From Myxococcus hansupus (GTDB taxonomy: Bacteria; Myxococcota; Myxococcia; Myxococcales; Myxococcaceae): DNA of 64,000 bases. Shown here piece after piece: positions 1-64,000 of this stretch (positions within the stretch are counted from its first letter, which is position 1; each line of letters opens with the position of its first letter). Where the stretch lies: NCBI RefSeq assembly GCF_000280925.3, contig NZ_CP012109.1, positions 3,120,501-3,184,500 on the forward strand. Reading direction: 5' to 3'. Under the pieces are notes generated by a model. It had not been told where the DNA came from, ran no database searches, and worked only from the letters and a program-made list of their open reading frames with translations. The translations under genes were made by a program, and so were the position numbers.

Positions 1-134
1 CACGTCCGCTGTCGCACTGGCTGCTGGGCGACCTGGTGGGGTTGTGGACCGGAGACGAGCGGCCCGAGGCCCATGCCCGGCTGACGGACACCGCCACCGG
101 GCCCGACTTCATCGCCGAATGGCGCCTTGGCTAG
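1..134 (+). CDS. 3' end of an unidentified gene
   Basis: The window opens inside a reading frame whose codons start at position 3 and which stops at TAG 132-134. The visible 43 residues end in FIAEWRLG, contain a Trp/Leu-rich stretch (HWLLGDLVGLW) and have the high third-position GC typical of this genome, so this looks like the C-terminus of a real protein. No family can be named from so short a piece. The next gene begins 25 bp downstream on the same strand. Confidence 0.6.
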   Translation, partial: RPLSHWLLGDLVGLWTGDERPEAHARLTDTATGPDFIAEWRLG

Positions 135-159
135 CGCACGGTGGTAGCGTCAGCCGCTG

Positions 160-1539
<1,380 letters not shown>

Positions 1540-2865
1540 TCAGCGCGAGGGGAACGCCGCCGACACGCGAAGCTCCCCCGAGGCGCCATTCACCGCCCAG
1601 CGCTCCCACTGAAGCAAGTCGCCGCTCACGAGCCGCGGCTTGCCGTCGGAGTCGGTGCCGAGTTCGCTGGGCGCCGCATGGACATAGACGCGGACCTCCA
1701 CGGCGTGGCCCGCGGCCTCGCGGGCCTCGTGAAGGACCGCGTCCGCCAGGTGCCGCGTGTGTTCCAGTTCCCGTGGCGGGGGCTCGGAGGGCCAGTGCCG
1801 CCAGGCGAGCACGGCGTTGCCGCCCTCCATCGCGAGCATCCACCCTTGCGAGGCCAACACCGTGAGGGCTGTCTCCAGCGCGGCGTCCCGGGCATCCAGG
1901 TCCGCGTCGGTCGGCTCGTCCACGGCTTCGGGGAACCGCACATCCACGTAGAGGGCCGCGGCCCAGCGTGACTGGGTGTCCTGGGTGAGCGCCGAGCGGA
2001 GGGCCTCCAGGAACGTGGGCACGTCCAGCCAGCGTTCGTCGCGCGTCTTCGCGAGACACCGTTGGAGCACGCCGTCCAAGGCCGGTGGAGCTTGCACCCG
2101 TCCCGCGAGGCGCGGCGCGGGCGCGTGGAGATGCTGTTCCTCCACTTCCACCGCGCTGGTGCCCTGGAACGGGAGCGCGCCCGTGAGGAGTTGGTAGAAG
2201 AGCACGCCCATCGCATACAGGTCCGTGCGGGCGTCCACGTCGAGTCCACGAATCTGCTCGGGCGCCATCGACACGGGCGTTCCGAGCACCGCGCCGCCCG
2301 TCGTCAACCCGGTGAGCCCCTCCGGCGGGTCGACGTGGGCGATGCCGAAGTCCACCAGCTTCACGGTGAAGCCCTCGGCGCGAGGGATGAGCATCACGTT
2401 CTGGGCCTTGAGGTCCCGGTGCAGGACGCCCTGCGCGTGGGCGAAGTGGAGCGCGGCGCCCAGCTCCTCCATCACCGTGAGGGCCTCCGCCAGGGAGAAG
2501 GGGCCCTGGCGCGCGAGCCACCGGTCCACGCTCTCTCCCTCCAACCACGCCATCGCCAACCAGGGCCGCCCGTCGCGAAGCTCTCCGTATTCGAGCACCT
2601 CCACGATGTGGGAATGGTGCAAGGCCTGGAGCGTGTCCGCCTCCTGCTTGAAGCGCCGGAGGACGCCTGGCACGTGGTTGAACTCGGCGCGGACGACCTT
2701 GACCGCGGCGGGGGCTCGGGTGGCGAGGTGCGATGCGCGATAGAGCCACGCGCTCACGCCCGCGTGGACGCGGGATTCGATGACCCAGTCGCCGACCAGC
2801 GCTCCGGGTTCCAGCTCGTCTCCGTACAGGGATACTTCGTGGTTGTGAGGGGACCCACCGGCCAT
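1540..2865 (-). CDS. Ser/Thr protein kinase (cytoplasmic)
   Basis: A 441-residue Hanks-type kinase. I chose ATG 2865 (protein begins MAGGSPHNHEV) because a GGAGG lies 8 bases upstream and this start avoids overlap with the gene behind it; the frame stays open to 2949. The kinase domain spans about residues 20-290: invariant Lys in AAVKVV, catalytic loop HRDLKAQN, DFG in KLVDFGIAH, and MAPEQ in place of APE. The glycine loop is poor (only one clear Gly in RVHAGVSAW), which is unusual. The remaining roughly 150 residues have no recognisable domain and no transmembrane segment, so it is probably soluble. Likely role: phosphorylation of FHA-type or regulatory partners. It follows the larger kinase gene in the same orientation with a 55 bp gap, so co-transcription is likely. 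Confidence 0.9.
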   Translation of the reverse strand: MAGGSPHNHEVSLYGDELEPGALVGDWVIESRVHAGVSAWLYRASHLATRAPAAVKVVRAEFNHVPGVLRRFKQEADTLQALHHSHIVEVLEYGELRDGRPWLAMAWLEGESVDRWLARQGPFSLAEALTVMEELGAALHFAHAQGVLHRDLKAQNVMLIPRAEGFTVKLVDFGIAHVDPPEGLTGLTTGGAVLGTPVSMAPEQIRGLDVDARTDLYAMGVLFYQLLTGALPFQGTSAVEVEEQHLHAPAPRLAGRVQAPPALDGVLQRCLAKTRDERWLDVPTFLEALRSALTQDTQSRWAAALYVDVRFPEAVDEPTDADLDARDAALETALTVLASQGWMLAMEGGNAVLAWRHWPSEPPPRELEHTRHLADAVLHEAREAAGHAVEVRVYVHAAPSELGTDSDGKPRLVSGDLLQWERWAVNGASGELRVSAAFPSR

Positions 2866-2920
2866 GGGACGTGCCTCCGTGCAGTCTGCGTGCGGCGCTC
2901 CCTTCCTGCTACCACGCCGT

Positions 2921-5900
2921 TCAGGCGGCCTCCACCAGCGCCCGGACACGGTCCGTCCAGAGCGGGGCCTCCTTCGCGGTCGCTTCGACTTCCTCCACCC
3001 GGGTTCGCAACGTCGCCACGTCCCCCGCCGCGCGGGCCGCGCGCGCCGCCCAGACGAGAATCTCCAGCCGCTCGTCGGGGGTCGCCACCTGCGTCGACGC
3101 GTCGACCAGCCGGGCCCAGGCGTCTCCGGCGTAGGGCAGGGTGCCTCGGGCTTCGTCCACCACGCGCCGGACCACCGAGCACATCAGGCTGTCAGGGGGC
3201 GACAGTCGGGCTCGCGTCTCGGGTTCTTCCAGCCATTCGAGCTGGCGTGAGACTTCTGGCAGGTCGTCCAGCTCGCAGCACAGGCGGGCCACCAGCAAGG
3301 CGTCCTGTGCCATGGACCGGGGGAAGAACCGCTGACTCAGCACGCCGGCACGCCGCGCCAGGGGCAGCGCTTCACCCGCGCGCCCCTGGTAACCGAGGAG
3401 CAACGCGAGGTTGAAGGCGGAGGTCCGCTCAATCTGCACGTTGCCGAGCTCCCGCCCCAGGGACACCGCGCGCTCCAGGTCCGCGCGCGCCCCGGAGGCG
3501 TCCCTCCGCTGGACGTGCAACACCATCCGGTTGTTGAGCGCGACGCCCAGGTGCAGCGTGTCACCGGTCTGTTCGCAGAGGGTGATGGCTTCGTCGAAGC
3601 GGTTCGAGGCCTCTTCCAGCCGGTCGGTCCACGCGAGCATCGCGCCCAGCATGGACAAGGCAATGGCCTGGGTTTCGGTGTCGGCGCCGGTTCGCGCGGC
3701 CTCCACCGCGTGCTCCAGCGCGGGCACGGCGCCGGTGATGTCTTCACGACGGACGAAGACGCGCGCCTGCGCCAGGGCATGGCGTGCTTCCAGCTCTGGA
3801 GGCACGGCATCTTTCAAACAGAGCAGCGCCTGCTCCAGCAGCGCGGTGGAGCCCGCGGCGTCGTCCTGCCAGTCCAGCGCCGTGGCTTCCTCCAGCAGCA
3901 GGTCGGCTTCCCGCACCACGTTCCGATGGCTCGCGGCCAAGGCCCTGGCGGCGCGAAGGTCCTCGACGGCGTCTTCGATGCGCTGAAGCCTGTATCGGAC
4001 GCGCCCTCGTCCGGAGAGCAGCTCCAGCCGGATGAGGTCGTCCTCGCGAGAGACCAGGGCCAGGGCGGCGGAGTAGTGCCGCTCCGACTCCAACAGCCGG
4101 TGCGCGCGGCGGGCGGACTCGGCCAGGACCGCGTGGAGTGACGCTGCCTGACGCAGGTCACCCGTGGCTTCCGCGAGCCGGGCCCTTCGCGCGGTCGGCG
4201 TTTCGGGCAGCGCTCGCAGGGCCGCGGTGCCAATGCTGCGTTTCACCGGCGTGGGCAGCAGGGCCGCATACGCTTCTCGAAGCGTGGTGTGTTCGAAGCG
4301 CCAGCGCCGCGCGCCCCGTGGCTCGAGCATGCCCGCCCGGGCCAGCCGCTCCATCGCGACGCCCGCGTCCATCGACAGGTCCAGCGAGGTGTTGGCGTCC
4401 AGGTGCGCGAGCGTGGCGGACAGCTCCTCCAGTCGCACGTCATCGCCCAGCAGCGCCGCGACCTGGAGAAGTGCGCGCAGTCCGGAGGGCAGCGCCGCGA
4501 GGCTGCGCTCCGCGAGCCGCTCATCCGTGCCGGGCCGTTCCGACTCCAGCGCGTTCAGCGCATCGGCCGCCAGATAGCCGCCACCGTCGGGACGGCTGCG
4601 CACGGCCCCCGCACCCCGCAGGGCCCGCACCGTCTCCAGCATGCGCAGGGGGGAGCCGCCACAGCGGTCCACGAGCTCGCGGAGCACGCCTTCGGCAATC
4701 AGGTCCACGGGCCGGAGGAGCTGACGCAACACCTCGCGAGCATCGCGATCCGAGAGCGGAGGCAGTTCGAGCTGTTCCGCGTCCCGCGCCCGTTCACCCA
4801 GGTAGGGCCGCATCCCCAGCAGCCGATGGCGTCCGGTGAGGACCACATAGAGCGGCGCGGCCTCGCCCGCGAGCGTCGCCAGCTCCAGGGCATCGAGGGC
4901 GGTGGGGTCCAGCGCGTGGGCGTCGTCCACGAGCAGCACGAGGGGCCGGGCACTCGCCAACCTCCCCAGGTGCGCCGCGATGGCGCGGGCAACGTGTTGT
5001 CGCCGGGCCGCTGGATGCACCGTCGCCACCTCCACGGGGGGCTGTGCGTCCGCCAGCAGCCGATAGAGCGCTTCGTCCGAGGATGTCTGCTGTGGCAGGC
5101 CCAGGACGGTGCAGATGAGGCTTCTCAGCCCGCTCTCGCTCGCGCTGCCCTCGTCCGACAGGGACTCCACGACGAGCACATCCACGCCGGCGTGGGACGT
5201 CAGTTCCTTGCGCCAGGTGGCGAGGAGCCGTGTCTTCCCGAGGCCTTCTTCTCCCAGCAGCGTTCGCAGCACGGGCGCGCCGTGTGCCTGCACCCGCGTC
5301 AGGCCTTCTCGTAGCCACGCCAGTTCCGAGTCGCGACCGAGCAGCTCCTCGGGCGGAAGCACATCCGGAGAGGGGGTGGCGCCGGTGGCCGGTGCGCCCA
5401 CGTGGGCGCGGGCCTCGGCGGTCAGGTGGAGGTGCTCCTGGGGCTGATTGGGCGAGGGCGCGGGCCACCAGCGCTCGGGGCGTTCCAGCGCGGAGCCACC
5501 GAGCGTGAGCCGCCCCTGGCGCTCGCGGGTTCGCAGCGGCGCGCAGTGGATGGCGAGAGCGGCATCACCGGGGAGGTGGGGCCTTAACAGCTCCACGGCC
5601 TTGAGCGCCGCGCGCAGCCCGGCGTCCACGGAGGCTTCATGCGGAAACGCGAAGAGCGCGAGGCCTGCCTCCACGCGCGCGAGGGTGGCGCCACTGTTTC
5701 CGAGGTGGGTGAGGAGGGCCGGAGCCGAAACCGAACCGCGAATGCCCAGCAAGGCCACCTCGGGCGCCTGCCTGGGCGCGCCCGTCGATGACGAGTCGAC
5801 CGTGCTCCCCGGTGCGGTGGTGGGAGGTGTTTCCGCCAGTGAGCCACTCTTCTCGGCGCCGGGCGAGGGCTCGCGCGCGTCCATTGCCTCCGAGTCGAGC

Positions 5901-6955
5901 GGGCGGCCCGGTGCGGTGATAGGCGGCGTCTCCGCCTGTGCGCCGCTCTTCTCCGCGCTGGGTGGGGGCTTGGGCGCGTCCGTTGACGCCGAGCCGAGTA
6001 CCGCGCCAACAGGCCCCGGCGCTGTGCGCGCCAGTACGTCCGCCGCCCCCTGAAGCTCGCCCAGTGCCTGTGCCAGCTCCCGCGCACTGCCGAACCGGTC
6101 CTCGGGCGCCTTCGCCAGCAGCCGTTGCACCACCGCATCCAGCGCGGCGGGCACCGGCCATGGCGCCAGCGTGCTCAAGGCCGGAGGTCTGCGTGACACC
6201 TGCGCCTGCAGCACCGCGGCACTCTCCCCAACGAAGGGCGGCCGGCCGCACAGCATCTCGAACGCGACGACGCCCAGGCTGTACAGGTCCGAGCGGGCAT
6301 CGATGTACCGCGCGTCCCGGCACTGCTCGGGGGACATGTATTCATGCGTCCCCAGCCGCTGCCCCGTGCGCGTCAGGTTGGGGGGGGGTGCTTCCGCATC
6401 GTCACGGGCCGACAGGCGCGCCAGCCCGAAATCCAGGAGCACCACCCGGGCCCCCGAAAGCATGACGTTCTCCGGCTTGAGGTCCCGGTGGACCACGTCC
6501 ACGGCATGGGCCCGGGCCACCGCCTCCGCCAGGCCGCGCAGTCGCGGGAGCGCCTCGGTCCAGGGCAGGGCGCCCGAGTCCGGCAGCTCCGCCAACTGCC
6601 GGGCAAGCGTCATCCCCTCGATGCGCTCCATGATGACCACGCGCTCGCCCGCGAGAGTCGTGGCCTCGCCCAGCAGCGCTGGGGCGTCGGGGGGGCCGAT
6701 GCGGCGCAGCGCCTCCAGCTCCCGGGTCAGCCGCTCACCGGCCAGGGGCTCCAGCACCTTGAGGGCCACCTCGTGGCCGTCGGCCTCGCGCCGGGCGGAG
6801 AACACCCGGCCGAAGCCGCCCCGCCCCAAGGGCGCGCCCGGTTCATAGCCGGGAAGCTCGGGGGGCGCGGGAGGCAGTCCCGTCGCGCGAATCACGGCCT
6901 CGGGGTGGCGAGGACAGCCATGGGCCACGCGTCGATGGCAGAGAGGGCAACGCAT
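2921..6955 (-). CDS. Large Ser/Thr protein kinase with AAA ATPase and TPR regions
   Basis: A 1344-residue multidomain kinase. The N-terminus has two Cys pairs (CPLC near residue 3, then CP near 14), suggesting a small zinc ribbon. The kinase domain (about 34-300) is complete: Gly loop GRGGFGRV, Lys in VALKVLEP, HRDLKPEN, LLDFGLA, MSPEQ. A Pro/Ala-rich linker with near-repeats of PxAEKSG and APxPGR (about 310-400) follows. A nucleotidyl-cyclase-like or regulatory segment may occupy about 400-530. Then comes an AAA/STAND-type ATPase (Walker A GEEGLGKT, Walker B LVLLVDDAH, about 545-850), and a helical TPR-like tail runs to the end. There is no transmembrane segment. This kinase-ATPase-TPR layout is common in myxobacteria and is taken to couple ligand or partner sensing to phosphorylation. 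The ATG start gives the zinc-ribbon N-terminus seen in relatives. Confidence 0.9.
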   Translation of the reverse strand: MRCPLCHRRVAHGCPRHPEAVIRATGLPPAPPELPGYEPGAPLGRGGFGRVFSARREADGHEVALKVLEPLAGERLTRELEALRRIGPPDAPALLGEATTLAGERVVIMERIEGMTLARQLAELPDSGALPWTEALPRLRGLAEAVARAHAVDVVHRDLKPENVMLSGARVVLLDFGLARLSARDDAEAPPPNLTRTGQRLGTHEYMSPEQCRDARYIDARSDLYSLGVVAFEMLCGRPPFVGESAAVLQAQVSRRPPALSTLAPWPVPAALDAVVQRLLAKAPEDRFGSARELAQALGELQGAADVLARTAPGPVGAVLGSASTDAPKPPPSAEKSGAQAETPPITAPGRPLDSEAMDAREPSPGAEKSGSLAETPPTTAPGSTVDSSSTGAPRQAPEVALLGIRGSVSAPALLTHLGNSGATLARVEAGLALFAFPHEASVDAGLRAALKAVELLRPHLPGDAALAIHCAPLRTRERQGRLTLGGSALERPERWWPAPSPNQPQEHLHLTAEARAHVGAPATGATPSPDVLPPEELLGRDSELAWLREGLTRVQAHGAPVLRTLLGEEGLGKTRLLATWRKELTSHAGVDVLVVESLSDEGSASESGLRSLICTVLGLPQQTSSDEALYRLLADAQPPVEVATVHPAARRQHVARAIAAHLGRLASARPLVLLVDDAHALDPTALDALELATLAGEAAPLYVVLTGRHRLLGMRPYLGERARDAEQLELPPLSDRDAREVLRQLLRPVDLIAEGVLRELVDRCGGSPLRMLETVRALRGAGAVRSRPDGGGYLAADALNALESERPGTDERLAERSLAALPSGLRALLQVAALLGDDVRLEELSATLAHLDANTSLDLSMDAGVAMERLARAGMLEPRGARRWRFEHTTLREAYAALLPTPVKRSIGTAALRALPETPTARRARLAEATGDLRQAASLHAVLAESARRAHRLLESERHYSAALALVSREDDLIRLELLSGRGRVRYRLQRIEDAVEDLRAARALAASHRNVVREADLLLEEATALDWQDDAAGSTALLEQALLCLKDAVPPELEARHALAQARVFVRREDITGAVPALEHAVEAARTGADTETQAIALSMLGAMLAWTDRLEEASNRFDEAITLCEQTGDTLHLGVALNNRMVLHVQRRDASGARADLERAVSLGRELGNVQIERTSAFNLALLLGYQGRAGEALPLARRAGVLSQRFFPRSMAQDALLVARLCCELDDLPEVSRQLEWLEEPETRARLSPPDSLMCSVVRRVVDEARGTLPYAGDAWARLVDASTQVATPDERLEILVWAARAARAAGDVATLRTRVEEVEATAKEAPLWTDRVRALVEAA

Positions 6956-7088
6956 GGGTGTCGGGGTGGGCCGTCAGGAGCGCGTTCTGCGATGGCAGCA
7001 TCGCGGGTCCGCGGCGCGGACGGAAGGCGCTCCCAGGTCGCCAGCCTGGACACATGCCAGGGAGGAGTGCTCGCGGCACTCCCGGGCG

Positions 7089-7325
7089 TCAGTCACTCAT
7101 CTCCGGCAGCTCGGGGAGCGCGTCCGGGTCCAACTTCAGAATCACGCACAGCCGCGTCAGGGTGGGAATGGTCGGGACCATGACCCCCCGTTCCACCCGG
7201 GCCAGCACCTCCACGGGGATTTCCAGTTGCTCGGCGACCTCCTCCATGCCGAGCCCCGCCTCCTGGCGGGCGGCCTTCAGTGCCGCTCCGAGCACCTCGG
7301 CCCTTTCCCTGCGACTCGTCGTCAT
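7089..7325 (-). CDS. Small XRE-family helix-turn-helix regulator
   Basis: A 78-residue protein that is essentially one Cro/C1-type HTH domain: helix-turn-helix around AARQEAGLGMEEVAEQLEI, then VARVERG and the characteristic PTIPTLTRLC stretch. I chose ATG 7325 (MTTSRRER); an upstream in-frame start at 7364 would add an atypical tail. It probably binds DNA as a dimer. It lies divergently from the Nudix gene, with about 270 bp between the two starts, and upstream of the kinase genes on the same strand, so it may regulate itself or either neighbour. No signal domain is attached. Confidence 0.8.
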   Translation of the reverse strand: MTTSRRERAEVLGAALKAARQEAGLGMEEVAEQLEIPVEVLARVERGVMVPTIPTLTRLCVILKLDPDALPELPEMSD

Positions 7326-7592
7326 GGGCGGAGCATGACGCCTTCTTGCGCTCCCGTCATCCAATTCACCACATGCTCGCGCGCAGGAGCATGACCTCGA
7401 ACACTGTCCGGGGGCCGGGTGGGCGGGGCAAGCCCCCCGCGTGTCGGCGGGCAGTGTGCGGCCCTGGGGGAGGGTGGCCGGGACGTCCCGACGTGAACAG
7501 GCTGGTCGGCAGGGGTTGCGGCATTGGCGCCGGGCAAGGGCTGTGTTAGTTCGCCCCTCCCCCCGGTGTCCCGCCAGAAAGAGGAGAAGCGA

Positions 7593-8000
7593 ATGGCCCG
7601 CCGTCAGGTTCGTGTCGTCGGTGCGATGCTCCAGAATGAGCAGGGGCGCTACCTCATCACCCAGCGCCCCCCCACCGCGTCACTTCCCCTGCTGTGGGAA
7701 TTCCCCGGTGGCCGGGTGGAGGAGGGCGAGGAGGACGCCGAGGCCCTTGCCCGGGAAATCCAGGAAGAGATGGGGGTGGACGTGGATGTGCTGGCGCAGG
7801 CCATGCACACACACCACGAGTATCCCAACTACGACATCGACTTCCGCGTCTTCCACTGCCGCCTGTCGCGCCCCGGAGACGACATCCAGCACCTGCGCGT
7901 GCACGACCACCGCTGGGTGACGCTGGAGGAGATGTCGAACTACCGCTTCCCGGACGCGGATGCGAAGACGTTGGCCAAGCTGCTGGACCTGGATAGCTGA
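7593..8000 (+). CDS. Nudix (MutT-like) hydrolase
   Basis: A 135-residue Nudix hydrolase. The Nudix box (G x5 E x7 REUxEExGU) is complete: GRVEEGE, then the REIQEEMGV helix that carries the metal-binding glutamates. A preceding WEFPGG and an N-terminal beta strand starting RVVGAML are typical of 8-oxo-dGTP diphosphatase/CTP pyrophosphohydrolase-like MutT members. The exact nucleotide substrate cannot be told. ATG 7593 is chosen over the upstream 7524 because of the GAGGAG ribosome site directly before it and the normal MutT length. The lipoprotein gene starts one base after its stop, so the two are probably co-transcribed although they look functionally unrelated. Confidence 0.9.
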   Translation: MARRQVRVVGAMLQNEQGRYLITQRPPTASLPLLWEFPGGRVEEGEEDAEALAREIQEEMGVDVDVLAQAMHTHHEYPNYDIDFRVFHCRLSRPGDDIQHLRVHDHRWVTLEEMSNYRFPDADAKTLAKLLDLDS

Positions 8001-8001
8001 C

Positions 8002-8928
8002 GTGCCGGGCCGCCTCCTCCTGGCGCTGCTGGTGGGGGTCCTGGGCGCATGTTCGCGCTCCAAGCCCGCGCCCGCGGCGCCTCCGCACGAGGCAACGAAC
8101 CAGGTTCCGGCACAGGGCGTGCCGGGGTGCACGCTGTACAGCGCGCCGGAGAAGACCGGTGAGGTGCCGGACGTGCTGCCCGAGCTGTCCGGCCTGGCGG
8201 CCAGCCAGCGCCATCCCGGGGCCTTCTGGGCCCACAACGACTCCGGCAACGCCTTCGAGCTGTTCGCGCTGGACGCCAAGGGCACCGTCCTCGCCCGGCT
8301 CGCGCTCACGGGCGCCCAGCCCCGGGACATGGAGGCCGTCACCGTGGGGCCCTGCGCCCCGGGCGACTCGCGCACGTGCGTGTACCTGGCGGACATTGGC
8401 GACAACTTCGCGCGCCGTGAGCAGGTGCGGCTGTACCGGCTGCCCGAGCCGGAGACGCTGGCCGACGCCACGGTGCCCGTCGAGGTGCTGCCCTTCATGT
8501 ACCCAGGCGGCCCTCGGGACGCGGAGTCGGTCATCATCGACGCGCGCTCGGGCCGACTGGCCGTCATCTCCAAGTCGCTGGACTCGCTGGGAGACGTCTT
8601 CGCCCTGGATGGCTTGCACGCGGGCGCGCCCATCCAGGCGAAGAAGCTGGGCACGCTGACGGCGCCCCTGGGGATGGACCGGGCCACCACCGACGCGTCG
8701 CTGCATCCTTCGGGGGAGCGGCTCCTGGTGCGGACGTATTCGCGGGCCTACGAGCTGCGCCGCCCCAAGGCCGCGCGGCTGGAGGACCTGCTGGAGGGAC
8801 AGCTCGTCGAGGTTCCGAGCGGGAGCCAGGCGCAGGCGGAGGCCATCACCTACTTGCAAGATGGCAACGGCTATTTGTTGGGCACGGAGTTCACTGGTCA
8901 ACCTCTGTGGTTGATCCGATGTCGGTGA
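8002..8928 (+). CDS. Putative lipoprotein, beta-propeller-like (function unknown)
   Basis: A 308-residue predicted lipoprotein starting at GTG 8002, one base after the Nudix stop. The N-terminus is a type II signal peptide with lipobox LGAC; the Cys is about residue 17. A Pro/Ala-rich tether follows. The mature part has recurrent blade-like motifs: LSGLAAS near the start, [38 protein letters not shown] and AEAITYL. These resemble secreted phytase-like/SdiA-regulated-like propellers that begin with a 'sleeping' NDSG motif. Probably attached to the outer membrane and facing the periplasm or the surface. No catalytic residues can be assigned, and no enzymatic function is claimed. Confidence 0.75.
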
Positions 8929-9067
8929 TTCGCCGCAAGCGCACGCACCTGCCGTGAAGCCCGCCTGGCGGGTTGACGGTATGGCAACGGTGAACATCTT
9001 TGGCCCGCTAGGGAAGACGCCTCGCGGTCACGGTGTCCGCGTGTGCGGGGGAGGGGGAGGGTCGAGC

Positions 9068-11125
<2,058 letters not shown>

Positions 11126-11167
11126 GGCAAGGGCCGGCAGGGCGCCTGCCCTCCGGCCGTCCCTTGG

Positions 11168-11204
11168 CCCACCGCCACCGTGACGTCCTGCGGTGGCCGG
11201 TGGG
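11168..11204 (+). terminator. Strong hairpin between ftsH and the small sigma-1.1-like gene
   Basis: Left arm 11168-11180 (CCCACCGCCACCG) pairs with 11191-11204 (CGGTGG, one bulged C, CGGTGGG) around a 10-base loop. A second GC-rich hairpin lies just before it (about 11133-11158). Neither has a clear T-tract, so this may be a weak terminator after ftsH or a structured leader of the next gene, whose ribosome site begins 19 bases later. Confidence 0.5.
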
Positions 11205-11237
11205 CGAAATTATCTTAGGAAGAAAGGAGGCGTCGCC

Positions 11238-11483
11238 GTGGAGAACAGGATCGGCAAGAGCTACGTGGCCCGAAAGGCCCTCTTCGCGAAGGGGCTCAAG
11301 GAAGGGCGGCTCACGGTTCAGGAGATTGAGGAAGCCCTGCCCGCGGGCACGCTGACCGCGGCCGAGCGGTGGCTCCTCTACTACTCACTGCGAGCCGCGC
11401 AGGTGGAAATCATCGACGAGGTGACGGGCCAGGTGGACCACGGCTTCATGGCCGAGTCTCCCGCCGCGCCCCAGGAGCACTAG
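11238..11483 (+). CDS. Small protein resembling a stand-alone sigma-70 region 1.1
   Basis: An 81-residue protein starting at GTG 11238, preceded by the strong ribosome site AAAGGAGG at the right spacing. An ATG-like start further up (11193) has no such site. Residues about 8-60 (ALFAKGLKEGRLTVQEIEEA, LPAG, then a helix, then VEIIDE) follow the pattern of region 1.1 of primary sigma factors: 'GKEQGYLTYAEVNDHLP...' and a final 'GI-V-E' strand. That region keeps free sigma from binding DNA. No other sigma regions follow. Inference: a free-standing regulator that may act on RNA polymerase or sigma, or simply a small structural relative. It lies between ftsH and grpE. Confidence 0.7.
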   Translation: MENRIGKSYVARKALFAKGLKEGRLTVQEIEEALPAGTLTAAERWLLYYSLRAAQVEIIDEVTGQVDHGFMAESPAAPQEH

Positions 11484-11495
11484 CTCGCTCCTGCG

Positions 11496-11523
11496 TTGAC
11501 AGGTGCCGTCTCGCGGTTAGGTT
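11496..11523 (+). promoter_or_regulatory. Candidate sigma-70 promoter for grpE
   Basis: A perfect -35 box TTGACA at 11496-11501 and a weak -10 TAGGTT at 11518-11523 are separated by 16 bases. They lie about 70 bases before the grpE ATG, in a gap with no other feature. The -10 is only a partial match. Confidence 0.45.
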
Positions 11524-11592
11524 CCGGGCAGCAGAAGTGCCTCCCAACCTTTCGCGCGAGACCGCGCACCCATCCAACGCCTCAGGTTCGAC

Positions 11593-12237
11593 ATGGCCGG
11601 TAACACCCCCACCGACGCAGCCTCCGAAGCCTCGCAGCAGCCCCCGTCCAACAACGGCGAGGGGCCTGTCTCCGCCGCCGGAGCGACCTCCTCGCCGCAG
11701 CAGGGCCCGGAAGCGGACGTCTCCGACGAGCGCGGCGCCTCCGCGAAGGACCCGGAGCGGGAGCGGCTGGTGGCGGAGCTGGACACGCTTCGCAAGAAGT
11801 ACGACACCGCCGTCCGCGCCGTGCAGGCCGGTGAGAAGGACCGCGAGGAGTTCAAGCAGCGGCTGACCCGTGAGCGGGAGCGGATGCTGGACGTGGAGCG
11901 CGGCAACGTGGCCGTCACGCTGCTGGAGGCCATTGACGAGCTGGACCGCTGCCTCTCCGCCAGCGCGCAGGACGCCTCGCCCCTGGCCGAGGGCGTGCGG
12001 ATGATTCGCGACGTGCTGCTCACCAAGGTGCAGGGCACCGGCATCGAGCGCCTCCAGGTCGTGGGCCAGACGTTCGACCCGAACGTGGCCGAGGCCGCGG
12101 ACATGGAAATCACCGCCACCCCGGACGAGGACCAGCGCATCGTCGCCGAGCTGCGTGCGGGCTACCGGCTGAAGGACCGCGTCATCCGGCCGGCCCGGGT
12201 GAAGGTGGCGAAGTACATCGCCCCCGCCCAGGCTTGA
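11593..12237 (+). CDS. grpE: Nucleotide exchange factor GrpE
   Basis: A 214-residue co-chaperone that releases ADP from DnaK. An acidic, disordered N-terminus of about 55 residues precedes the long dimerising coiled coil (about 58-105: ERLVAELDTLRKKYDTAVR...). The C-terminal beta domain contacts the DnaK nucleotide-binding domain, with the conserved FDPNVAEA (family pattern FDPxxHEA; here His is replaced by Ala), VAELRAGYRLKDRVIRPA and VKVAKY. Length and domain order are those of the family. It is preceded by a candidate vegetative promoter and followed by an intrinsic terminator, so it is probably a monocistronic unit. DnaK and DnaJ are not in the window. Confidence 0.95.
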   Translation: MAGNTPTDAASEASQQPPSNNGEGPVSAAGATSSPQQGPEADVSDERGASAKDPERERLVAELDTLRKKYDTAVRAVQAGEKDREEFKQRLTRERERMLDVERGNVAVTLLEAIDELDRCLSASAQDASPLAEGVRMIRDVLLTKVQGTGIERLQVVGQTFDPNVAEAADMEITATPDEDQRIVAELRAGYRLKDRVIRPARVKVAKYIAPAQA

Positions 12238-12249
12238 GCCTGCGCTTGT

Positions 12250-12292
12250 CGGCGCCCCCCGACACGGGAAGGGGGCGCCGGGCCTTGTTTGT
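12250..12292 (+). terminator. Intrinsic terminator after grpE
   Basis: A 10-bp perfect stem (CGGCGCCCCC 12250-12259 with GGGGGCGCCG 12271-12280) and an 11-base loop are followed by the T-rich CCTTGTTTGTT. It begins 12 bases after the grpE stop. Confidence 0.75.
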
Positions 12293-12307
12293 TGAGTCCG
12301 CTCGACC

Positions 12308-13765
12308 ATGGCCCGCCGTGTAAGCTGCCTCACCGTGTCTTCCCGATTTCTGTCCGTCTGTCTGGCGCTGGCGCTCATCCCCGGGGTGGCGGGCGCCGAG
12401 AGTCCTCTCGACACCTGGCTGCCCGCGCGAGCCCGCGAGCACGCCGCCTGGTTCGCGGCGAAGGCCGCCGGTCCGGAGGGGCAGACGGCCGAGCTGGGGC
12501 TGTGGCGCGAGCGCGCCGAGGGCGACCCGGGCATCCCCGACTTCGTCCCCCCGTCCTCGCTGGCGCCGCTGATTCGCGCGGTGGAGGCGGGCGTCGTCAA
12601 CATCACCACCGTGGGGCCGCGGAGTAACGGGCTGGAGGGCATGAAGCGGGCCACGGGCTCCGGCTTCGTGCTGACGCCCGACGGGCACGTCGTCACCAAC
12701 AACCACGTGGTGGCCAGCGCCCAGCAGATCGCCGTGCGGTTGGCGGACGGCCGTGAGTTCGCCGCCTCCGTGGTGGGCCGTGACGCCTCCACGGACGTGG
12801 CGCTGCTGCGGCTCAGCGGCGTGGACCTGGGGCGGCTGCCCGCGCTCTACCTGGGCGACTCGGACCGGATGGCGGTGGGCGACTGGGTGGTGGCCATTGG
12901 CAACCCCTTCGGCCTGGACCACTCGGTGTCGCACGGCATGATTTCCGCCAAGGAGCGCGTGCTGGGCGTGGGCCAGTTCGACGACTTCATCCAGACGGAC
13001 GCGCTCATCAACCCCGGCAACTCCGGCGGGCCGCTCTTCAACATGAAGGGCGAGGTGGTGGGGGTAAACACCGCCATCATCAGCCAGGGGCAGGGCATTG
13101 GCTTCGCGGTGCCCATCAACCTGGTGAAGGAGCTGCTGCCCAACCTCCGGGAGAACGGCAAGCTGGAGCGCGGCTGGCTGGGCGTGGTCATCAACGACGA
13201 CGGCGTCAACGGCGGCGAGCGCCGGGCGCCGCTGGTGAAGGACGTCTACAAGGGCAGCCCCGCCGCCGCCGCGGGCATCCGCTCCGGTGACAGGCTGGTG
13301 GCCGTCAACGGGCGGCCCATCGGCTCCTACCTGCAGCTTCTGCGCAAGGTGGCGCTGCTGGCGCCGGGGACCGAGGCGAAGCTGTCGCTGATGCGCGGGG
13401 ACGCCACGCAGGACGTCACGGTGCGGCTGGTGGCGCGTCCGGCGCAAGAGGCCACCGAGGGGCTCATCCAGCGCACCACCAGCGAGGAGGAGGTGGGGCT
13501 GGTGCTCCGCGACCTCACGCCCGAGGTGGCCGCGCCCCTGGGCGAGACGGCCTGGTCCGGCGCGCTGGTGTCCGGGGTGGCGCCGCGCAGTCCGGCGGAC
13601 TCGGCCGGCCTGCGGGCGGGGGACGTGGTGACGGAGGTGAACCGCCGCCGGGTGAAGGACGCGGCGGGCGTGCGGGCGGCGCTGTCCAAGGGCAGCGCCG
13701 GCGCCAGCATCCTGCTGCGGGTGAAGCGGGGCGACGCGCTCCAGTACATCGCCGTCGCCCGGTGA
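12308..13765 (+). CDS. Periplasmic HtrA/DegP-type serine protease with two PDZ domains
   Basis: A 485-residue S1C protease of the envelope stress type. A signal peptide (about 1-35, ending AGA) directs it to the periplasm. The trypsin-like domain (about 80-300) has the full triad: His in TNNHVV, Asp in STDVALLRL, Ser in NPGNSGGPLF. PDZ1 (about 305-395) has the carboxylate loop region GWLGVVI and AAAAGIRSGD. PDZ2 (about 400-485) is more diverged but has SPADSAGLRAGD. This is the DegP/DegQ layout, except that the region between signal and protease is longer than usual (about 45 residues). A role in degrading or refolding damaged envelope proteins follows from the family. It converges with the next gene (7 bp apart). 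Confidence 0.93.
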   Translation: MARRVSCLTVSSRFLSVCLALALIPGVAGAESPLDTWLPARAREHAAWFAAKAAGPEGQTAELGLWRERAEGDPGIPDFVPPSSLAPLIRAVEAGVVNITTVGPRSNGLEGMKRATGSGFVLTPDGHVVTNNHVVASAQQIAVRLADGREFAASVVGRDASTDVALLRLSGVDLGRLPALYLGDSDRMAVGDWVVAIGNPFGLDHSVSHGMISAKERVLGVGQFDDFIQTDALINPGNSGGPLFNMKGEVVGVNTAIISQGQGIGFAVPINLVKELLPNLRENGKLERGWLGVVINDDGVNGGERRAPLVKDVYKGSPAAAAGIRSGDRLVAVNGRPIGSYLQLLRKVALLAPGTEAKLSLMRGDATQDVTVRLVARPAQEATEGLIQRTTSEEEVGLVLRDLTPEVAAPLGETAWSGALVSGVAPRSPADSAGLRAGDVVTEVNRRRVKDAAGVRAALSKGSAGASILLRVKRGDALQYIAVAR

Positions 13766-13772
13766 GGCGCGC

Positions 13773-14405
13773 CTAGCGCTTCTTGGCGTCCTTGCCGTTG
13801 AGCCACAGGCCCATGGGCTGGCCGCTGCGGCCCTCCGTGAGGAGGATGGCCTCGATGCGGGCCGTCACGCCGTGGATCTTCCCGCTGCCCTTCTTGGGCA
13901 GGCTCCAAACACCCTGCGGCGTGAAGACGACCTGCGCCCGCACCGCGCGCATGGAGAACATGCGGGTGAACATCTGCAGATTCCAACCCTCCGGCATGTC
14001 TCCGGTGACGGCGAGGTAGGGGAGGATGGGGTTGCCGTTGGCGTCCGTCTTCTTGGGCGCGCCGTGCGTGAGCGCCGAGCTGCCGCCGGGGAAGAACGGG
14101 GTGATGTTGATGGTGTACTCCCCCGTGCCCGGCGAGTACGGCCCCGGGCTGAGCATGGACGCGTCGTCCTCGGTGACGATCATGTACAGGCGCTTGCCCT
14201 GATACTTCTTCCGGAACGCCTCCGCGTTGGACTTGCACTGCGCGTCCACGAAGGCGCCTTCACACGCGCCAATGTACTTCTCCAGGAAGGTCCCCAGCCC
14301 GCCGAGCGGCTCGGCCTCGTCGCGCAGTTTGGCGAAACGAGGGTCCGCGTCGGCGAAGGCGAGCGCGGGCAGGAGGAAGGCGGCGGCTAGGAGGATGCGG
14401 TTCAC
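13773..14405 (-). CDS. Secreted protein of unknown function
   Basis: A 210-residue exported protein starting at GTG 14405, with CGGAG about nine bases upstream and a clean signal peptide (RILLAAAFLLPALAFA). Longer frames up to 14552 would place the signal peptide internally and are rejected. The mature part has two Cys close together (CEGAFVDAQC), a region YMIVTEDD, and a beta-rich section ending in GLWLNGK. I recognise no named family and see no catalytic motif. Probably periplasmic. It converges on the HtrA gene. Confidence 0.8.
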   Translation of the reverse strand: MNRILLAAAFLLPALAFADADPRFAKLRDEAEPLGGLGTFLEKYIGACEGAFVDAQCKSNAEAFRKKYQGKRLYMIVTEDDASMLSPGPYSPGTGEYTINITPFFPGGSSALTHGAPKKTDANGNPILPYLAVTGDMPEGWNLQMFTRMFSMRAVRAQVVFTPQGVWSLPKKGSGKIHGVTARIEAILLTEGRSGQPMGLWLNGKDAKKR

Positions 14406-14494
14406 GGGCGGGGTCTCCGGGGAACAGGGGTTCAGCCAAGCATGGTGCCATGCCCGGGCCTGCTCGGCAGCCGTTACATAGGTGTGTGGGGGTG

Positions 14495-14521
14495 GATGTA
14501 GGTGAAGAAGTTGCCTACATC
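14495..14521. promoter_or_regulatory. Inverted repeat upstream of the PilZ gene
   Basis: A perfect 8-bp inverted repeat, GATGTAGG (14495-14502) and CCTACATC (14514-14521), with an 11-base spacer. It lies in the 167-bp divergent gap between the secreted protein and the PilZ gene, 52 bases before the PilZ ATG. Candidate operator or leader hairpin; no factor can be named. Confidence 0.4.
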
Positions 14522-14572
14522 TGGCTACCGTGTAGTTTGCCCCTGTCACCACCTGTTCCGGGAGCTACCCCC

Positions 14573-14932
14573 ATGTTCGAGCGTCCTCACGAGCGCCGGT
14601 CCCACCTCCGTTTCGACAAGGTCTTCACCGTGTACCTCACCACCCAGGACGGCATGCTGCGTGGCGTGGGCCGCAACATCAGCACCCGGGGCATGTTCGT
14701 GGAGGTCCGGGACCAGGTGGGCCTGGGGGAGAAGCTGAAGGTGACCTTCGCCGGCGAGGACGGGACGGAGATGACGTGCCTGTGCGAGGTCCGCTACCAG
14801 GTGGCCCTGGCCTTCGGGCGCAAGGACGGGCGCGAAGGCAGCAGCCGCGGCGTGGGGCTGCGCATCGTGGCCTATGAGACGCAGGACGACGCGCCCTTGC
14901 TGCTGGTGGACCGCGAGCGGGTGATGCACTGA
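14573..14932 (+). CDS. PilZ-domain protein (putative c-di-GMP binder)
   Basis: A 119-residue single-domain PilZ protein. The c-di-GMP signature is present in both halves: RRSHLR near the N-terminus (RxxxR type) and NISTRGMF (D/NxSxxG type), followed by a beta barrel. I chose ATG 14573 because GGGAG lies 8 bases upstream; the frame stays open to 14450. Stand-alone PilZ proteins act as adaptors for motility or envelope control. In myxobacteria many have diverged in ligand binding, so binding should be considered likely, not certain. Confidence 0.88.
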   Translation: MFERPHERRSHLRFDKVFTVYLTTQDGMLRGVGRNISTRGMFVEVRDQVGLGEKLKVTFAGEDGTEMTCLCEVRYQVALAFGRKDGREGSSRGVGLRIVAYETQDDAPLLLVDRERVMH

Positions 14933-15024
14933 GGTTGCCCGTGGTCCCGTGAGGGGCTTGCGCGGCCTGGCGCTCCCGGACAAGCGGGGGCCGCCGAGCC
15001 ACCCTGTCGGGCCCGCGAATGACA

Positions 15025-15060
15025 AAGGGCACGGCCTCCCTGAATGGAGGACGTGCCCTT
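15025..15060. terminator. Bidirectional hairpin terminator
   Basis: AAGGGCACG-G-CCTCC (15025-15039) pairs with GGAGG-A-CGTGCCCTT (15046-15060) around a 6-base loop, so 14 paired bases with one mismatch. It lies 26 bases past the stop of the minus-strand dehydrogenase and about 90 past the PilZ stop, and could serve both. T-tracts are short. Confidence 0.65.
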
Positions 15061-15086
15061 CGTGTTTCCAGCGTCCGCGGTGGGCG

Positions 15087-16637
15087 TTACTGCGAGAAGC
15101 CCTCGAGGAGGTAGTGCGCCTCGATGCGCTTGAGCGCGAGAATCATCGCGGCGCAGCGGGTGTCCACCGTCTGGCCAATGCAGTACTGGCGGCTGTCATG
15201 CATCTCCGTCTTGCGCGGCTGGTTGCGCGAGATGTCGCGGATGATGCGGTAGTTGCGCTTCATGGCGCGCTCGAGGCGCTGATCGACCTCGGCCTCGCTC
15301 CAGCGCTCCATGCGCTTGTTCTGGATCCACTCGTAGTAGCTCACCGTCACGCCGCCGGCGTTGGCGATGATGTCCGGGATGAGCTCGATGCCGCGCTTCT
15401 CCAGGATGCGGTCGGCTTCCGGGGTGGTGGGGCCGTTGGCGCCCTCGGCCACCAGCTTCACGCGGAGGCGCTCGGCCACGTCGGCGGTGATTTCGCCGCC
15501 CAGGGCCGCGGGGATGAGGATGTCGGCCTGGACGTCCCAGAGGTCCTTCTTCTCGATGCGCTGCGCGCCGGGGAAGCCGAGCACGCTGTGCTTGAGGTTC
15601 TTGGCGTCCTGGACGTAGGTGGACAGCGCCGTCACGTCGATGCCGTCACCGTTGAAGATGGTGCCGTCGGCGTCGTTCACCGCCAGGAGGCGGGCGCCCA
15701 TCTGCGACAGGATGATGGCGGCGTGGCTGCCCACGTTGCCGAAGCCCTGGAGGATGAACGTCTTGCCCTTCACGGACTCGCCGCGGTCGGCGTAGTAGTC
15801 CTCGATGCAGAAGGCGACGCCCTGGCCGGTGGCCTTGTTGCGGCCCTCGGAGCCACCGATGCGCACGTCCTTGCCGGTGACGATGCCGCGCAGGTTGTGA
15901 CGCTCGCGCTCACCGTCCGAGTACTGGCGGTAGAGCAGGGCCATGATGCCGGGGTTGGTGCCCACGTCCGGCGCCGGGATGTCGATGTCCGGGCCAATCA
16001 TGCTCTTGAGCCGGTACATGAAGCGCAGGGTGATGGCCTCGATCTCCTCGCGGCCGTACTCGCGCGGGTCAATCTGGATGCCGCCCTTGCCGCCGCCGAA
16101 GGGAACCTCCGCGATGGCCGTCTTCCAGGTCATCTCCGCGGCCAGGGCCTTGAACAGGTCCAGGGACACCTCGCGGTGGTAGCGCAGGCCGCCCTTGTAG
16201 GGGCCGCGCGCCTGGTTGTGCTGCACGCGGTAGGCCTTGAAGCGCTGCGACTCACCGGGGACCAACTGGTACACCTTGCCGTCGGGCAGGCGCAGGTGGC
16301 CCTGGCGGATGTCCACATCCGAGCCGAGCAGCGCGCGGCCGTTGAGGATGATGTTGCCGTTGGCCAGCAGCTCCAGGCCTTCCTTGTTGCGCACCTGCGT
16401 CTCGGGCAGGTTGGCGAAGCCGCGCGCCTTGTCCTCCGGCAGGGGGACCAGGCGGTCCTTCAGCTTGGCCGTCACGTAGAAGATGTGCTCGTAGTCCGGC
16501 TCCTCCAGCTCGAGACGGACGCGCTTGTCCAGCGCGATGAGGTCCGAGGCTCGATGGAAGATCTCCATCGCCTCGGTGTAGACGGTGCGCTTGGGCGTAG
16601 GGGCCGGGGCGCGCATGAAATTCTCTTCGCTGGCCAT
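15087..16637 (-). CDS. Glutamate dehydrogenase-type (Glu/Leu/Phe/Val) amino acid dehydrogenase
   Basis: A 516-residue enzyme of the Glu/Leu/Phe/Val dehydrogenase family, catalysing reversible oxidative deamination of an amino acid, most likely glutamate. The N-terminal domain has PYKGGLRYH and the catalytic-Lys motif EVPFGGGKGGI. The Asp motif PAPDVGTN follows. The Rossmann domain has GFGNVGSHAA and VAEGANGPTT. The N-terminus is about 60 residues longer than the minimal hexameric family and the C-terminal helix is complete. ATG 16637 (MASEENF) is chosen over 16682 because AAGGAG lies upstream of it. NAD versus NADP preference cannot be settled by eye. It likely links amino acid catabolism, the main carbon source of myxobacteria, to the TCA cycle. 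Confidence 0.9.
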   Translation of the reverse strand: MASEENFMRAPAPTPKRTVYTEAMEIFHRASDLIALDKRVRLELEEPDYEHIFYVTAKLKDRLVPLPEDKARGFANLPETQVRNKEGLELLANGNIILNGRALLGSDVDIRQGHLRLPDGKVYQLVPGESQRFKAYRVQHNQARGPYKGGLRYHREVSLDLFKALAAEMTWKTAIAEVPFGGGKGGIQIDPREYGREEIEAITLRFMYRLKSMIGPDIDIPAPDVGTNPGIMALLYRQYSDGERERHNLRGIVTGKDVRIGGSEGRNKATGQGVAFCIEDYYADRGESVKGKTFILQGFGNVGSHAAIILSQMGARLLAVNDADGTIFNGDGIDVTALSTYVQDAKNLKHSVLGFPGAQRIEKKDLWDVQADILIPAALGGEITADVAERLRVKLVAEGANGPTTPEADRILEKRGIELIPDIIANAGGVTVSYYEWIQNKRMERWSEAEVDQRLERAMKRNYRIIRDISRNQPRKTEMHDSRQYCIGQTVDTRCAAMILALKRIEAHYLLEGFSQ

Positions 16638-16699
16638 GACGGAAGATGCTCCTTGTCGCGTCGCCGGGTGTGGGCGAGGCACGTGGGGGTAGCGGCGCC

Positions 16700-16729
16700 C
16701 TTATGTGCATATGCGCTACGAGGGGTCAA
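16700..16729 (-). promoter_or_regulatory. Candidate sigma-70 promoter for the dehydrogenase
   Basis: Reading the minus strand, -35 TTGACC (16729-16724) and -10 CATAAG (16705-16700) are spaced by 18 bases. This would place the start of transcription about 55 bases before the ATG. Match to consensus is good at -35 and fair at -10. Confidence 0.4.
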
Positions 16730-16788
16730 CCGCAGCGGACCCGCCTTCCGATCCCCAGAATCTGGAAAGATAACGGGCAGTTATGGCA

Positions 16789-16824
16789 ACGCGGTGTGTC
16801 AGCTACGGCAGACGCGGTGTGTCA
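16789..16824. repeat. Two 13-bp direct repeats between dehydrogenase and tRNA
   Basis: ACGCGGTGTGTCA occurs at 16789-16801 and again at 16812-16824, start to start 23 bp, about two helical turns. They lie about 60-100 bp upstream of the candidate dehydrogenase promoter. Spacing on one helix face suggests a pair of binding sites for a regulator. The rest of the 338-bp gap 16638-16975 shows only a short palindrome (GTTGGA-AA-TCCAAC, 16855-16868) and the tRNA promoter. Confidence 0.45.
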
Positions 16825-16931
16825 TCCATGTCAGGGTGGTCAACCGGGTGGATGGTTGGAAATCCAACGAAAACGGCACGGATGAATTGATGCGGTCCCG
16901 TGAATCGATCGGGGCCCCACATCAATTCTGC

Positions 16932-16960
16932 TTGCCGGACATGCGACCCCATGGTACTCC
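16932..16960 (+). promoter_or_regulatory. Candidate promoter of tRNA-Thr
   Basis: -35 TTGCCG (16932-16937) and -10 TACTCC (16955-16960), 17-base spacer, followed by a C-rich stretch before the tRNA at 16976. GC-rich discriminators are typical of stable-RNA promoters. The -10 match is weak. Confidence 0.35.
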
Positions 16961-16975
16961 CCGCCCACCTCTCGC

Positions 16976-17050
<75 letters not shown>

Positions 17051-17059
17051 AGAAATTCA

Positions 17060-17095
17060 AAGGCCTGGGTGACTTCGGTCATCCAGGCCTTTTTT
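17060..17095 (+). terminator. Intrinsic terminator of tRNA-Thr
   Basis: A 14-bp stem (17060-17073 with 17078-17091; one G-T pair) is closed by a TTCG tetraloop and followed by a run of six T. A textbook rho-independent terminator, nine bases after the tRNA CCA end. Confidence 0.93.
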
Positions 17096-17547
17096 CATGG
17101 TTGCCACTGGGTTGCCTCCGGAGTTCCGAGAGGCCGCTTCGCGCCGCTGAGATGAGGCCGCCGCCAGCGGCGAAGGGGCATCGCACGGTCCACACCCGCG
17201 CGAAGCGGGCCCAGCGCGGTCGGCTTCTGGAAATGGCCGTTCTCCGCGCGTAGCGGCATCAGGGCCCCGGGAAGACACGACGCGCAGGGCGACCTTGCTC
17301 ACGAGCGCGAACGGGTTGGCGCCTGTCCGGATTTCGCTCAACGAAGGCTTGCCTCAGTCCGGCATGCAGATGGCTCGCAAGTCAAAGGCTTGTCACCGCG
17401 CCCCGTCTGTAAAGGCCGTCCTTGGCAGCGATGGCTTTGGGGATGGCTGTCGCAGGGGAAGGTCGCGTGATCTTCGCTTGGATTGTCAGACCCCAAAGTC
17501 AGGCTGCCGCGCCTCCTGATTTCGGAGAGGCAGCTTTGGGGGAGTCC
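17096..17547. other. Gap between tRNA and the toxin gene: no supported gene
   Basis: About 450 bp without a convincing coding frame. A 94-codon minus-strand frame covers part of it but also runs into the tRNA terminator and has no homology I recognise. GC content falls visibly from about 17350 onward. The stretch before the toxin ATG holds GGGGGAG as ribosome site. No integrase remnant is seen. Confidence 0.6.
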
Positions 17548-18839
17548 ATGAGATTGATTGCAGTCGGTTCTCTGCTGCTGCTTTCAGTGGGGTGTGCGAC
17601 CACCCGTGTCGTCCATATCGATGTTGGGAACGGGCAGCGGTTTGTCCACGAGTCAGTTGCTGTTGACCCTGTTCAGGTGAGTGAGGACGCGTTCAAGTCC
17701 GCCCTCTCGCGCCTTGTTCTCGACATGAGAATGGACGTCGCCTTCCGCGAAACCGATGCGGTCGACCAGCATGAGTGGTCGCGGTCCAAATCGCTGCTGG
17801 CGTCATCCACGGGCATTGTTGACTCAGGCACGGGCAGCTCGCTGGAGACCCTGCATTCGCGCATCTGCCCCGATGCGAATGACTGTCTGACCCTGGTGGG
17901 CGGAACGGGGCTGACCTTCTCGCGAAAGGACCGAACGTTGATGGCGCTTTCCTTCGCGCTCGACACCGTGTGGGAGAGCGTTGAGGCCGAGGTCGGTGCT
18001 GTGCTGAACCCGGTGGCGCTGAAGGCCATGGTGACGTCGGCTGCGCTGACGCTGCTCCTTACGCTGGCCCTCCCCGAACCTGTTACCAAGGTCATCGCCG
18101 TGGCCTTGACGGCGGCGATGGTGGCCTACCTGGGCGTCGTGCCCGTCTGGGAGATAGGGCGCGGATTCGTCCGGTTGTGGGATGATGCTGGGACGGCAAT
18201 GAGCGTCATCGAGCTACAGGGCATCGGGCATCGGTTCGGGCGGGTGCTGGGACGAACGGCACACGTGTCCTGGTGCTCGTCGTCATGGCGGCGCTCGGTG
18301 GAAAGAGCGCGATGGCGGCCCAGGGGCCGAAACTCCCGGGGTTTTCTCAAGCCGCGCTTCGCGCACAGTCCGAGGCGGGATTCCAGCTCGGGGCCGCCCT
18401 GAGTGGCGGCGTGACGTCAATCGCGATGCCTGCCTCTGGAGTGCTGAATGTGACACTGGCGCCCGGGGCTGCTGCCGCCTTGGCGATGTACGGGGAAGGG
18501 CGGTTCCCTGGCGATGAGACCGGGCCGGTTCATCACATCTGCACGAACAAGAACCCCATTGCCGACACTTCCGGGGGGCCTTGGACGCCGAGGTGCGAGG
18601 AGGTCTTCAAGAAGGCCGGGATGACGCTTGAGGACGCCGCAAACAAGGTCCGGCTCAATGGGCACGATGGGCCTCATCCCGAATTTTATCACAATGAGGT
18701 GCTTCAGCGGCTAACTCGTTCTGTTGCACGCTGCCGAACGACGGAGAGCTGCCAGGCCAGTTTGATGAAGGAACTCGCGAAGATTGCAGATGAGTTGCTC
18801 ACGCCGGGTTCGGAATTGCGCAGCTTCATCGTGAAGTAG
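17548..18839 (+). pseudogene. Sit-like lipoprotein polymorphic toxin with C-terminal AHH nuclease domain, frameshifted
   Basis: Two frames make one protein of about 430 residues. The first (17548 to about 18250) begins with a lipoprotein signal (LLLLSVGC, Cys about residue 16) and ends, after two hydrophobic helices (around AALTLLLTLAL and AVALTAAMVAYLG), at HRFGRVLG. The second (to 18839) continues RVLVLVVMAALGG and carries an AHH-type nuclease domain (HHICTNKN and GHDGPHPEFYH). Inserting one G in the GGG run at 18249-18251 restores the expected VLGTNGTRVLV, so a single-base deletion is the simplest explanation. Myxococcus SitA toxins are lipoproteins passed between kin cells by TraA/TraB outer-membrane exchange and killed-for by paired SitI proteins. 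The paired immunity gene follows at once. Either the toxin is inactivated in this strain or the base is a sequencing error. Confidence 0.75.
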
Positions 18840-18848
18840 GAGGGTCGG

Positions 18849-19436
18849 GTGGAACGGAACTTCTATTGGGTGAGACTTGGCGATGTGCCCCAATGGCTGC
18901 TTGAGACGCCGATACGGGACTCTGGTGAGTCGTTTGACGAGCCTTGGTTGTTCACGGATGGTCGAGTCCTTCCAGATTCTGGACCCATCAAGGCGCAGGT
19001 TTCACATCCCGGAAAGAAGCGCGCGTTCGTGTTCGCAGGGGTAGAGGGGAGTCCCATCGGCAGCGAAGCACTCGCGAACGTCTTCAGAACAATGGCTCCC
19101 GATGACGTCCAACTGTTTCCGGTGGCGGTGGAGGGAGAGTCCGAACAGTACTTCGTCGTCAATGCGACCAAGGTGGTTGATGCCATAGACGAGGCCGGGT
19201 GCCGGGAAGTGCATCACTATGACGAGGACGACCCTGCCCCTGGATATGAGGGAGAGTACAACTGGATCTACGGACTGCGAATCGATCCCTCGAAGACTGA
19301 GGGCGCGCGGGTCTTTCGGCTGAAGAAGTTCAAGATCGCGTTCATTGTTTCAGAGGACATCAAGAACGCACTCGAAGGGGTAGGGAACCTTGGGGTGTCG
19401 TTCGAGCGTGTGACAGAGCCGTATGTGCCTCATTGA
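18849..19436 (+). CDS. Imm11-like (MXAN_0049/DUF1629-type) immunity protein, probable SitI
   Basis: A 195-residue protein starting at GTG 18849, nine bases after the toxin stop, with GGAGGG before it. It has the features I associate with the Imm11 immunity family of myxobacteria: a central YFVVNATKVVDAIDEA segment, then YGLRIDPSKTEGARVFRL and a C-terminal VSEDIKNALE helix. No signal peptide, so it is cytoplasmic, as expected for a protein that neutralises a nuclease toxin delivered to the cell interior. Coupled expression with the toxin is implied by spacing. Unlike the toxin frame, this gene is intact. Its last 7 bases overlap the end of the gene on the opposite strand. Confidence 0.75.
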   Translation: MERNFYWVRLGDVPQWLLETPIRDSGESFDEPWLFTDGRVLPDSGPIKAQVSHPGKKRAFVFAGVEGSPIGSEALANVFRTMAPDDVQLFPVAVEGESEQYFVVNATKVVDAIDEAGCREVHHYDEDDPAPGYEGEYNWIYGLRIDPSKTEGARVFRLKKFKIAFIVSEDIKNALEGVGNLGVSFERVTEPYVPH

Positions 19437-20041
19437 CGGTCAATAATGAGGCCGTCCTTCTGGACTGCTCCGATGACCAGGAAGTCGCCGGAGTCGAAAC
19501 CGACATGGAGGACTCGCTGGGCTGCATCCCCGAGGATCCGTGTGCTCATGCGCTGTGCAAGGTGTCGGATCGCGAGCGCGGCGTACGCCAGCGCCAAGGG
19601 GTATTCGGCATCGTTCCCGAGGCCGTCCTCGTGCCCGTAGGCAATCTGGTAGATGGCATCAAGGACCTTGGAGCCCGAGTCGGGCGTGTCCTTGCCCCAC
19701 CGCTGCCGAAACAGCCAATCGGGGTCGGTCGCGTCGTAGGGGGCCCCGATGAGATGGAGGTCCGCTGTCACGCGGTCCTGCACGACTGGGTTGAAGAGAC
19801 CAAACCATAGGCCGGTGATGGGCGCTGGCGGTGGTGCTTCCCGCGTGATGGTTTCCAGCCATTGCTGGAGGTACTGGAGATCGCTTTCCACAGGCAGTGT
19901 CCGGAGCGCGGACCAGTCTGGATGAGGGCGTGCCGTCGAGCAGAACTGGATGATGCGCAGGAACGCTTCCTCGACGGAGAGATCCGACTTCACGGCGCGC
20001 TCGATCTCACCGAAGAGCTTGCCGGCGTTGTAGGCGGTCAT
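19430..20041 (-). CDS. Protein of unknown function, possible orphan immunity protein
   Basis: A 203-residue soluble protein with no signal peptide. ATG 20041. Notable stretches: TGLWFGLFNPV, a LHLIGAPYDATDPDWLF block and GLGNDAEYPLALAYAALAIR, all of which look like conserved family blocks in a one-domain alpha/beta protein. I cannot name the family. It sits tail to tail with the immunity gene in the same low-GC islet, so membership of a toxin-immunity set is a reasonable guess but only a guess. No toxin lies on its own strand inside the window. Confidence 0.7.
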   Translation of the reverse strand: MTAYNAGKLFGEIERAVKSDLSVEEAFLRIIQFCSTARPHPDWSALRTLPVESDLQYLQQWLETITREAPPPAPITGLWFGLFNPVVQDRVTADLHLIGAPYDATDPDWLFRQRWGKDTPDSGSKVLDAIYQIAYGHEDGLGNDAEYPLALAYAALAIRHLAQRMSTRILGDAAQRVLHVGFDSGDFLVIGAVQKDGLIIDRQ

Positions 20042-20181
20042 TGATTGATTCTACGGAGTGGTCGCCTGCCTGATGCAATGGCCACGAGCGGAGCCCGTGG
20101 CAAGCGTGCGCTGGCCCGTTTCTTATTCCTATCTTTCCTGTTCGTCTTCTGCTGCTGACGGCATATTCAGAAGGACTCGAA

Positions 20182-20204
20182 GTTCAAATCCAGATGTGGC
20201 GCCA
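20182..20204 (+). other. tRNA 3'-end-like fragment at the right edge of the low-GC islet
   Basis: The 23 bases from GTTCAAATCC to GGCGCCA resemble a T-arm plus acceptor 3' end of a tRNA and share GTTCAA...TGT...GGC.CCA with the 3' end of the tRNA-Thr at 17027-17050. No full tRNA can be folded upstream. The rest of the 20042-20208 gap holds only a GCCACG/CGTGGC hairpin at 20081-20101. Possibly a relic of a tRNA or of an attachment site; chance similarity is not excluded. Confidence 0.25.
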
Positions 20205-20208
20205 GGGT

Positions 20209-23200
20209 TCAAGGCGCGGCGGGATGGACCATTGCCTCTCGTCGGTCCTCGGACACGGGCGCACCGAGCGCCTGGTAGATCTCGAACCAGGCCACGTAGG
20301 AGCGCCACGCCGGATCGCGCAATTCATTGAGCGAGCGTTGCGCCTGTCCCAGGCGCTTGGGTACGTCGAAGCCCAACTGGGCCTCTCCCTTCGCGTGCAA
20401 CTGCGCCGCGAACCAGAGGATGTTGAGCTGCCCCGTGTCGACGTCCGCGTGGGTACGCGCGATCAGCTTGTCGGCGTGCTTCAGCGCCTCGTTCAGCCAC
20501 TGGGCCGCGCGGGCCGGGTCCTGACGGTCCACGGCATTCTCCGCCAGCCGCAGCTCCGACAGCGTCACCGCGCGGATGTCCTCGTCACGGTCCAACTGGT
20601 CGAACTGTTTCAGGTACAGCTCGCGTCGAAGCGCGAGCGCCTTGGCCGCCTCGTCCAGCCGCCCGAGCCGCGTCTCGGCGTTCGCCCGCAGGCCCGCGGC
20701 CATGAGCCGGTACGAGCGCAGCACATGCTCCGGCGTGGTGTGCGCCCACTTCAACGCGGCGCGGACCGCTGGCGACTCCAAATCGCGCTCGACGTGCGTC
20801 AAATCCTCCAGCGTTCGCTCCGGATGCCCCGCGCCCAACGCCGCGGCCGCTCGGGCCAGATGCACCACCAGTCGGTTGCGCAGCCCCTCTTCGTCCTGGG
20901 CGCCCGCTTCGACAAAGGGCATCTCCCGGTCATAGAGCGCCAGGGCTCGCTCGAAGTTGCCCGACGCCAGGTTGTAGAGGGCCGCGCGGTCCAGGGCCAC
21001 GGGCAGGAACCGCTCCAGCCGGGGCGTGGCGTCCACCATGGCCAGGGCCTTGTCCGCCGCCTTCGCCGCGTCCGCTTCGCGGTCCACGTGCATGAGCACC
21101 TTGGCGCGCGCCAGCGACACGGCCAGCCCGGCCCAGTTGTCCACGTACGGCAACGCGTCCCGCTGTTCCAGGTAGTTCAGGGCGATGTGGTAGTTGCCCA
21201 CCTGCGTGTGCAGCATGCCCAGCGCGCCCAGCACCATGGCCCGGTAACGCACGTTGTCGCGCATCAAGTCCAAGGCCACCATGTAGTGGCGGTTGGCGCG
21301 CTCGGCGGAGGCGGGGTTTCGGCTGCGAAGGAAGTCCTCGTGGTGCAGGGCGCCGGAGAGGACATGCACCGCGCGCTGGTTCTTGATGTCGGGCCAGACG
21401 GCGCGCAGCTCGCTCAGCGCGGAGACCACCGCCTCGGAGTGGGCGCGGTCCTCCATCTTGGGCAACTGGCGCGCGGTGACGTACGCCTTCACGAAGTGCG
21501 CGAGTGGCTTCACCATCTTGGGCGACGTGGTGGTGACTTCCTTCTGCACCTGCTCGGGGCTGACGCGGGCCCGCAGCCGCAGGTTCATGGATTCGACCGC
21601 GCTCTCCAGGGAGCCCGTGCGCTGTGTCACCAGGTCGAAGTCCGCGAGGGCGGCGTCCGTGCGCTGGCGCGCCAGCCGTCGGTAGGCGCGGCCCATCAAG
21701 GCCCGGCGGAACAGCCGCTCGGCGCGGCGCCGCTCCTCTGTGCCCGGAGGGGCGTCGTCGACGTAGAGGTTCGCCAGCGTCTCCATGATGCCATCCGCGC
21801 CCACTTCGGAGGCGCGCTCGACGGCGTCCTGCACCAGCGTCCTGCGGCGCAGCGGGTCCGTCTGCTGTCGGTAGAACGTGCTCAGCGCGTCCCGAACGGC
21901 GCGTGGAGGCCGCTCCGTGTTGATGGCATTCACATGCCGGCCCAGCTCCAGCGCGAAGGCATAGGCGGAGCCCTCGGGGGCCGTGCTCAGCGCCTGCACC
22001 ATGGCCGCGTCCGCCTCGGCGTAGGGCCGGCCCCGGTACAGGGCGCGGGCTGCCGCGCGAGCGAAGTCGAGCTGGTCATCGGCGGGGAAGACCTTGTGCT
22101 CGGACAGCCTGCGGCCCGCTTCGACCAGCGCCTCCCGGTCATCGAGCTTGCGGTAAAGCGCATCCGCCTGTTCGAAGTACGCCTGCAGCACCGCGCGCGG
22201 CGTGGTGTCCGTGATGCGCGCTTCCTCCAGCTCCTTCCGGGCCAGCGTGAAGTCACCCGCGTCATCCGCCAGCTCGCTGCGCACCACGTGCTGGAGGACC
22301 TCGGTGGCGGGGCTGGGGGCCCGCGTGGGGTCCAGCGCCTCCATGCGCCGCTCCTCCGCGACGCTCAATTCCTCCACCATGCGGCCGCGCTCGCGCTCCT
22401 TCATCGCGCGCCGATGGTCGATGAGGATCAGCAGCGGCTCCTCCAGGCCCGCGGTGGCGGCTTCCTCCACGGAGCGCATGTGGCGCGCGTAGAACTCCGC
22501 CGCGACGAAGTCCTCGAACGCCAGGTGCAGCATGCTCAGGCGCATCATCAGCAAGCGCTGGAGCCGGGGGCGCTTCTCGGCCAACAGCCGGTGGCGGTAG
22601 AGCAGCAGTTCATCCGCGCGCCGTCCCACCATGCGCAGCTCTTCGCTGAGCTTGCGCGCGTCCCAGTGGCTGGGAACCTGCCCATCCAGCGGCATCTGGT
22701 ACACGTTCAGGGCCTTCGACCGTGAACACGTGGCGACCAGGGACTCGGCCGCGGGCGCGGGGTACTGGCAATTCCACGACTCGCTGGTGAGCTGGTCCGG
22801 GCTGGCCGCGGCGGCGAGCTCGGCCGCGTCGTCACGGTCTGGCTCGAAGGGCACGCGGAACAGCACCCCGGCGTCGCTGGCGTCGATGAGCCCATCCCCG
22901 TTGGAGTCGGTGAAGAACTGCACCACGTAGAGGAACCGCCCGTCGCGCGAGAACATCGGCTGCCCCGTCTGTCCGGGGATGTCGAGCGACAGCGGGATGG
23001 GCTTCGAGCCTGGGCGGTCCAGTCTGAAGGCTTCCAGGTGGGGCGCGGCGCGTGCGGCGAAACCAGGGCCCACCTGCCGCACGGAACGCTCGACCGGGAC
23101 GTACACCACCCAGCGCCCGTCCGGCGACACGGTGGGGCTGGTCAGGTTCCGCTCGAGCAGGGGACTCACGCGCCACGCGCCGCCCAGCTCGACACGTGAC

Positions 23201-23673
23201 AGCCGCAGGTCACCCTGGATGGTGGCGCGGCTCACCAAGGCGATGTGCGACGCATCAATCCACTCGGCCTGGAGCGCGCTGGCTTCCTCCGTGAGACAGC
23301 GCCGCACCTTCGCGTCGGGCAGGTCGCGCACGCAGAGCTGACCACCGGCCTGGTCCCGGAAGGAGATGTAGAGCAGGTGCTTGCCATCCGGACTCACACG
23401 CGGCCAGGTGACGTCCGCGCCTTCCTCGAACAAGCGTCGCTCTCGGCCGCGCTCCAAATCCTGCACGAAGATTTCGGTCGCGATGTCGCGGTTGGTCGCG
23501 AAGATCAACGTGTTCCCGTCGGGCGCGAGCTGCCCCAGGAACTGGTCGCCACCGCCCACGGTGAGGCGGGTGGGCGTGCGCAGACCGCCGTCGTTCTCGT
23601 CGTCCTGGGCCGTGGCGCTGCCCGCCAGGAGCGCGGCCAGGCCCACCACGTAGAGCCTGTGGCGCTTCAGCAC
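20209..23673 (-). CDS. Secreted TolB-like beta-propeller/TPR protein
   Basis: A 1154-residue exported protein. Signal peptide: LYVVGLAALLAGSATAQ. The N-terminal third (about 30-345) is a TolB/PD40-type propeller with repeated blade motifs such as LAPDGNTLIFATNR, VSPDGKHLLYIS, VSPDGRWVVYVP and FSRDGRFLYVV; one blade contains a calcium-type loop DSNGDGLIDASD. The rest is a long array of helical TPR-like repeats (about 400-1140), suited to scaffolding. The last gene of a three-gene operon: its ATG (23673) overlaps the stop of the lipoprotein gene by 7 bases. Probably a periplasmic or outer-membrane-associated scaffold working with the two upstream products. Confidence 0.85.
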   Translation of the reverse strand: MLKRHRLYVVGLAALLAGSATAQDDENDGGLRTPTRLTVGGGDQFLGQLAPDGNTLIFATNRDIATEIFVQDLERGRERRLFEEGADVTWPRVSPDGKHLLYISFRDQAGGQLCVRDLPDAKVRRCLTEEASALQAEWIDASHIALVSRATIQGDLRLSRVELGGAWRVSPLLERNLTSPTVSPDGRWVVYVPVERSVRQVGPGFAARAAPHLEAFRLDRPGSKPIPLSLDIPGQTGQPMFSRDGRFLYVVQFFTDSNGDGLIDASDAGVLFRVPFEPDRDDAAELAAAASPDQLTSESWNCQYPAPAAESLVATCSRSKALNVYQMPLDGQVPSHWDARKLSEELRMVGRRADELLLYRHRLLAEKRPRLQRLLMMRLSMLHLAFEDFVAAEFYARHMRSVEEAATAGLEEPLLILIDHRRAMKERERGRMVEELSVAEERRMEALDPTRAPSPATEVLQHVVRSELADDAGDFTLARKELEEARITDTTPRAVLQAYFEQADALYRKLDDREALVEAGRRLSEHKVFPADDQLDFARAAARALYRGRPYAEADAAMVQALSTAPEGSAYAFALELGRHVNAINTERPPRAVRDALSTFYRQQTDPLRRRTLVQDAVERASEVGADGIMETLANLYVDDAPPGTEERRRAERLFRRALMGRAYRRLARQRTDAALADFDLVTQRTGSLESAVESMNLRLRARVSPEQVQKEVTTTSPKMVKPLAHFVKAYVTARQLPKMEDRAHSEAVVSALSELRAVWPDIKNQRAVHVLSGALHHEDFLRSRNPASAERANRHYMVALDLMRDNVRYRAMVLGALGMLHTQVGNYHIALNYLEQRDALPYVDNWAGLAVSLARAKVLMHVDREADAAKAADKALAMVDATPRLERFLPVALDRAALYNLASGNFERALALYDREMPFVEAGAQDEEGLRNRLVVHLARAAAALGAGHPERTLEDLTHVERDLESPAVRAALKWAHTTPEHVLRSYRLMAAGLRANAETRLGRLDEAAKALALRRELYLKQFDQLDRDEDIRAVTLSELRLAENAVDRQDPARAAQWLNEALKHADKLIARTHADVDTGQLNILWFAAQLHAKGEAQLGFDVPKRLGQAQRSLNELRDPAWRSYVAWFEIYQALGAPVSEDRREAMVHPAAP

Positions 23674-24206
23674 TTCTTCTCTCCCCAGGTGCCGTCATCG
23701 GCCTCGACCCAGCCACCACAGACGACCCCTGGCGCGTGTGCCTGCTGCCAGTTCCGGCGCAGCGTGTCCTCCGGCACGCCCGGGCGGACCGAGCCCATCC
23801 ACTTCCAGAGTTGCTGCCGGGAGCGGTTCACCCGCTCCACCAGGGCGACGTCATCCGCCGTCATGCGTCCGGCCTGGCAGCGGCGCCGCGTGTTCACCAG
23901 CAGCCCCTCCTTGCCTTCACCCACGCAGTGGCGGCGCAGCAGGTCGTCCACGCGGTCCGCGGGCGTCTTGCTCATGTTCTCCACCAGGGGCGTGGCCTGG
24001 ATGCCCAGCTCCTCCAGTTGGTTGGGCGTGAGCGGCACGGGCGTGGGGTTCATGGCCGCGCGAGCCAGCCGCTGCTCCACGTCTTTGAACGAACCCGAGG
24101 CCTGATCCTCGAGTGCCGTCGCGCGATCGACCATGACGATTTCCGGGGCACTGATGCACCCCGAAACGACGAGGGCGGCCCACGGCAGCAACGCGCGGTG
24201 TTTCAT
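23667..24206 (-). CDS. DUF1318 / YdbL-like lipoprotein
   Basis: A 179-residue predicted lipoprotein (lipobox VSGC, Cys about 17). The mature part carries the segment DRATALEDQASGSFKDVE, then a helical central region (ADRVDDLLRRHCVGEGKEG, RMTADDVALVERVNRSRQ) that resembles the DUF1318/YdbL family. The C-terminus has two Cys (VVCGGW...KKC) that could form a disulfide. In E. coli ydbL is encoded with ydbH and the lipoprotein ynbE, a set tied to phospholipid transport between membranes. The same partnership is seen here, since the upstream gene is YdbH-like and overlaps this one by 4 bases (ATGA). Confidence 0.75.
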   Translation of the reverse strand: MKHRALLPWAALVVSGCISAPEIVMVDRATALEDQASGSFKDVEQRLARAAMNPTPVPLTPNQLEELGIQATPLVENMSKTPADRVDDLLRRHCVGEGKEGLLVNTRRRCQAGRMTADDVALVERVNRSRQQLWKWMGSVRPGVPEDTLRRNWQQAHAPGVVCGGWVEADDGTWGEKKC

Positions 24207-27200
24207 GGCGTGGTCTCCGGAGGGGACATGGATTTGATGAGCTGATCGACGATGGGGCCCATGGGGATGCCGCGGATTTCATCGATGCTGAGCAGCTTGG
24301 CCATCCCGCCCATGGTGATGCGCAGGCTGCCGAAGCCGTGGTTGAAGCTCACCCGCACGTGCTCCGGGTAGCCCAGGCGCAGGGCGTAGCGGACGCGGTT
24401 GGTGGCGGGGTCGATGTGGCGCGGGTCCTCGATGTCGAGCAGGTCCAGCAGGTGGCGATTGCCAATGCGGAGAATCTCCGCGCGGCCATCGATGCTGCGG
24501 TCCTTCGCGGAGATGACCACGGCGGCGTTGCCGTCGAAGGGCTCGCCTCGGGAGGACTGCACGCCCGTCGCGCGCACGCGGGCCTCCATGGTGGAGTGCT
24601 TGCCTTGCCAGTCCAGCAACCACTGGCCGGTGATGCGGCCACCGCGGACGCCCATCTCCAACTGCGTCATGGAGGCCACGTGCTGGTCGATGGACAGGTT
24701 GCCCGCCAGGGGCGCGATGGCCACGTACGGCGTGACGATGCGCTTCGCGGACACGTACCCGCTGCGTGACAGCAGGGGGTGCTGGTCGGCGAAGCGGAGC
24801 ATCGGGTACGGATTCACATCGATGTCGCTCTGCAACCGCACCTGCCCGTTGCGCAGCTCCACGTTCTCCGTCACCGGGACGTTGCCGTCCAGCGCCTCGA
24901 CCTCGAACCCCTGCTCGGGCATCCGCACATTCACATCCTGGAGGAGCAGGTTGGAGAGCGTGCGGAAGGCGATGAGGTCGGGAGAGGCCACCCGGAAATC
25001 GACGGTGACGTGGCCACTGCTCTCCAGGACGCCGGGTTGCGCGAGCTTGCTCAGGTCCTGTGCCAGTTCTCCACGGAGCGCGAGCCGGCGCCGGTCCTCG
25101 CTCATGTCGAGCCGGCCGCGGACCTTCAACTGCGTGTTCGTGCCCGCATGGGCCAGATGGAACTCGGGCACGTGGATGACGCCGTTGGGCTTGCGCCGGG
25201 CGGAGAAGACCGCGGCCACGTCTTGGATGGGGTAGGGCAGCGCTGGATTCTGTTCGAGCGTGCGAAGCTTCACCTCCTGCTTCAGCTCGATTTCATCCGC
25301 GTCCAACGCCTCGGTGAAGAACGCGGTGGTGTCGCTGGACAGGCCCGCGAGCGACAGGCGGCGATCGCTCATGCCGACGGTGAGCTTCTCCGCGCGCAGG
25401 TCGCTGTGGACGGTGCGCTTCGGGCCATCGACGCGCGATTCGAGTCGCCAGTTCAGCTCGGGGAGGTTGACGAAGAGGGCATCCTGCCGCCAGCGGAAGC
25501 CTCGGGCCTCCACCGCCGCCATGCCTTCGAAGCTGGCGGTCCGCGCCGGGTCGGGGGCCATGCGCGGGAGTCCCTCCGCGGTGAACCCGGTGACGATGCC
25601 GCGCAGCTTGCCGTTGAGTTCCAGGCCTAACGTGAGCCGTGAGGTGTCCAGCTCCGCCGGAACCTGCGCCTTGGCCAGCAGCGGCGCCAGGGCTCCGAGC
25701 GGCGGGACGTTGCCCTTCACCTCGCACCGCAGCGCGCGGGCCTTCCGGTCGTACGCCACCGAGGCATCGAGCGAGAGTTTCGGCCCCTCCTGACTCGCAA
25801 GTCCCAGGCGCAGCGCGGGCTTTCGGCGATCCAGGTCCAGTGACAGCGTATGGTGCTGAATTCCCAGGTCCGACTCACCGGCCTTGAGTCCTTCGATGCG
25901 AAGGTCCATCGCGCCCTTGTGGCGCCAGGCATCGCCTTGTGAGCGCACGACGACGGCGACGGTGCGCGCGGAGACGTCATCCCAGGCGGGGCGCTGCAGG
26001 TTCAGCTCCGTGTGGTGGTCCACCCGGGGCGCGGCAGTGAAGAGCGCCGTCACGCGGCCCTTGGACGCCAGCATCACGCCCAGGTGCTTCCAGGGAATGC
26101 TCGCGGCGACTGAATCAGGGATGAAGGGACGTGCCACGACGAGGTCCGGTGTCTGCACCGCGAGCTTGTACGCGACGTCGTCGCTTCCCTTCGTTGCGTC
26201 CAGCGAAACCTGGGCGGTGCCCACCTCGAGCACGAGCCTTCCCCGGCCCCGGCTGCGCTCCGGCGCGTCGAGCTCGGGGATGGCATCCGATACGTCGAGC
26301 TTCAGCCGCACGGGCCCCTTCATCACCTCGCGTCCCTTGTCCAGGAACACCTGGAGCGCCCCGATGGGGAGGTTCGCGCTCAGTGCGAAGGGCGGCTCGG
26401 CCGAGAGAGGGGCGCTGAGTTCGAAGCCCAGCCGCTCCGCCTTGGCGCGGAGGTCGGGCACCCGGAGGTCCAGGGCTTCCACCATGCCAGACAGGCTCAC
26501 GTTTCCAGCGACCTGGAGCGGCGAAGCGGGCTCTGGCCGAAGCTGCTGCCCCGTCAGCTCACCGTGGGCTTTCGGCAGCCGCACGGTGGTGGGGCCGTCG
26601 ACTTCGAGGCCGTCGAGCCCGAACGTCAACTGCGCGGAGAGTCCCTGCTGCGCGTCCGGGGTCGCGACCAACGAGACGCGGCCACCTCCGAGCGCGACCT
26701 GGAGCGGGGCGTCGGCCAGGCGCAGCGATGCGAGCTCCACATCCAGGCCCAACCGGCCCTGCGGCCCGAGCTGAGGCATCGCGCTGAGCGTGATGTCGCG
26801 CGCGTCCAGGTGCACCTTGCCGCGCTCGAGGGAGAACGGGCGCCAGTCCGCGGGGATGACTTGAAGCAGCTTCGCCACTTCGATGTCCGCCAGCGCCTGC
26901 TTCAGGAGGGGGGCCGTCCCGGGGGCATCCGGCAGAATCACCGCGCCCTGCACCTCGGCGCTGTCGGTCAGTTGGGTGCGTTCCAACTCGACGGCGATGT
27001 GCTCCTTCTCGACGTCGAAGCGCGCCACCACCGCGCCGTGGAGCAGCGAGCGAACCGAGAAGCGCGGGTCGAAGCTCTGCTTCGTGACGTCGACGTCCAC
27101 CCGTGCCCGCGCGACCGAGGCACCGGCTTCCACCGAGAAGGCCAGTGCGAGCTGCGCCAGCGCGGGCGGCAGGCCGCGGACTTCCCGGCGCACCTCCAAT

Positions 27201-27931
27201 GGCAGCGGCGCGTCGGCCTTGCCCAGGTTCGCGAAGACCTTCCATTGCCCGTCCAACTGCTTCGCTTCGACCTGGGCTCCCAGTCCGCGCAGCGCCCAGC
27301 GTTCGAGCACCTCCCCGTTCTGGACGAGGAGGTAGTCCAACGCGACGCCGGACAGCTCCACGGACCCGACAGGGAGCGCGGTGCCCAGGAGGTCCGCGAC
27401 CTGGCGCGAGGCGCCCACGGGGGCTTCAGGCGGTGGCTCGGGTTCTTCGGACGGCGGCCCGGTCAGGCTCGACAGGGAGGTGGCGCCGCTCTCATCCGCC
27501 ACCAGGGCGAGGGCGACATCGCGCACCAGCACCCGTTCAATCTGCGGGGGCCCGTTCAGGAGCGAGCCGAGCGACCAGTTCGCCTCCACGGTGCCGATAC
27601 GCAGCAGCTCCGGCGCGGCGCTCTGGAACGGGGCCGGGGTGCGCACCACCAGACCCTCCAGCCGCAGCCCCGAGAGCACGGCGACATGCGCGGTCTGGAA
27701 GTCCAGTTGGACGCCCGTGGCGGATTCGACCTCGGAGAGCAGTGGCTTCTTCAGCCAGGGGTGGTCGAGATTGCGCAACCCGACCACCACTGACACGAGT
27801 GCCAGCGTGGGGAGTACGACGAGAATTGCCAGCACGCCCGCGATGATTCGAGCCCACCGCCGGCGAGGCCGTACAGCACTGGTGGATTCCATGTGGCCCG
27901 TTTGACGCGAGCGGGCATCATCGTCGGCCAT
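24203..27931 (-). CDS. YdbH/AsmA-like intermembrane bridge protein
   Basis: About 1242 residues with one N-terminal transmembrane anchor (IIAGVLAILVVLPTLALVSV) followed by a very long beta-rich periplasmic part of repeated amphipathic strands. This is the organisation of AsmA/TamB/YdbH proteins, which form hydrophobic grooves spanning the periplasm for phospholipid transport. The C-terminal region (LLDLLDIEDPRHIDP...FNHGFGSLRITMG...) matches my memory of the YdbH 'dicarboxylate transport' domain. Start is uncertain: ATG 27931 (MADDD) and ATG 27892 (MESTSAV) are both plausible with weak ribosome sites; the frame is open to 28033. First gene of a three-gene operon with DUF1318 and propeller/TPR proteins. 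Confidence 0.75.
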   Translation of the reverse strand: MADDDARSRQTGHMESTSAVRPRRRWARIIAGVLAILVVLPTLALVSVVVGLRNLDHPWLKKPLLSEVESATGVQLDFQTAHVAVLSGLRLEGLVVRTPAPFQSAAPELLRIGTVEANWSLGSLLNGPPQIERVLVRDVALALVADESGATSLSSLTGPPSEEPEPPPEAPVGASRQVADLLGTALPVGSVELSGVALDYLLVQNGEVLERWALRGLGAQVEAKQLDGQWKVFANLGKADAPLPLEVRREVRGLPPALAQLALAFSVEAGASVARARVDVDVTKQSFDPRFSVRSLLHGAVVARFDVEKEHIAVELERTQLTDSAEVQGAVILPDAPGTAPLLKQALADIEVAKLLQVIPADWRPFSLERGKVHLDARDITLSAMPQLGPQGRLGLDVELASLRLADAPLQVALGGGRVSLVATPDAQQGLSAQLTFGLDGLEVDGPTTVRLPKAHGELTGQQLRPEPASPLQVAGNVSLSGMVEALDLRVPDLRAKAERLGFELSAPLSAEPPFALSANLPIGALQVFLDKGREVMKGPVRLKLDVSDAIPELDAPERSRGRGRLVLEVGTAQVSLDATKGSDDVAYKLAVQTPDLVVARPFIPDSVAASIPWKHLGVMLASKGRVTALFTAAPRVDHHTELNLQRPAWDDVSARTVAVVVRSQGDAWRHKGAMDLRIEGLKAGESDLGIQHHTLSLDLDRRKPALRLGLASQEGPKLSLDASVAYDRKARALRCEVKGNVPPLGALAPLLAKAQVPAELDTSRLTLGLELNGKLRGIVTGFTAEGLPRMAPDPARTASFEGMAAVEARGFRWRQDALFVNLPELNWRLESRVDGPKRTVHSDLRAEKLTVGMSDRRLSLAGLSSDTTAFFTEALDADEIELKQEVKLRTLEQNPALPYPIQDVAAVFSARRKPNGVIHVPEFHLAHAGTNTQLKVRGRLDMSEDRRRLALRGELAQDLSKLAQPGVLESSGHVTVDFRVASPDLIAFRTLSNLLLQDVNVRMPEQGFEVEALDGNVPVTENVELRNGQVRLQSDIDVNPYPMLRFADQHPLLSRSGYVSAKRIVTPYVAIAPLAGNLSIDQHVASMTQLEMGVRGGRITGQWLLDWQGKHSTMEARVRATGVQSSRGEPFDGNAAVVISAKDRSIDGRAEILRIGNRHLLDLLDIEDPRHIDPATNRVRYALRLGYPEHVRVSFNHGFGSLRITMGGMAKLLSIDEIRGIPMGPIVDQLIKSMSPPETTP

Positions 27932-28252
27932 CCCTATGAAGTCGAGCGGCGGATGCAGGCAGGCGGGGAGGCGAGTGCCCGTAATGGCGGACTGCTGACG
28001 AAACCCGAGGGGTTTCGAGCGGCTGGGATACACGGAGGGTATGGGCCGCGGGGCGGGCTCGGGCCGCGGTCCTCACGTGCGCGGCACGCGCTGCACGCTC
28101 GTGGGCGAAGGCGATTCTCCGCGCGTCAGCTTCGGCTTCAACCCCGCCGCGACGTCCACGGCCACTGCAGGGTGCACATCCCGGCTGACTCCACACGTCC
28201 TTGAAGTCTGTCATTGCGAGGACAAGCGTACGGCTTCGCCCACGAGGACTCC
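27932..28252. other. Divergent gap with a perfect hairpin
   Basis: About 320 bp between the YdbH-like gene and the Rieske gene. It holds a perfect hairpin, CGAAACCC-GAG-GGGTTTCG (27999-28017), without a T-tract, and otherwise GC-rich sequence with short high-GC3 frames on both strands that I do not support as genes. Promoters for both flanking genes should lie here, but no box is convincing. Confidence 0.5.
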
Positions 28253-29263
28253 GTGCCCGAATCCCTGACAGCCCGTTTCCCGATGTCGCCGTATCCCGTC
28301 GGCTGGTTTCGCGTCGCCGCGTCGAATGCGCTTCGGCCCGGGACGCACCAGAACCTCCGCATCTTCGGGCAGGAGTTGGTGTTGTTCCGCACGACCAGCG
28401 GCGTGCCGCGTCTCATCGAGGCGTACTGCCCTCATCTGGGCACGCACCTGGGGAAGGGCGGCTGCGTGGAAGGGGAGAACATGGTGTGCCCGCTCCATGC
28501 CTGGCGCATTGGCGGCGACGGTTCGGTCGTTCACGTGCCCTACAGCAAGGCCACGCCACGCATCGCCGTACGCTCCTGGCTGCTCCGGGAGGTCAGCGGC
28601 CAGATTTTCGTCTGGCATCACCCCGATGACGTGGCGCCCGAGTGGGAGCCGCCCGTGCTCTTCGAGGCCACGGATTCAAATTGGACTGGCTTCCTGCCCG
28701 CCCGGACCTGGACACTGCGCACGCACGTCCAGGAGTTCTGTGAGAACGGCGCGGACAACGTGCACAGCACCTGGCTGCACGGTCAGCAGAGCGTCACCAA
28801 GTCGGTGGAGGTGGACAAGCACGTCTACACGCATCGCACGGCGCAGCGTTTCACCTTCTTCGGTCTGGTGAAGGCGCTGGCGAAGGAGGCGGAAGGGACG
28901 CTCGACATCTCGTGCCATGGCCTGGGCATCGTCGTGGAGCGCGGCCAGGTCACGATGAAGCTGACGATGGAGTACTGCCTCGTCTTCTTCCCCGTCCCCG
29001 TGGACGACACGTGCATCGAGCTGCACAGCGTCCTGTCCATCCGGCGGCTCCCCACGGAGCTCGCCACGCGGCTCTTGTGGAAGAAGTCCGCCGCGGAGAT
29101 GAGCGCCATCATCGACCAGGACGTGCCCGTCTGGGAGTCGAAGAAATGGAAGGAGCGTCCCGTGCTCGTGGCGGAGGACGGCCCCATCCATGCCTACCGT
29201 TCCTGGGCCCGTCAGTTCTACCCGAAGACGCAGGCGACGCTGCGTCCCGGGCAGACCGGTTGA
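28253..29263 (+). CDS. Rieske non-heme iron oxygenase
   Basis: A 336-residue Rieske-type oxygenase. The [2Fe-2S] site is complete: CPHLGTH and, 19 residues on, CPLHAW. The catalytic domain carries a mononuclear-iron motif around residues 165-180 (ENGADNVHSTWLHG; Asn/Asp plus two His), as in KshA- or cholesterol-desaturase-like oxygenases. A further Asp lies in IIDQDVPVWE. It would need a separate reductase, which is not in the window. Start is uncertain: GTG 28253 has GAGG nearby, while TTG 28214 and ATG 28283 are alternatives. It ends 6 bp from the convergent adenylation gene. Placement suggests a tailoring enzyme of the adjoining cluster, but it could be an unrelated neighbour. Confidence 0.85.
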   Translation: MPESLTARFPMSPYPVGWFRVAASNALRPGTHQNLRIFGQELVLFRTTSGVPRLIEAYCPHLGTHLGKGGCVEGENMVCPLHAWRIGGDGSVVHVPYSKATPRIAVRSWLLREVSGQIFVWHHPDDVAPEWEPPVLFEATDSNWTGFLPARTWTLRTHVQEFCENGADNVHSTWLHGQQSVTKSVEVDKHVYTHRTAQRFTFFGLVKALAKEAEGTLDISCHGLGIVVERGQVTMKLTMEYCLVFFPVPVDDTCIELHSVLSIRRLPTELATRLLWKKSAAEMSAIIDQDVPVWESKKWKERPVLVAEDGPIHAYRSWARQFYPKTQATLRPGQTG

Positions 29264-29269
29264 GGCAGG

Positions 29270-30793
29270 TCAGCGCGACACGGGCTGCTGCGCCAGGGTG
29301 CGCAGCGCTCGCCGGTCGAGCTTGCCATTCGGCGTCCGTGGCAGCTCCGCCATGGCGCGGACCTCGTCGACAATCATGTAGCGCGGCAGCCGCTCCGCGC
29401 AGTGCTTCTTCACGTTGAGCAGGGAAGGCGGCCGTGCGGCGTTGCTGACCACGAAGGCCACCAGCCGCGTCGCCAGTCCCTCACCCGAGGTGACCACGCC
29501 CACCTCGCGGATGTCGGGGTGGGTGAGCAGCACCGCTTCGAGCTCGCCGGCCTCGATGCGGCGGCCCCGCACCTTCAGCATGTTGTCGCGGCGCCCCAGG
29601 TACTCGAAGGTACCGTCAGGCAGCTCGCGGCAGCGGTCGCCGGTGGCATATGGCTTTGCCCCGTGGAGCGGCTGGCCCCAGTAGCCCAGCATCACCGTGG
29701 GGCCTTCGACCATCAGCTCGCCCACGCCGTCGCCTTCCTCGCGCGCCTCATCGGAGTCCGGCGGGGGCCGGGCCAGCCACACCCGGTTGCCGCAGCTCGC
29801 GCGGCCAATGGGGACCGGCTCGGTGCGGTGGGCCGAGATGTCCGTCACCTCGTGGAACGTGCAGACGTTCGTCTCCGTGGGCCCGTAGAGGTTGAACAGG
29901 CGCGCATCCCGCAGGTGCTCGCGGAGCGGACGCAGGTGGCGGATGGGGAAGGGCTCGCCCGCGAAGAGCACGGCGCGGAAGGGCAGGTCCGCGTGGCTCA
30001 GCAGGCCGCCCTCCTGCATCATCTGCATCAACACCGACGGCACCGAGTACCACACGGTGAACCGCTCCCGGAGGACCTGCTCCACCAGCTTCTCGGGGGA
30101 GAACGCGAGCGCCTCCGGGATGAGCGTGACGGAGGCGCCGCCCATGAAGGCCGCGTAGAGGTCCAGCACCGACAGGTCGAAGAAGAACGGCGCGTGGTTG
30201 CTGAAGCGGTCCTCGGGCGTGGTCTCCAGCAACTCGTGGCACCACTCGATGAAGGCCAGCGCGTTCCGCTGACTGATGCACACGCCCTTGGGTGTGCCCG
30301 TGGAGCCGGAGGTGTAGAGGATGTACGCGAGGTCGTCGTCGCCCGCGCCGTGGGGGGGCAGGGGCTCCGACGAGAAGCTGGAGAGACGGTTCCACGACAG
30401 CGCGGGGCCCTTGTCGTCCACCAGCAGGAAGCGCAGCCGGCCCATGCCCGCGTTGTGGAGCTCCGCGGCCCGGGTGGTGGTGGTCACCAGCACGTCGATG
30501 CCGCAGTCGTCCAGGATGAGTCGCGTCCGGGTCGCGGGATTCAACGGGTCCATGGGGACGTAGGCCGCGCCCAGCCGCGCGATGCCTTGCATCGCCGCCA
30601 CGGCGCGCACGGACTTCTCCGCCCACAGGCCCACGCGGTCGCCGCGCCGGATGCCCAGCTCCTGGAGTGCGCGGGCGATGCGATTGGCGAGCGCATCCAA
30701 CTGGCCGTAGGTGAGCGTCCCGTCGGGACCCTTGATGGCGACGGCTTCGGGAGCCTTCGCCGCTGCACGGATGACGATTTGGTCGAGTGTCAT
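29270..30793 (-). CDS. Stand-alone amino-acid adenylation enzyme, predicted L-proline-specific
   Basis: A 507-residue free-standing A domain. Core motifs: YTSGSTGTPKG (A3), YGPTET (A5), YATGD (A7), RRIEAGELE and a C-terminal PNGKLDRRAL. Reading specificity positions against GrsA gives D-L-L-Y-L-A-L-V (Asp206, Leu207, Leu210, Tyr from VWYSVPS, Leu and Ala in AVLFAGE, Leu in FNLYGP, Val in NVCT). That is the signature I recall for L-proline-AMP ligases of pyrrole pathways (PltF, PigI, RedM). It would load proline onto a carrier protein for oxidation to pyrrole-2-carboxyl. Its ATG overlaps the stop of the dehydrogenase by 4 bases, so translation is coupled. A longer frame to 31576 is spurious. 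No thiolation domain is attached. Confidence 0.93.
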   Translation of the reverse strand: MTLDQIVIRAAAKAPEAVAIKGPDGTLTYGQLDALANRIARALQELGIRRGDRVGLWAEKSVRAVAAMQGIARLGAAYVPMDPLNPATRTRLILDDCGIDVLVTTTTRAAELHNAGMGRLRFLLVDDKGPALSWNRLSSFSSEPLPPHGAGDDDLAYILYTSGSTGTPKGVCISQRNALAFIEWCHELLETTPEDRFSNHAPFFFDLSVLDLYAAFMGGASVTLIPEALAFSPEKLVEQVLRERFTVWYSVPSVLMQMMQEGGLLSHADLPFRAVLFAGEPFPIRHLRPLREHLRDARLFNLYGPTETNVCTFHEVTDISAHRTEPVPIGRASCGNRVWLARPPPDSDEAREEGDGVGELMVEGPTVMLGYWGQPLHGAKPYATGDRCRELPDGTFEYLGRRDNMLKVRGRRIEAGELEAVLLTHPDIREVGVVTSGEGLATRLVAFVVSNAARPPSLLNVKKHCAERLPRYMIVDEVRAMAELPRTPNGKLDRRALRTLAQQPVSR

Positions 30794-31929
30794 AGGCCGA
30801 GCTGGTTGGCGATGATGTCGCGCTGGATTTCGGAGGTGCCGGAGAAGATGGCGCTGGGTATGGCGTCGCGGAGCACGCGCTCGATGCCCGTCTCCGTCAC
30901 GTAGCCCATGCCGCCGTGAATCTGGATGGCGTCCAGTCCGCTCTGGATGGCGGCCTCGCTGATGGCCAGCTTGGCCAGGGACACCTCCATCGCCGCTTCC
31001 TGGCCGCGGTCCATCTTCCAGCAGGCCTGGTACAGCAGCAGCCGCGAGGCCTCGAGCCGCTGCTTCATGTCCGCGAGCCGGTGGGAAATGGCCTGGTTCT
31101 TCGACAGCGGCTTCTTGAACTGCTTGCGCGTCCGGGCGAAGTCCACCGTCTGTTCGAGCACGCGCTCCATGACGCCCACGTACGCGGCGAAGAGGCACGC
31201 GCGCTCCCATTGCATGGAGCGCTTGAAGATGGCCGCGCCCTGGCCCTCGGCTCCCACGCGCGCGGACTCCGGAACGCGGCAGCCTTCCAAGTAGATGGGC
31301 GCGATGGGCGACGTGGACAGGCCCATCTTCTCGAAGGGCCGGCCCACCGACAGTCCGGGCGTGTCCTTCTCGATGAGGAACGCGCTGATGCCCATGTAGC
31401 CGTGAGACGGCTGCGTGGCGGCGTAGACGAGGAACACGTCGGCGGACGGTCCGTTGGTGACGTAGCTCTTGCCGCCGTCGAGCACGTAGCCGTCCCCGTC
31501 GCGCACCGCGCGCGTCTTGAGGGCGAAGACATCCGAGCCCGCCTCCGGTTCGGAGATGGCGTTGGCGCCAATCCACTCGCCCGAACTCAGCCGGGGCAGG
31601 TACCGGGCCTTCTGGGCGTCGTCGCCGCTCTCCAGGAGGGGCATCACGCAGGCGAAGAGATGCGCGCCCACGGAGAAGACCAGCCCGGTGTCCACGCAGC
31701 CTCGGCCCAGCGCTTCCATCACCCGGGCTGTCGTCAGCGTGTCCAGCCCCAAGCCCCCCAGGGTCGTGGGGACGGGCAGGCCCAGGAAACCAAACTCACC
31801 ACATCGCTGCCAGAGATTGCGTGGCAGGACTTCCTTGGTAGGCTTTGCCGTCTCCGGCAGGTGGTCGCGCGCGAACGCGAGGGCGCGGTCGTAGAGCTCC
31901 GCTTGCTCGTGTGTCCAACTGAAGTCCAT
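30790..31929 (-). CDS. Acyl-CoA-dehydrogenase-like flavoprotein, predicted prolyl-carrier dehydrogenase
   Basis: A 379-residue acyl-CoA dehydrogenase fold enzyme, the same length class as PltE and PigA. Features: a flavin/substrate-binding AISEPEAGSD, YVTNGPSADVF, the RKQFKKPL segment, IHGGMGY and the C-terminal FSGTSEIQRDIIA. The Glu of GYVTETGIERVLRD is the likely catalytic base region. Paired with a proline A domain it should desaturate the prolyl thioester twice to pyrrole-2-carboxyl, the starter unit of prodigiosin-, pyoluteorin- and DKxanthene-type compounds. ATG 31929 (MDFSWTHEQ) fits family length; frames to 32217 are non-coding extension. First gene of the divergent two-gene operon. 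Confidence 0.92.
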   Translation of the reverse strand: MDFSWTHEQAELYDRALAFARDHLPETAKPTKEVLPRNLWQRCGEFGFLGLPVPTTLGGLGLDTLTTARVMEALGRGCVDTGLVFSVGAHLFACVMPLLESGDDAQKARYLPRLSSGEWIGANAISEPEAGSDVFALKTRAVRDGDGYVLDGGKSYVTNGPSADVFLVYAATQPSHGYMGISAFLIEKDTPGLSVGRPFEKMGLSTSPIAPIYLEGCRVPESARVGAEGQGAAIFKRSMQWERACLFAAYVGVMERVLEQTVDFARTRKQFKKPLSKNQAISHRLADMKQRLEASRLLLYQACWKMDRGQEAAMEVSLAKLAISEAAIQSGLDAIQIHGGMGYVTETGIERVLRDAIPSAIFSGTSEIQRDIIANQLGL

Positions 31930-32410
31930 GTGTTCCTGACGTTCCAACGGGTGACAGGGCCGAGGCGCCGCATTTCGAACGCCTCGCGCATGCGCGCGGA
32001 TGGGCTCTCGGGATCCGGATGAGACGTGAGTGGATGCGGGCGAAGTCTTGCGTGTGTCAGCGCGCACCGTCAAGGACCTGTGAGATGACAATGTGTCACG
32101 AATGTCATTGGACGCGCGCCGTTCGGCCCTGGCGAAAGCCCCCATCCCGGGCCGCATTTCGCACCGGTTTGGACGACTTTTTTGCACGCCCGGACACCGC
32201 GTTCCGAAGGGCACCACTACCCATTGCGCCGGGTGCGCTGTTACTCAGACACGGCATGAACGCACGCATTGAAATTTCCCAGCCAGGGGCCGCGGTAACT
32301 TTCCACGGGCGGCTGTCAGGCGGTGCGGGCCATCCAAGCAGCCTGGGCCCAGAGAGTGCCCAACCTGGTCGGTGATTGACTGGTGCGAGCCCGGGCAGTT
32401 TGCTCACGGC
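31930..32410. promoter_or_regulatory. Divergent control region of the cluster
   Basis: About 480 bp with no supported gene. It separates the minus-strand starter operon from the plus-strand assembly-line operon. On the minus strand a TTGACG (32073-32068) could be a -35, with only a weak -10. Just upstream of it is an inverted repeat ATGACA-12-TGTCAT (32085-32108), well placed for an activator or repressor. No convincing vegetative or sigma-54 (-24/-12) promoter was seen for the plus strand. No carrier-protein gene is hidden here: I checked the frames for a phosphopantetheine serine motif. Confidence 0.45.
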
Positions 32411-33796
32411 ATGGAACGTTGCGTCGTTTTGGATTTGCCTGGTTTGTGCGCGAGGTACGTGGGTCCCTCGACGCCCAACATGCAGGCATTCGCGGGAGCG
32501 GGGCGGATGGTCTCGCTTCAGCCCGTCCTACCGGCGCTGAACTGCACGATGCAGGCGACGTTCCTCACGGGGAAGTACCCGAGCGAGCATGGCGTCGTCG
32601 CGGACGGGTGGCTGCACCGGGAGCTGGGCGAGGTGCGCTTCTGGCCCCAGACGGATGGACTGGTGCAGGTGCCGCAGATCTGGGACGCGGCGCGCAGTCT
32701 GGACCCCAGCTTCACCTGCGCTCGGGTGTGCTGGTTCATGAACATGTATTCCAAGGCGGACTACGCCATCACCCCGCAGCCGTCCTTCACCTCGGATGGC
32801 CGGGTGCTGCCGGATGTCTTCACGGAGCCGCTCCATCTGCGCAAGCCGCTGGTCAAGGCGCTGGGGAACTTCCCCGCGTATGACTATTGGGGCCCCAGCT
32901 ACAGCATCCGCTCGTCGGAGTGGATCGCGGACGTCGCGATGTGGCTGGAGGAGCGGCACAGCCCCACGTTGTCCCTCGTGTTCCTGCCGCACCTGGACTA
33001 CACGCCGCACACGTTTGGCCCGGACGCGAAGGAGATTCACAAGAGCCTCCAGGAGATTGACGCCGTGGTGGGCCGCCTCATCGCCTTCTACGAGGCGCGC
33101 GGTGTCCGGGTCATCATCCTCTCCGAGTTCGGCGCCACGCCCGTCTCCCGGCCCGTTCATCTGAACCGCCTCTTCCGGCAGCGGGGCTGGCTCGCCATCC
33201 GCGAGGAGGAAGGCCGTGACCAGGTCTACCCGCGCGGGAGCGCCGCCTTCGCCGTCGCGGACATGCAGGTCGCGCATATCTACGTCCGCGACCCGGCGCT
33301 GGTCGACGAGGTGAAGGCGCTGGTCGAGGCCGAGCCCGGGGTGGCGCAGGTGCTGGACGCGGAGGGGAAGCGGGCTCACCACCTGGACCATCCGCGCTCG
33401 GGTGAGCTCGTCGCCCTGGCCGAGCCGGACGCCTGGTTCACGTACTTCTATTGGTTGGACGAGCAGCGAGCCCCGGACTACGCGCGCACCGTCGATATCT
33501 ACCGCAAGCCCGGCTACGACCCGCTGGAGATGTTCCTGGACCCCAAGCTGGGCCTCCGGATGTTGGACGTGGGCGGTAGCGTCCTGAAAGAGAAGCTGGG
33601 ATTGCGCACGCGCCTGGAGGTCGTCTCGATGGACGGCTCGCTCCTCAAGGGGGCGCATGGGCTGCTGCCCGAGCCCGGCCGCGCCCCCATCTTGATGACA
33701 CGCAGTGCCGAACTCCTCGAGGCAGACACTCTACACGCCACTCAAGTTCACGACCTCATCCTGGCGCATCTGACAGGACAACAGGCCGCGGCCTGA
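32411..33796 (+). CDS. Alkaline-phosphatase-superfamily phosphodiesterase-like enzyme
   Basis: A 461-residue member of the type I phosphodiesterase/nucleotide pyrophosphatase branch. First metal ligand: Asp in VVLDLPG. Nucleophile Thr/Ser region: ALNCTMQATFLTG, with GKYPSEHG typical of this branch. Further ligand sites: LPHLDYTPH and, near residue 370, HHLDHPRSGE. The usual SDHG is replaced by SEFG, so the second metal site looks altered. No signal peptide, so probably cytoplasmic. First gene of the plus-strand operon, 15 bp before the flavoprotein. Its role in pigment biosynthesis is unknown; proofreading of a carrier, or hydrolysis of a phosphorylated intermediate, are guesses. ATG 32411 lacks a good ribosome site; the frame is open to 32372. 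Confidence 0.8.
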   Translation: MERCVVLDLPGLCARYVGPSTPNMQAFAGAGRMVSLQPVLPALNCTMQATFLTGKYPSEHGVVADGWLHRELGEVRFWPQTDGLVQVPQIWDAARSLDPSFTCARVCWFMNMYSKADYAITPQPSFTSDGRVLPDVFTEPLHLRKPLVKALGNFPAYDYWGPSYSIRSSEWIADVAMWLEERHSPTLSLVFLPHLDYTPHTFGPDAKEIHKSLQEIDAVVGRLIAFYEARGVRVIILSEFGATPVSRPVHLNRLFRQRGWLAIREEEGRDQVYPRGSAAFAVADMQVAHIYVRDPALVDEVKALVEAEPGVAQVLDAEGKRAHHLDHPRSGELVALAEPDAWFTYFYWLDEQRAPDYARTVDIYRKPGYDPLEMFLDPKLGLRMLDVGGSVLKEKLGLRTRLEVVSMDGSLLKGAHGLLPEPGRAPILMTRSAELLEADTLHATQVHDLILAHLTGQQAAA

Positions 33797-33811
33797 GGGG
33801 CGGGACTCGTC

Positions 33812-36415
33812 ATGAACAAACTTCCGGGAAGCGCCATCGTCATTGGCGCGAGCATTGGCGGTCTCAGCGCCGCGCGCGTGCTGGCGGACCACTTCGAGCG
33901 GGTCACCGTCATCGAGCGTGACGTGCTCGACGACGGCCCCCGTTCGGGCGCCCCGCAGGCCAATCACATCCATGTGTTGTTGCGGCGTGGCGTGGACCTC
34001 CTGGATCAGTACTTCCCGGGGCTCCTGGAGGAGATGAAGGCGGAGGGCGTCGAGCCCTTCGACTTCACCCGAGATCTGCGCTGGCTCCAGTTCGGTGACT
34101 GGATGCCGCGTGATCCCAGCGGCATCGTGTTGTACCCGCAGACGCGCTTCTCCCTGGAGCGCCACCTCCGCCGGCGCCTGCGCGCCTACGCCAACGTGGA
34201 GATCCTGGAGTCGACCGCCGTGCGCGCCTTGCTGGCCACGCCCGATGGCCGGCGCATCCTGGGCGTCCAGACGCATTCACGGCAGGAGGCGAACGGCGCG
34301 GTGACGAACCGGCTCGCGAACGTCGTCGTCGACGCGAGCGGGCGTGGGACGCAACTGGGCAAGTGGCTGGCGGACCTGGGGTATGGCCCGCTGGAGGAGA
34401 GCCGGCTCCCCATCAACCTCTGCTACGTCTCGCGGCTCTTCGAGCGGCCCTCGACGCCCAGGGACTGGCGCGGCCTGTGGGTGACGCCGTTGCCTCCGGA
34501 GGCGCCTCGGGGCGGGGCGATGCAGGAGGTGGAGGACCACCGCTGGATTGTGTCCCTGTTCGGCTACGAGGGACACCACCCGCCGCGCGACGAGAGCGGC
34601 TTCGTGGAGTTCGCGAAGAGCCTTCGCGAGCCCGACATCTACGAGGCCATCAAGGATGCTCGGCCCGTGTCGGACGTGCAGGTGTACCGGGTCCCCGACG
34701 TGCGGTGGCGCCACTTCGAGCGGCTGTCGGACTTCCCCGCGGGGCTGCTCGTCCTGGGGGATGCCTGGTGCTACTTCGATCCCGTCTTCGGCCAGGGCAT
34801 GTCCGTGGCGATGCTGGAAGCCAACCTCCTGAATGAGTCGCTGCACCAGCTCGACAGTCTGGATGCGGTGACCCAGGCGTGGACCGCGACGTACCTGCGC
34901 ACGGGCGCCCAGTGGCTGCGCGGACTCTGGTTCTTCGTGACGGCGGAGGCGATGCGGCACCCGCACGTGCCCGGCGAGCGCACCCGTCTGGTCAAGTTGG
35001 CGCAGTGGTACGTGGAAGAGCTCTACGCCCTCAATCACGAGCACCCCGAGGTCTACCGGGAGTTCCTCAAGCTGATGCACGTCCAGGCGGGGCCGGAGTT
35101 CCTCCTCCGTCCGGACATCGCGCTGCGGCTGGCGAAGCGCGCGTGGCGGAAGAAGCAGGTCATGGGGTTCGGCGCCCAGGCGCTTCAGCCGGAGGGCGCC
35201 ACCGCTGAGCCGGCCAGCGACCTGCCCTTGTGGCCCGCGAGCCGGGTGGCCCTGGGCATGCGCTACGTGGGCAGGGTGCTGGCCAACATCGTAGCGCCCG
35301 GGCAGGTGGGGCCGCGGGATCGCATCTGCCACTTCGACACCGAAATGATGTGGACCCCGGACCCATCGCTCGGCTGGTTCGTGCGCGACGCGCTCCGCTC
35401 CCAGAACCTGCTGGGCGAGGCCCAGGAGGTCCGTCGGTTCCTCGAGTACTGGCTCCCGGTGCAAGGGCTGAGCGTGTCGAAGAAGGCGTTGATTGAGTTC
35501 TCCTTCAACGTGGACGAGCCCGGCCTGGGCTTCATGCTCTACAGCGACACCGAGACGGTGACGCGGTCCTTCCGGGAGTACACGCGCCAGATGGGTCTCT
35601 CCAACGAGGGCGTGGAGCGCTCGGTGGCCATCTGCGAGACGTTCCGTCCCTCGGACCTGGGCCTGGTGCGGGCCGAGTTCAAGCCGGGGAGTCCGACGCG
35701 ATACTCGATCGCCGCGAGCTGGCACTTCGATCCGATGCGGGGGCACTCGGGGTTCGAGGATGCGATGCGCCGGCTCCCGGAGCGCTTCCGGGCCGGCCCC
35801 TTCGCGGAGCGGGTGAAGTCCCATGCCCAGGCGCTGGGGACCGAGTACTTCCCGCTGTTCCTGGGGCTGAGCTTCCAGGAGGACGGGACGCTCGAATCGA
35901 AGATGTATCTGGTTCGCTTCGACGACAAGCAGCCGCCATTCCAGCCCGGCTCGGCGCTGTGGCGCTTCCTCGAAGGGATGGGCGTGCCCGCACCGGAGCT
36001 GGAGCGCATCCGCCAGTTGAACGAGCTGCTGTGGGAGCGGTCCGCGGACAAGATGACCCAGATCGCCATCGAGGCCTCGGAATCCCAGCCCCAGGCCAGA
36101 CGGGTCAACCTCATCTACTGTGGGACCCAGACCTCTGCGGTTCTGGAGGCGATTCCCCGATTCGGGTATCCCTCTTCCGCGACTCAAGCTGTTCGGGAGT
36201 TCGAGCAGCGGATGCAAACCGATCGCGCGAAGTTCGTCGCGGTGCGTGTCGGCCCCGAGGGACTGAGTCCACGCCTCAAGTTGTACAAGCATGCGTTGTT
36301 CGACTTCGCGGATCTGTCCGTGGTGGAGGATGGGGGCCTCAAACCACGGGTTTCTCAGACAGTGGGAGACAGCCCGGCGGCCGCGAGTGACGCCCCTGAT
36401 GTGTGTCTTTATTGA
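33812..36415 (+). CDS. FAD-dependent oxidoreductase fused to an unknown C-terminal domain
   Basis: An 867-residue protein of two halves. The N-terminal half (about 1-430) is a flavin monooxygenase-like fold: FAD-binding GASIGGLSAA, the HIHVLLRRG segment near the substrate loop, VVVDASGRG, and the GD motif VLGDAWCYFDPVFGQGMSVA. The C-terminal half (about 500-867) has no family I recognise. It has several K-x-Y or R-x-Y stretches (SPTRYSI, ESKMYLV, RLKLYKH), which loosely recall aromatic prenyltransferase barrels, and it ends in a disordered tail. A candidate for oxidising the oxazoline formed by the Cy domain, or for tailoring the pyrrole. ATG 33812 fits the glycine-rich start. Confidence 0.8.
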   Translation: MNKLPGSAIVIGASIGGLSAARVLADHFERVTVIERDVLDDGPRSGAPQANHIHVLLRRGVDLLDQYFPGLLEEMKAEGVEPFDFTRDLRWLQFGDWMPRDPSGIVLYPQTRFSLERHLRRRLRAYANVEILESTAVRALLATPDGRRILGVQTHSRQEANGAVTNRLANVVVDASGRGTQLGKWLADLGYGPLEESRLPINLCYVSRLFERPSTPRDWRGLWVTPLPPEAPRGGAMQEVEDHRWIVSLFGYEGHHPPRDESGFVEFAKSLREPDIYEAIKDARPVSDVQVYRVPDVRWRHFERLSDFPAGLLVLGDAWCYFDPVFGQGMSVAMLEANLLNESLHQLDSLDAVTQAWTATYLRTGAQWLRGLWFFVTAEAMRHPHVPGERTRLVKLAQWYVEELYALNHEHPEVYREFLKLMHVQAGPEFLLRPDIALRLAKRAWRKKQVMGFGAQALQPEGATAEPASDLPLWPASRVALGMRYVGRVLANIVAPGQVGPRDRICHFDTEMMWTPDPSLGWFVRDALRSQNLLGEAQEVRRFLEYWLPVQGLSVSKKALIEFSFNVDEPGLGFMLYSDTETVTRSFREYTRQMGLSNEGVERSVAICETFRPSDLGLVRAEFKPGSPTRYSIAASWHFDPMRGHSGFEDAMRRLPERFRAGPFAERVKSHAQALGTEYFPLFLGLSFQEDGTLESKMYLVRFDDKQPPFQPGSALWRFLEGMGVPAPELERIRQLNELLWERSADKMTQIAIEASESQPQARRVNLIYCGTQTSAVLEAIPRFGYPSSATQAVREFEQRMQTDRAKFVAVRVGPEGLSPRLKLYKHALFDFADLSVVEDGGLKPRVSQTVGDSPAAASDAPDVCLY

Positions 36416-36493
36416 TTTCTGTTGGTCGTGATTGAAGTTCAAACAAGCAATGAGTCTGAGCGGCTTTCCTGCCGTCAGCGGAGCCGTGTCCCG

Positions 36494-38692
36494 ATGTGGT
36501 GTGAGCCGATTGCTGTCGTGGGTCTGGGGTTGCGCTTCCCCAAGTCAGACAGCCCCAGTGCGCTTTGGAAACTGCTGTGCGAGGGGGCCGACGCGACGGG
36601 GGACATTCCACCCGGACGCTGGCCCATGGAGTCTCTCTTTGACTCCAGCCCAGACCAGCCCGGGAAGATTCGGAATCGCCGTGCGGGCTTGATTGACGGC
36701 GTGGACCAGGCGGACCCCACGGCCTTCCGGCTGTCGAAGCGCGAGCTGCGGCAGATGGACCCACAGCATCGGCTGTTGTTCGAGTGCGCGTGGCACGCCT
36801 TGGAGGACGCGGGCATTCCCTTCGATGCCGTGCGGGGGAGCCGCACGGGTGTCTTCATGGGGGTCAACTTCAGCGACTTCCAGCGGATGCTGACCAAGGA
36901 CTGGTCGGCGCTGGATGGCTATGCCGTCCTCGGGACGACGGCGTCCTTCGCCGCCAACCGGCTCTCCTATGCGTTCGACCTGCGCGGGCCCAGCACCGTG
37001 TCCAGCGTGGGCTGCGCGTCGTCGACGGTGGCCCTTCACGAGGCCTGCCGCGCCTTGATGCTGGGCGAGGTGGAGCTGGCGCTGGCGGGCGGCGTGGAGC
37101 TGATGTTGTCCCCGGACAGCAGCATCATGCTGTCTCAGGCCGGGGTGTTCTCCGAGCAGGGCCAGTGCCGGACCTTGGATGCCAAGGCCGACGGGTACGT
37201 GCGCGGCGAGGGCGCGGGCGTGGTGGTGCTCAAGCGCCTGTCGAAGGTCGACGCCAGCGACCGCGTGTACGCCGTGATTCGCGGCAGCGCCGTCAATCAC
37301 AACGGCCGCAACGAGTGGATCATGGCGCCCAGCGCCGGGGCCCAGGCGGAGGTCATCCGCTCGGCCTGCGAGCACGGCGGCGTGGACCCCGCGAGCCTCG
37401 ACTACATCGAGCTGCACGGCTCGTCCTTCCTGAAGGGGGACGCCGCCGAGGCGGACGCGATTGGCGAGGCGCTCGGGACGCAGCGGCCGTTCCCGTGCCG
37501 GCTGGGCGCCATCAGCAACAACCTGGGCTATCAGGGCGCGGCGGCGGGCATCGCCCAGTTCATCAAGGTGTGCCTGTCCCTGCACCACCGCGTCTTGCCG
37601 CCCACGATTCACGTGGACGCGCCGAACCCGCTCATCGACTTCGATGCGCTGGGGCTGCGCATCCAATCGGAGCGGGAGCCCTGGCCCTCGCGTGCGGCGG
37701 GTGTTCCTCCCCGGGCGGGCATCGTGTCGACCTCGCTGGGGGGCGCCAACGGCTTCGTGGTGCTCGAGGCAGCGCCGCAAGCCGTGGACGCCGGGAGGGC
37801 GGAGGCCTCTGGGCATCTGCTGGTGCTTTCGGCGCTCACGCCGGAGGGGCTTCGCCAACGCGCGCTCCAACTGCGGGACTTCCTTGCCGCGACCCCCGAG
37901 TCCTCGCTGGAGGACATCTGCTTCACCGCTGCGTTCAAGCGCCAGCATCACCGGCACCGGGCCGCGGTGGTCGCGGAGGACCTCGCGGGGCTCGTGGAGC
38001 GGCTCGGCTTGTTGGCACGGCCCGGGGAATCCTCGGTGCTGGCACAGGCCGGGCAGCCGGAGCAGCGGGTGGAGGCCGCGCGGGCTTTCGTGGCGGGTGG
38101 GGCTTTCGACCACGACGCCATGGGGGCGCGTGGCGGCCGTTGCGTGAGCCTTCCGGTCCATCCCTTCCAGCGGCAGCGCCTGTGGCCTGAGTGGCTCTCG
38201 CCGGAGGAGGTCTGCCGGTCGCCCACGGAGGCCCGGGCGGACGCCTCCACGGTGCTTCAGGCGGCGGCGCGGGTCGCTGGAGATGCGCGCGAGGTCCCGG
38301 CGATTCAGGGGGAGTTTCAGATGCGGGCGTTCCTGCGGGGACAGCTCGCGCAGGTGCTGGAGGTCGAACCCACGACGCTCGACGCGGAGGGGCGGACCTT
38401 CTTCGAGCTGGGGTTGAACTCGATTGGCGCCACCCAGTTGAAGGAGCGGCTGGCCCGCGCGCTGGAGCTGACGCTGTCGACGACGCTCCTCTTCGAACTC
38501 CCCCGGCTGGAGCCGCTCGCGAAGCGGCTGGTGGCCCTTCAAGAGGCGAAAGGTGCGCGGAAACGCGAGGCCGTGAGCGTGTCCGAGCAGGAGGACACGG
38601 GGCTGGTCGAGCGCATTGCCGGGCTGTCCGAGGACGAGGCGCGCGAGCAGATCGCCCGGACGTTGGCCCAACTCAATCTCGAGGTGGCGTGA
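36494..38692 (+). CDS. PKS loading-type protein: degenerate KS, no AT, ACP
   Basis: About 732 residues. The KS (about 3-430) keeps the nucleophile in an unusual SVGCASST and one His in ELHGSSFLKG, but the second His motif (normally NIGHTEAAAG) reads NNLGYQGAAAG, so His is Tyr and the preceding Lys is Asn. That pattern suits a transfer (non-decarboxylating) KS. The KS-AT linker then jumps straight to the post-AT linker HPFQRQRLW: no AT is present. A typical ACP follows (about 620-690, phosphopantetheine Ser in LGLNSIG). It probably receives the pyrrolyl starter. Start uncertain: ATG 36494 with GGAG upstream; TTG 36422 and GTG 36428 give a longer N-terminus. Overlaps the next gene by one base (TGATG). 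Confidence 0.88.
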   Translation: MWCEPIAVVGLGLRFPKSDSPSALWKLLCEGADATGDIPPGRWPMESLFDSSPDQPGKIRNRRAGLIDGVDQADPTAFRLSKRELRQMDPQHRLLFECAWHALEDAGIPFDAVRGSRTGVFMGVNFSDFQRMLTKDWSALDGYAVLGTTASFAANRLSYAFDLRGPSTVSSVGCASSTVALHEACRALMLGEVELALAGGVELMLSPDSSIMLSQAGVFSEQGQCRTLDAKADGYVRGEGAGVVVLKRLSKVDASDRVYAVIRGSAVNHNGRNEWIMAPSAGAQAEVIRSACEHGGVDPASLDYIELHGSSFLKGDAAEADAIGEALGTQRPFPCRLGAISNNLGYQGAAAGIAQFIKVCLSLHHRVLPPTIHVDAPNPLIDFDALGLRIQSEREPWPSRAAGVPPRAGIVSTSLGGANGFVVLEAAPQAVDAGRAEASGHLLVLSALTPEGLRQRALQLRDFLAATPESSLEDICFTAAFKRQHHRHRAAVVAEDLAGLVERLGLLARPGESSVLAQAGQPEQRVEAARAFVAGGAFDHDAMGARGGRCVSLPVHPFQRQRLWPEWLSPEEVCRSPTEARADASTVLQAAARVAGDAREVPAIQGEFQMRAFLRGQLAQVLEVEPTTLDAEGRTFFELGLNSIGATQLKERLARALELTLSTTLLFELPRLEPLAKRLVALQEAKGARKREAVSVSEQEDTGLVERIAGLSEDEAREQIARTLAQLNLEVA

Positions 38693-41600
38693 TGAGTCGG
38701 AAGGACGAAGCCGTGGCGGAGCTGACGCCTCTTCAGCAGGCGCTGCTGACCATCGAGAAGCTGCAGAAGAAGCTGGCGACGGCCACCCAGGGTGACAGTG
38801 AGCCCATCGCCATCATCGGCATGGGCTGCCGGTTTCCGGGGGGCGCGAACAGCCCGGAGACGTTCCACGAACTGCTGTGGGGCGGGGGCGAGGCGCTGTC
38901 GGAGATTCCCGCGGACCGTCGCGCCCTTCAGGGGCTCTACGACCCGGACCCCACCAAGCCGGGGAAGCTCGCCATGCGGCGCGCTGGCTTCGTCGACGGC
39001 GCCGACCGGTTCGACGCCGAGTTCTTCCACATCTCCCGGCGCGAAGCCGAGGGCATGGACCCGCAGCAGCGCTTCTTCCTGGAGGTGAGCTGGGAGGCCC
39101 TGGAGCACGCGGGGATTCCGCCGCGCCAACTGCAGGGGACTCGCACGGGCGTGTTCGCGGGTGTCCACGCGAAGGACTACGCGTTCGTGACGGGGGGCGG
39201 ACTGGAGAAGGTGGGGACCCACTACTCCACGGGTGTGGACGCCAGCTATGTCGCGGGGCGCCTGTCCTATCTGTTGGGGCTCGAGGGCCCCAGCATGGCC
39301 GTGGACACGGCGTGTTCGTCGTCGCTGTCCGCCGTGCACCTGGCGTGTCAGAGCCTGCGGACCGAGGAGTCGACGCTGGCCATCGCCGGTGGCGTGAAGC
39401 TCATCCTGGCGCCGCACCTCAGCGTCTTCCTGTCCAAGGCGGGGGCCCTGTCTCCGACCAGCCGCTGCCGCACCTTCGACCGGGAGGCCGACGGCATGGT
39501 GCAGGGCGAAGGCTGCGGCGTGGTCGTCCTGAAGCGGCTGCGGGACGCCGTCCGGGATGGCGACCGCATCCTCGCGACCCTTCGCGGTACCGGCATGAAC
39601 CACGACGGCGCCAGCGGTGGCCTCACGGTTCCGAACGTCCGGGCGCAGGAAGCACTGTACCGGCGCGTTCTCCAACGCGCGGGCATCGACCCGGCCCAGG
39701 TGGACTACCTGGAAGCGCATGGGACCGGGACGCGCCTGGGTGACCCGATTGAGCTCGACGGGGTGGCGCGTGTCTACGGTGCGTCGCGGCCGGCGGAGCG
39801 CCCGCTGTGGGTGGGCTCCGTCAAACCGAACATCGGACATACCGAAGCCGCCGCGGGCATCGCCGGGCTCATCAAGGCGGTGCTTGTCCTCCAGTCCGGA
39901 GAGATTCCGCCGTCCCTCCACTTCGAGCATCCGACCCCGGAGTTCGCGTGGGAGGGCTCGGGCCTCGACGTGCCTCGGGGCCGCACGCCGCTCGCGTCCA
40001 AGGACGGTCCGCACCGCGTCGCGGTGAGCTCGTTCGGCATGAGCGGGGTGAACGCGCACGCGCTCGTCGAGTCCTATTCGAATCCCACGGAGGGGGCCGC
40101 GACGTCTGGGCACTTCGTGCTCCCGCTGTCGGCGCGGACGGAGCCGGCGTTGCGCGAGCTGGCGGGAGCCTGGGCCCGGCGGCTGTCGTCCCTGATGGAC
40201 CTCCGGCTGGGAGACGTCTGCTACACGGCCGGGGCCGGGCGTTCCCATCACGCGCATCGCGCCGCGCTGTTGGGCGCCACACCTGAAGCGTTGCGTGCGG
40301 CGCTGCTGGCGGTCGCCGAAGGACGCGCCGTTGAAGGCGTCGTTCGCGGGCACGCCAAGGCGGACGTGGACGGCTCCACGGTGCTCGTGTTCGGTGACAC
40401 GGAGCCCGGCGTGGAGCGGCTCCTGCGCGAACTGCTGGAGCACGCGGCGTTCCGGCGGCACGCGGAGAAGGTGGACGCCACGTTCCGGCAGGTGGCCGGA
40501 TGGTCCGTCCTGGAACACGTGGCGCGCGGACAGGGGTCGTCGGGCGACGAGACGAAGGCGGGGGTCCTGTTCGTCTACCAGGTGGCTTGGGCCGCGCTGT
40601 GGCAGGCGTGCGGCCTGACCGCCGTGGGCGTCGCGGGGGCTGGCATCGGGGCGCTCTCCGCGGCGGTGGTCTCGGGGCTGCTCGCGGAGGAGGACGCCAT
40701 CCGGCTGAGCCTGCGTCTGCCCTCGACACAGCCTGTTCGTCCTCAGCCCGCGAAGTGCCCGTACTTCTCCTTCGTGGACGCAGCCTGGGTCGAAGCGGGC
40801 GCGACGCTGCCCGCGGAGGCTTGGGAGCAGCAGCGGGCCGCCGCGGTGGACCTGCATCGGGTGGCGGAACACCTGAGCTCACGTCGCGTGGCCGCCTTCG
40901 TTCTGGCTTCCACTGGGGACGCGGGCCACGAGGCCTTCGAGGCCGAGACTCGGCGCCTGGGCAGCGGCGCGCTCGTGCTTCGCGCCAGCCAGCAGGAGCG
41001 CGGCGCCTGGCCGGGGGTGCTGCATATCATCGCGCGCCTCTATGGCAGTGGAGTGCGGGTCCGGTTCGAGGGGCTCCATGTCGGGGCCCGGAAGACGGCG
41101 GTGCCGACGTATCCGTGGCAGCGCGAGCGTTTCTGGTGGGATGGGGAACACGCCCCCGCGAAGACGGCGGTCGTCCCTTCGCCCTCGCTTCCGGTGGTGC
41201 TCGCGCCGCCGTCCGTGGACGGCCTCTTTTGTGATGTCTCGTGGACCGAACAGGTTGCTCGCGAGGCCCAGGTCCAGGCGGCGGGACACTGGCTCATCGT
41301 CACGGAGGCGGCGGACGGTGCGAGCGCTCTTCATGCCGCGTTGGTGAAGGCGGGCGGCACCGTCCGCTTGGCGCGTGCGGACTCCGACCTGGATGCCGTG
41401 CTGCGTGAGTCGACGTCGAGTGGGCAGTCGCTCCGAGGCGTCGTCTTCCTGGCGAGCGCGGCACGGTCCGAGGCGCTGGATGGGCTGAGCGCGTCCGTCT
41501 TGCGTGAAGTCACAGCGGCGGTGTCGCTCGTGCAAGCCCTGTCGCGGATGGCGGAGCCGCCCCGGCTGGTCCTGGTCACGCAAGGTGCGCAGGCCGCGGA

Positions 41601-42983
41601 TGACGCGGCGGGGCCGGTGGTGCTGTCCGGTGCGCCGCTCTGGGGGCTCGGTCGTGTCATCGCCTACGAGCACCCGGAGCTCGCCTGCAAGCGAATCGAT
41701 GTCGACCCGTCGTTGCTCCATGCCGTGGTGCCGGAGTTCGTGCGCGCGGGAGGGGCAACTTCGGACGACGACGAAGTGGTCCTCCGGGGCGAGAAGCGGC
41801 TGACGCCTTCGTTCACGCAGGACCTCACGCCGAAGCGAGAGGCGGGCGCCTTCCGTCCTCGGGCGGACCGCACGTATCTGATTACAGGAGGCCTGGGGGG
41901 GATCGGCCTTCGGCTGGCGTCGTGGCTAGCGGCCCATGGCGCCCGGCACCTCGCCCTGTGCGGCAGGAAGGGGGAGACGGAAGAAGCGCGCCTCGCTCTG
42001 GCTCCGCTCCGTGATGCGGGTGTGCGCGTGGCGACGTTCCGCGTCGACGTGAGCCGCGCCGAGCAGGTGGCGGAGATGCTGGAGTCCCTCCGGCGGGGTG
42101 GGGCGCCCCTGGGCGGCATCTTCCACAGCGCGGGTGTGCTGGCGGACAGCTCCCTGTTGCAGTGGGCGTCGCGCGACTTCGAGACCGTCATGGGGCCGAA
42201 GGTGCAAGGCGCCTGGAACCTCCACGCGCTGGCGACGGACGCCACGCTCGAACAGTTCGTCCTCTTCTCTTCGACCGCGTCGTTGATGGGCTCACCGGGC
42301 CAGGCCAGCTACGCAGCGGCGAACGCGTTCCTCGATGCGTTGGCGCAGCTCCGGCGCGCTCGGGGTCTGCCTGCCGTCAGCCTCAACTGGGGAAGCTGGG
42401 GCGAAGTCGGAATGGCCGTCGCGGATGCACGGCGAGGCGAGCGGCTCGCGGGGCAGGGCATGTCGCCCATGTCCGTGGACGAAGCCCTGGCGGCCATGGC
42501 GCAGGTTCTCGTCGAGAACCCCATCCGCCGGGGAATTGCCCGCTTCGACGCGGAGCGGTGGTGCGCGAGTCATCCCTCCATCGCGACCTCATCCTTGTTC
42601 CGCGGTGCCTCCGTGCCCGAAGAGGCCACCGAGGCGGAGTCGGCGCCGCGCAAGCTGCGCGAGGTGCTGCTCTCGCTCGAGGGGAGCGCTCGCCGGGAAG
42701 CCTTGGAGATTCGGCTGAAGGAGATGGTCAGCGAGGTCGGAAAGATTCCGGCCGCGAAGCTGTCACCCTCCGACTCGTTCGACGCGCTGGGGTTCGACTC
42801 CATCATGGCGCTCGAACTTCGCGACCTGGTGCTGGGCGAGCTCGACGTGAGCATGCCCCTCAAGAGTTTCGTCGATGATCGTTCCATCGAGCAGGTGACG
42901 GTTGAGCTTCTCGAGAAGCTCGCGGTCGCCAGTGTGCTCAGCGCTGCCCCTTCGGAGCGCGGTGAATCCAAGCGGGTCCTGCT

Positions 42984-42987
<4 letters not shown>
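38692..42987 (+). CDS. PKS module KS-AT(degenerate)-KR-ACP
   Basis: About 1431 residues. A coiled-coil docking helix precedes an intact KS (about 37-460; DTACSSS, EAHGTGT, NIGHTEAAAG). The next region (about 500-800) aligns with an AT but lacks every key motif: GQGSQ is replaced by FGDTEPG and GHSxG by GAGIG; the catalytic Ser and His are absent. The KR is complete with structural subdomain, TGGLGGIG and Tyr in QASYAAAN. The LAD in VLADS is close to the B-type (LDD) pattern. The ACP is present (LGFDSIMA). There is no DH or ER, so this module should leave a beta-hydroxy. An acyltransferase from another module or protein must supply the extender. Overlaps the next gene by 4 bases (ATGA). Confidence 0.92.
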
Positions 42988-51881
<8,894 letters not shown>

Positions 51882-51890
51882 GACGGATCG

Positions 51891-54800
51891 ATGTCAGCGC
51901 AAGGAAGCGATACGAGCTACGGCGAGCTGATGAAGCGCGCGCTCCTGAAGTTGCAGGAGGCCCAGTCGAAGCTCGATGCCCAGGAGCTGGAGCGGCATGG
52001 CGCCATCGCCATCGTGGGGATGGGCTGCCGTTTCCCCGGCGGCGTGACGGACCCAGAGGGCTACTGGCGCCTCCTCGCGGAGGGCACGGACACCGTCACG
52101 GAGGTGCCTGGCGACCGGTGGAACGCGGACAGCTTCTTCCACCCCGACCCGGACCATCCCGGTGGCATCTACACGCGCCACGGCAGCTTCCTTCGGGGGA
52201 TGGACCAGTTCGAGCCGCGCTTCTTCGGCATCTCTCCGCGCGAAGCGGCGCGGATGGACCCGCAGCACCGCCTGCTGTTGGAGGTGGCCTGGGAGTCGGT
52301 GGAGCGCGCTGGCCGCAGTCCGGCGAGCCTCCACGGCACGCGGACAGGCGTCTTCGTGGGCCTGATGGGGCAGGACTACACGCAGATTGCCACGCAGTCG
52401 CCGGAGTTGATCGACGCGCACACGGGCGCGGGCAACGGCGCGAGCGTCGCCGCCGGGCGGCTCTCGTACACGTTCGGTCTCCAGGGCCCCAGCCTCACGG
52501 TGGACACCGCGTGCTCGTCGTCGCTCGTCGCGGTGCACCTCGCCATTCGCAGCCTGCGTCAGCGTGAGAGCGACTTCGCCTTCGCGGGGGGCGTGAACCT
52601 GGTCCTCTCGCCAGTGGCGACGTTGATCGAGTCCCGCACGCACATGCTGTCTCCGGATGGGCGCTGCAAGACCTTCGACGCTTCGGCCAACGGCATCGGG
52701 CGAGGGGAAGGGTGTGGCCTCGTCTTCCTGCGGCGCCTGGAAGACGCGCTCGCGGACGGGGACCCCATCGTCGCGGTGCTTCGTGGCTCGGCGGTGAACC
52801 AGGATGGGCGCACCAGCGGGCTCACCGTCCCCAACGGCCTCGCACAGCAGCGGGTCATCCGTGATGCGTTGAATGACGCGAAGGTCGAGCCCGCGAAGGT
52901 GGGGTACGTCGAGGCCCACGGGACGGGCACCGCGTTGGGTGACCCCATCGAGCTGGAGGCGCTCTCCGCCGTCTACTGCGCCAGGACGGGACGCCAGCAG
53001 CCCCTGATGGCGGGCTCCGTGAAGACGAACATGGGGCACCTGGAGGGGGCCTCCGGCATCGCGGGGTTGATCAAGTCGGCGCTGTGTCTGGCGAAGGCGG
53101 AGGTGCCTCCTCATCTCCACCTGCGCACGCCCACGTCGCACGTGGATTGGCGGCAACTGTCCATCGAGGTGCCCACCGCGCTCCGTCCTTGGACGGCCGA
53201 GGCGTCACGCTTCGCGGCCGTGAGCTCGTTCGGGTTCTCGGGGACCAACGCGCACGTGGTCCTGGAGTCGGCCCCGGCGCCCAAGCTGTCGGAGCGCGCG
53301 GTGGCGCGGCCATCGCATGTCCTGGCGCTCTCGGCCCGGTCGGCGGGAAGCCTGCGCCGGCTCGCGGGTTCGTTGGCGGACGCGCTGTCGAACGGGCACG
53401 GTGATGCGCTCGCGGACGTCTGCCACACGATGAACACCGGCCGTGCCGCCATGGAGGAGCGCGCGGCGTTCGTGGCCCCGACGTCCGAAGCGTTGGCTCA
53501 GTCCCTGCGCGCCTTCAGCCAGGGGGAGGGCGGAGCCGCCGCGGAGGGTCGGAAGGAGGAGCACGCGCCCAAGGTCGCCTTCCTCTTCACGGGACAAGGC
53601 TCCCAGTACGTGGGCATGGGCCGTGAGCTGTTCGACACGGAGCCCGCCTTCCGTCGCGAGCTGCTGCGCTTCGAGGAGATTCTGAAGCCGCACCTCGAGC
53701 GGCCTTTGACGGAGGTGTTGTTCAAGGACACCTCGGGCGCGCTCGACGAGACGCGGTACACCCAGCCGGCGTTGGTGGCGCTGGAGCTGGCCCTGGCGAG
53801 TCTGCTTCGCGCCTGGGGCCTGCGCGCGGACGCGGTCCTGGGGCACAGCGTGGGTGAGTACGCGGCGGCCATGTTCGCGGGTGTCATGACGCCCGAGGCC
53901 GGGCTCCCGCTGGTGGCCGAGCGCGCGCGGTTGATGCAAGCGCTGCAAGCGCCCGGCGCGATGCTGGCCGTGTTCGCGGAGCCGTCACGCGTGGCACCGT
54001 TCCTCGCACCGCATCCGAGGGTGAGCGTCGCGGCGCTCAATGGTCCGCGCAACACGGTGATTTCCGGGGATGCGGCGTCCATCGACGCGATTGTCCAACG
54101 GCTGGTGTCGGAGGGAATCGAGAGCCGGCGGTTGAACGTCTCGCACGCCTTCCACTCGCCGCTGATGCAGCCCATGCTGGCGGAGTTCGAGCGCGCCGTC
54201 GCGCGCGTCGCGTTGCAGCCGCCCCAGGTCGCGCTCATCTCGAATCTCGACGGCCGCGAGGTGGGGGAGGCCATCACCCAGTCCGGCTATTGGTCTCGCC
54301 ACGTCCTCCAGCCCGTGTGCTTCGCGGAGGGCGTCCAGACGCTCGTCCAGCGCGGGGTGCGCGTGTTCCTGGAGCTCGGGCCCAAGCCCTCGTTGTCGGG
54401 CTTCGCTCGGGACGTGGTGGCCAGCGAAGCCGCGGTGTGGCTGGAGACGCTGCATCCGCGCCGCTCGGACTGGGCGGGCCTGCTCCGCGCGCTGGCCGAG
54501 CTTCACGTGCGCGGCGTCAGCGTGGACTGGGCGGGCTTCGACGTGGGCCAGGGCCTCAGGCGCACGGTGTTGCCGACCTATCCCTTCGAGCGCCAGCGCT
54601 ACTGGTTGGACGTCCCCGCACCCTGGACGCGGCAGGTCCGGCGCGCTTCGACACATCCCTTGCTCGGTGCCCGGTTGGAGTCTCCGGCGCTGAAGGACGG
54701 CACGACGGTCTTCAGTTCGGAGCTGTCCGCGGACACCGCGTCCTTCGTCACGGACCACCGTGTGTATGGCAAGGCCGTGGTCCCGGCCTCGGCGTTCGTG

Positions 54801-57440
54801 GAGATGCTGGCCTCCGCCGCGTCCCAGGTGCTGGGGACGGAGTCGCTGCGGCTGGAGGACCTCTCGCTGCTCCAGCCGCTGCTGTTGCCGGAGCAGCAGA
54901 CGCGCACCGTCCAGACGTTGGTGGAGCGGGTGGGCGAGGACGGCCTGTCGTGCACGGTGATGAGCCGTGGCGACGAGCGTCCGGAGGAGGGCCGCGGCGC
55001 GCGCGCGCCATGGGTCACCCATGTGACGTGCCGTGCCTCCGTCCTGAGCGAGTCACCGCCTGTCGTCAGCCGTGAGGCGTGGAGTCAGCACTGTGCCACG
55101 GCGGTCTCCATCGAGGACCTCTCCGCCGTCTTCACCCAGCACGGGCTCGACTATGGGCCCTCGCTGCGCGTGTTGAGCTCACTCCACCGGGGCACCGGTG
55201 CCGCGCTGTCCTTCAGCCAGGTCGAGGACCGGAGTGGGCAGTACCGCGTCCATCCGGCCCTCTTCGACGGCTGCCTGCGCACCGCCGCCGCGGTGACGCG
55301 GCTCACCGGAGAGGACGCGCTGCACCTGCCGGTGGCGATGCGACGGCTCGACCTGTACCGGGCACTGCCGGAGCGCGTCTGGACCCATGCGACGCAGCCG
55401 CCACATGAAGGGCAGGCGGGCTTCCCGGCCTCGGACCTCACCGTGTGCTCCGAGGATGGCGGCGTGGTGGCCGTCCTGTCGGGCTTCTCGGTGCGGAGGG
55501 CCGAACGGGACGCGCTGCTTCGTGGGCTCGACGGAGACTTCCAGGACTGGCTCTACCGTGTCGCCTGGGCGCCGCGTGCCGTTCCGGAGGAGACGCAGGG
55601 CGCGGGCCAGCACTGGGCCGTCTTCGTCAACGCGGAGGGGTTTGGCTCGGAGCTCGTGCAGGTGCTCACGCAGCGCGGTGAGCGGTGCACCGTGATTCGC
55701 AGGGGAGAGACCTACAGCCAGGGGGCGGAGGGCTACCGCGTCAATCCTTCCTCCACGGACCACTTCGAACGGCTCGTTCAGGACTGGGCGCACGCACCGC
55801 CCACGGGCGTGCTGTACCTCTGGGGCCTCGACGAGGGGCCTGTGAGCCCGGGGACGCTGGCCCACTTGGAGGCGGCACACGTCTCCGGGCTCACGGGCGC
55901 ATTGCACCTGACGCAGGCCCTGGCGCGGAGCGCGGCGGCTGCGCCCCGGCTGGTCCTGGTGACGCGAGGAACCCAGAGCCTCGCCTCGGATGCGCAGGGC
56001 GCGCGGGTGGCGCAGGCTCCGCTGTGGGGCTTCGGTCAGGCCGTGGCGACGGAGCTGCCCGAGCTGCGGTGCCTGCGCATCGACCTGTCGGCGGAGCCCC
56101 GTGCCGAGGACCTGGGCGCGTTCGTCCGGGCGTTGTCGCTACCCGGCGAGGAGTCCAGCGCGGCCATTCGCGACGGCGGTCTGTATACCGCCCGGCTCGA
56201 GCGGGCCCGGCTGCGCGCCTCGTCCGCGAAGAAGCCGGCGATCGTGGCGGACGCGGCGTATGTCGTCGCGGGCGGCCTGGGCGGCCTGGGGCTCCGCGTC
56301 GCGCTCTGGCTGGCGGAGAAGGGTGCGCGGCACCTCGTGTTGATGGGCCGCAACGCGCCTTCCGCTGAATCACGAGCACAGCTCGACGCACTGGCCGCGA
56401 AGGGCGTCCAGGTCCAGGTCGCGCTCGTGGATGTCACCTCGCGCGACGCCGTGGCGGAGCTCTTCGAGCGTCTGCGGAGCGGGCCTCCCGTGCGCGGCAT
56501 CTTCCACTCCGCGGGTGTCCTGCGCGATGGCACGCTCGCGAACCAGACGTCCGAGCAGTTCCGCGCGGTGTTGGCACCGAAGGTCCAAGGCGCGTGGAAC
56601 CTGCACGAACTCAGCGCGCGCATGGCGCTGGACTTCTTCGTCTGCTTCTCGTCTGCGGCCTCGCTCATCGGCTCACCGGGTCAGGCGAACTACGTCGCGG
56701 CGAATGCCTTCCTCGACGCGTTGGCCCACCTGCGTCAGGCGGAGGGCAAGCCCGCGCTGACGCTCAACTGGGGCTCCTGGGCGGAGACGGGCATGGCCGC
56801 GAGGCTGGAGCGCGCCGCCTCGGTGCGCCCGGGGGCGCAGGGCTTCGGCTCCATCCCGGTGGAGCAGGGCCTGAGCGTGCTCGAGCGGCTCCTGGGCAGC
56901 GGTCAGGTCCAGTGGGGCGTCTTCCCCGTGGACTGGGCGCGGCTCGCGGAGCAGCTCCCGGGGCTCGCGCGCCAGTCGCTGGTGCAGGGCTTCATCAGCG
57001 CCGTCCCTCAGCGGGCGCCAGCACCCGTCTTCCAGGTGGAGTTGGACGCGGCGCCAGCGAACCGGCGGCTGGAGTTGTTGCGGCGGCACGTGTCGGCGCA
57101 GGTCGCCACGACGCTGGGAATGCCAGAGACAGAGAAGCTCGCGGGGAACGAGCGCCTGTTCGAGGTCGGCGTGGATTCGCTGCTGGCCATCGAAATCCGG
57201 AACCGGCTCGCCAGCAGCCTGGGGCGGAGCCTCCGCTCGACGCTGATTTTCGATTTCCCCACCGTGAATGCCCTCGTCGCGCACCTGGCCGAGCAGTTGG
57301 GTGTGGAGGCCGAGGTCCCCAAGCAACAGGAAGCATCGCGGGAGGCGCAGGGCGCGCTCACCGCGGAGATCCAAGGGCTGTCAGAGCAGGAGCTGACGTC
57401 CCTCATCGACCAGGAGCTGGAGAGCGCGCTCACCAGATGA
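51891..57440 (+). CDS. PKS module KS-AT-DH-KR-ACP
   Basis: A 1849-residue module. An N-terminal helical docking segment precedes KS (DTACSSS, EAHGTGT, NMGHLEG). AT has GQGSQ, GHSVGEYAAA and HAFH, the malonyl-CoA pattern. DH has HRVYGKAVVP and the Asp in ALFDGCL. KR has GGLGGLG and Tyr in QANYVAAN (B-type Asp in VLRDG). ACP Ser lies in VGVDSLLA, followed by a C-terminal helical docking tail. No ER or thioesterase. It should install one trans double bond per cycle. Nine bases separate it from the previous gene and seven from the next. This is the only module here whose AT motif is canonical malonyl. Confidence 0.93.
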   Translation: MSAQGSDTSYGELMKRALLKLQEAQSKLDAQELERHGAIAIVGMGCRFPGGVTDPEGYWRLLAEGTDTVTEVPGDRWNADSFFHPDPDHPGGIYTRHGSFLRGMDQFEPRFFGISPREAARMDPQHRLLLEVAWESVERAGRSPASLHGTRTGVFVGLMGQDYTQIATQSPELIDAHTGAGNGASVAAGRLSYTFGLQGPSLTVDTACSSSLVAVHLAIRSLRQRESDFAFAGGVNLVLSPVATLIESRTHMLSPDGRCKTFDASANGIGRGEGCGLVFLRRLEDALADGDPIVAVLRGSAVNQDGRTSGLTVPNGLAQQRVIRDALNDAKVEPAKVGYVEAHGTGTALGDPIELEALSAVYCARTGRQQPLMAGSVKTNMGHLEGASGIAGLIKSALCLAKAEVPPHLHLRTPTSHVDWRQLSIEVPTALRPWTAEASRFAAVSSFGFSGTNAHVVLESAPAPKLSERAVARPSHVLALSARSAGSLRRLAGSLADALSNGHGDALADVCHTMNTGRAAMEERAAFVAPTSEALAQSLRAFSQGEGGAAAEGRKEEHAPKVAFLFTGQGSQYVGMGRELFDTEPAFRRELLRFEEILKPHLERPLTEVLFKDTSGALDETRYTQPALVALELALASLLRAWGLRADAVLGHSVGEYAAAMFAGVMTPEAGLPLVAERARLMQALQAPGAMLAVFAEPSRVAPFLAPHPRVSVAALNGPRNTVISGDAASIDAIVQRLVSEGIESRRLNVSHAFHSPLMQPMLAEFERAVARVALQPPQVALISNLDGREVGEAITQSGYWSRHVLQPVCFAEGVQTLVQRGVRVFLELGPKPSLSGFARDVVASEAAVWLETLHPRRSDWAGLLRALAELHVRGVSVDWAGFDVGQGLRRTVLPTYPFERQRYWLDVPAPWTRQVRRASTHPLLGARLESPALKDGTTVFSSELSADTASFVTDHRVYGKAVVPASAFVEMLASAASQVLGTESLRLEDLSLLQPLLLPEQQTRTVQTLVERVGEDGLSCTVMSRGDERPEEGRGARAPWVTHVTCRASVLSESPPVVSREAWSQHCATAVSIEDLSAVFTQHGLDYGPSLRVLSSLHRGTGAALSFSQVEDRSGQYRVHPALFDGCLRTAAAVTRLTGEDALHLPVAMRRLDLYRALPERVWTHATQPPHEGQAGFPASDLTVCSEDGGVVAVLSGFSVRRAERDALLRGLDGDFQDWLYRVAWAPRAVPEETQGAGQHWAVFVNAEGFGSELVQVLTQRGERCTVIRRGETYSQGAEGYRVNPSSTDHFERLVQDWAHAPPTGVLYLWGLDEGPVSPGTLAHLEAAHVSGLTGALHLTQALARSAAAAPRLVLVTRGTQSLASDAQGARVAQAPLWGFGQAVATELPELRCLRIDLSAEPRAEDLGAFVRALSLPGEESSAAIRDGGLYTARLERARLRASSAKKPAIVADAAYVVAGGLGGLGLRVALWLAEKGARHLVLMGRNAPSAESRAQLDALAAKGVQVQVALVDVTSRDAVAELFERLRSGPPVRGIFHSAGVLRDGTLANQTSEQFRAVLAPKVQGAWNLHELSARMALDFFVCFSSAASLIGSPGQANYVAANAFLDALAHLRQAEGKPALTLNWGSWAETGMAARLERAASVRPGAQGFGSIPVEQGLSVLERLLGSGQVQWGVFPVDWARLAEQLPGLARQSLVQGFISAVPQRAPAPVFQVELDAAPANRRLELLRRHVSAQVATTLGMPETEKLAGNERLFEVGVDSLLAIEIRNRLASSLGRSLRSTLIFDFPTVNALVAHLAEQLGVEAEVPKQQEASREAQGALTAEIQGLSEQELTSLIDQELESALTR

Positions 57441-57447
57441 GACCCTG

Positions 57448-60400
57448 ATGGCGAAACTATCCTCACGAATTTCGGAGTTGCCTGTCGTCAAGCTCGCGTA
57501 CCTCGCGAGTCAACTGCGCTCGAAGAAGGAGCTGCTGGCGGCGGAGCCCATCGCGGTGGTGGGCATGTCGTGCCGTTTTCCCGGTGGCGGTGAGCTGCCC
57601 GAGACGTTCTGGGAGCTGCTGGCGGCCGGGCGCGACGCGTCGCGGGAAGTCCCGGCCTCGCGCTGGGACGTCAATGACTTCTACGACCCGACGCCCGGTG
57701 TCCCGGGGAAGATGTACACGCGCCGGGGTTCCTTCATCGACAACGTGGACCTGTTCGACCCGGGCTTCTTCGGCATCACGCCGCGAGACGCCAAGGGGAT
57801 GGACCCGCAGCAACGGCTGTTGCTCGAGGAGTGCTGGCGGGCCCTGGAGCGCGCGGGCATTCCTCCCAGCAGCCTGACGGGGAGCCGCACCGGCATCTTC
57901 CTGGGGTTGATGCACAACGACTACAACCTGCTCGGCATCAGCGAGGAGATGGAGATGCACTCCGCATCTCTCAACTATCCCTCCGTTGCCGCGGGTCGCA
58001 TCTCCCACACGTTGGGCCTTCAGGGGCCCGCTGTCTCCGTGGACACGGCCTGCTCGTCGTCGGCCGTGGCCATCCACCTGGCGTGTCAGAGCCTGCGCAA
58101 CGACGAGAGCGACATCGCGCTCGCCGCGGGCGCGAACCTGAACCTCTCGCCCGTCACGGTGATGGTCGAGTGCCAGAACCGGATGCTCGCCGCCGACGGG
58201 CGCTGCAAGACGTTCGACGCCTCCGCCGATGGTTTCGGGCGAGGTGAGGGATGCGCGGTCGTCGTGCTCAAGCGGCTGTCGGACGCGCTGGCCCAGGGTG
58301 ACGCCATCATCGGTGTCATCCGCGGCTCGGCGGTGACGCATGACGGCCGCAGCAGCGGGTTGATGGTCCCCAACGGTCGCTCCCAGGAGCGCGTCATCCG
58401 CGCGGCGCTCGACAGTTGTGGGGTGGAGCCGGAGCAGGTCGGCTACATCGAAGCCCACGGCACGGGGACGTTGCTCGGTGACCCCATCGAGATGGAGGCG
58501 TTGCGCTCCGTCTTTGGCCGGAAGGGCACCCGGAGCGATCCGCTGTTCGTCGGTTCCGTGAAGACGAACATCGGGCACCTGGAGGCCGCCGCGGGCATCG
58601 CGGGGCTCATCAAGGTGCTCCTCTCGCTGCAGAACGAGGCCATCCCCGCCCACCTGAACTTCGAGCGGCCCAACCCCAACATCCGCTGGGAGGACCTGCC
58701 CGTCACGGTGCCCACCACCACGCGGCCCTGGCCGCGGGGCGAGAAGCGCCGCATCGCGGGGGTCAGCAGCTTCGGCTTCAGCGGCACCAACGTCCACATG
58801 GTGGTGGAGGAGGCCCCCGTGCTGGCGCGGCCGCGCGTGGAGCGTGAGCGCCCGGCGCACGTGCTGTCCCTGTCCGCCAAGAGCGAGGCCTCGTTGGAGG
58901 CCCTGATGGAGGCGCAGGAGCACGCGTTGCCCGAGGCGGCGTCCGCCCTGGGCGACTGGTGCTACACGGCGAACACGGGCCGCTCCCAGTTCGAGCACCG
59001 CGCGGCCGTGACGGGGACGACCGCGGCCGAGCTGCGCGCGAACCTGAAGCGCCTGCGCGAGGAGAAGCTTCGCCCGGCACGGGAGCCCCTGCGCGGCACG
59101 GAGAGCCCCAAGCCCGTCTTCCTGTTCACGGGACAAGGCGCGCTTCGCCCTGGCGTGGGAAGGGAACTCTACGAGACGCAGCCCGCGTTTCGGACCGCGC
59201 TGGAGCGCTGCTCCCAGGCCCTGGCAGGGCTGCTGGATTGCAAGCTGGAGGACCTGCTCTTTGGCGAAAGCTCCGCCGCGCTCATGGAGGATACGCGGCA
59301 CGCACAGCCCGCGTTGGTGGCGCTGGAGTACGCCCTCGCGGAGCTGTGGAGTGCCTGGGGCGTCACGCCCGGGGCGGTCATCGGGCACAGCCTGGGCGAG
59401 TACGCGGCGGCCGCGGTCGCGGGTGTGTTCAGCATCGAGGAGGCCTTGCGCCTGGTGGTGACGCGCGCCCGGCTCATCAGCGAGCACCTGTCGGCCGGGG
59501 CGATGTCATCCATCTCCGCCCGACTCGAAACCGTGGAGCGCGTCATCGCGACGCACGCCGGGGCGGTCTGCCTGGCCGCCGTCAACGGCCCCGAGGACCT
59601 GGTCGTCTCGGGACAGCCGGATGCCATCACCGCTGTGGAGGCGGAGCTGGCGCGCGAAGGCATCCCCTTCAAGCGGCTGCGAATGGCCTACGCGTTCCAC
59701 TCGAACATGATGGAGCCGGTGCTCGCGCCGTTCGCGGCGTCGTTCCGCGGGCTGTCCCTGTCCGCGCCCCGGATTCCGCTCGTCTCCGCGCTGCACGGTC
59801 GGCACATCGACGCCGAAATCACCCAGCCGGAGTACTGGTGCCGGCAGCTCTGTGAGCCTGTCGCCTTCGCGAGCGGCTTGGAGGCCCTGCGCGCGGAAGG
59901 GCACCGGACCTATCTGGAGATTGGACCGGCGCCCATCCTCGCGGGAATCGGCCGCCGGAACTTCCAGAGCGCGGACGAGCTGTCGTGGCTCCCGAGCTTG
60001 CGCCCCTCGTCGGGAGAGACGGCGCAGCTCGTCGCCAGCCTGGCGGAGCTGTACATGCGGGGCTTCGAGGTCGACTGGGCCGCGTTCGATGCGCCCTTCG
60101 AACGGCGTCCGCTGTGCCTGCCGACCCATCCGTTCCTCCGGGAACGCTACTGGATGGAGAAGCGGCAGGTGGAGAAGCCCGGCTATGCGTCGAAGGAGGG
60201 CTCGGCGCGGAGCGGTGGCCCCCCCATGCCGGGGGCTCGGCTGTCATTGCCCGGCTCACAGGAGGCGCGCTTCTCCGCGCGGTTGAGCACGCGCTCGCCC
60301 GCCTTCATCGAAGAGCATCGCGTGCTCGGCAATCCCGTGCTGCCGGCCGCTTGCTACGTCGAGATGGCGATCGGCGCGGCGCACCAGGTGGCCTCGGGTG

Positions 60401-62946
60401 AGCGCCCGTTGGAACTCACGGCCATCGAGTTGGAGCGAGCCCTGGTCCTCACGGAGGGGCAGGCCCAGGACGTCCAGACGGTGCTGACGCCCGATGAGGG
60501 CGGCTCCCGGTTCGAGATTCACGGGCAGGGCACGGGCGCGGACCGGAACTGGCACCGCCTGGCCCAGGGCCGCATCGTCGAGGGCCGCACGCGTCCGGAG
60601 TCCGTCGACGTCGAGGGCAGCCTGTTCAAGGCCTTCCCGCGCGAAGGCTCGGTGAGCGCCTTCTACGAGATGATGGCGAGCGGAGGGCTCGAGTACGGCC
60701 CGTCCTTCCAGGGCATCGATGCGCTGAGGTTCGGTGACGGCGGTTGCCTGGCGCACGTGCGGCTGCCGGATGCACTCGTCATCGGCGTGGGCGACTACTG
60801 GCTCCACCCGCTGCTCCTGGACGCGTGTTTCCAGACGGCCGCGGCGGCGTTCACGGGCGGCGAGGCCCCGCGCGAAGGTGGCGGACAGGGCCGCATCCCC
60901 GTCGCCATCGAACGGCTGCGGTGGTTCAAGCGCCCCGGAAGCCGCGTCTGGGTTCAGGCGCGGGGCGGCACGGGGGCCGCGCTCTCCGAGGGACTGGTGA
61001 GCACCGACCTGCGCATCCTCGATGAAGAGGGCGCGGTCATCGCCGAGGTGGAGGGCCTGCTGCTGAAGCAGCTCGACCGCCGCGCGTTCAAGGCGTCCTT
61101 CTCGGGCGCCATGCAAGAGCTCCTCTTCGAGCTGGCGTGGCGTGAACACGCCGCGCCCGCGGGCCGGGACCAGGTCGCGAACCATCCCGGCGCGTGCCTG
61201 TTGTGGGTGGACGCGGGCCACGACGCGGAAGCCGTCCGCGCCCTGGCGCGAGAGCGTGCCTGGAGCTGCGTGGTGGTGACGCCGGGCCCGGCGTATGAGC
61301 ACGTCGAGCCGGGCCTCTACCGCGTGGACCCCATGGACCCCGCGGGCTTCGAGCGTCTGCTCCAGGACGTGGTGGCCGCGGGCACGGTGCCCGCGACGGT
61401 CGCGTACCTGTGGGGACGGAGTGAGCGCGCTCCCGAGTCGCCGTCAGGTGAGGTGCCTTGGAACACGGTGGGAGCGCTCCACCTGGTCAAGGCCCTGGCG
61501 CGGGCGAACTGGGCCCAGCGCCCCGCGTTGTGGATGGTGACGGAAGGGGCCGTCGCCGTGGCGGCGACGGACACCGTGGACCGCTTCACCCAGGCGTCGC
61601 TCTGGGGCTTCGGCCGGGCCGCCGCCATCGAGCATACGGAGCTGCGCTGCCGCATGGTCGACCTGGAGCCCGGCGACGACGCGCTGGCGCGGCTGTTCCA
61701 CCTCATGGCGGAGCCGCTCGAGGAGAACGTCATGGCCCTGCGTGACGGCCGGCTCCTCGGCGCGCGTCTGGTGCGTCCGACCCAGGCGCCGGAGCAGGCA
61801 GCCCCCGTGCGCATCCAGCCCGAGGGGGTGTACCTCGTCACCGGAGGTCTGGGCGCGCTCGGGCTCGCGACCGCGGAGTGGTTGGCCGGAGCGGGCGCGA
61901 AGCACCTGCTGCTGGTCGGCCGAAGCGCTCCGGGCGACGAGGCGAAGGCCCGGCTCCAGTCGCTGAGTTCGCGAGGCGTCGACGTCACCGTCGCGCGCGC
62001 GGACGTCTCCCGGTGGGACGACGTGCAGCGGCTCGTGGACGGGGTGGCGGAGCGGGGCTCACGCCTGCGCGGCGTCATCCACACGGCGGGCGTGCTGGAG
62101 GACGGCGTCATCCTTCACCAGGACCGGACGCGTTTCTCCCGTGTCTTCGCGCCCAAGGTGCAAGGCGCGTTGAACCTCCACCGCGCCACGGCGGGCCTGT
62201 CGCTGGACCTCTTCGTGACGTACTCGTCCGCGGCCTCGTTGGTGGGCGTGGCGGGGCAGTCCAATTACGTCGCGGCCAACAGCGTCCTCGACGCCCTGGC
62301 GCATCACCGGCGCCGGATGGGACTTCCCGCGCTCAGCATCAACTGGGGGCGCTGGGCCGGCGCGGGCATGGCCGCCAAGAGCGCGGACCGGGGCGAGGTC
62401 TCCGACGGCTCCAGCCTCGCTCCAGAACTGGCCCTCCAGGTCTTCGAGCAGCTCCTGGAGCAGGGGGCCGTGCAGATGGGCGTGGTGCCGTTCAGCGTGG
62501 CCTCGCTGGAGTCGGGCCCGTCGCCCGGCCACGGGCTTCTGTTCTCCGAACTCATGCTTCGCGAGCAGGCGCGCTCCGCGGGGGCCTCGCGCATGCACGA
62601 GTTGATGGAGGAGCTGAAGCGCGCGGACAGCGAGCGACGGCGCGCGCTGCTGACGCGGTACGTGCAGAGCCGCCTGGGTCCGTTGCTGGGCTTCGCCCCG
62701 GACCACGAAGTCCTTCAGAAGAAAATCTCCCTGAACGAGATGGGGCTCGATTCGCTGCGCGCGGTCGAGCTGAAGAACCGCATTGGCCGTGAGCTGGGCG
62801 TGGAGCTCCTCATGGCGCGGTTCATCGACGGAACGACGCTCGATGGGCTCGTGGACGCGCTCCACACCCAGCTCGGGCTGAAGGAACTGCTCGCGCGCGC
62901 GCCCGCTGCCACGGCCGCCGCCGAAATCGAGGAGTTGACGGTATGA
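57448..62946 (+). CDS. PKS module KS-AT-DH-KR-ACP
   Basis: An 1832-residue module. A short N-terminal docking helix precedes KS (DTACSSS, EAHGTGT, NIGHLEAAAG). AT has GQGA (in place of GQGS), GHSLGEYAAA and the hybrid selectivity motif YAFH, between malonyl HAFH and methylmalonyl YASH. DH has HRVLGNPVLP and the Asp in LLLDACF. KR has GGLGALG and Tyr in QSNYVAAN (Asp in VLEDG). ACP Ser lies in MGLDSLRA. No ER. A polyene-extending module; the mixed AT motif fits variable methyl branching. Its stop overlaps the next start by 4 bases (ATGA). Confidence 0.92.
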   Translation: MAKLSSRISELPVVKLAYLASQLRSKKELLAAEPIAVVGMSCRFPGGGELPETFWELLAAGRDASREVPASRWDVNDFYDPTPGVPGKMYTRRGSFIDNVDLFDPGFFGITPRDAKGMDPQQRLLLEECWRALERAGIPPSSLTGSRTGIFLGLMHNDYNLLGISEEMEMHSASLNYPSVAAGRISHTLGLQGPAVSVDTACSSSAVAIHLACQSLRNDESDIALAAGANLNLSPVTVMVECQNRMLAADGRCKTFDASADGFGRGEGCAVVVLKRLSDALAQGDAIIGVIRGSAVTHDGRSSGLMVPNGRSQERVIRAALDSCGVEPEQVGYIEAHGTGTLLGDPIEMEALRSVFGRKGTRSDPLFVGSVKTNIGHLEAAAGIAGLIKVLLSLQNEAIPAHLNFERPNPNIRWEDLPVTVPTTTRPWPRGEKRRIAGVSSFGFSGTNVHMVVEEAPVLARPRVERERPAHVLSLSAKSEASLEALMEAQEHALPEAASALGDWCYTANTGRSQFEHRAAVTGTTAAELRANLKRLREEKLRPAREPLRGTESPKPVFLFTGQGALRPGVGRELYETQPAFRTALERCSQALAGLLDCKLEDLLFGESSAALMEDTRHAQPALVALEYALAELWSAWGVTPGAVIGHSLGEYAAAAVAGVFSIEEALRLVVTRARLISEHLSAGAMSSISARLETVERVIATHAGAVCLAAVNGPEDLVVSGQPDAITAVEAELAREGIPFKRLRMAYAFHSNMMEPVLAPFAASFRGLSLSAPRIPLVSALHGRHIDAEITQPEYWCRQLCEPVAFASGLEALRAEGHRTYLEIGPAPILAGIGRRNFQSADELSWLPSLRPSSGETAQLVASLAELYMRGFEVDWAAFDAPFERRPLCLPTHPFLRERYWMEKRQVEKPGYASKEGSARSGGPPMPGARLSLPGSQEARFSARLSTRSPAFIEEHRVLGNPVLPAACYVEMAIGAAHQVASGERPLELTAIELERALVLTEGQAQDVQTVLTPDEGGSRFEIHGQGTGADRNWHRLAQGRIVEGRTRPESVDVEGSLFKAFPREGSVSAFYEMMASGGLEYGPSFQGIDALRFGDGGCLAHVRLPDALVIGVGDYWLHPLLLDACFQTAAAAFTGGEAPREGGGQGRIPVAIERLRWFKRPGSRVWVQARGGTGAALSEGLVSTDLRILDEEGAVIAEVEGLLLKQLDRRAFKASFSGAMQELLFELAWREHAAPAGRDQVANHPGACLLWVDAGHDAEAVRALARERAWSCVVVTPGPAYEHVEPGLYRVDPMDPAGFERLLQDVVAAGTVPATVAYLWGRSERAPESPSGEVPWNTVGALHLVKALARANWAQRPALWMVTEGAVAVAATDTVDRFTQASLWGFGRAAAIEHTELRCRMVDLEPGDDALARLFHLMAEPLEENVMALRDGRLLGARLVRPTQAPEQAAPVRIQPEGVYLVTGGLGALGLATAEWLAGAGAKHLLLVGRSAPGDEAKARLQSLSSRGVDVTVARADVSRWDDVQRLVDGVAERGSRLRGVIHTAGVLEDGVILHQDRTRFSRVFAPKVQGALNLHRATAGLSLDLFVTYSSAASLVGVAGQSNYVAANSVLDALAHHRRRMGLPALSINWGRWAGAGMAAKSADRGEVSDGSSLAPELALQVFEQLLEQGAVQMGVVPFSVASLESGPSPGHGLLFSELMLREQARSAGASRMHELMEELKRADSERRRALLTRYVQSRLGPLLGFAPDHEVLQKKISLNEMGLDSLRAVELKNRIGRELGVELLMARFIDGTTLDGLVDALHTQLGLKELLARAPAATAAAEIEELTV

Positions 62947-64000
62947 ACCTGGGGGAACTGGTCGCCGAGATGAACCGGCGGGGACTGGAAGTCCGCGTGG
63001 AAGGCGATGCGCTGCGGCTTCGCGGCCCGAAGGGCGCCGCCGACCCGGAGCTGCGCCATGCGCTGGCGGAGCACAAGCAGGCCCTGCTGAAGCTGCTGCG
63101 GGACCATGACGAGGTCCGGGAGGAGGCCCCCATCGTCCCGGTCCGCCGGGATGGGTACGCGCCCCTGTCGTATGGGCAGACGCGGCTGTGGTTCCTGGAC
63201 CGGCTCGAGCCTGGCAGCACCGCCTACAACCTGGTGCTGGCCCTCCAGGTCGAAGGGCGGCTCGACCCGTCCATCCTGCACCGCTGCTTCGTGGAGATTG
63301 TCCGCCGCCACGAGATTCTCCGCACCCGCTACGCCGAACACGAAGGCGCGGCCGTGCAGTGGGTGGACCCGGAGCCCCGCTTCGGCTTCCAGGTGCTGAA
63401 GGAAGCCGAGGTGCTCGCCACCGCGCCCGCGGGCGTGGAGGCGTTCCTCCGGCGCGAGGGAGATCGCCCCTTCGACCTCGCCACGGGGCCGGTGGTCCGC
63501 GTGCTCGTCATCGAAGGCGGGGAGGGGGGGCAGTTCATCCAGCTCTGCCTGCATCACATCGCGGCGGACGTGTGGGCGCAGGCGGTGCTCGTCCGCGAAG
63601 TCGTGACGCTGTACGGCGCCTTCGCGTCCGGGCAACCCTCGCCGTTGCCTCCGCTCACGCTCCAGTACGGCGACTTCGCCGTCTGGCAGCGGGACTATCT
63701 CCAGGGGGAGGTCCGTCAGCGCCTGGTGGACTTCTGGCGGAAGAAGCTGGAGGGCGCGCCGCCTCTGCTGGAGCTGCCCACGGACCATGTTCGGCCCAAG
63801 GTGCAGACGAACCGGGGCGGCGAGGTCCGCTTCGAGGTCGGCCCTCGCGTCACCTCGGCCCTCAAGGCCCTGAGCCACTCGGCTAAGACGACGCCCTTCG
63901 TGGGCATGTTGAGCGCGTTCTTCGTGCTGCTGCACCGCCTCACGGGGCGGGATGACCTGGTGCTGGGGGCCAACTCCATCAACCGGACCCGCACGGAGCT
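62943..64000 (+). CDS. NRPS start: TubC docking and condensation domain (truncated by window)
   Basis: ATG 62943, overlapping the PKS stop; open to the window end, 352 codons visible. The N-terminus is a TubC-like docking domain (MNLGELVAEMNRRGLEV, then a basic helix). From about residue 70 comes a condensation domain: the C1 motif SYGQTRLWF, HHxxxD as HHIAADVW, and YGDFAVWQR. The HHIAADVW site is intact, so it should form a normal amide bond. In a DKxanthene-type pathway this would add asparagine to the polyene acid and be followed by an Asn A domain and release domain, not seen here. The visible part matches an LCL-type C domain fed by a PKS. Confidence 0.9.
   Translation, partial: MNLGELVAEMNRRGLEVRVEGDALRLRGPKGAADPELRHALAEHKQALLKLLRDHDEVREEAPIVPVRRDGYAPLSYGQTRLWFLDRLEPGSTAYNLVLALQVEGRLDPSILHRCFVEIVRRHEILRTRYAEHEGAAVQWVDPEPRFGFQVLKEAEVLATAPAGVEAFLRREGDRPFDLATGPVVRVLVIEGGEGGQFIQLCLHHIAADVWAQAVLVREVVTLYGAFASGQPSPLPPLTLQYGDFAVWQRDYLQGEVRQRLVDFWRKKLEGAPPLLELPTDHVRPKVQTNRGGEVRFEVGPRVTSALKALSHSAKTTPFVGMLSAFFVLLHRLTGRDDLVLGANSINRTRTE

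Follow-up and report, generated by a model that had tools for sequence, protein, structure and literature searches.

A DKxanthene-type assembly line in Myxococcus hansupus preceded by a gene for a MonCI-type epoxidase fused to a predicted ABBA-fold domain

The window analysed here, a stretch of 64,000 nucleotides from Myxococcus hansupus, carries two starter genes on the minus strand. One (29270..30793) encodes a stand-alone prolyl adenylation (A) domain for a pyrrole starter (Pfam AMP-binding); its closest solved relative by sequence is the L-proline:prolyl-carrier-protein ligase 6o6e (E 6e-148), and its specificity code, D-L-L-Y-L-A-L-V-C, is unchanged in 22 of 22 sequences. The other (30790..31929) encodes an acyl-CoA-dehydrogenase-type prolyl-PCP dehydrogenase (Pfam Acyl-CoA_dh), which reaches 515 bits with the NCBIfam model PigA, whose cut-off is 500; the NCBIfam model RedW also scores strongly, yet below its own cut-off. 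The proline-type A domain and dehydrogenase that an earlier note had read from this DNA, and which form the pyrrole starter set of the DKxanthene (dkx) cluster, are thus both present. That the starter genes lie on the strand opposite to the loading KS-ACP gene, and that two further genes (32372-33796 and 33812-36415) separate them from it, are observations missing from that note.

The assembly line itself, a PKS/NRPS hybrid, runs on the plus strand, with domains assigned by Pfam. Its loading KS-ACP (36422..38692) is degenerate, as had been proposed: the KS retains its Cys and has GYxG in place of GHxE in 22/22 sequences. The single KR module expected next is a KS-(dead AT)-KR-ACP protein (38689..42987) in which Pfam reports an AT fragment only. 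The GHSxG motif is missing from this AT in all 21 sequences compared, and the remnant has a dN/dS of 0.35-0.40, compared with 0.06-0.11 in the protein's KS domain. The Pfam scan of the cluster genes showed no separate AT gene that might act in trans. Throughout, only sequences with at least 80% of the reference length were counted, which gives n=22 for the KS-ACP and A proteins, n=21 for the KR module (G023 incomplete) and n=20 for the remaining proteins (G016 and G023 incomplete).

The next protein (42984..51881, plus strand) has the architecture TubC_N-Cy-A-PCP-KS-AT-DH-KR-ACP. Its Cy motif DxxxxDxxS occurs as DGTF[IV]DGYS in 20/20 sequences. The code of the Cy-linked A domain is D-F-Y-S-M-G-V-L-W (the aligner places N instead of W) and is identical in 20/20; it agrees with the canonical Thr code, DFWNIGMVH, at three of nine positions. 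The Cy-A-PCP unit of the earlier note therefore stands, with a likeness to Thr that is weaker than claimed. Two KS-AT-DH-KR-ACP proteins follow on the plus strand, one (51891..57440) with the AT motif HAFH, presumably malonyl type, and one (57448..62946) whose AT specificity motif differs among species (YAFH, FAFH, HAFH and others). Pfam reports no ER domain in any of these assembly-line proteins, in line with the three KR/DH modules lacking ER that had been described, but the first of these has a KR in which the catalytic Tyr is replaced by His in 20/20 sequences. One more polyene module, the fourth, is encoded farther downstream; no count was taken from PKS4, for which the G011 and G116 rows are not true orthologues (42% identity).

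An NRPS gene starts at 62943, as noted before, and fills the window to 64000 on the plus strand. It encodes TubC_N-C-A-PCP-TE and runs to window-equivalent position 67247 (L009:44-4348). The terminal A domain code reads D-G-T-K-V-G-E-V-A, the last place being C by the aligner and A by ungapped count. It is identical in 20/20 complete sequences and agrees at six of nine positions with the canonical Asn code, DLTKLGEVG. What was sought past 64000, an A domain with a code that appears Asn-type followed by a release domain, is therefore found.

The dkx cluster of M. xanthus comprises MXAN_4289-4305 (BGC0000986; PMC3986340, accessible part) and is described in the accessible part of PMC12766979 as conserved in Myxococcus and Stigmatella. 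The first five genes of the window's cluster recur in the same order in L023, a record named Myxococcus xanthus AM003, with identities of 93% (dehydrogenase), 89% (A domain), 87% (phosphohydrolase-family gene), 83% (FAD protein) and 78% (KS-ACP). This comparison rests on the AM003 record and covers five genes, the contig ending soon after KS-ACP. In genomes of the same genus the whole cluster is syntenic. A KS-ACP orthologue is present in 23 of 195 Myxococcota genomes, and all 22 loci read have the same gene order as far as each stretch reaches; G015 has matches to A and KS-ACP in a region outside the loci compared. With gene order conserved and the Asn-type C-A-PCP-TE located downstream, the two observations on which the earlier note had staked a dkx-type locus both came out in its favour, and the question that it raised about the identity of the locus is settled.

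From these genes, their order, their motifs and their conservation, we infer the following substrates, chemistry and product. The stand-alone A domain would activate L-proline and load it onto a carrier. The simplest choice is the ACP of KS-ACP, no other carrier having been found ahead of the first extension module. The dehydrogenase would convert the prolyl group to pyrrolyl. Lacking the second catalytic His, the KS of the loading protein would not extend the chain. The KR module would then add one malonate and reduce it to the hydroxyl; since its own AT is dead, a trans-acting AT would have to supply the malonate. Cy-A-PCP would add and cyclise a β-hydroxy amino acid, which we assume from the published pathway to be Thr, giving an oxazoline. 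Three KS-AT-DH-KR-ACP modules and the fourth encoded downstream would build the polyene, for which another KR would have to serve the first module in view of its His-for-Tyr exchange. Finally, C-A-PCP-TE would add Asn and release the product. The altered AT, KS and KR are constant in every locus where they can be compared, and they show that the assembly line works otherwise than its list of domains would imply.

The earlier note had described DKxanthene as containing an oxazole ring. The published description, in the accessible part of PMC4902038, is instead of a pyrrole, an oxazoline, a polyene and Asn. This agrees with the Cy-A-PCP protein, in which Pfam reports no oxidase domain; an azoline-making Cy-A-PCP module without oxidase, a feature of dkx, is thus present. 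A version of the pathway with an oxazole and an oxidase was dropped on both grounds.

The two genes between the starter genes and KS-ACP are both on the plus strand. The first (32372..33796) encodes an EboF-like protein of a phosphohydrolase family (PF01663). It shares 49% identity with a protein encoded next to EboE- and EboD-type genes in G042 but, in contrast to EboF of an ebo operon, has dkx genes as its neighbours: no eboA-eboE neighbourhood surrounds it at the dkx locus. All nine dkx-linked EboF-like proteins have Asn where the homologues of G042 and G029 have Thr.

The second gene (33812..36415) encodes an 867-aa fusion of an N-terminal MonCI/Lsd18-type flavin epoxidase and a C-terminal domain with a predicted ABBA prenyltransferase fold. 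The FAD epoxidase domain spans residues 5-345 (33824..34846), and the N-terminal 340 residues align over the FAD domain of the polyene epoxidases MonCI (monensin) and Lsd18/LasC (lasalocid) with E values of 2e-46 to 6e-50. Unlike the solved chains, which have 488-512 aa, the window protein has the ABBA-fold domain fused on. When the C-terminal 391 residues were modelled by AlphaFold2 (AF2) from an alignment of 20 sequences, the prediction had a barrel at residues 518-831 (35363..36304) with five β-β-α-α units, so that the ten-strand barrel in five repeats that marks the ABBA fold is present in the model; AF2 of the whole fusion with eight close sequences had a mean pLDDT of 45.1. Sequence comparison offers little in addition. 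The domain is 8-15% identical to aromatic prenyltransferases of the ABBA type (CymD, MpnD, PriB, IptA, NphB-type), matches no Pfam family at a threshold as lax as E 10, and found no PDB sequence with a single-sequence query and chance-level matches only with a profile. Alignment by hhalign to myxobacterial DMATS relatives gave 73% probability, with the register shifted along the barrel. The canonical ABBA families occur in 5 (PF11468) and 9 (PF11991) of the 195 genomes of the phylum, and none of these proteins is the window's own.

The fusion gene occupies the same place, with no internal stops, in nine of nine carrier loci, and those carriers that are complete group together on one branch of the tree (support 1.0) whose sister group depends on midpoint rooting. 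It is missing from the other 13 of the 22 loci read, and its protein is therefore not needed for the core.

Taken together, these findings lead us to read the window as carrying the dkx cluster of the M. xanthus lineage, with a pigment that probably undergoes further oxidation and/or prenylation by the fusion of a MonCI-type epoxidase and a predicted ABBA domain, a reading to which we assign a probability of about 0.85. DKxanthenes are yellow Myxococcus pigments, described as acting against nematodes and as important for the maturation of spores (PMC4902038 and PMC13218925, accessible parts), and the only variants described in the accessible part of PMC4902038 concern polyene length and methyl branching. 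The literature searched, with the original DKxanthene papers (Meiser 2006, Meiser 2008, Hyun 2018) outside its scope and some sources accessible in part, describes no prenyl or epoxide on DKxanthene; in one paper containing both DKxanthene and prenyl, the latter word belongs to the title of a cited work on another subject. A narrow search returned no report of a flavin/ABBA fusion. No literature was found for MXAN_4302 or MXAN_4303, and for MXAN_4301 only expression is covered. Judging from sequence and predicted fold, some of the pigment would probably carry a decoration for which we found no report.

The same literature would also fit the dkx line being correctly identified while the fusion and EboF-like proteins make or export something else and share only the place, which we regard as possible, if not the favoured outcome. 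The absence of both genes from 13 of 22 dkx loci, a probable Stigmatella locus included, speaks for such a separation, as does the link drawn in the accessible part of PMC6282210 between the ebo cluster and transport of a pigment precursor. Yet in the window both genes point in the direction of the assembly line, with which they may be co-transcribed: 15 bp separate the one from the other, and a gap of 6 bp lies between the fusion gene and that for KS-ACP. Their order is identical in all nine carriers, and both are under purifying selection. Somewhat more doubtful is the proposal that the ABBA domain no longer transfers prenyl groups and serves the epoxidase as a structural or substrate-binding appendage. 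Its very weak similarity to known prenyltransferases fits this, and by eye some positions conserved in the DMATS relatives, among them the Arg of the second strand, seem not to be conserved. Nevertheless, all 13 sequences compared share a first-strand Glu (in L-I-E-x-S) and a number of Arg, Lys and Tyr residues on the strands, even if no reliable residue map to the catalytic Glu and diphosphate-binding Arg/Lys/Tyr set of a solved enzyme could be drawn. The dN/dS of the domain (0.17-0.18) resembles that of the other intact domains (0.04-0.28) and not that of the dead AT. The domain also occurs alone, in 15 matches of 214-455 aa devoid of Pfam domains, from a search that left out fusion-length proteins and includes matches from short contigs; one of them, P0010, starts with the end of an FAD part, but the 398-aa Pendulispora protein lies on a 12.2-Mb contig and is hence not a contig-end fragment.

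A different product altogether, such as another pyrrole-oxazole polyketide of pyrronazol type, we consider very improbable. Four Nannocystis loci (L026-L029) do have related dehydrogenase, prolyl A and KS-ACP starter genes, and pyrronazol is given as conserved in Nannocystis in the accessible part of PMC12766979. Their identity to the window genes is nevertheless 42-62%, with 56-57% for A and 42-46% for KS-ACP against 78-96% in four named fusion-carrying records; in L026 and L027 all genes share one strand, and KS, AT, DH and KR are found in the next module. DKxanthene is consistent with the polyene modules and with the Asn-type C-A-PCP-TE.

Holding to a decorated DKxanthene, it is tempting to speculate on its form. 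The M. xanthus lineage may make overlooked DKxanthenes that are both epoxidised and prenylated, one bifunctional enzyme oxidising the polyene and prenylating the electron-rich pyrrole while the EboF-like partner serves prenyl donor or product export. We think this full version rather unlikely. If true, it would be the first enzyme of the MonCI-epoxidase/ABBA fusion type and a lineage-specific upgrade of the textbook myxobacterial pigment. Even short of this, the dkx line of the best-studied lineage of myxobacteria has immediately upstream of it a gene whose protein halves, by homology and predicted fold, suggest epoxidation and prenylation. Neither reaction is mentioned for DKxanthenes in the literature searched, part of it in excerpt.

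The loci also vary outside the fusion gene. Stigmatella-type dkx loci (G137, G139) and those of other Myxococcus (M. eversor, L044/G013, and others) share the core line with its dead AT, GYxG KS and His-for-Tyr KR, but have neither the EboF-like nor the fusion gene. Seven loci without the fusion gene (G003, G008, G013, G017, G115, G137, G139), in a count that leaves out G011 (incomplete), G005 and G014, have a split extra module: DH-KR-ACP and KS-AT proteins of 933-955 aa, one on each side of the fourth module. G116 has part of this split module, and G134 and G135 have none. In a difference from the dkx cluster of M. xanthus, the Rieske and P450 neighbours of the window's cluster recur, among the other loci compared, only in G024.

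The locus is filed here as dkx on the following grounds. Its gene order is common to the 22 loci read, within the span available for each; orthologues of the KS-ACP protein (E <= 1e-150) occur in 23 of the 195 Myxococcota genomes compared, one carrier, G015, lying outside the 22-locus comparison; and the M. xanthus AM003 record, close to a contig end, repeats the order of the first five genes. Excerpts of two published accounts place M. xanthus dkx at MXAN_4289-4305, with dkxG as MXAN_4299 (PMC3986340), and report that dkx is conserved in both Myxococcus and Stigmatella (PMC12766979). The dkx-type inference of the earlier note is thus supported, and the cluster is of a known kind; the oxazole ring proposed there, however, should be an oxazoline, as the excerpted text of PMC4902038 describes DKxanthene as Asn, polyene, oxazoline and pyrrole, with variable chain length and methyl branching.

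The window covers bases 3,120,501-3,184,500 of a single-contig genome of 9.49 Mb, and domain scans recovered every domain that had been named from the sequence. The minus strand encodes the prolyl A domain (29270-30793), whose closest solved relative by sequence is an L-proline:prolyl-carrier-protein ligase, and a dehydrogenase (30790-31929; NCBIfam PigA above cut-off). The plus-strand series is tightly packed as far as the NRPS, its neighbouring genes overlapping slightly or standing no more than 15 bp apart, and runs through a phosphohydrolase-family gene, the FAD protein, KS-ACP, the KR module, Cy-A-PCP-KS-AT-DH-KR-ACP and two KS-AT-DH-KR-ACP proteins to C-A-PCP-TE, which lies at 44-4348 (plus strand) of L009, the stretch continuing past the window, and ends outside the window at window-equivalent 67,247. 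Further out are encoded a patatin-like protein, an ArsA-type ATPase and a fourth KS-AT-DH-KR-ACP protein (window-equivalent 70,123-75,654). The closest named record to the prolyl A domain is titled Comamonas sp. KCTC 72670 (96%), followed by M. xanthus AM003, Myxococcus sp. CA023 and M. vastator AM301 (88-89%). That Comamonas-titled record (BNCN01000004.1) carries a dkx cluster whose first five genes are 88-97% identical to the window, and is probably a mislabelled Myxococcus.

Specificity codes were compared across species using conventional position numbering. The prolyl code D-L-L-Y-L-A-L-V-C is identical in 22/22 loci, and the terminal code D-G-T-K-V-G-E-V-A in 20/20, agreeing at six of nine places with the canonical Asn code. 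The Cy-linked code D-F-Y-S-M-G-V-L-W is likewise identical in 20/20; it shares just three of nine places with the canonical Thr code and so does not back Thr, a substrate assumed from the published DKxanthene pathway. An aligner gap leaves the last place of the terminal and Cy-linked codes uncertain by one residue.

Several assembly-line domains are altered. The KS of KS-ACP keeps its Cys but reads G-Y-x-G in place of G-H-x-E (22/22). In all 21 KR modules compared, the AT has no GHSxG, the site taking many different forms, and this AT changes quickly: its dN/dS is 0.35-0.40, whereas the KS next to it in that protein gives 0.06-0.11. In the Cy protein, the KR reads N-H-C-A where the KR of other polyene modules has Tyr (20/20); in G017 alone, the KR of the KR module reads N-D-A-A too. 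Given such losses, the first extension would have to draw its malonate from elsewhere, and the first polyene round would likewise depend on reduction from another source.

The part of real interest at this locus is the fusion protein (33812-36415, plus strand). M. xanthus DKxanthenes are predicted to be prenylated or epoxidised. A profile of its C-terminal domain matches at one place each in nine of the 195 genomes, all of the window's genus, to which G024, G023, G001 and G016 belong. All nine matches lie in dkx loci with an EboF-like gene adjoining the fusion; both genes are missing from the remaining 13 loci read. A tree built from five dkx proteins joined end to end (7,206 columns, 20 complete loci) groups the seven complete fusion-carrying loci together with support 1.0; under midpoint rooting, the sister of this group is the Stigmatella-type and G134/G135 loci rather than other Myxococcus loci. 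The simplest reading is a single gain on that branch. Four members of the genus (G008, G009, G014 and G015), three of which are dkx carriers without the fusion, have NphB-type (PF11468) prenyltransferase genes (L135-L138), and G141 has one more. A second MonCI-like FAD protein (G000:C1:1773982-1775283) matches the FAD part only, at 41%, and such matches are present in many genomes of the genus.

Pairwise NG86 dN/dS for the window against G024, G021 and G006, respectively, was 0.17, 0.18 and 0.18 for the ABBA domain, 0.06, 0.14 and 0.12 for the FAD domain, 0.09, 0.13 and 0.11 for the EboF-like protein, 0.46, 0.43 and 0.31 for the linker and 0.37, 0.40 and 0.35 for the dead AT; the remaining listed domains gave 0.04 to 0.28, and the fusion tail, at 17-22 residues, is too short for its value to carry weight. 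In this respect the ABBA domain resembles the intact domains and differs from the dead AT.

The EboF-like protein (32372-33796) shares 49% identity with a G042 protein whose gene adjoins a xylose-isomerase-like (EboE-type) and a DHQ-synthase-like (EboD-type) gene. Where the G042 and G029 proteins have a Thr, nine of nine EboF-like proteins carry Asn; as this Thr would be the nucleophile, the EboF-like protein may be non-hydrolysing. EboF is described, in an excerpt of PMC5133447, as a distinct PF01663 lineage whose operon includes the putative prenyltransferase EboC.

A split extra module flanking the fourth module is complete in seven loci that lack the fusion and partial in G116, and was not seen in G134/G135 or in the fusion loci of the window, G024 and G006; the comparison covered these loci and an incomplete stretch of G011, but not G005, G014 or the other fusion carriers. 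Between the module parts, the probable Stigmatella locus G139 encodes a radical SAM protein (L163:18006-20000, minus strand), possibly a C-methyltransferase, with a B12-binding match under cut-off. A gene for a Rieske oxygenase with a KshA_C domain (28214-29263, plus strand) adjoins the A-domain gene; of 16 loci compared, the window and G024 alone carry it. A cytochrome P450 follows the fourth PKS module (L009:13828-15120; window-equivalent about 76,727-78,019), again in these two alone among the compared stretches. The patatin-like gene (L009:4369-5469; window-equivalent 67,268-68,368) stands behind C-A-PCP-TE in the 20 loci whose sequenced stretch extends to that point, and its product scores 73 bits against the NCBIfam CBASS phospholipase model, far under the cut-off of 200.
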